A stretch of DNA of 32,193 nucleotides from Blastocladiella britannica (taxonomy: Eukaryota; Blastocladiomycota; Blastocladiomycetes; Blastocladiales; Blastocladiaceae), in NCBI GenBank assembly GCA_025349905.2, contig MU624678.1, positions 1 through 32,193 on the forward strand. Reading direction: 5' to 3'. Made by a program: the position numbers and the translations under genes. Each line of letters opens with the position of its first letter. Positions within the stretch are counted from its first letter, which is position 1. The notes beneath the pieces were generated by a model. It saw nothing but the letters and a program-made list of their open reading frames with translations. It did not search any database and was not told where the DNA came from. Below, in pieces: positions 1 through 32,193 of this stretch.

Positions 1-109
1 GACCTGACAGCAGAATCAACCTGATTGTACGGATTCGTGGGAAGTGGGCAAAATTTGGCGCCGACTTTGTTTCATTTTTCACGAAAAAGTCAATAGTATG
101 TGTATATTT

Positions 110-3100
110 CTATGTCGTCGCGCTGGGGACAACACAAAAGTCGCCGGCCGCCCCAAACCACGCGAGCGCCGTGGAGCTGCTGTCGCCCAGGTCCGGGTTG
201 AGCAACCAGGTCGGGAACTTTGCGTCCGGGAACGCGTTCATCAGGATCCCGTTGATGACCGTGCCCGTGAGCGCGGTACCGGCATCCAGCGCAGCTGCAA
301 TGATATAGTTGTAGCGTTTCCACTATTGAGATTGGGGGGATGATAATCAAATCAGTCACTTGCGTGTTTCATCATCTCACAGTAGGGAGCTGGGCGTACC
401 AATGGCAAATGATACCGATAAAAGTACACTTGTGAAATCGCGGCCACCGCCAGGCTGGTAATGTAAGTCTGGTTCGATCCGGTGCTCGTCACGCTGAACA
501 GGATCGGCGCCTGGATGTACTTCCATGGGATCGGCCCGTTTGCGAACACCACGTCCAGCGCCTTGAACACCACGGGCGTGAGGGCGCCAATCAGGCCACC
601 GAGCCACAGAAGTGATCCGTACGGTGACGTGGGTCCAAAGAACCGTGCTGGTCCGATTCCTCCATAGATCTTTCATTGAGGAAATGAGTGACCAACTCAG
701 CGCCTTGTAACGGGAAATATGGAAAAGTACCAAGCTCGCGGTGAAAAAAGTGCGGTCTCCCGGGTCGGTCCACTGCGACAGAGTTGCGCCTGGGAACTTG
801 AGTGCCTTTTGGTTCACTGGGTTGGAGTACCAGAGCTCGTTGGTCGCATAGCAAACAATTACGGTGATGATCTGCGAAATGAACTGGGCAGCGAAAATGG
901 CGCGCGGCGGGACTTTAATGCTGTAGGGATTTGAAGTGATTCCGTAAGTCGTTGTTGGTTTCGTTGTGGTCCATTGATTGAAAGTAACGTACTAGTGGCC
1001 GAGCTTGAGATCACTGAGGAGCACTGTAAAAAAAGCTGTGAGAAAACAAATTCAAAGAGGAAAAAGAGAAGAAAACGTACTCGTGCACTGCGTCGCAACC
1101 AGCAACGCAATCGATTTGAAGGCCATGAGCGACAGCGGGTTTCCAGGATCAATGTACCCCCAAACGACCTCGGAAAACACATTCAATCCAATGTCAATGC
1201 CGGTGGTCGCAAACATGAGCGATGACGGAACAGCCGCGATCGAGCCGACCAAGATCGCCAGCGGCACCACCGCAAATGCGAGCAGCGCGCTGGTCTGCAG
1301 CCCCGAGGTCTCGGCGACCGAACTAAAGTCGCTCATCCCACTCAGCGCATTGGCGACCATCAGTCCCACGGCGCTGCCGGTAAACAAGAGCGCGTACACC
1401 CACGTCGGGACCTCTGGGTACTGGTCGATCAAGAGACAATGAATATCGAGGTCCATCTTGTTTTTGTTAACACCGCGGACGCGACGCCAAATGTCGCCGC
1501 CGTACCACACCACCGTGTGCACGATAGCGGCCGGGAACTGCGCAAACGACGTAAAGTAGCTGATGGCGAACGCGGGGGAAATGCGGATCGGCGCGTTGGC
1601 GCCATTGAGCAGGTCCATCCACGTGTTTTGGTCACCCCAGGTGCTGGTGTCGACCGAGGTGCCGTCGGTGTTCATCAGGTTGATCGAGTTGAGCACTTCT
1701 TGGCTCGTGGACTCGTCGTAGAACCAGCCTTGCGACCAGGCGATCGGGGTGATGATCCACACAAAGAATACGGTCCCGGCAAACATGCTAGCGGTCGTCC
1801 ACCATGGAATCTTTTATTTATATTTTGTGTAAGCATAGATTTGAATGAATAATGAAGAAAACATACCGTCATGGCCCATGAGCCAACGTTCGACCAATCG
1901 GTAGTAACTGAGCCGATCCCCACTCCGCTCGAAAACGACCCGAGCGTCTGCCACGTGAGCGTAGACTTGGTGAACGTGCGCTCAGCAACGCACCCAAGCC
2001 CAATGTTGGCGATCCCCGGCGCAATGAACGTCGGAAACAGCTGCCAGACGGCAATCCCTACGGCGGCGACGGTGAACATGCGCATTCGGGACCATGGCTT
2101 TGCGCGCGGAAGCGGCGCGTACGGTGCCGGCTTTTCCAAGGTGCCTGCGTCGATGCTGCTGTTGACGCCGATCGAGTTGGCGTCGACTCCCCAACCAAAC
2201 AGAGCCGAGTACAGGGACACGGTGGGCAGAATGGTGGGCCACACAAACTCGATCGGGCGGACCAGGACCGACCGAAGCATGCCCGCGAGCCCGAAACCGA
2301 TCATCGAGGACGAGAGCAGGAAAAGGATCGCCCAGCCAGGGTTGATCTTGATTTGGAAGTATTGCTCGGTGACGACCAGGTTTGAGATGCCGTATCTGAA
2401 AGATTCGGTGAGTCTCAACCGTACAAAACTTCAAAAAATATGTAAAAGACATACACGCCATAGCCTCCAGTGGATGCGAAAATGCCAATCAGGGTCAGCT
2501 CCTTGACCGAGAACGGACCAGGATTGGTGTCGAACACCCAGCGTGTTCCTGGAACGGTAAAGTGGTAGCTCGGGACGATGCGCTCCATCAAGTTACCGAG
2601 GGGAAACGCGAGCACTGTGGGCACGTAGATCGACACCGAGAATGCGCTGATTTCATATCGCATGTGTCGATTCGTGAGCGACTCATTATTCCATGTCAAA
2701 AACGCAAGTTACAAAAGAATTTGTACCCATTAAAGTAGTAAAACAGCTGGTTGATGGCGGCCATCAAGACACAAAACAGCGTGCCAATGACGACGACGCG
2801 GAACGTGAATGCAGGTGTCTCGGGGTGGTCATGGCGCGGAACAATGTCCTGGATCGCCGACTCAAAGTCCTTGTCCACAATGAACCCCTGGACGCCCGTT
2901 GCCAGCTCGTTCTTGATGGCGATCGGCGAACTGCGCTCGGTCGCATCAGGGGCGCGAATGCCCGCGCGCTCGGGCGACCACACGTGCACGGGCACCTTGT
3001 CGAGCGACGACCCAAACTCGCGCACATCTTGCTGCGACAACTGTTGCTGTTGCTGCTGCTGTTGTTGCTGTGGCTGGCGCTGCAGTTGCTGCTGACGCCG

Positions 3101-3967
3101 GTACGGGTAATACGCCGCTGCCGCCGAAGCAGACCCACCCGACCCGTACGAGCTCGGTAACGCGATCGACGACTCGTCAAAGTACTCGCTTTCGGGCGGC
3201 GGCGACAATGCGCGGTGCGCGATCGATGTCTCAATGTCGCGCTGCTGCTGCTGCGAAGGTGGAGGAGGAACCGGGTACATGCGCGCGGCCTCGGACGTGG
3301 CCGCGGCCATTGCCTCGCGCAGCACCGACGTGTACGCATGCTCGTCAATGGCGTCCAGCGACCCGTGCGGCTGTTGACCCAACTCGTCGTCATCGCCACC
3401 ACCAACGTTTCCAATCACCGAGAACATGGGGGATCCGGGAGGAGGAGGTTGCGATGCCGCCGCCGAGGAGGCCATCAAGTGCGAGTGCCGGGCCAGGAGC
3501 GCCGACTTGGCCGCGTTCGTGGATCCCGGAGAGGTCGGAAGCAAGGGACGTGATCCATTACCGCTACCAGGTGTGATGGGCGATGGAGTAGATGCGGCCG
3601 GCGATGTCAAGCTTTGATAGTTGCTGTTGTGGCCGGAGGCAAGGGAAGTGGCCAAGATGGGAGCCGGGAGGGTTGCATGGAACCGCGATGCGCCGAATCC
3701 GAGGGGCGTGACTGGGCTCGAAGGCCGATTGCGTGACAGTGAACCAAATGGAGAAGTCGGGGAACCGAATCCTCCCAGCGGGGAGGTCGGGCTCATTGGC
3801 TGTTGCTGTTGCTGCTGCTGCAATCTAGGCAGTGAGCCACGGCTGGCGGCGAGGGTGGCGGCCGTCCCAAACACGGTGGACGACCGGCGCCGGGGAGGCT
3901 CGGGCGGGCGATTGGCCGACTGTTGACGCTGCCGCTGTTCCTGCTGGTGCTGGTAGTAAGCGTCCAT
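110..3967 (-). CDS. OPT-family oligopeptide transporter, 8 exons, 1131 aa
   Basis: Proton-coupled importer of small peptides or peptide-like metal chelates, expected in the plasma membrane. Exons on the minus strand: 3967-2727, 2646-2455, 2395-1867, 1810-1081, 1023-993, 920-731, 669-400, 322-110. All junctions keep frame and restore family motifs: NPGPFSVKE near residue 455, IPWW near 655, DLKLGHYIKVPPR across the 31-nt exon (residues 902-914), and GPARFFGPTSPYGSLLW near exon 7. From about residue 385 onward the length (about 745 aa) and many hydrophobic segments match the family. The first 385 residues are an unusual low-complexity extension rich in Gln, Ser, Pro and Ala, including a 10-Gln run. 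The start is the first ATG of the exon-1 frame. Substrate cannot be told from sequence. The family call is firm; exact ends of intron 1 are slightly less so. Confidence 0.93.
3041..3070 (-). repeat. CAG/CAA polyglutamine tract in the OPT N-terminal extension
   Basis: Thirty bases encode ten consecutive glutamines by mixed CAG and CAA codons. Shorter Gln runs lie at about 3241-3255 and 3803-3820 in the same exon. Mixed codons slow slippage compared with a pure repeat. The tract belongs to the cytosolic N-terminal extension, not the transport domain. Confidence 0.9.
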
Positions 3968-4337
3968 ATATTGTTTAACTATCCTTGGACCGAATCAAGA
4001 AGGGGCGGGCGGCAGGTGTAGTAGTTATCTCCCCAGGAGCAGAAGCAGAAAGCGGAGATTGTGGCATTGCATCCTTTTTCCATTCATGCAAGTCCTTAAG
4101 TTTGAGCCACGCCCATAATTTCGGGAGTTGGCCCGCCGCGAACAGAACAGCGATATTATGGCGTAAATAACGCAGTTTCGATCAAACTTTGCCAATCCGA
4201 GAAAATGACCAAGAGATTTTTGAATTGCATTGCCAACATCAACAAGAAAAAAGAACAGTATGCACAGAGCTTGACAGAAACAACCACAAACGAAAAGGCA
4301 CAAAGAAAGAAAGGAAAAACGAAAGAAAAAGAAAAAC
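3968..4337. other. Intergenic: OPT upstream region and NBR1 3' flank
   Basis: 370 bp between two genes on the same strand. It must hold the promoter of the OPT gene and the 3' UTR and polyadenylation region of NBR1. The part next to the NBR1 stop (4282-4337) is almost purely A and G on the plus strand, so the NBR1 transcript begins its 3' UTR with a strong CT-rich tract. I see no ORF, RNA gene or clear TATA box. Confidence 0.6.
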
Positions 4338-7300
4338 TTACTCCTCGAGATCGTCGGGCATCTCGACCTGCTCGAACGAGATATCCGACGACGCGTCGGA
4401 CGAGTCATCATCGCTCGCCTGCTCCTCCTCCTCTACCTCGACAGCGTCGACGGGAGTAACAACGGCATCGACAACCGCCGGCTGCTCCGACATGCCCAAC
4501 TCGACGGGAGCAATGGCGGCAATCAGCGGCGGCGGAAACGCGGCCGGGATCGGCGACGCGGGACGAAGCAGCGGCGCAATCATGTCGTCCGCGGCTGCCA
4601 GCGCCGTCGTGGGTGTGATCGGCACCACCACCGAGATCTCGTCCTCGGCCTCGGGCACATCCTCCACTGTGGCCTCGGGGACGGAAACCGGCGCCGTCAC
4701 AGGCGCCACAGTGTCGTCCGCCGCCAACGACAAGGACGGGGCGGCCGCCGCAATTCCGGCCCAGAACCCAGAAGGAGTGGCGCGGGGGAACTGGACCTCG
4801 CTGGCCGCGTCCGACGACTGGTAGTCTGCCGCCAGCGAGCCGCTAACCTCGAGCGGCGTCACCGCCTGCAGCGCGCCGGGAAAGGTGCCAGGCACACTCA
4901 CAAGCGAGTCAATACCAGCCGACGACGACGAGGACGATGAAGCAACCGACGAAGAAGAAGCGGGCTTGGGGACAATCACGGGGTACTTGATAAAGTCAGA
5001 AAGCGACCGTTCGGCCGTCAGCGGCGACTGGGGCACCGCCCACGCGGGAGCGTAGTCGACCTGGAACTCGCACCACACGCGCGGGCCAAACTTGGTCACA
5101 TTGGCATGCTCGCCCATGGCCACCACCTTGTCCGGGAACGACCCATCCGCCGACGACGGCACCGCCAGGCGCCAGTAGCTCGTGACCGTGCGGCCAGTGC
5201 CCGCCGCCGCCGATTCGGACAGCTCGGGCGCCACCATCGGCACCCGCAGCATCGTCTCGCTGCCGGGGCTCACCTCGCCCACCGACACGGCGCGGTACAT
5301 GTCTCCCGGCTCGGGCGCACCCGAGAGGTAGACCAGGAGCGTGTTCCAGGGCCACGCGGTGGTGCCCGTGTTGCGCAGGAGCCACGATGCCTGCACCTCC
5401 GATCCGGGCGATACAACACCGGCAGCCGAGTCATCCTGCAGCACCTCCTGGCGGACGAGCAGCGCACGGAGCGCCGGGGGCTTGTTGTTGTTGTTGTTGT
5501 TGTTGTTAATGGCGGCAACGGGAGTCGCAACGACAGCTGGCGCCGACTCGGTCGGGGGCACGGCGGCTGCAATGATCGACACAATCGGGTCCTCCTCCTG
5601 CAGCACCACCTCGGCTGGGGGCACTGCGGAAGCAATGATGGCGGCAATGGGGTCGACGAGCGGCGCAACCGCATTGGTCGGCGACTTGGGCGCCTCTTGC
5701 ACGACGGGCGACGACGGGTTGGTCGAGCGCGTCGTCGGCACCGTGTTAAAGTGGCAGTGCACAGCCGCTGGGGGCGTCGACGGAGCAGCTGCAGCTGCAG
5801 CGGGAGTGGGAACGGCTACCGAGACATCAATCATGGGCGTCGACACCACCAGGCGGCTCGCCAGCGGCTCTGTGATCTGCACGAAAATGTGGCCGTCGTC
5901 GTGCTTGTCCATCGTGTCCTTGTTGCCCATGCACGCCTCGCAGAAATCAAAGTTGGGGCACATGGCGCACTTGTAGCGGCGGCCCACAATGGGGTTCACG
6001 GGGCACCCGTCGCACGCGACAGCAGCGTGCGTCTTGGGACCGGTGGTGGCCGAGCGGGAACGCGGGAGCGGGCCCGACGCCGTCAGCGAGACCGACTCGA
6101 GAAGCGCCGACTGCACCGGGTCGCGCAGCACCAAAAACATGTGGTCGAGCGGGTGGAACTTGGCGGCCGGCAGCTTGTCGTTGCACTTTTCGCACAGGTC
6201 ATAGTCGGCGCACGCGCCCGCGCACTTGTAGCGGATGCCGCGAATCGGGCCAGAGCAGTGGTCGCAGTACACGTGCGGGTGCAGCTTGGCCAGCTTTACG
6301 ATCGGAGCCTTGGCGGCGGCGGTCTTGGCCGAGTGGGCGCGGGTGCGCGCAGCGAGCTTGGACGCCGGCAGGACCACCGACGGGCCCTCGCGAAGCGGGC
6401 CCTTGAACACGGCAAACGCGTGCTTGCCGCCACAGTGCGAGCCAGCCTCCTCGATGCAGTTCGAGCACAGATCAAAGTCCGAGCAGCCCGAGATGCAGCT
6501 ATTTTTTACAATTGATTGAGTTCTTTTTTTTGTTCTTGTTTTGAAAAAAGAGATAAGAAAAGCGTACCGGTGACGCAGGCCAGAGATCGGGTGGTTGCAC
6601 ATATCGCACACGGCATTGTGGGCAAACCGCGGCGTGATGATCGGCAGGGCCGAGTCGGCGGCGGCGGCGGCGCGAAGGTCACGCAGACGCTCAGCAGCCC
6701 GGGCGGCAACCGAGGCCGGATCCGCGGCGGTCGGTTGCTGCTGCTGTTGCTGGGTAGCAGAAGCCTTGGCGCGCGTTGCCGCCACGACCGCAGCGCGGGC
6801 AGCCTCCATCAGGGCGCGGGTGGTGCCGGTGCTGGCGGCACGCGACTCCTGCTGCTGCGGTTTCTTGGGCGCATGCATGACAAATGCGCCGGGCAGGTCC
6901 GCGGTCGCAACGGGAATGGCCGACGGCACCATCGTGTATCGCTGGGTCGGCTGGATCGGGGCCGTGGGGTAGGTCGAGCGCGTGGTGCTGGTCGACACGG
7001 TGGTGGACGCCGGGACGGCCGCTTGGGTGGCCGACGACACGGTGGTGCCCGAGTGCGACGTGGTCAGCGTGGCCTGGTGGGTGCGCGCCTGGACGGGGAC
7101 CGCGGCCTCCGCCTTCTTCTTGAGCGCCAGCTCGAACGTCAGCGAGACAGAGATCTGGATCGGCGGGTGGGTGTGGCCGTGGTGCGGCGGGTAGTGCGGC
7201 GGGAAGCCATGGCCGGGGGGGAAGCAGTGGCCGTGGCCGCCGGGGTGGTGACCGAACGGGTGCTTGTTGAAGGGCGGGTGCGGGAAAGCACTGCTGCCGA

Positions 7301-8195
7301 CACCGTCCGCCATCGCCATGGGATGATGCGGCGACGGATGAGCACCGCCACCACCGCCATACCCGCCGTGCGCGGCCCGGGCGCCGTGCGTGTTGACCCA
7401 CACGGCCTCGTCGAGGTCATCCTGCGTCTCAATGAGCACCTTGTCGCCGTGGAACTCGGGGTGCACCAGCGTGTACTTGGCGGGGTCCTCGGGGGCGCCA
7501 ATCACCGAGTGGATCGCCTTCTGCAGATCGCCAATGGCGATCGAGGGGAGCCAGTGGTGGGCGGCCGAGCTGCTGATGAAGTCCTCCTCGGAACCGTTCT
7601 CGGGCGGCGGGTAGGTCTTGGTGGCCGAGATGGCGAACCGACGGGTCTGCTCAAAGTCCGGGGCGCGCACCTTGAAGTGGCCTGTCGTACTTAAAGGTGA
7701 GTCATCAGGCGGACACCATGAAAAAAATATGAAGAAAAATAATCGAGTACCAGTCAGAACGACCGTCACTTTCGGGTGGTCCTTGCCGTGATCCGGACCC
7801 GGCGGCGGCGGGGCTTGCGACGAGAGGTAAGGGTAGCGCTGCGCAGAAGAAGTGGAAGCGTCCTTGTTGAACACCTGGGTGGGAGCCACAAACGCAAACT
7901 GGGCCGGACCACCACTCGACGACGCCGACGCCGCTGAAGCCGCCGCCGCAGTGGGCTGGACGAACGGCGGGGGACCCATCTGCTGGTGACGAGTGTGGTA
8001 CGGGTGCGACGAGAACTGCGTGTACTGGGTGCTGGCGTCAAACTCGGGCCCGGCCGACGCCATCACCGACGGCGACGACCGGCGCGATGCCAGCAGGTCC
8101 GAGATCCGATCCTCAAACGACGGCACCGCGTACGGCGGGTTGCCCGTCACGGGACGGAGGGGGAAGGACCCAGGCGGACTGGGGTGACTGGACAT
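4338..8195 (-). CDS. NBR1: NBR1-type selective autophagy receptor, 3 exons, 1239 aa
   Basis: Cargo receptor linking ubiquitinated or vacuolar-enzyme cargo to autophagy or ESCRT routes. Exons 8195-7751, 7681-6568, 6498-4338. Domains in the spliced protein: PB1 about 142-245 (opens KVTVVLTGHFKV, closes with the acidic segment QDDLDEAVW); His-rich linker 263-322; ZZ fingers near 505-555, 596-650 and 680-730 (each starts CxxC and has the YDLC or FDFC pair); Asn run; FW/NBR1 domain about 861-1007 (WLLRNTGTTAWPW, SYWRLA, VWCEFQVDY); then a disordered acidic tail ending with an LIR-like FEQV at 1228-1231. Start chosen at 8195 because the next upstream in-frame triplet is TTG. The PB1, three ZZ and FW order is diagnostic of NBR1. 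No UBA domain is visible at the C terminus. Confidence 0.92.
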   Translation of the reverse strand: MSSHPSPPGSFPLRPVTGNPPYAVPSFEDRISDLLASRRSSPSVMASAGPEFDASTQYTQFSSHPYHTRHQQMGPPPFVQPTAAAASAASASSSGGPAQFAFVAPTQVFNKDASTSSAQRYPYLSSQAPPPPGPDHGKDHPKVTVVLTGTRLFFFIFFSWCPPDDSPLSTTGHFKVRAPDFEQTRRFAISATKTYPPPENGSEEDFISSSAAHHWLPSIAIGDLQKAIHSVIGAPEDPAKYTLVHPEFHGDKVLIETQDDLDEAVWVNTHGARAAHGGYGGGGGAHPSPHHPMAMADGVGSSAFPHPPFNKHPFGHHPGGHGHCFPPGHGFPPHYPPHHGHTHPPIQISVSLTFELALKKKAEAAVPVQARTHQATLTTSHSGTTVSSATQAAVPASTTVSTSTTRSTYPTAPIQPTQRYTMVPSAIPVATADLPGAFVMHAPKKPQQQESRAASTGTTRALMEAARAAVVAATRAKASATQQQQQQPTAADPASVAARAAERLRDLRAAAAADSALPIITPRFAHNAVCDMCNHPISGLRHRYAFLISFFKTRTKKRTQSIVKNSCISGCSDFDLCSNCIEEAGSHCGGKHAFAVFKGPLREGPSVVLPASKLAARTRAHSAKTAAAKAPIVKLAKLHPHVYCDHCSGPIRGIRYKCAGACADYDLCEKCNDKLPAAKFHPLDHMFLVLRDPVQSALLESVSLTASGPLPRSRSATTGPKTHAAVACDGCPVNPIVGRRYKCAMCPNFDFCEACMGNKDTMDKHDDGHIFVQITEPLASRLVVSTPMIDVSVAVPTPAAAAAAPSTPPAAVHCHFNTVPTTRSTNPSSPVVQEAPKSPTNAVAPLVDPIAAIIASAVPPAEVVLQEEDPIVSIIAAAVPPTESAPAVVATPVAAINNNNNNNNKPPALRALLVRQEVLQDDSAAGVVSPGSEVQASWLLRNTGTTAWPWNTLLVYLSGAPEPGDMYRAVSVGEVSPGSETMLRVPMVAPELSESAAAGTGRTVTSYWRLAVPSSADGSFPDKVVAMGEHANVTKFGPRVWCEFQVDYAPAWAVPQSPLTAERSLSDFIKYPVIVPKPASSSSVASSSSSSSAGIDSLVSVPGTFPGALQAVTPLEVSGSLAADYQSSDAASEVQFPRATPSGFWAGIAAAAPSLSLAADDTVAPVTAPVSVPEATVEDVPEAEDEISVVVPITPTTALAAADDMIAPLLRPASPIPAAFPPPLIAAIAPVELGMSEQPAVVDAVVTPVDAVEVEEEEQASDDDSSDASSDISFEQVEMPDDLEE
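5482..5508 (-). repeat. (AAC)n polyasparagine tract in NBR1
   Basis: A pure trinucleotide run reads TTG on the plus strand and encodes eight asparagines in a row just before the FW domain of NBR1. As a perfect repeat it is likely to vary in length between strains. Confidence 0.9.
6499..6567 (-). other. NBR1 intron 2: 69 nt, stop-free, in frame, inside ZZ1
   Basis: Donor GTACGC and acceptor ATAG restore the zinc finger segment GLRHRCISGCSDFDLC. Like intron 1 it is 69 nt and has no stop. Retention would place 23 residues between the first and second cysteine groups of ZZ1 and probably break the finger. Confidence 0.85.
7161..7340 (-). repeat. His/Pro/Gly-rich segment between PB1 and ZZ1 of NBR1
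   Basis: Sixty residues (263-322 of the spliced protein) contain 15 histidines, mostly as HH, HGH and HTH groups separated by Pro, Gly and aromatic residues. It is low-complexity and probably disordered. His-rich tracts often bind Zn, Ni or Cu, but no such role is known to me for NBR1. Confidence 0.85.
7682..7750 (-). other. NBR1 intron 1: 69 nt, stop-free, in frame, inside PB1
   Basis: Donor GTACTC and acceptor ACAG join ACT-G to GC-CAC, giving the continuous PB1 strand VVLTGHFKV. The intron is a multiple of three with no in-frame stop, so an unspliced transcript would encode 23 extra residues rich in Phe within the first PB1 strand. Confidence 0.85.
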
Positions 8196-8746
8196 CAATG
8201 GAGAGAAAAATGAGCGGAATGCCAACGGAAATGCAAGTAAAAAGAGAGCGGATTGTTGGTCGAGTCGAGTCGAGTCAAGCGCAAGGTCAACGTCGGTGTA
8301 ATGGGACCGAAGGACGGACGAATGGGATGGATGGGATGGACTCGCCAGGAGAAATTCAAATAAATAGATAAACGGTGCAGTACGTACGATGAACGATCCA
8401 TAAAAAATGACTTGGGTGTGGTGTTATTGACAGAGGGAGGGTAAAGGAGAGGGGAATGAAGGGCAACAAAAAAAAAAGAGCGAATTTCGCAAAGAAACAG
8501 AATTGAAAGAGAGGAAACTCAGCTCATCTGTCGCAGCTTTATACGGTCAGCCACTGTCGACGTGGTGGTCCTCACATCAGTCACGCCATCAACATCAGCA
8601 AAGAAAACCCTCGAACTCGAACCTCAAAGAATGCAATAAAGAAAAAGTATATATTGCGAAAAAAAACGAGACAGATAATCAAAATGGACAAGGGTAAGGG
8701 TGGGGGAATCAGAATGCTGAGAAGTAAAACAAAATACGGAAAAGGA
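8196..8746. other. Intergenic: NBR1 promoter/leader and 3' flank of the H15 gene
   Basis: 551 bp between two minus-strand genes. It carries small direct repeats: CGAGT three times at 8261-8275, and an ATGGGATGG unit twice at about 8322-8339. A-rich AATAAATAGATAAA at about 8358-8371 could serve as a TATA-like element for NBR1. The part near 8640-8746 is AT-rich and would be the 3' UTR of the upstream H15-domain gene. No RNA gene or ORF is supported. Confidence 0.55.
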
Positions 8747-11632
8747 TCAGCGAGCCCGGAGCGACAAGAGCAGCATGGCAGTGGTGCGCGGATCGTCCTC
8801 GGTGCCGCGCGGTTCATCACCTACAACAACAGCGACATCCTCGCCGCTGCCCCCTCCTTGTGGACATGAACGCTGCTTCTGCTCCAACCCAATCGCGTCC
8901 GACAAGCACGACGCGCGGCGCGGCGCAGAGACGGGCCACATGCTCGCGGTCTCGACGGACCGCTGGTCGCTGCCGCTGCTGGACGTCGCGTCGCGCGAGA
9001 AGGAATACAGTTGCGCATGATTCTGCTGCCGTTCGGCTTCACCAGTCTCTGCTTCATAGCCATCTGCGGCGATGCTGAAGCTGCCAGTATCACCATCGTC
9101 CTGGTCCGAGTCTTGATCGATCTCCGAGTCCGCGTCGGTGCCGTCACTGACCGCCCCCGGAATGCTGTGGCGCATCGAGTCCGACTCGGTCCGCTTGTAC
9201 AGTCCCAACGCCGAGTACGGTGCGCCAGGCGGGACCTGTCCATGCGTCGCCCCTGCCCGCGAATCGGCCGAGGTGCGCTGCAGTGCCGCCAGCCGCTCAA
9301 TGGTGGTGCGATCTTCCTCCGACACGTCCGGGAACGTGGGCGAGACGGGCGACCGCGCGGCGAACGGCGACAGAGAGATGGATCCGACCAAGAGCGGGCC
9401 GGAGAGCGCGCGGCGGCGCGGCGATAGCGGCAGAGGCGAGGGCGTTGGGTACAGCATCAGCGATGAAGAAGCGGCCGATGACGGCGGCGACGGCTGGGGC
9501 AGGTACGGCATTGGCGAGTGCGCGCGGAACCACCCGGACACGCCCCGCGCGGCGGTGGCGACGCTGGCGCCCGATACGCGGCGCTTGCGCTGCTTGACGG
9601 ACGACGGGGGGTCCTGGTGGTCGTTGGCGTCGAGGTGGAACGCATGGTGCGGGTAGGGCGGCAAGTAATACTGCTGGTGAGACTGGTGGCGCGGGTGGTG
9701 GTGATCGACATGGTGCCCGCGCGCGGCCGACCAGTCCCCGTGAATCGGCGACAGCACCGGCGAGTTGGTGGTGGCCGTCGACGACGCTGGGGTGGGAGCA
9801 TAGAATGCCGAGGCCTCGATGCGCGACGACCGGCGCTGAGAGTTGGCCGACGGAGCTGCTGCAGGCGCACTGGATGTCGATCCGCGCCGCCGCTTCGAGT
9901 TGGGCGTCTCTTGTCTTGCCGCGGACAAGGTGCTGGAGCGGCGCGCGCGAACGCCCGATCCATTTGCTGTTTCCCCGTCGCCGCGCGCCTCCTTCGATTC
10001 TTGGTCACTGGAGGCGTCCCGCAGTCGCTTTTGCGCCGTCGTCGAGCCCGACCGGATGCTTCCGCGTCTTCTCCGGTTCCCATTTGGCGGAATCGGGTCG
10101 CTCTGCTCAACAAAAGTCGTCAGTCGTTTCTAGTGAAAAGATGAAGAAAAAAAAAAAAAAAAATGGAAATGGTACCTCAGGATGCAGCAGATTCTGTGCA
10201 AGCGATGTCTCATAGTCTGAAATTCCAGCAGCGGGCATCACCCGAGCGGCGGCATTGGGTTTGCGCCGAGGCCGCGCAATGGGACCTTCATATGCCTGGA
10301 TATCAAATGGAGGTTAGAGCCACGGATCAACGAATACCAAATGAAAGGAGGACGCACGGAATTGTAGTAATAGAAGTGGTTGACGCGAATCAACACGGAT
10401 CGCTTCATACTTTTCTTGAGCGCCTGGGTCGCCGACGGCTTAAAGAACGGCGGCAGCTTGTCGCGATACTTTTCCTCCATGCGCGCGTAAATGGCCTGCG
10501 GCTTGAGTCCGCCCACCAGCGGCTGCACGCTGCCGCCCTCGGGTGCCGGCGGTTCGGTACACATTTCGGGCGGGGCCGTGCACAGCGCCTCGATGATCAG
10601 CTCCTCGTACGACGGCAGCCGATCAGTCATGTCCAAGACCATAGACGAGTTGTACATGGCCGAATCCTCGTCGTCCTCGCCCTCGTCGTCACCACCGGCG
10701 GTCTGCGCCGCGGGGCGATATGGCGACGGGATAGCGGCGCGTGATGATCGTGGGACGGGCTCGACCGCGGCTGCCATCGGCGGCGATTGGTGGCGCGAGG
10801 GCACCAGGTACTCGCGTTGGTGCTGGGACTGGCGAGAGCCCAGCAACAGCGCCGGAGAGTTGGCGAGCGATCCGGGCCGCGATCCTCCCGCCAGGGACGT
10901 CAGAGACGGGTGCAGAGACGAGTCGTCGCCGTCCATCAGTTCGGACTGCCAGTAGCGATCGTCGGCCTGGGCAGAGACATGCGGGTTGGCGATGCGCGGG
11001 CTAAAATGCTGTGGGGGCACAGGCAGCGGCGGGGCAGGTGGGAGAAATACTGCAGGCTGGTGGTGGTGGTGGTGGCGGTTGTAGTGGTGGTGGTGTTGGG
11101 AGGCATATTGGTGGTGAGAATGGTGGGGTTGGTGGTAGAATTGTGGGTGGTGGGGGTGGTGGAGATAGTCGCCGTTACCGTCGACGGGCGGTCGTGCAAT
11201 AAAAGTGGGGCTCGAAAGAAAAGTGGCGGCATCAGCGGCATCAGCAGCGGAAGGGGAGTCAAGCGAAGAAGGATAGTAGCTTTGGTGTGGCTGGTTGTAG
11301 TAAATTGGGTGCGACTGTGGACCACCGCCGCCCCCGCCAGACATCAGGGATGGGTCGGGGAGAACAGGCCGTGCGACCGGATCGTGGGACTGGAATAGGT
11401 GGTGGGGTAGGCGGCGGCGCTGAGAGGTCGTTGTGGTGGTGGGGTGCTCAGCGACTTGGTGCTCAGCGGCCTCTTCTGTAGAGGTTGTCGCCATCAAGCC
11501 AGTATCAATGCTCGAGTCGCACTCGGTCGAAAATGCCGGACGCATTCCAGTCAAAGTCAGATTAGTATCAGCATTCGCGTCTTCCGGGCCGAGGGCGCCC
11601 GGCGGTGGCGGACTTGGCAAAGTCGTCGTCAT
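8747..11632 (-). CDS. Large disordered protein with linker-histone-like winged helix, 3 exons, 925 aa
   Basis: Exons 11632-10358, 10295-10176, 10129-8747; all junctions are phase 0. The only folded-looking region is about residues 335-425. It opens with LPSYEELIIEAL, continues GLKPQAIYARMEEKYRDKLP, then ALKKSMKRSVLIRVNHFYYY. The spacing of SYEELI, an xAIxxxxEEKY helix, a Lys-rich ALKK helix and a terminal beta hairpin resembles the H15 winged helix of linker histones, with an insertion after the first helix. The rest is Pro, Ser, His and Ala rich, with basic KRRR and RKRR clusters (possible nuclear signals) and many SP sites. A chromatin or DNA-binding role is inferred, not shown. The ATG at 11632 is the first in frame; upstream in-frame codons include TTG only. 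Confidence 0.8.
10147..10163. repeat. A17 homopolymer (T17 in the intron sense strand)
   Basis: Seventeen consecutive A on the plus strand sit in the 46-nt second intron of the H15-domain gene. On the transcribed sense strand this is a long polypyrimidine tract ahead of the CTAG acceptor. Confidence 0.9.
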
Positions 11633-13381
11633 AATCAAAAATATGGACCTTAGATTGATGGGCGTGAAATGGCAATTGATAGAGTGCGGAAAATAAAAGC
11701 GCAATAATACCTTGTCAGAGGTAGGTTGAGGTTGGTGTCGGTCGCGTCGTTGTCGTGTCGCTTCCGCCTTCCTTTGGCCGGCGTGAGGTTTCTTTTTTTT
11801 TTTTGCGCTTCCTTTTCGTTGTCGAGAGCATTTGTTCGTGGGAAAATCAAAGCCAGAATAATTTAGCTCCTGTCAGGTGATCAAGTAAAAATGCGCGCGC
11901 AGGCTGGGCGACCCGGGATCGCCATCAGCTTGGTCACCAAGCGCAGCCGAGATTCGGTGCTCGCCGCTCAGCAGCGGCTCAAGATGCGGTCGGGGATGGG
12001 CAAAGCCTCCAATAGTATTTTTCCCATAGCCTTGTCCCATCTTCCCTCTTCCGCTCTCACACCAACATCGACCTCGAACCTCCATCCGAGCCGAGGATCC
12101 ATCAGCTAACAAAAGACATGGCCCGCCAAAAAGACTCGACCCCATAAACGCGCGCCGTCCTCTGCTGCCGACCAGGGATCCGTTTCATCCAAATCCACTG
12201 CAGCAGCATCAAGGGCGATGCTGGCTCAAATATAACGCAAGCACAAGCGCGCACCCGGCAGCACCGCGAGCATCTCGTCCGTGCCTACTTCTGCCCCTTC
12301 ACAACGACACGTACATGCGCGCGGCTTTCCTGATCCGCTGCGCCACTCAAAGTCGCACCAGCAACAGCGGATCTCAACCAACAAAAAGAAGGGAAAAATA
12401 AAAATGATTTCATTTCACTGTTGAATCCAACTGTTCCGAGCCTTGCCATCAACGTCTTGAACTCGAGTTCCTCTTGTGCAGCGAGTTCGATGTCGTCGTC
12501 GCATTTGACGCAACGCAAGGAGGGGGTTGACCGGCTCGTAGCCGTAGCTGAGCAGGGTTCGGATGATGAGCAGCGGGAGCGGGCCGTCAGCCCCCCCGCA
12601 GAAGTAACACACGGGAGATCTGACTCTGGCGGGGACCCACAACTGGGAAAGTCCCGGCGACGGTCGCGGAACGTAGTAGTATTATTGGGATTCATTGAAT
12701 GCGTGGGATGTTGGATGGGTAGGAAAACTTCGAGGGCGGACTGCCCTTGGGTGTTTGTATCGGGATGCGCATTAGGCCAGCTGCAGCGGGGGTAACACGG
12801 CAGGTAGTTTGCCGGCGCATAAGCGATGCTTGGGAAGATCCACACCTTGTCAATCGCCTGGCAACGGCTGCGGGACGGATCCGAGGAGTAGGAAGGGAGC
12901 ATTGGTGAGCTCGATGTGTTCAAGGAATCATGTTAGATGGGTGGGAGCATGATGGGTTGCAAGGGAACATGTACGGCGGGGCGGCGCTTGGTATTTGTAC
13001 CCGAGAAGACCGGTGCCGAGTCCAAGTGAGACCCAGACTTTGAGACTTGCCTATTTTCATCGTTGAGAGACAGAGATGAATCTTTTTCCCCAAAAACAAA
13101 ACATTGCCGTCGAAGCGTTGAGCGAATGGGCGAGTACGCGTGCGCGCAGGAGTGCCAGTCGTATTAAAGAGTGTCCATATGGGCGCTACTCAATCGGCAG
13201 TTCCCAACAATCCACCATGATAATGCTCACCTAACCGCGGTGCATATTGACAGGCGCTGCAGAAGATGGCGGATGCGGCTAGACCGGGGTGGCGGCTGCA
13301 GGCGCGCACGGCGACTGGGTGTCAGAAAGCGGTTTTCGTTAGTGTCTCCGGGCTTTGGGATCCACAAATAAGCAGAAACAA
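11633..13381. other. 1.75-kb region without a convincing gene
   Basis: Lies between the divergent H15-domain gene and SUV3 and must hold both promoters. A possible 5' UTR intron of the H15 gene runs from a GTATTA donor at about 11712 to an AG at about 11655. Inside are a 30-codon stretch like the C-terminal end of a DEAD-box helicase (11891 on) and a minus-strand patch at 12285-12923 that looks partly protein-like in more than one frame. Several short upstream ATGs precede SUV3, one of them opening a 13-codon ORF at about 13178. No tRNA, rRNA or mobile-element structure was recognised. Confidence 0.5.
11891..12109 (+). pseudogene. Possible remnant of a DEAD-box RNA helicase C terminus
   Basis: The first 30 codons include AGRPGIAISLVT, which resembles the residues after motif VI in DEAD-box helicases (HRxGRTARAGRxGxAISFVT). 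Only about 12 residues match; the following sequence does not continue the family and the frame stops after 72 codons. No helicase motifs I to V are found upstream. It is either a small fragment from an old insertion or a chance match. Confidence 0.25.
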
Positions 13382-16164
13382 ATGCACGCGCGACTCCTCC
13401 CCACGGCGGTAAGGGCAAGAGCGACCACAGCGACCACACGACGCGTCGTCTTTCTATCCGCATACCGCACGTTCACTGCCGCCACCGGGTCCGACCCACC
13501 ACCACCACCTCCCGAAAAAGACAATGCGAAAAAACCGGACCCTGCCGCGCTCGCTCGCGCAGTGCTGGAATCAATGAGGGCCCGGTCAGAGGCAGTAAAA
13601 AAAAGCACACCAACTCCAAACTCGGCACCCTTTGTGGGCCTTCCGCGCATCAACCTGGAGCCAACGCGGACCGGGCCAAAGAACAAGGCGCCTGGCACTG
13701 GCCCCCGCAACCTGTCCTTTAGCGAGTTCTTTATTTACTGGCGCGACGCCGAGGCCATTGTGCGCAAGGCCGGCGAGTTTGGCCTCAACTTCAAGGCCAC
13801 GACAACTGTGCTGCGCGACTTTCGCGCCCATGTGCTCAAACACAAGGTGCTGCCCACTGCGGAGGGGTTCTCGCCCGACGATATCCCATTGGCGACGTCG
13901 ATCCTCTCGGCCGCGTGGGTCGAGTTTCTGGCTAATTATGTTCCGGCTGGGCAGCGCGACACTTTTAACGGACTGTGCGAGACGGCCGACTTGCGTAACC
14001 CGCATGCTTGGTACCCTGCAGCGCGTCTCATGAAGCGGTACATGTCTTTTTTGGTGCTGGATTGGAATGCACCACTGACTGGATACAACAGTGAAATCAT
14101 CATGCACGTCGGCCCGACCAACTCGGGCAAGACGCATGAGGCACTGGCGGCGCTCGAGGCCGCAGACTCGGGCATCTACTGTGGGTCCGTTTTACCTTTT
14201 CTCACATGCCAACATCAAGGTTAGCCTGATCCACCAAAAAAAACCACAATAAATGACATAGACCGCTCCGGCTCCTCGCGCACGAAATCCAGGAACGGTT
14301 TGCTGCCAATGGAACCCCTTGCAATCTGGTCACGGGCGAAGAGAGGCGTGAGATGCCTTTCGCGCGCGTCACGTCGTGCACGGTAGAAATGGCCGATCTG
14401 GACCGGGAAGTGGACGTGGCGGTGATTGACGAGATCCAGGTGATTGGCGACTCGCAGCGCGGATGGGCGTGGACGCAGGCGGTACTGGGTCTGCGCGCCC
14501 GCACCATCTACGTGTGCGGCGAAGCCACCGCGGTCCCGGTGATGGAACAGCTGTGTAAAGCCACGGGCGACACGCTGACGGTGCGCAAGTTTACTCGGCT
14601 GCGCCCGCTCGAGGTGGCGAAGGCGCCCGTTGCGGGCCGGCACCGCGGCGTCGAGCCCGGAGACTGCGTGGTGGCGTTCTCGCGCCGTGACGTGTTTCGG
14701 CTCAAGAGCGAGATCGAGGTCGCTGACCCCAACGTCAAGTGCGCGGTCGTATATGGCGCGCTGCCGCCCGAGACGCGCGCGCAGCAGGCGCGGCTGTTTA
14801 ACGATCCCGAGAGCGGATACGATGTCCTTGTTGCGACCGATGCCGTGGGCATGGGCTTGAACCTGTATCGTATTGCATTCTACGTTTATATTTACCTTGA
14901 ATAGTCTCACACCCATATATCTGTTAGGGCAATCCACCGCGTCATTTTTAGCACCGTGACCAAGTACGACGGCAAGTCCACCAGTCCCCTGTCGGTATCG
15001 CTCCTCAAGCAGATTGGCGGCCGCGCCGGCCGCTTTGGCAAGGCCCACATTGATACCCCAGGCGTGGTGTCGGCGTTTTACCATCGTGATCTCAAGTTTG
15101 TGAAAGAGACCATGGCTCTCACCCCACCCGACATTGCCTCGGCCGGGCTGCAACCGAGTTCCGAGATGATTGAGGCCTTTGCATTGCAGCTGCCGGCGGA
15201 ACCCTTGAGTGGACTGCTGGCCAAGTTCGGGGCCCTGGCCCGCGTCAATAGCGAGCAGTACTTTTTGTGCAATTTTGACACGCTCCAGGTATGCATTATT
15301 TCTTTTTGCCGATTTCATCCCATTTCATTCAATTTTTTTTTTAATGAGCAGGACCTGGCAAAAGCAATTGAGGACATGAAGAACATGACGATCGGAGAGC
15401 AGTACCAGTTTTCGCTCGCGCCCGTCAATCCCAACAAACCCGAAGCACTCGACTGCTTCAAGAAGATCGCATGGCACTACAACAAGGGCGTCCCATTCTC
15501 CATGTTTGACATGCTCAAGGACGAGGAGCTCGGATTTGCGTCGACCCTCGACACCAGCATCCAAAAGGAATTCAAGGCCGGCAAGCAGCGCCACTTACGT
15601 TACGAGACGCTCATGGCGCGCCGGTACGCGTGGATGCACGCGACGATGCCCGATCTGGTGGCAGCAGCAGCGTCCGACCCCTCCTCTGCTGCTGCGGCAG
15701 ATTCATCGTCGTCCCCGTCAGACCGAGTGCAGCTGGACTTGGCGTCGTCCGTAGGCCCCGATGCGCGGCACATGCACATGTCGGACGCCGAGGCAGAAGA
15801 GATGGTCGCTGCACAGCTAGAGGCGCGAGCACTCCTGCACCAACACGCGGCGGCCGCAGTCCCGCTGTTCCGGCCGGTGCGGTCCGAAGAGCAGCTGGCC
15901 AAGCTCGAGACGGTGCACCGCGCCATTAACACGTACCTGTGGCTGCAGCAGCGGTTCATTGGGCACCCGACGTTCGTGCAGACGTCGCCCGACGCGTGTG
16001 CGATGGTCGCGCGCGAGTGCGAGACCACCATCAACGACGGGCTGCGCGCGTTGTCGGGGAGCCGTCGTCCCAAAGGAAGACCGCCGCGGGTGGTGATCAA
16101 GGATATTTCGAACCCCATTCCACGTCCGGGAACTCTGTTGGCGAGCGCCCCCCTCGTCGCGTAG
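13382..16164 (+). CDS. SUV3: SUV3 mitochondrial ATP-dependent RNA helicase, 4 exons, 859 aa
   Basis: Superfamily 2 helicase of the mitochondrial RNA degradosome, unwinding RNA for the 3'-5' exonuclease. Exons 13382-14184, 14262-14864, 14928-15288, 15352-16164. The ATG at 13382 opens an Arg-rich, acid-free leader (MHARLLPTAVRARATTATTR), as expected for mitochondrial import. Helicase motifs: Walker A GPTNSGKT at 244-251, IYCGPLRLLAHE across intron 1, DEIQ box at 324-327, DAVGMGLNLAIHRVIF across intron 2, and motif VI QIGGRAGRFG at 497-506. The SUV3 C-terminal domain follows. The tail has an Ala/Ser-rich insert near 15660-15720 absent from typical homologs and ends basic. Intron 3 (15289-15351, 63 nt) is in frame and stop-free. 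Confidence 0.96.
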
Positions 16165-16385
16165 CAGAACTCGGTTAGGATATACGTAGTGTAATAATGT
16201 AAATGCAACGCACGCACCGCCTGTTGTTGAGCCGTAGTGCTGACGATTGGGAAGTTGTTGGTGCTGCTGACCTGATCGCCAGTTGACGTGGATCTCCTTT
16301 AAAGGACGACCGAGATCCCCTCGCTCTTCCAGTCCACCAAACCAAAGCAAAAAAAAAAGCAAAAGAAAGCATTGAATATAATAAA
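16165..16385 (+). promoter_or_regulatory. ECM29 upstream region with a perfect 12-bp palindrome
   Basis: 221 bp separate the SUV3 stop from the ECM29 start. The palindrome TCCTTTAAAGGA lies at 16295-16306, about 80 bp before the ATG, where a TTTAAA core could act as a TATA-like element. The rest is plain; an A-rich leader directly precedes the ATG. Confidence 0.35.
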
Positions 16386-19300
16386 ATGGACCCCTCGTCC
16401 AACCCCCTCGATCGGGCCGAGCTGGTGTTTGCGCTGGCCGACTCGGACGACAAGCTGCAGCACGCGCTGACCACGCACCTGGCCCCGACGCTGCGTGCGC
16501 TCGGCGTCGCCGCCACCCAAACCCGCGCCATGCAGCTGCTGTCGCACATCAACGCTCGCGTGCGCCCGACTCCGTCGCTCGTGTTCCCGTGCGCCGCCCT
16601 GGCCACGTTACTGGCTGATCCTGCGCCCTCGGCCACCGCCGCACCTACGCGCTCATTTGCGGCCATGTACCTGGACCAAGGGCTTGGCCGCGCGTCCCTG
16701 TCGGCCACGGCCAAGATCGAGCTGGTCCCGGCGCTGCTCGGCGCCGTGGCGGTGCTGGCTGATCGCGGTGCTCCTGCCGCCGTGGCCGCTCGCCCGACCG
16801 CCACCGCCACCACTGCGCTGGTGCGGGCCATTGCCGCCCTCGAAGCCCCACCCCTCTCGGACCCGCATACGCAGGTGGCCGACGCGATCGCCGCGCTGGA
16901 TCTGGCCCCCGAGCAGTGGACCGCCGTGTACCTGGCCCTGGCGCACGTCCAGCGCACTGGACTGACCACTGCCGCTGCTACTGGCACGGGCACTGGTGCG
17001 GTGCTCCCGGCCGAGTCTTGGAAACGCGCGGTGCTGTCGTTTGCCGTGTTCTACGCACCGGCACCCGCGGCCGAGGCCAACTGGGCACGCGCGTACCTGT
17101 TGTTCCTGGGCTCGTGCGATCCGGTTGCGCCCGTGGCCGACCACGCCGATACTTGCTGGCGCAAAGCTCGTGCTCTCGCGTCCGAGGACCCGGCGATGGT
17201 GCGCGCGGTGCTGGCGCTGTACCTTGCTCAGAGCGTGCCATCTACTCCTCCGTCGACAAGCGATGCCATGGACGTGGACCCGCCTGCCATGACGCCCGCG
17301 GTCCTCGCCATCAAAACCAAGGCGCTCGCATATGCCACCAAGTCCAAGGCTGCGGCCAATGCGTTCCCGACCCTCCTTAAAGTGATCTTCGACGCGCTGT
17401 TTGCCCGTGGAACCATTCCCAAGGTGCAGCAAGCCGGTATGGGGTACTTGCAGTGGGTTGCTCGTTCGGTACGTTTTTTTTTTCTTTCTCTGTACTGACT
17501 CCAAATTATTGACCTCAATTGAAAAATAGGCGGACCAAGCGGTACTCGATAAGGTCGCGCCAATCCTCATGTCGGGCACCATCAAAACCATCGAGGAAAA
17601 CCTTCGCGATCCCAACACGGGCGAGTTGTCCAGTGTCGTGCAGACCACGCCCGTTGTCGAACTGGCCATCATTGCCACTGGTCTGATCCTGCAGCGCGGT
17701 ACCTACCTACAACTTTCCAATTTGATGAATCAGTCTCCTAATTGACTTATGGTAAAAAAAAAAACAGTCCCAAGCCAGTTGACACCCGACACGCTCACGC
17801 TCTTGTTTTCGCTAGCCAAGTCGCACCCGCCACAGCTCAAACTCGCCGTGACTGACTGCCTCGGCGCCTCGCTGGTGCCACTCACTCCGGAAACGGCGCC
17901 GCTCAACCTGGCGACCATCTTGCCTCCGGCCGCGCAGACATCCTCGTCGGACCTGTCGCGGTATATGGCGCTTCGGTGGGCCGCCAAGCTGGAGCCCGGA
18001 TCCCTTGACACGTTGGCCATGCACATCAAGTTATCAGCCGATCCGGCCGGGATCGTGCGGCAAGAAGCGCTGGCGGGCCTCGACGCGACGGTGCGCGGCG
18101 CCTCTGCCACAACTGGCCCGTCGGTGGCCAGCGTTCTCGCAATGCTGGTGGACGCGGTGCACGCCACTACGTCGTCGGTGACGGTCCGTGGGGACACGGC
18201 CTGGAGCGTGCGCGAAATCGCGGTCGATTTCGGGTGGCGCTACATTGCCACCAGGGGCGCTGGGTGGCGCCGCGCCGTAGTGCCCGCGGACGTGCTGCGG
18301 ACCTACCCGTTTGCGTCGGGACTCAAGTCGTGGATCGCGCAGGCACCGGCGGCAGTGGTTGCGGATTGGACCGCATGGTTGACGAGCTTGATTGTTCTGG
18401 ACGGTGGTACGTATATTCCTTTTTTTTTTTTTTCGTTTTGGCCATCCCACTCAGTTACTAAATATGAATGAAATAGCCCCGATCTCGCTCCAAACGACAT
18501 GCATTGGCCACGTGTACTTTTTGCGTGCTCTCGGCGCGGCACCGACACAAGCGTCAGCGACAGCGGGCCTGACGGCTCGCTTTTACGAGCACACATCGAC
18601 TGTGACGCAATGGCGACTGCGCACGCTCCTCCCAGCGCAGTTCGACGCGCCTGCGACCATTGCCGGTGTGACGCACTCCCAGGCCATTCGCGCCGCCGAA
18701 CTGATGCGTACCATGGACGTGACCGCCGCCAGCCAGGCGCTGTCCGAGTCGACCGGCAGCGGTACACTGCTGGTGGAGAGCGCGGCGATTCTAGTCCTGC
18801 AAGAGTCCATGATGCGCGGGTCGCTGACCAGTCAGCAGGCGGCGGAGGTTGTCGCGACGGTGGAGAAGGTGATTGGCATGACCAACATCACTCCGGAAGT
18901 TGTGTGCTCGGCGGTGGTGGCGGCTGCATGGGCCGGCCGTACGCAACAAGAGGCCAAGGAAAAGGTCATCAAGATTATCACCGAGACGCTTCCCGCGCTC
19001 CCGATTGCGCGCACGCACCCTACCGTCACGCTGGCCATTGGCGATGCGGCAGCGATCTTGGTCGCTGGCTCGAGCGCTGCGTGCGTCGACTACGACCGCT
19101 ACGATACCAGCGCCACTCGGCCGCCCGTGGACGAAGAGGTGGCGACGAAGCTGGTGGCGGCGGCGTCGGCGTCGTCCACGTCGTCGGCCGCCAAGCCCGT
19201 GCGCCGCACGCACCTGCACTTGCTGGACTCGCTGGTGTCGTCGGTGCCGACGCTGTCGGAAAAGCTGGTGTTGGATGCACACGAGACGGCGGCGCGCGCG

Positions 19301-22021
19301 CTCTTGGTGCCCGACCTCGCGGCGTCTGCAGCCCGTGCGGTGCTGGCAGTGCACTTGCACCGGCCCGAGCTGTCGTCGCAGCTGATGCCCCAAGTGTCGC
19401 GGGCACTGCAGTCGGCGCCGGCCGCCGCGGCCACGTCTCGCGCATTTGTGGTGTTTGATGCGCTGGTGGGCGTGGCGCGCGAGGCCGGATGTCCCGATGC
19501 CGCATGCGCGATGGTCGGCGTCGTGAACCGGTGGGGGATGCTGGACGACGACGACAGCGCCGGCGCCACCGCGGCGACCGCGGCTGCCCGCGCGTCCAGC
19601 GCATTTGCCGCCACTACCGTCGGAGCCGCGGCGGCTGCGTCCGCGACCATGTTTGCGGTCGACGCGCACGAGTATCGAGACTCGGTTCCTGTATCGAAAG
19701 TGGTCCCGATCCTGTTCCGCGTCGCGTCGCACCCGAACCCGCATATTTCGGCCGCCGCCGCGGCGCTGGTGAAAGGCCTGACGATGGTTTCAGGCGGGTG
19801 GCCGCCACTGTCCGCCTACCATGCGCCGATCTTTGCGCTGCTGCTGCGGTCCATGTCGCACTCGGTGTCCTCGGTACGTGAGTCGGCGCTCCTGGCGCTC
19901 CTGGACGCGCTCAAGACCGACCCGGCCGCCGTTACGCCGTACTTGACCGACGAGGTGTGCCGCGCGGCCCTGCGCTTACTGGACGACGTGCACGAGCCCG
20001 TGCAGCAGGCCGCAGTACGTACCAGTTCGGTGGTGATTTCGCGCGTTCCGCCCGCGACCGCAGTGCCGTTCCTGCTCGATTCGCTCAAGAGCTCGGCCGC
20101 GCCCGTCACCAAGTTTGCATTGACGTCGCTGATGCGCATGTGCTCGGCTGCGGCCCAGGCTGTTGGATCAGCGGGGACCGATGATCAGGCGGCCGCTGCG
20201 CTCGCGGTCAAGCCGCAGGATTTGGTCCCGCTGGTCCCGAGTATCGTCACGGCGCTGTTGGAAGCCCTGTCGGCCCTGGAGCCGCAGGTGATGAACTACA
20301 TCTCATTCGTACGTTTTTATATTCCACCAACCCCGCGACCAACCGGCCAGACACTAACGCCAGAATATGATAAATAGCACGTGCACAAGTACGATATGAC
20401 GACCGAGCAACTGGACGCGCGCCGCCTGGCCCTCCTGCAATCGTCACCAGTCATGTCGACGCTCGAGAACCTGGTCTCGCTTCCCTCCACGACCGAAGAC
20501 GTGGACGCCCTGTGCGCGGCCTTAACAGGCGTGATTCGCAAGGGCGTCGGGCTTCCGACTCGCGGCGGTGTTGCGCGAGTGATTTTGACGCTGCGGCCCG
20601 CGACTCTCCGCGCCTCGACCACCGCCGGCGACAGCATTCTCAAGGCGCTGTCGGGCGGCGTGTTTGACGCCAACTCGGCCGTACGCCACGTGATGGCCGC
20701 GGCCGCCGCGCACATTGTCGGATCGGGATCCGTCGAGACGCCCATGGTCACCAAGTTCCTGTCCCACCTGACCAAAACGTACGCCACGGGCGCAACCGAC
20801 CGCCGGCCCATGGTCGCCGAGGTAGCTGCCGCGCTCGTCAAGACACCCGGTGCCAAGGACGCGGTCGGCAAAGTCTTGGACGTGTGGATGCCCACCGCCG
20901 CCGTAGGCATGCACGCCACCGCGCCGGTCCCGCAGGCTGGCAGTGCCGAGGCCGCGGCGGCAGCAGCAGCGGCACGCAACGGGCCCGACGACCGGTCCGA
21001 GGCGAGTCTGTGGCGGTCCGTGTGGGCGTCGTACATCAACGTGGACGCCACGGGCGTGCGGCTGTACGGGTCCGAGATTGCGCGTGCCGCCGGCGAGTGG
21101 TTCTTGGCTACCCAGGACTGGGGATTGCAGGACCAGGCCGCACGGACGCTCAAGTGGCTGATTTCTGTCCAGCAGCAGCAGCAATCCGTCAGCAACGCTT
21201 TGTTGTTTGCGGTGGACGACACGGTGGTCACCAAGTTGGTGCAATCGGCCATGCAGCACAAGCGCGAGGCGTTACTGGTGGGCGCCATCGCCGTGTCGGC
21301 ATTCACGGTCCGCGGCCACCAGAAGGAAACTGACGTGACACGCGCCGCCACGTTCCTCGAATGGCTCACGCGCGAAGTGACGCGCTCGCACCGCGGGTAC
21401 CCGCTCGCGGTCGACTTTATCGACCAAGCCGGTCCCGCTGGCGCGTCGGCGGTCGTGGGTCAAGTGCGTCCCAATATCCTGGACACGCTGCTTCTGGAAG
21501 CGGCAGAAGCGTACCTGGCACCCGATAACGAGCGCAAAGTCAAAGCGCCCGTGCTCATAGATCTATGGGCGGCCGGAACTCAGGTTTTGGACGTGGCGCC
21601 GGCATCGATGGTCGCGCCCGGACACTTGGCGGCGCTCTTGAGCGTGTACTCGCGGCTCGCGGTCGCGCGCGGAGTGACATCCGGCGCCGTCACGGATCTC
21701 GGCCGCGTGGTGCGCATTGCGGCTCGGTTACCTCCCGCACTGGGCATGCACCCGACACAGCTGCTGGGAGCCGTGGCCAACGTTCCACAGTGCCTTGCTT
21801 CGTCCGCGATGGGAGTCGATGCGCAGGTGGCGGTGATCCGCGTCCTTGGCGAGCTTTGTGGGATGCGCGGCGAGATCCCAAGCTTGGCGCTTGCCAATAC
21901 GGCCCGCTCGGAACTCAAGGAATGGGTCCGCCGGGTCCTGGACCGGTCGCAGCTGGCACGGGACTCGCTGGCGCCGTTGGTTCGCGATGAGGTGGAGAAA
22001 CTGGAGAAATCGCTGGCTTGA
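16386..22021 (+). CDS. ECM29: ECM29 proteasome adaptor/scaffold, 5 exons, 1788 aa
   Basis: HEAT-repeat protein that binds the 26S proteasome, tethers core and regulatory particles and takes part in stress-induced remodelling. Exons 16386-17468, 17530-17698, 17768-18406, 18477-20308, 20378-22021. The N terminus (RAELVFALADSDDKLQHAL, then LLSHINARVR near residue 55) matches the ECM29 signature of a helix followed by LSHINKR. The length is close to yeast and human homologs (about 1850). Helical repeats run to the end, with ALLDALK and ARRLALLQSSPV segments in the C-terminal half. The protein is very Ala and Val rich, including Ala-rich loops near 19560-19640 and 20940-20985, a compositional feature of this genome. 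All five exons join in frame. Confidence 0.93.
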
Positions 22022-22309
22022 ATTCACATTGCTTTAACCGTTTTTTATGTATACGCTCGTTGTATCTGCGTGAAATAGAGCTCCGCCACGGCGAGTTGTG
22101 GCTGCATACCATGAAACGGATGATCGCTCTTGCCGGAAAATTGTGATTGTTTCTCCACGCCTTCACCATCACCGGAAGGAACCAGATGGAACGTTTCCAG
22201 CCGCTGATCAATCGTCGCCTCTGCCGCGAGCTTGCCGGGGCCTTTCGAAGACATACATAAAGGAAACGCTGGTCTCTCCATACTTTTCATTGAATCGATA
22301 TTCAACATC
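22022..22309 (+). promoter_or_regulatory. Promoter region of PQ-loop gene 1
   Basis: 288 bp between ECM29 and the first PQ-loop gene. An ACATACATAAAGG stretch at about 22250-22263, some 50 bp upstream of the ATG, is TATA-like. No other element was recognised. Confidence 0.35.
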
Positions 22310-23382
22310 ATGTCAAACCTTCCATGCATTTGCAACCCGGCGTTCGTAACGATTAGCGGCGCGAACTACCCATACTCTCAGTTCTTTGGAACCATCCTTG
22401 GCGAGTGTGTGTACTCTCCTCGGCAATTTGCGGCCGAGATCATTGGTCTGCTCTCCATTGTTGGATTTGCCGTTTCGTTTGTTCCCCAGGTGTGGCACTC
22501 GTACCAGCGCAAGTCGGTCCAGGGATTGACGTTTTCCTTCTTTTTGCTTCTTGCTGGTGCGTCCCTTGCATTTTTTGGAAATTGTATATTTACAGTGTGA
22601 AACAAACAAAAATAGCCGGTGATATGGTGACTCTCCTTGGCACTTTCCTTACGCAGCAGTTCGCAACGCAAAAGTGGCTCGCGGTCTTGTTTGGTGTCGA
22701 GTCGGTGATCTTGGGCGTCCAGTTCACGTACTACAGCATGATCTACCCACGCCTGGTCCAGTGGCAAAAGTCGCGGAATGCAGCACACACCGTCCCTCAA
22801 ACCGACTCGTCTCAAGAAGCGCTGGCCGCTTCTTCTCAGCAACCGCAATCAGGACCGCAGACGGTGTCGATGGCCGCGTCGTTGATTCCTATGGCCCTCG
22901 CGGCTGGCGTAGCGCTGGCTCGCCGCGCTGTCTCTTCGCCCACTGCCACTTCGATTCTGACCACCATGTCAGCGCTGGAATCCGCACCGCTCTGCGACGC
23001 GACGCCCGAACTGTCGGTTGCAGCGCACACCGCCGGCTGGGTGACCGCATGGATCAGTGCCGGGATCTTCTTGGTCAGTCGCATTGGTCAGATCCGCACC
23101 AACTACAAGCTGAAATCGTCGGCGGGCATGTCGCTATGGTTTGTGCTGATGCTGTTTTCCAGCAACGTCATGTACTCGTTGTCGGTGCTACTCCGGATCG
23201 ACGAGGTGAGTACTACCAAGTTGTTGGAGGGAACGTTGCCGTTTGCAATTGGTGGAGTGGCCGCGGTGCTGCAGGACGGGATCTTGGTCACGCAGTGGGT
23301 CATGTACCATAAGAACACGGCGGCCGTGCTTGATGACGAGGAGGTTGAGGTGGACGAAGAGGATGACGAGAAGAAGGAATAA
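22310..23382 (+). CDS. PQ-loop repeat transporter (SLC66/YPQ-like), paralog 1, 337 aa
   Basis: Seven-helix transporter family moving cationic amino acids out of the vacuole or lysosome. Exons 22310-22556 and 22616-23382. An N-terminal CICNP segment precedes the first PQ motif, FVPQVWHSYQRKS, with PQ at residues 59-60. The second repeat reads SRIGQIRTNYKLKSSAG with Gly-Gln at 240-241 instead of Pro-Gln. The linker between repeats is Gln/Ser rich and the C terminus is a strongly acidic tail. The splice restores AAGDMVTLLG. A tandem paralog starts 349 bp downstream on the same strand with the same exon layout. Vacuolar location and substrate are inferred from the family. Confidence 0.92.
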
Positions 23383-23730
23383 TGTACTTTTGACTTGATC
23401 CATTTTTTCCAAACAATTTCTTCCTCGTAAATTCTATTGGATCAATTGAGACCCATGGAAAGTGGACACAGAGGACAATTGCGGAATTTCTTGTTTGGTA
23501 TGTTTGTTGTGCAAGATAAAAGATCAACCCGGAAAATTGGACAGATTTCTCCTCTGGGCACTTAAAAAATGTCAGCGGGATCATTTCTTTTCCTCCTCCT
23601 CCCTGCCGAACCTGATGCATACCAAAAGGTTGAAATATAGCCGGAATGCGACTACAAAAGGGAACCGAGTTTCCCTCTGTACCCTGGGCAGCGTTTTTTT
23701 AACAAGCAGCACATAAAATTCAAATATACA
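23383..23730. other. Intergenic between the two PQ-loop paralogs
   Basis: 348 bp holding the 3' flank of paralog 1 and the promoter of paralog 2. It is AT-richer than the genes. TATA-like stretches are AAATATAG at about 23632-23639 and ACATAAAATT at about 23711-23720. It shows no obvious similarity to the 288-bp promoter of paralog 1 beyond base composition, and no ORF is supported. Confidence 0.5.
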
Positions 23731-24846
23731 ATGTCTTCATCCGATATTCCATGCATCTGCAACCCCGCATCGTTGGTGATTGATGGTATCGACTACCCGT
23801 ACTCGCAGCTGTGGGGCAGTGCGCTCGGCGAGTGCATTTACACGCCACGGCAGACCGCCTCCGAGATCATTGGCCTTGCATCGATTGCTGGATACGCGGT
23901 CGCATTCCTGCCGCAAGTATGGCACTCGTACCAACGCAAGTCGGTTGAGGGGTTTACATTTTCCTTCTTTGTGATGTTTGCAGGTATGCTACCTTTTATT
24001 GTGTGGATCCGAGTTTAGTCTCACTGTTTTTTTTTCACTACAGCTGGCGACATGGTCACTCTCCTCGGCGCATTTCTCACTCAGCAGTTTGCCACACAGA
24101 GGTGGCTGGCAGTGCTCTTTGCCGTTGAATCGGTGATCCTCGGCGTGCAGTTTGCGTACTACAACTTGGTGTACCCGCGGCTGGAGCGGCGGCGGCAGTT
24201 GCGGACTGCAGATGATGATGCAGCGACCAGTAGTGCGGAATCGGCGCTGGTATCGCAGCCACCACCACCACAGACCGTCTCGCTTGCCGCCTCGTTGATC
24301 CCCATGGCGATCGCGGCAGGTGTGGCCCTAGCTCGTCGTGCCGCCAGCTCATCGACTGCAGCAGCAACAGCAGCAACAGTCTTGACACTGGCATCTGCTC
24401 CAATCTGTGATGCGACGCCCGAACTGTCCCCGGCGGCCCACACCGCCGGCTGGGTGACGGCGTGGCTCAGCGCGGCCATTTTCCTGGTGAGCCGGTTCGG
24501 CCAGATCCGCACCAACTACAAGACCAAGTCGTCGACGGGTGTTTCGCCATGGTTCATTTTCATGCTGTTCTTCAACAACGTGCTGTACATGGTGTCGGTG
24601 CTGCTTCGGATCGACGAGGTTAGCGCGACTAAGATGATCGAGGGCACGTTGCCGTTCTTGCTGGGCAGCGCGGGCCCGATTGCACAGGACGCGGTGCTGC
24701 TGGTGCAGTGGTTCATGTACCGCAAGAACACGGTGGTGCCGGTTGCGGATCAGAATGGCGAAGAAGAGAGCGATAGTGATTTGGACGAGGATGAGGAGGG
24801 ACGCGTACAAAAAAAGCGGCCGATGTCGTCGTCGTCCTCGTCTTGA
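23731..24846 (+). CDS. PQ-loop repeat transporter (SLC66/YPQ-like), paralog 2, 351 aa
   Basis: Tandem duplicate of the preceding gene. Exons 23731-23983 and 24044-24846; the intron interrupts the same Ala codon at the same phase as in paralog 1. First motif FLPQVWHSYQRKS; second SRFGQIRTNYKTKSSTG, again GQ. Blocks such as QVWHSYQRKSV, LTQQFATQ, WLAVLF and HTAGWVTAW are shared, whereas the linkers differ (Ala/Thr-rich here) and the acidic C-terminal tail ends in a run of serines. This pattern indicates an old duplication under constraint in the membrane helices, with both copies intact. Function is inferred from the family. Confidence 0.92.
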
Positions 24847-25012
24847 CCTGATGGAATATATGTGCACTACTTTTCTTTTCGTTTTTGGTTTTGTATGCTC
24901 GTCGCTGGCAGTGGGTCCATCACGGTAGTATTCCAGCACGTGTGCCGTCAACAAACTCTGCCACTTTGTGGTGGGTTTTCTCTTTGTGAAGCGCTCGTCC
25001 AACCCAAAGAAA

Positions 25013-26762
25013 ATGCCGCCGAAAGCCGCCGCCGCCGCCGCCGCCGCCAACAACGAGGTTGCCAATGCCGCCCGTTTCGGTCGTGTCCGCAACAACTTGA
25101 AGGTACTTTTTTTCTTGGTCGATCAACAACAAGTACCTCACACTGACTCTATACTCCATGTACAGATGGGTGTCGTCGGCCTGCCCAATGTCGGGTATGC
25201 ATCAATTATGCTCTACATATAAATGGTCAACACCGACCAAAAATATAATACACAGCAAATCGTCGCTCTTCAACCTGCTCACCGAGCAAGCCGCCGCGGC
25301 CGAGAACTACCCGTTCTGCACCATTGAGCCCAACGAGGCGCGCTGCGCGGTGCCCGACGACCGCTACGAGCACCTGTGCTCGCTGTGGAAGCCGCCGTCG
25401 TGCTACCCGGCCTTCCTGTTTGTCACCGACATTGCCGGCCTCATCAAGGGCGCGTCGGAGGGCCAGGGCCTCGGGAACGCTTTCCTGTCGCACATTCAGG
25501 CCGTGGACGGCATTTACCACGTTGTCCGGTATTGTCGTCTATTTTTCGTTTCCTTGGTTGTTGATCTCATTGGCAATATCAATACACAGCGCCTTCGAGA
25601 ACGACGACGTGATCCACGTCGACGACTCGGTGGACCCCGTCCGCGACTTGGAGACCATCCAGGCCGAGCTGTGCAAGAAGGCACGGTTAACTTTTTTTTT
25701 TCTGTGTCGCTATTGACACTTTGTTACTGACCCTTTAACGCTAAACAGGATCTGGAGATTGTCGAAAAGGCCATGGCCGCCGAGGAGCTGGCGACTCGCA
25801 AGACTGCTGGCAAGTTCAAGCTGTCGCCCCTGTTCAACGACACCATGGCCAAGCTCAAGACCGTCCGTTATTCTTTGATTTTTTTTTTCCTCTGGATGGA
25901 GTCAAAAACTTATATCTTCGATACAGATGCTCTCCGAGAGCAAGCCCGTTCGCAACGGCGAGTGGACCACCTCGGAGGTGGAGCTGATCAACGAGAAGGT
26001 GCATTTTATCGAATTTTTCTTTAATGGATTCGACCGACGCTGACAAAATAACACATAGCTCGTCCTGATCACCACTAAGCCCGTCATTTACTTGGTCAAC
26101 ATGGACCAGAAGGACTACATTCGCAAGAAGAACAAGTGGCTGCTCAAGGTACATTTCTCTCTTTTTTTTTACGTTCACTTCCTGAATCCCTCACTCACAA
26201 ATTGGTTAAAAATTGATAAAGATCCACAACTGGATCCAGGCCCACGGCGGCGGCACCATGATCCCGTTCTCGGTTGAATTCGAGCAGGCGGTGTGGGACA
26301 AGCGCGAGGACCCCGTGGCCCTCGAGGCGTTCTACAAGGAGGTGGGCGCGGTGTCGACGCTGCCCAAGATCATCAAGACCGGCTACGCGGCCCTGGATCT
26401 GATCTACTATTTCACCGCCGGTGAGAAGGAGGTCCGCTGCTGGACCGTCCGTCGCGGCGCCCTTGCGCCCCAGGCAGCCGGTGTCATTCACACTGACTTG
26501 TTCGTTATCATCCTTTTTTGATGACGTTTACAAGTCAAAACTCACATACCCCTCCCAAATATATAACAGCGAAAAGGCCTTTATCAAGGGCGAGGTGTGT
26601 GCGTATGAGGACTTCAAGGCGCTGTGCAACGGCCAAAAGTCGATGGCTCCCATCAAGGCCGCCGGCAAGTACCGCCAGGAGGGCAAGACGTACGTTGTCC
26701 AGGACGGTGACATTATCTACTGGCAGATTGGTACGATCCAGAAGGTTGTTGCCAAGAAGTAA
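25013..26762 (+). CDS. OLA1: OLA1/YchF Obg-like ATPase, 9 exons, 409 aa
   Basis: Cytosolic P-loop NTPase of the Obg family that prefers ATP and is linked to ribosomes, translation and stress response. Exons 25013-25102, 25166-25194, 25256-25528, 25590-25680, 25749-25862, 25927-25998, 26059-26148, 26222-26499, 26570-26762. The G1 motif GLPNVGKS (35-42) spans the 29-nt exon 2. G3 is [17 protein letters not shown]. The G4 position reads [14 protein letters not shown] at 237-250. The TGS domain fills the C-terminal 85 residues ([23 protein letters not shown]). Length matches yeast and human homologs. A poly-Ala stretch after MPPKA replaces the usual short N terminus. Eight introns are many for a fungal gene of this size; intron 4 needs a GC donor. 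Confidence 0.97.
25681..25748 (+). other. OLA1 intron 4: GC-AG intron
   Basis: The frame and conserved junction (ELCKK then DLEIVEK) require phase-0 joining of AAG|GCACGG to the acceptor AACAG|GAT. The nearest GT donors (GTGCAA upstream, GTTAAC downstream) would shift the frame. This makes a 68-nt intron with a GC donor, the only one among 33 here. Confidence 0.75.
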
Positions 26763-26767
26763 ATAAA
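26762..26767 (+). terminator. AATAAA polyadenylation signal overlapping the OLA1 stop
   Basis: The hexamer AATAAA begins on the last base of the OLA1 TAA stop codon. Only 66 bp separate the OLA1 stop from the convergent TCP1 stop, so 3' ends of the two transcripts must be very short or overlap. Confidence 0.5.
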
Positions 26768-26828
26768 GACAAGTATTGCGTCGTTGTACATTCTGCCTTC
26801 GAAAGAAATACAACCCAAAAAAAAAGAT

Positions 26829-28944
26829 TTAGTGCATGTCGTCGTGGGGATCGCCCTCCTGCTGTGGCGCCGCGAGCTTGATCATGTCGTCGATACGCAG
26901 CACCGAGATGGCGGCCTCGGTCGCGGCCTTGAGCGACTTGATCTTGGACATTGCCGGCTCCAAGACGCCCGCCTTGGCATTGTCGCGCACCTCGCCCTTG
27001 ATCAGGTCCAGGCCCGTGGTCTTGAGCGCGCGCTTGGCCTCGGACGCTCCGGGCTTTTGCGACACCGCGTGGTACGCCAGCAGCTTGGCCACCAGGTCCG
27101 TCGAGTCCTTGGCGGCATTGACCGCCAGCTGCTTGGGGATCACCAGCAGCGCCTGCGCAAACTCGGCGATCGCGAGCTGCTCGCGGGTCGACTAATGATA
27201 TGTTTTTTTCTTTGAGTTGTCAACATCAAGGCAAATAAAATCAAAAAAAAAAACAATGAGAAAACGAACCAAAGTCGTGGCAAAGTTCTCCAGGTACACG
27301 GCCAGCGCGGCCTCGACGGCGCCACCGCCGGGCACCACAGCGCCGGACTCGAGCGTGCGCTTGACGACGCACAGCGAGTCGTGCAGCGACCGCTCCATCT
27401 CGTCGAGCATGTAGTCGTTGGCGCCGCGCAAGATGATGGACGCCGCCGACACGCTCTTGGTGCCGCGGATCATGATCAGTTCGTCGTCCGAGATGCGCTG
27501 CTGGCTGACCGATTCGGCCTGGCCCAGGAAGCTCGCCTCGAACGTCTCCTCGCCCTCGAGGTTAGCCAGCGACGAAATCATGGTGGCGCCGGTCGCCTTG
27601 GCAATGCGCTTCATGTCGTCCTTGGTGACCCGACGCACCGCCATCGCGCCCTTGTCGACAAAGTACTTGAGGCACATGTCGTCAATGCCCTTGGTCGTCA
27701 GCACCACGTTGGCGCCCGACGCCAGGATCTTGGCAATGCGCTCGGCGGTGATGTCCGACTCGCGGGCGCGGATCGCCTCCAGCTGCGTTGGGTCGTCCAC
27801 AATCACGTGCACGCCAAGGTGCATGCGCGCCTTCATCAGGTTCATGTCGAGGCACGCAATCTTGGCGCCGACAATCTTGGTGGGCATGGCTATCGTGTTT
27901 TTGCATGAGTATTCGAGTATGAAATAAAGTCAATAAATAAAGAAAAAAAAGTACCCTGTGAGGCGATCGTGCAGTTGAGCGCGTAGCCATTGACAAACAT
28001 CGACTCCTTGGCCGACTTGCCGTGTGCCTTGAGCACGTTGACGGCCTTGACCGGGTACTTTGTCTCGCCACGGGCGTTGGTGTTCTTGACCGCGAGCATA
28101 GCGTCCACGACCATGTTAGCAAAGAACGTGTCATCGGGCCCAATGATCTTGGAGCTCATGGACGTCTTGGCGGCGTTGATCAGGCACTCGCGGCCCAGCT
28201 GGTCGACGCGCATCGACATCGACTCGGTGATGTACTTGCACGCCTCGCGCACCGCCAGACGGTAGCCCGTGATGATGGTGGTCGGGTGGATCTTGTTCTT
28301 GACCAGCTCGTTGGCGCGCTTCAGCAGCTCGGCGGCCACAATCACCACCGACGTGGTGCCGTCGCCCACCTCCTTGTCCTGCTGCTGCGCCAGCTCCACC
28401 AGAACCTTGGCGGCCGGGTGCTCAACCTCCAGCAGACGCAGGATCGTGGCGCCGTCGTTGGTGATGGTCACGTCGCCGACCTCGTCCACCAGCATCTTGT
28501 CGAGGCCCACGGGGCCCAGCGACGTCTTAACAATGTTGGCAATCGAGCATGCCGCGAGGACTGTTTTTTTTTTGTTCATATTGATCGCACCATATAATAA
28601 AATACAGTAAGGCGGCGGTGAAAACGCGACCAGAAACCAGCAGGCAGGACGTGGACGGTTGGTTGGTTGATCAGAGGCGTTGTTGTTGTTATTTTGTAGT
28701 TGTCGAATACGCGCGCAGACCAAAGCGTGCATGCATGCATGCGTGGACGGACGGACGAGGACGTGACAGCAGCGTATATGGAAATATAAGGAATAGAATA
28801 TGGGCGGCCAGTCAGTCTCAATGCAAGTGCATATATTGGTCGCCAATAAGTAAAATAATACGGACCGTTCTGCGACCGAATATCCTGGCCCGAAGTACGC
28901 TCGCCACCAATGCTAAGTGCGGTTTGGTCTTTGGAGGGCGCCAT
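26829..28944 (-). CDS. TCP1: TCP1, CCT/TRiC chaperonin subunit alpha, 4 exons, 555 aa
   Basis: Subunit of the cytosolic group II chaperonin folding actin, tubulin and WD40 proteins. Exons 28944-28866, 28560-27955, 27889-27270, 27191-26829. The first exon codes for [14 protein letters not shown], the alpha-type N terminus, and joins to [19 protein letters not shown] after a 305-nt intron. Chaperonin signatures: [25 protein letters not shown] at 92-97, GGGAVEAAL. Alpha-specific segments include [13 protein letters not shown] and [17 protein letters not shown]. The C-terminal tail is short and acidic (GDPHDDMH). The ATG at 28944 is preferred because the conserved start is upstream of the long intron. 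It is convergent with OLA1 and divergent from ADE5,7. Confidence 0.97.
28561..28865 (-). other. TCP1 intron 1: 305 nt, by far the longest in the window
   Basis: Donor GTCCGT joins to acceptor ACAG, keeping QN-V-LAACS in frame. The intron holds GCATGC repeats (28729-28742), a GGAC tandem run next to it, and an AAC-rich tract (plus-strand GTTGTT at about 28679-28690). No C/D or H/ACA snoRNA boxes could be placed with confidence. Confidence 0.85.
28729..28742. repeat. GCAT tandem repeat forming a self-complementary tract
   Basis: GCATGCATGCATGC is a perfect inverted and direct repeat (3.5 GCAT units) within the first intron of TCP1, followed at once by GGACGGACGGAC. Confidence 0.9.
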
Positions 28945-29225
28945 ATGGTTGATCAGCGCAAAAGAAAAAAAAATACGAATAAATACTTTCAAAGAAGCGC
29001 GCAGCAGAAGGTGAGAAAGTCGTGAAAAGTGCTAAAAACCTACTAGGTCACGTCAAGTATATTTTAGTTGGCTACTTGCTGATTAGCGTTAGCGGCTGTT
29101 TTCGGGTCCGGAAATCTCGCACGGCGGCACCCGGGCTCGCGCTCCTCGTATATAAAGGCACTACACGACCCACCCCTGCTGCCACTCCTCCAAGCGACCA
29201 TATCTCCCTCAGAAATTTTAAAAGA
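28945..29225. promoter_or_regulatory. Shared divergent promoter of TCP1 and ADE5,7
   Basis: 281 bp between the two start codons. TATATAAA at 29149-29156 faces ADE5,7, about 70 bp before its ATG. TCACGTCA at 29048-29055 is one base from a CRE/ATF palindrome (TGACGTCA). No clear TATA box faces TCP1. Element functions are inferred from motif shape only. Confidence 0.6.
29149..29156 (+). promoter_or_regulatory. TATA box of ADE5,7
   Basis: TATATAAA followed by GG lies about 70 bp upstream of the ADE5,7 start codon in a GC-rich setting, the clearest core promoter element in the window. Confidence 0.65.
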
Positions 29226-31743
29226 ATGGTCTTTACCCCGGACCCATTCGCCATCTTGCTGGTCGGCTCGGGCGGCCGCGAGCACGCTCTGGCCGCCAAG
29301 CTTGCCGAGTCGGATCGGGTCACGCGCATCCTGGTTGCCCCCGGAAACGCCGGCACCGCGTCCGTGCACGCCAAGGTCACGAACGTGCCCGAGATCAAGG
29401 ACTCGATGACCGACGAGCTCGTGCAGCTGGCGATCAAGGAGCAGGTGCGTTGGCGATTTTTTTTTAGTGAGATGAAGGAACGAGACTGATCCAGTTCGAT
29501 GACATTCAGATCGGCCTCGTCGTGGTCGGCCCCGAGGTCCCATTAGTGCACGGCCTGGCCGACAAGTGCGCTCGTGGTACGTTTTTTTACATTGACTTGC
29601 CCACATTGACAACTTCTCAAAAAAAAAAGCTGGCATCCCATGCTTTGGCCCCTCAAAGTATGCAGCGCAGCTCGAGGGCTCCAAGGTCTTTGCCAAGAAC
29701 TTTATGCAGGCGCACGGCATTCCGACCGCAGGCTTTGCGACATTTACCGACGCGGCCGCCGCGATCCGGTACATTGAGTCGACGCCGTACCCGCGGGTGG
29801 TGGTAAAGGCGTCGGGTTTGGCTGCCGGTAAAGGCGTGATTGTTCCCGAGACGAAAGCGGAGGCGATTGCGGCCGTGCGCGAGATGATGGAGTCCAAGGC
29901 ATTTGGCGATGCCGCCAACGAGATTGTTGTCGAGGAGTTCATGGCCGGCGAGGAGCTGTCGCTGCTGGTGCTCTCGGACGGCCACTCGATCCACATTCTG
30001 CCCGGCGCGCAGGACCACAAGCGGCTGCTGGACGGCGACGTGGGGCCCAACACGGGCGGCATGGGCGCGTACGCTCCCGCCCCCATTGGCACCGCGGCTG
30101 TGCTGGCCACCGCCCGCACCACCATTCTCCAGCCCACGATCGACGCCATGCGCCGGTCCGGCCACCCGTTCGTCGGCGTGCTGTACGCGGGCCTGATGGT
30201 CGAGGGCTCGCGCGTGCGCGTGGTCGAGTTCAATGTGCGGCTCGGCGACCCCGAGACCCAGGTGGTGCTGCCGCTGGTCGACGGCGACTTGGCGGTGGCC
30301 ATGCTGGCCGCCACGCGCGGGTGCCTTGATGCGGTCCCACTGGCGGCGCGCAAGGACGCGTTCGCGTGCACGGTGGTGGCGGCATCGGCGGGGTACCCGG
30401 GCAAGGTCGAGACGGGCGTCGAGATTTCGCTGTCGGGCGATGCCGCTCCTGGTGCCTCCAAGGACGTGCACGTGTTCCACGCTGGCACACGGATCGGCCG
30501 CAGCTGCGGCAAGCTCAAGACCAACGGTGGTCGCGTGCTGGCCGTCACGGGCGTGGCCACGGGCTCGCTGCGCGCGGCCGTCGACCGTGCTTACTCGGCT
30601 CTGCGGTCTGGCGTCAAGTTTGAGGGCATGCAATACCGCTCGGACATTGCCCACCGGGCCCTGGCCGCTCCCGCAACGGGTGCCGCCGCTGGTGCCTCGT
30701 ACGCGGCGGCTGGTGTGTCGATTGATGCTGGCAACGAGCTGGTGGACCGCATCAAGCCGGTGGTGCGCGCCACCAAGCGCGCCGGATCGGACGCGGTGAT
30801 CGGCGGGTTTGGCGGGCTCTTTGACTTGTCAGCGGCGGGTTACAACTCGGGCGACGTGCTGTTGGTGTCGGCGACCGACGGCGTTGGAACCAAGCTCAAG
30901 GTGGCGCTGGCGGCCGGCGTGCACGACACAATCGGGATTGACCTGGTGGCCATGAACGTCAACGACCTGGTGGTGCAAGGCGCCGAGCCGCTGGTGTTCC
31001 TCGACTACTACGCGACGGGCAAGCTCGACGTGGACGTGGCGGCCGACGTGGTCAAAGGGATTGCCGCTGGGTGCCTGGACGCCGGGTGCGCGCTGGTCGG
31101 CGGCGAGACAGCTGAAATGCCGTCCATGTACGCTCCGGGAGACTACGATGTGGCCGGGTTCACGGTCGGCGCGGTGCTCCGGTCGCAGGTGCTGCCGCGC
31201 ATGGAGCTGATGCAGCCCGGCGACATTGTGCTGGCGCTGCCGTCGTCGGGCGTGCACTCGAACGGGTATTCGCTGGTGCGCCACATTGTCGAAAAGTCGG
31301 CAGGGCTCGCGTACTCGGACCCGTGCCCGTGGGACGCGTCGGCCAAGTCGATCGCGCACGCGCTGCTGGAACCGACCAAGATTTACGTCAAGCCGCTGCT
31401 TCCGGCCGTGCGTTCGGGCAAGATCAAGGGCCTCGCGCACATCACGGGCGGCGGGTTCCCCGAGAACATTCCGCGAGTGCTGCCTGATCACTTGGGGATT
31501 GCCATTGACGCGCGCACTTGGACGCTGCCGCCAGTGTTCCAGTGGCTGCGCAAGGCTGGGAACGTGGCCGGGCCCGAGATGCTGCGTACCTTCAACTGCG
31601 GGATTGGCATGGTCATGGTCGTAGCGCCCGAGGACGTGGACGCGGTGACGGCCATGATCACGGGCGACACGGTGCTGCGCATTGGCGAGATCACCAGCTG
31701 GACTAAGGGCCACGGCGAGCAGGTTGTGGTCAGCCACTTTTGA
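29226..31743 (+). CDS. ADE5,7: Bifunctional GARS-AIRS purine enzyme, 3 exons, 804 aa
   Basis: Catalyses two steps of de novo purine synthesis: phosphoribosylamine-glycine ligase (GARS) and phosphoribosylformylglycinamidine cyclo-ligase (AIRS). Exons 29226-29444, 29495-29576, 29630-31743. GARS: N-terminal [46 protein letters not shown], then the ATP-grasp segments [18 protein letters not shown] and [20 protein letters not shown] starts near residue 460: [47 protein letters not shown]. The length equals yeast Ade5,7 (about 800) and there is no GART domain, the fungal arrangement. Introns cluster in the first 400 bp and are the shortest in the window (50 and 53 nt). A TATA box lies about 70 bp upstream. 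Confidence 0.98.
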
Positions 31744-31957
31744 GTCGTGGGCATTGGGCGTGCTGGTGTCGTGAATACACATATTTTTTAAATCAAATGT
31801 TGTTGGATCACAGCACAAGGCTGAGTGGGCTTTGAAGTTTCCATCTCACCGGCGATCTCGTCCGCTATGCGGGCGCTACACCAATTGTGCGACTGGTGCA
31901 GCAGAGAGTGGAAACCGTTTTTGGCTCCGGGAAAGAAAAGGGGGAAAAAAACAACAA

Positions 31958-32193
31958 CTACGGCGACGCGGCCGCCTTGGCTGCCGCCGTCTCGGCCGCC
32001 ATGATCTTGGCCACTGACTTCGCCTTTTGCGCGTCAGCCCGCGCGCCAACAAGGCTCTCTACCGCGGCGACCAGCTTGGGGTCCCACGCCACACCCGCCT
32101 CCGCCACCGCACGCATCCGTCGGGTCGCCCACTCGTGGTACAGACTGCACCAGGCCATGTTGGCCTCGGATTTGCCTTTCCAACCAGCGAGCT
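31958..32193 (-). CDS. 3' end of an unidentified gene (partial)
   Basis: The last 77 codons of a minus-strand reading frame that is open to the window edge and stops at 31958. It reads GWKGKSEANMAWCSLYHEW, then an Arg/Ala helix, then a Lys/Ala-rich C-terminal helix ending KAAASP. An internal ATG exists at 32158, but the frame is open upstream, so the true start is probably outside. It is convergent with ADE5,7, 214 bp away. I do not recognise the family; composition suggests a soluble, helical C terminus. Confidence 0.55.
   Translation of the reverse strand, partial: LAGWKGKSEANMAWCSLYHEWATRRMRAVAEAGVAWDPKLVAAVESLVGARADAQKAKSVAKIMAAETAAAKAAASP

What the first reader, a model, noticed from the sequence alone, without database searches (positions are those of the whole stretch)
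1..32193. 5' splice sites have C or T at +4, never A
33 introns were placed by requiring frame and family-motif continuity. Donor hexamers are mostly GTACGT, GTACTT, GTGCGT, GTCCGT, GTTCGT and GTATGT/GTATGC. Position +4 is C in 26 and T in 7; none has the A of the standard GTRAGT donor. G at +5 is kept in 22 of 33. Position +4 faces the U6 ACAGAGA box, and loss of U6 m6A methylation (METTL16 type) is known to go with loss of +4A preference, as in budding yeast GTATGT. A predominantly +4C donor is, to my knowledge, unusual and hints at altered U6, U1 or U6-methylation machinery in this lineage.
Basis: partly seen in the sequence, partly recalled or inferred. Interest (0 to 1): 0.78.

Follow-up and report, generated by a model that had tools for sequence, protein, structure and literature searches.

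The report
Fungal U1 RNA recoded with introns
In this water fungus the RNA that marks the start of introns has a changed letter in its normally fixed recognition sequence, and the introns have changed to match it, like a lock and key recut together.

Summary
Sixteen junctions agree with deposited proteins. The genome is Blastocladiella britannica (Blastocladiomycota). A gene finder told only GT...AG, which learned the donor motif itself, gave 198 introns over 232 kb: +4 C121, T65, A7, G5. Of these, 169 are 50-95 nt: C107, T57, G3, A2; GTACGT 23, GTAAGT 0. Starting from a GTRAGT motif ended in the same place.

The cause is most likely U1, not U6 or METTL16. Both U1 genes found begin AUACGUACCU instead of AUACUUACCU. 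The changed base, position 5, faces donor +4, so G5 pairs with +4C and wobbles with +4U but not with A. Of the four bases, G gives the best pairing with the donors. The U6 ACAGAGA box, U2 GUAGUA and U5 loop are intact; a METTL16 homologue and probable SNRNP27K are present.

This looks like a natural U1/5' splice-site compensatory swap. A survey that looked for this found U1 invariant in 236 species. Not tested: U1 transcript ends, RNA-seq, relatives' U1.

The parts
323..2726 (-). OPT oligopeptide transporter gene (CDS 110-3967, - strand); 7 introns: 2726-2647 GTACAA, 2454-2396 GTATGT, 1866-1811 GTATGT, 1080-1024 GTACGT, 992-921 GTACGT, 730-670 GTACTT, 399-323 GTACGC
   Evidence: spliced protein identical to deposited P0241, 1131 aa
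6499..7750 (-). NBR1-like gene (ZZ and N_BRCA1_IG domains): introns 7750-7682 GTACTC and 6567-6499 GTACGC
10103..10357 (-). Gene without a Pfam match: introns 10357-10296 GTGCGT and 10175-10103 GTACCA
   Evidence: frame and coding model only
14185..15351 (+). SUV3 helicase: introns 14185-14261 GTCCGT, 14865-14927 GTATCG, 15289-15351 GTATGC
17469..20377 (+). ECM29 homologue: introns 17469-17529 GTACGT, 17699-17767 GTACCT, 18407-18476 GTACGT, 20309-20377 GTACGT
22557..22615 (+). PQ-loop protein 1: intron GTGCGT
23984..24043 (+). Second, similar PQ-loop-like protein: intron GTATGC
   Evidence: not scanned against Pfam
25103..26569 (+). OLA1 (YchF-like ATPase): introns 25103-25165 GTACTT, 25195-25255 GTATGC, 25529-25589 GTATTG, 25681-25748 GCACGG (GC-AG), 25863-25926 GTCCGT, 25999-26058 GTGCAT, 26149-26221 GTACAT, 26500-26569 GTTCGT
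   Evidence: spliced protein ends with the whole of deposited P0121, 379 aa, covering all but the first intron
27192..28865 (-). TCP-1 family chaperonin (CCT1 by recall): introns 28865-28561 GTCCGT (305 nt), 27954-27890 GTACTT, 27269-27192 GTTCGT
29445..29629 (+). ADE1 (GARS-AIRS): introns 29445-29509 GTGCGT and 29577-29629 GTACGT
   Evidence: spliced protein identical to deposited P0001

Best explanation
The U1 snRNA of Blastocladiella britannica carries a U-to-G change at position 5 of its otherwise highly conserved 5' end (AUACUUACCU to AUACGUACCU). U1 position 5 pairs with donor position +4. With G5, a +4C donor forms a Watson-Crick pair, +4U forms a wobble, and the usual +4A mismatches. 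The 5' splice-site consensus has shifted across the genome to G|GUACGU, the exact complement of the new U1 end. Shown: the U1 gene sequence, the donor statistics, their fit, and intact U6, U2 and U5 recognition boxes. Inferred: that these U1 genes are the expressed and only ones, that pairing at G5 selects the sites, and that U1 and donors changed together, perhaps by way of +4U, which yeasts with ordinary U1 use and which wobbles with G5. After U1 leaves, +4C should face U6 A43 as a mismatch, so here U1 rather than U6 would set the +4 preference.
For: Two U1 genes on contigs C374 and C561, found by the Rfam model in the whole genome at E = 6.4e-10 (41 of 234 candidates scored), are both AUACGUACCU; the SL1 loop, U1A-type loop and Sm-like site are visible in the alignment (the names are recalled). 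The RNA folds better than all 200 shuffles, z = -4.0. The genes lie beside different neighbours and carry an upstream ACCTCGCC-AAACTC-like box also seen at both U2 genes (no chance test made). A whole-genome pattern search for ATACNTACCT followed by GATCA within 10-25 bases gave 4 hits: these two, and two others (one G, one C at position 5) in loci that match no Rfam family; none had T. Donors: learning from a uniform start gave 198 introns, +4 C121 T65 A7 G5; from a GTRAGT start 182, C109 T59 A9 G5. In one learning scheme GT donors reach 2.34 bits over +3..+6, against 0.20 to 0.51 for five decoy dinucleotides. Mean duplex energy with 169 donors: G5 -7.36, A5 -4.79, C5 -3.99, U5 -3.84 kcal/mol. 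GTACGT 23, GTAAGT 0 of 169. +4T donors carry +3A more often than +4C donors (47 of 57 against 63 of 107, P = 0.003; 34 of 43 against 45 of 83, P = 0.007, in the set placed without a donor motif), as expected if a wobble is offset nearby.
Against: The U1 5' end is read from DNA; no transcript was mapped. Both copies sit at contig ends inside a stretch of at least 402 identical bases, so a further, unassembled U1 with the normal end cannot be excluded; a whole-genome DNA search for more copies did not complete (and repeats). Both score 47.1 bits, below Rfam's 69.5-bit cut-off. In 600 random GT sites G5 also gives the best mean energy, by 1.4 kcal/mol over the next base, against 2.6 in the 169 donors, so part of the gain is general. 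The matching excess of -1G in +4T donors (P = 0.014) disappears in the set placed without a donor motif (P = 0.43), +5G shows no effect, and +6T goes the other way (P = 0.04 and 0.13). Without a learned motif the +4 pattern is weaker: 170 introns C89 T49 G18 A14; 224 with a looser penalty C109 T56 G34 A25.
Confidence: 0.88

Rival explanations
1. Loss or change of U6 m6A methylation (METTL16) or of SNRNP27K relaxed the +4A preference, as in budding yeasts, and U1 is incidental.
For: Known link between METTL16 and SNRNP27K absence and the +4A to +4U switch (PMC10581693, passages); 7 of 33 window donors have +4T. The SNRNP27K family hit is weak (23.7 bits, cut-off 23.1, positions 2-20 of 56).
Against: One Methyltransf_10 match in the genome; the hand-spliced protein has the NPPF motif and matches solved U6 m6A methyltransferases at E 1.5e-40 over residues 33-316. 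Psilocybin synthase, listed first, scores a little better, and no tree was built, so orthology is inferred. SNRNP27K-like sequence (MMGFGGFDSTK ... KYRQYMN) continues across an intron (compared with the human protein from recall). U6 box intact. The dominant base is C, which makes no standard pair with A43.
Confidence: 0.05
2. The two U1 loci are pseudogenes or minor variants, and the main U1, missing from the assembly, is normal; +4C arises from base composition or other factors.
For: Both copies lie at contig ends; human variant U1 genes exist (search listings).
Against: Good fold and promoter-like box. A chance mutation would have to hit the one base that restores pairing to the observed donor. 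Random GT sites have +4 G 686, C 640, T 354, A 320 of 2000, so composition does not give 107 C with 3 G in 169.
Confidence: 0.05
3. The introns are misplaced and the true donors follow GTRAGT.
For: No RNA-seq was available.
Against: 16 of 33 junctions reproduce deposited proteins. Learning started from GTRAGT abandons it. GTAAGT and GTGAGT are each 0 of 169.
Confidence: 0.02

Closest known systems
Canonical U1 snRNA : 5' splice site pairing (ACUUACC with GGURAGU)
   Same: Same register and same pairing of the U1 5' end with the donor.
   Different: U1 position 5 is G instead of U (pseudouridine in human and S. cerevisiae, PMC10581693 passages), and donor +4 is C or U instead of A.
Engineered U1 suppressors of 5' splice-site mutations (Zhuang and Weiner 1986, seen only as cited in PMC11732430)
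   Same: A compensatory base change in U1 restores pairing to an altered donor.
   Different: Engineered and aimed at one donor; here natural and genome-wide.
Saccharomycotina +4A to +4U switches (PMC10581693, passages read)
   Same: A change of base preference at donor +4 in fungi.
   Different: There U1 ACUUACC and U6 ACAGA are reported invariant and the switch tracks METTL16 and SNRNP27K; here U1 changes, a METTL16 homologue is present and SNRNP27K probably is.
Cyanidioschyzon merolae (U6 ACAGA central A to U, cited in PMC10581693; no U1 gene, cited in PMC11732430)
   Same: An snRNA base facing +4 is changed.
   Different: There U6 changed and U1 is absent; here the U6 box is normal and U1 changed.
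Alternative U1 of the diplonemid S. specki (PMC12621601, passages read)
   Same: A natural change in the U1 5' end.
   Different: There a second gene with a C stretch beside a normal U1; here both U1 genes found carry the change and the consensus has moved.

Membership tests
U1 spliceosomal RNA (Rfam RF00003) | Sequence-structure match to the model | tested here: inconclusive
   Full-length match 1-166, 47.1 bits, E about 1e-9, below the 69.5-bit gathering score; folds with z = -4.0. I still read it as U1.
U1 spliceosomal RNA (Rfam RF00003) | 5' end AUACUUACCU | tested here: not met
   AUACGUACCU in both copies; the other nine of the first ten positions are as in the consensus. This is the finding.
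METTL16-loss type +4 switch | METTL16 orthologue absent | tested here: not met
   A METTL16 homologue is present; orthology not tested by tree.
METTL16-loss type +4 switch | No m6A at U6 A43 | not testable with these tools
   Needs RNA.
Natural U1/5' splice-site compensatory pair | U1 base change and donor change at facing positions | tested here: met
   U1 position 5 G, donor +4 C or T in 164 of 169.
Natural U1/5' splice-site compensatory pair | Normal U1 and +4A in near relatives (polarity of the change) | not tested
   No DNA of B. emersonii, Catenaria or Allomyces was fetched here.

The most novel reading that the evidence does not exclude
A free-living eukaryote has rewritten the U1 code word: its only functional U1 has G at position 5 and its whole intron set has moved to G|GUACGU. 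The +4 base is then set by U1 against a mismatch with U6 A43. It would be a natural genome-wide recoding of the U1/5' splice-site interaction, possibly shared by a clade of Blastocladiomycota.
Probability: 0.78. Interest if true: 0.86.

Novelty: new variant of a known kind. Interest (0 to 1): 0.82.

Why it matters
The U1 5' end is among the most conserved RNA stretches in eukaryotes because so many introns must match it. Even Giardia keeps ACUUAC although its donors do not fully match (PMC3510501, passages), and a larvacean with 95% non-GT/AG introns keeps it strictly (PMC13326754, passages). A lineage that changed both partners shows the lock can be recut, and gives a natural test of a long-standing question: whether U1 or U6 pairing determines the donor consensus, since here the two demand different bases at +4. 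In practice, gene finders that expect GTRAGT may miss introns in this fungus.

Tried and rejected
Raw hexamer enrichment upstream of branch-like motifs gave no clear donor. The first gene-finder settings bridged genes (357 introns, C132 G103 T81 A41); I tightened the penalties (intron penalty 9 or 12) and used 11. U6, U2 and U5 changes were considered and rejected for their recognition boxes. METTL16 and SNRNP27K loss was considered and rejected. Two further pattern hits for a U1-like start lie in loci without any Rfam match. An unusual branch-site motif was compared with U2, whose GUAGUA is normal. In one search the model also placed, on the U1 loci, four introns that I leave out: one +4A (GTTAAATT) over the RPS5 stop codon, one GTGCCA, and two GTGCGC inside the U1 genes; and single unverified introns GTATGT (L006) and GTACAT (L007). 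A first SNRNP27K intron that I placed by eye is left out of the counts, because the frame is open across it and one search shows my donor one base off. The B. emersonii intron paper was seen in part (abstract, outline, sections 11 and 12, passages); its donor logos are in a figure not held, so the sister species could not be compared.
Full report
WHAT THE WINDOW IS. The window is a contig of Blastocladiella britannica, a fungus of the Blastocladiomycota: a deposited protein from a 32,193-base contig of that species is identical to the ADE1 product spliced from the window. The genome held is 15.26 Mb in 624 contigs. Genes include an OPT transporter, an NBR1-like protein, SUV3, an ECM29 homologue, two PQ-loop-like proteins, OLA1, a TCP-1 chaperonin (CCT1 by recall) and ADE1.

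THE OBSERVATION. A gene finder trained on this DNA alone, told only GT and AG and left to learn its own donor motif, placed 35 introns in the window with +4 C24, T9, G1, A1. After dropping three rows, replacing one and adding one GC-AG intron (see observation check), 33 introns remain: +4 C26 and T7, +5 G22. The dropped rows include the only +4A and the only +4G, so the bare 'never A' depends on that editing. The deposited proteins do not depend on it: they agree with 16 of the 33 junctions, whose +4 is C12 and T4 (rows). An identical protein could in principle hide a shifted junction that encodes the same residues.

GENOME-WIDE. The sample is the window plus the first 10 kb of 20 contigs (232 kb). 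Learning the donor motif from a uniform start gave 198 introns: +4 C121, T65, A7, G5. From a GTRAGT start it gave 182: C109, T59, A9, G5. The 169 of 50-95 nt have C107, T57, G3, A2; outside the window 138: C83, T50, G3, A2. With no learned motif, 170 introns give C89, T49, G18, A14, and a looser setting 224 with C109, T56, G34, A25; the first setting's 144 of 50-95 nt give C83, T43, G10, A8. In a separate run, decoy donors GA, CT, TG, GC and CA reach 0.20-0.51 bits over +3..+6 against 2.34 for GT, and only 42 to 77 of 169-207 decoy introns are 50-80 nt long against 156 of 187 for GT. GTACGT occurs 23 times, GTAAGT and GTGAGT 0 times in 169. Ten introns in genes on other contigs, anchored by hand or by recalled homologues, all have C or T at +4 (C6, T4): RPS5 two and a CFAP58-like gene one, SNRNP27K one, METTL16 six. 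Other model calls on those loci, one of them +4A over a stop codon, are listed under tried and rejected.

THE snRNAs. The Rfam U1 model finds two U1 genes in the genome (only the best candidates are scored). Both begin AUACGUACCU where the model has AUACUUACCU. They are identical over 81 upstream bases and the next 321, which is where one contig ends; the other runs 11 bases further. Their other flanks differ: RPS5 in one, a CFAP58-like gene in the other (names recalled). The upstream region holds a box like that of both U2 genes, not tested against chance. The RNA folds well. U6 has an intact ACAGAGA box, U2 has GUAGUA in both copies, and U5 has its loop. A pattern search open to all four bases at U1 position 5, followed by GATCA, returned these two and two unrelated hits, none with T. 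A DNA search for further U1 copies and a search for the normal start did not complete (and repeats).

MECHANISM. Donor +4 faces U1 position 5, a pseudouridine in human and S. cerevisiae (PMC10581693, passages). With G there, +4C pairs, +4U wobbles, and A and G do not. That is the observed order: C, T, then almost nothing. Over 169 donors the mean duplex energy is -7.36 with G5 against -4.79, -3.99 and -3.84 with A, C and U; over 600 random GT sites G5 also leads, but by less (-3.72 against -2.34, -2.31, -2.22). In a fixed register the native base is the best of four at positions 3 to 10 (narrowly at 10) but not at 1 and 2, as expected if pairing runs from about -2 to +6. +4T donors have more A at +3 than +4C donors in both intron sets; a similar excess of G at -1 appears in one set only, +5 shows nothing, and +6T runs the other way. 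What happens after U1 leaves is inferred: +4C should face U6 A43 as a mismatch.

RIVALS. Loss of METTL16 does not fit: one match to its family is found in the genome, and the hand-spliced protein matches solved U6 m6A methyltransferases at E 1.5e-40 across all six junctions, with psilocybin synthase scoring slightly better; no tree was made. SNRNP27K has a weak family hit (23.7 bits, cut-off 23.1) and a longer likeness by eye to the human protein as recalled. Misplaced introns are made unlikely by the deposited proteins. A missing normal U1 remains the main open doubt, because both copies lie at contig ends.

WHAT IS KNOWN. Parker et al. 2023 (PMC10581693, passages) named this possibility, found U1 candidates in 227 of 230 Saccharomycotina and 9 of 10 outgroups, and report ACUUACC invariant. 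Giardia U1 keeps ACUUAC (PMC3510501, passages). Fritillaria borealis keeps its U1 5' end while most introns are non-canonical (PMC13326754, passages). A diplonemid has an additional U1 with a C stretch (PMC12621601, passages). Ten literature searches, each showing at most 20 papers, in a library of open-licence papers listed no natural genome-wide U1/donor swap by title or abstract; subscription papers are mostly not held, and one likely relevant paper on yeast snRNAs was not held. The B. emersonii splicing paper (PMC2773782; abstract, sections 11-12, passages) reports 105 retained introns, most 60-79 nt, and GT/AG ends in 102; the term 'U1 snRNA' occurs 0 times in its main text, and its logos were not readable here.

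VERDICT.

Noticed in passing
L008-L027 and window introns (169 of 50-95 nt): The branch-site motif looks like CTCAC or CTGAC rather than CTAAC: near the 3' end YTGAY is in 83 introns (27 expected from shuffles), YTCAY in 81 (40), YTAAY in 27 (52), while U2 keeps GUAGUA.
   Followed up: partly
window 25681-25748: A GC-AG intron in OLA1 (GCACGG), in agreement with the deposited protein; its +4 is also C.
   Followed up: yes
L002 1-402 and L003 1420-1821: The two U1 genes sit in at least 402 identical bases that reach the end of contig C374 and lie 11 bases from the end of C561, suggesting a repeat that broke the assembly and possibly more U1 copies.
   Followed up: partly
upstream of U1 (L002, L003) and U2 (L028, L029): A shared ACCTCGCC(C)AAACTC-like box about 20-40 bases upstream, a candidate snRNA promoter element.
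   Followed up: no
L006 minus strand: The METTL16 homologue's best sequence match among solved structures is psilocybin synthase, slightly ahead of the U6 m6A methyltransferases.
   Followed up: no
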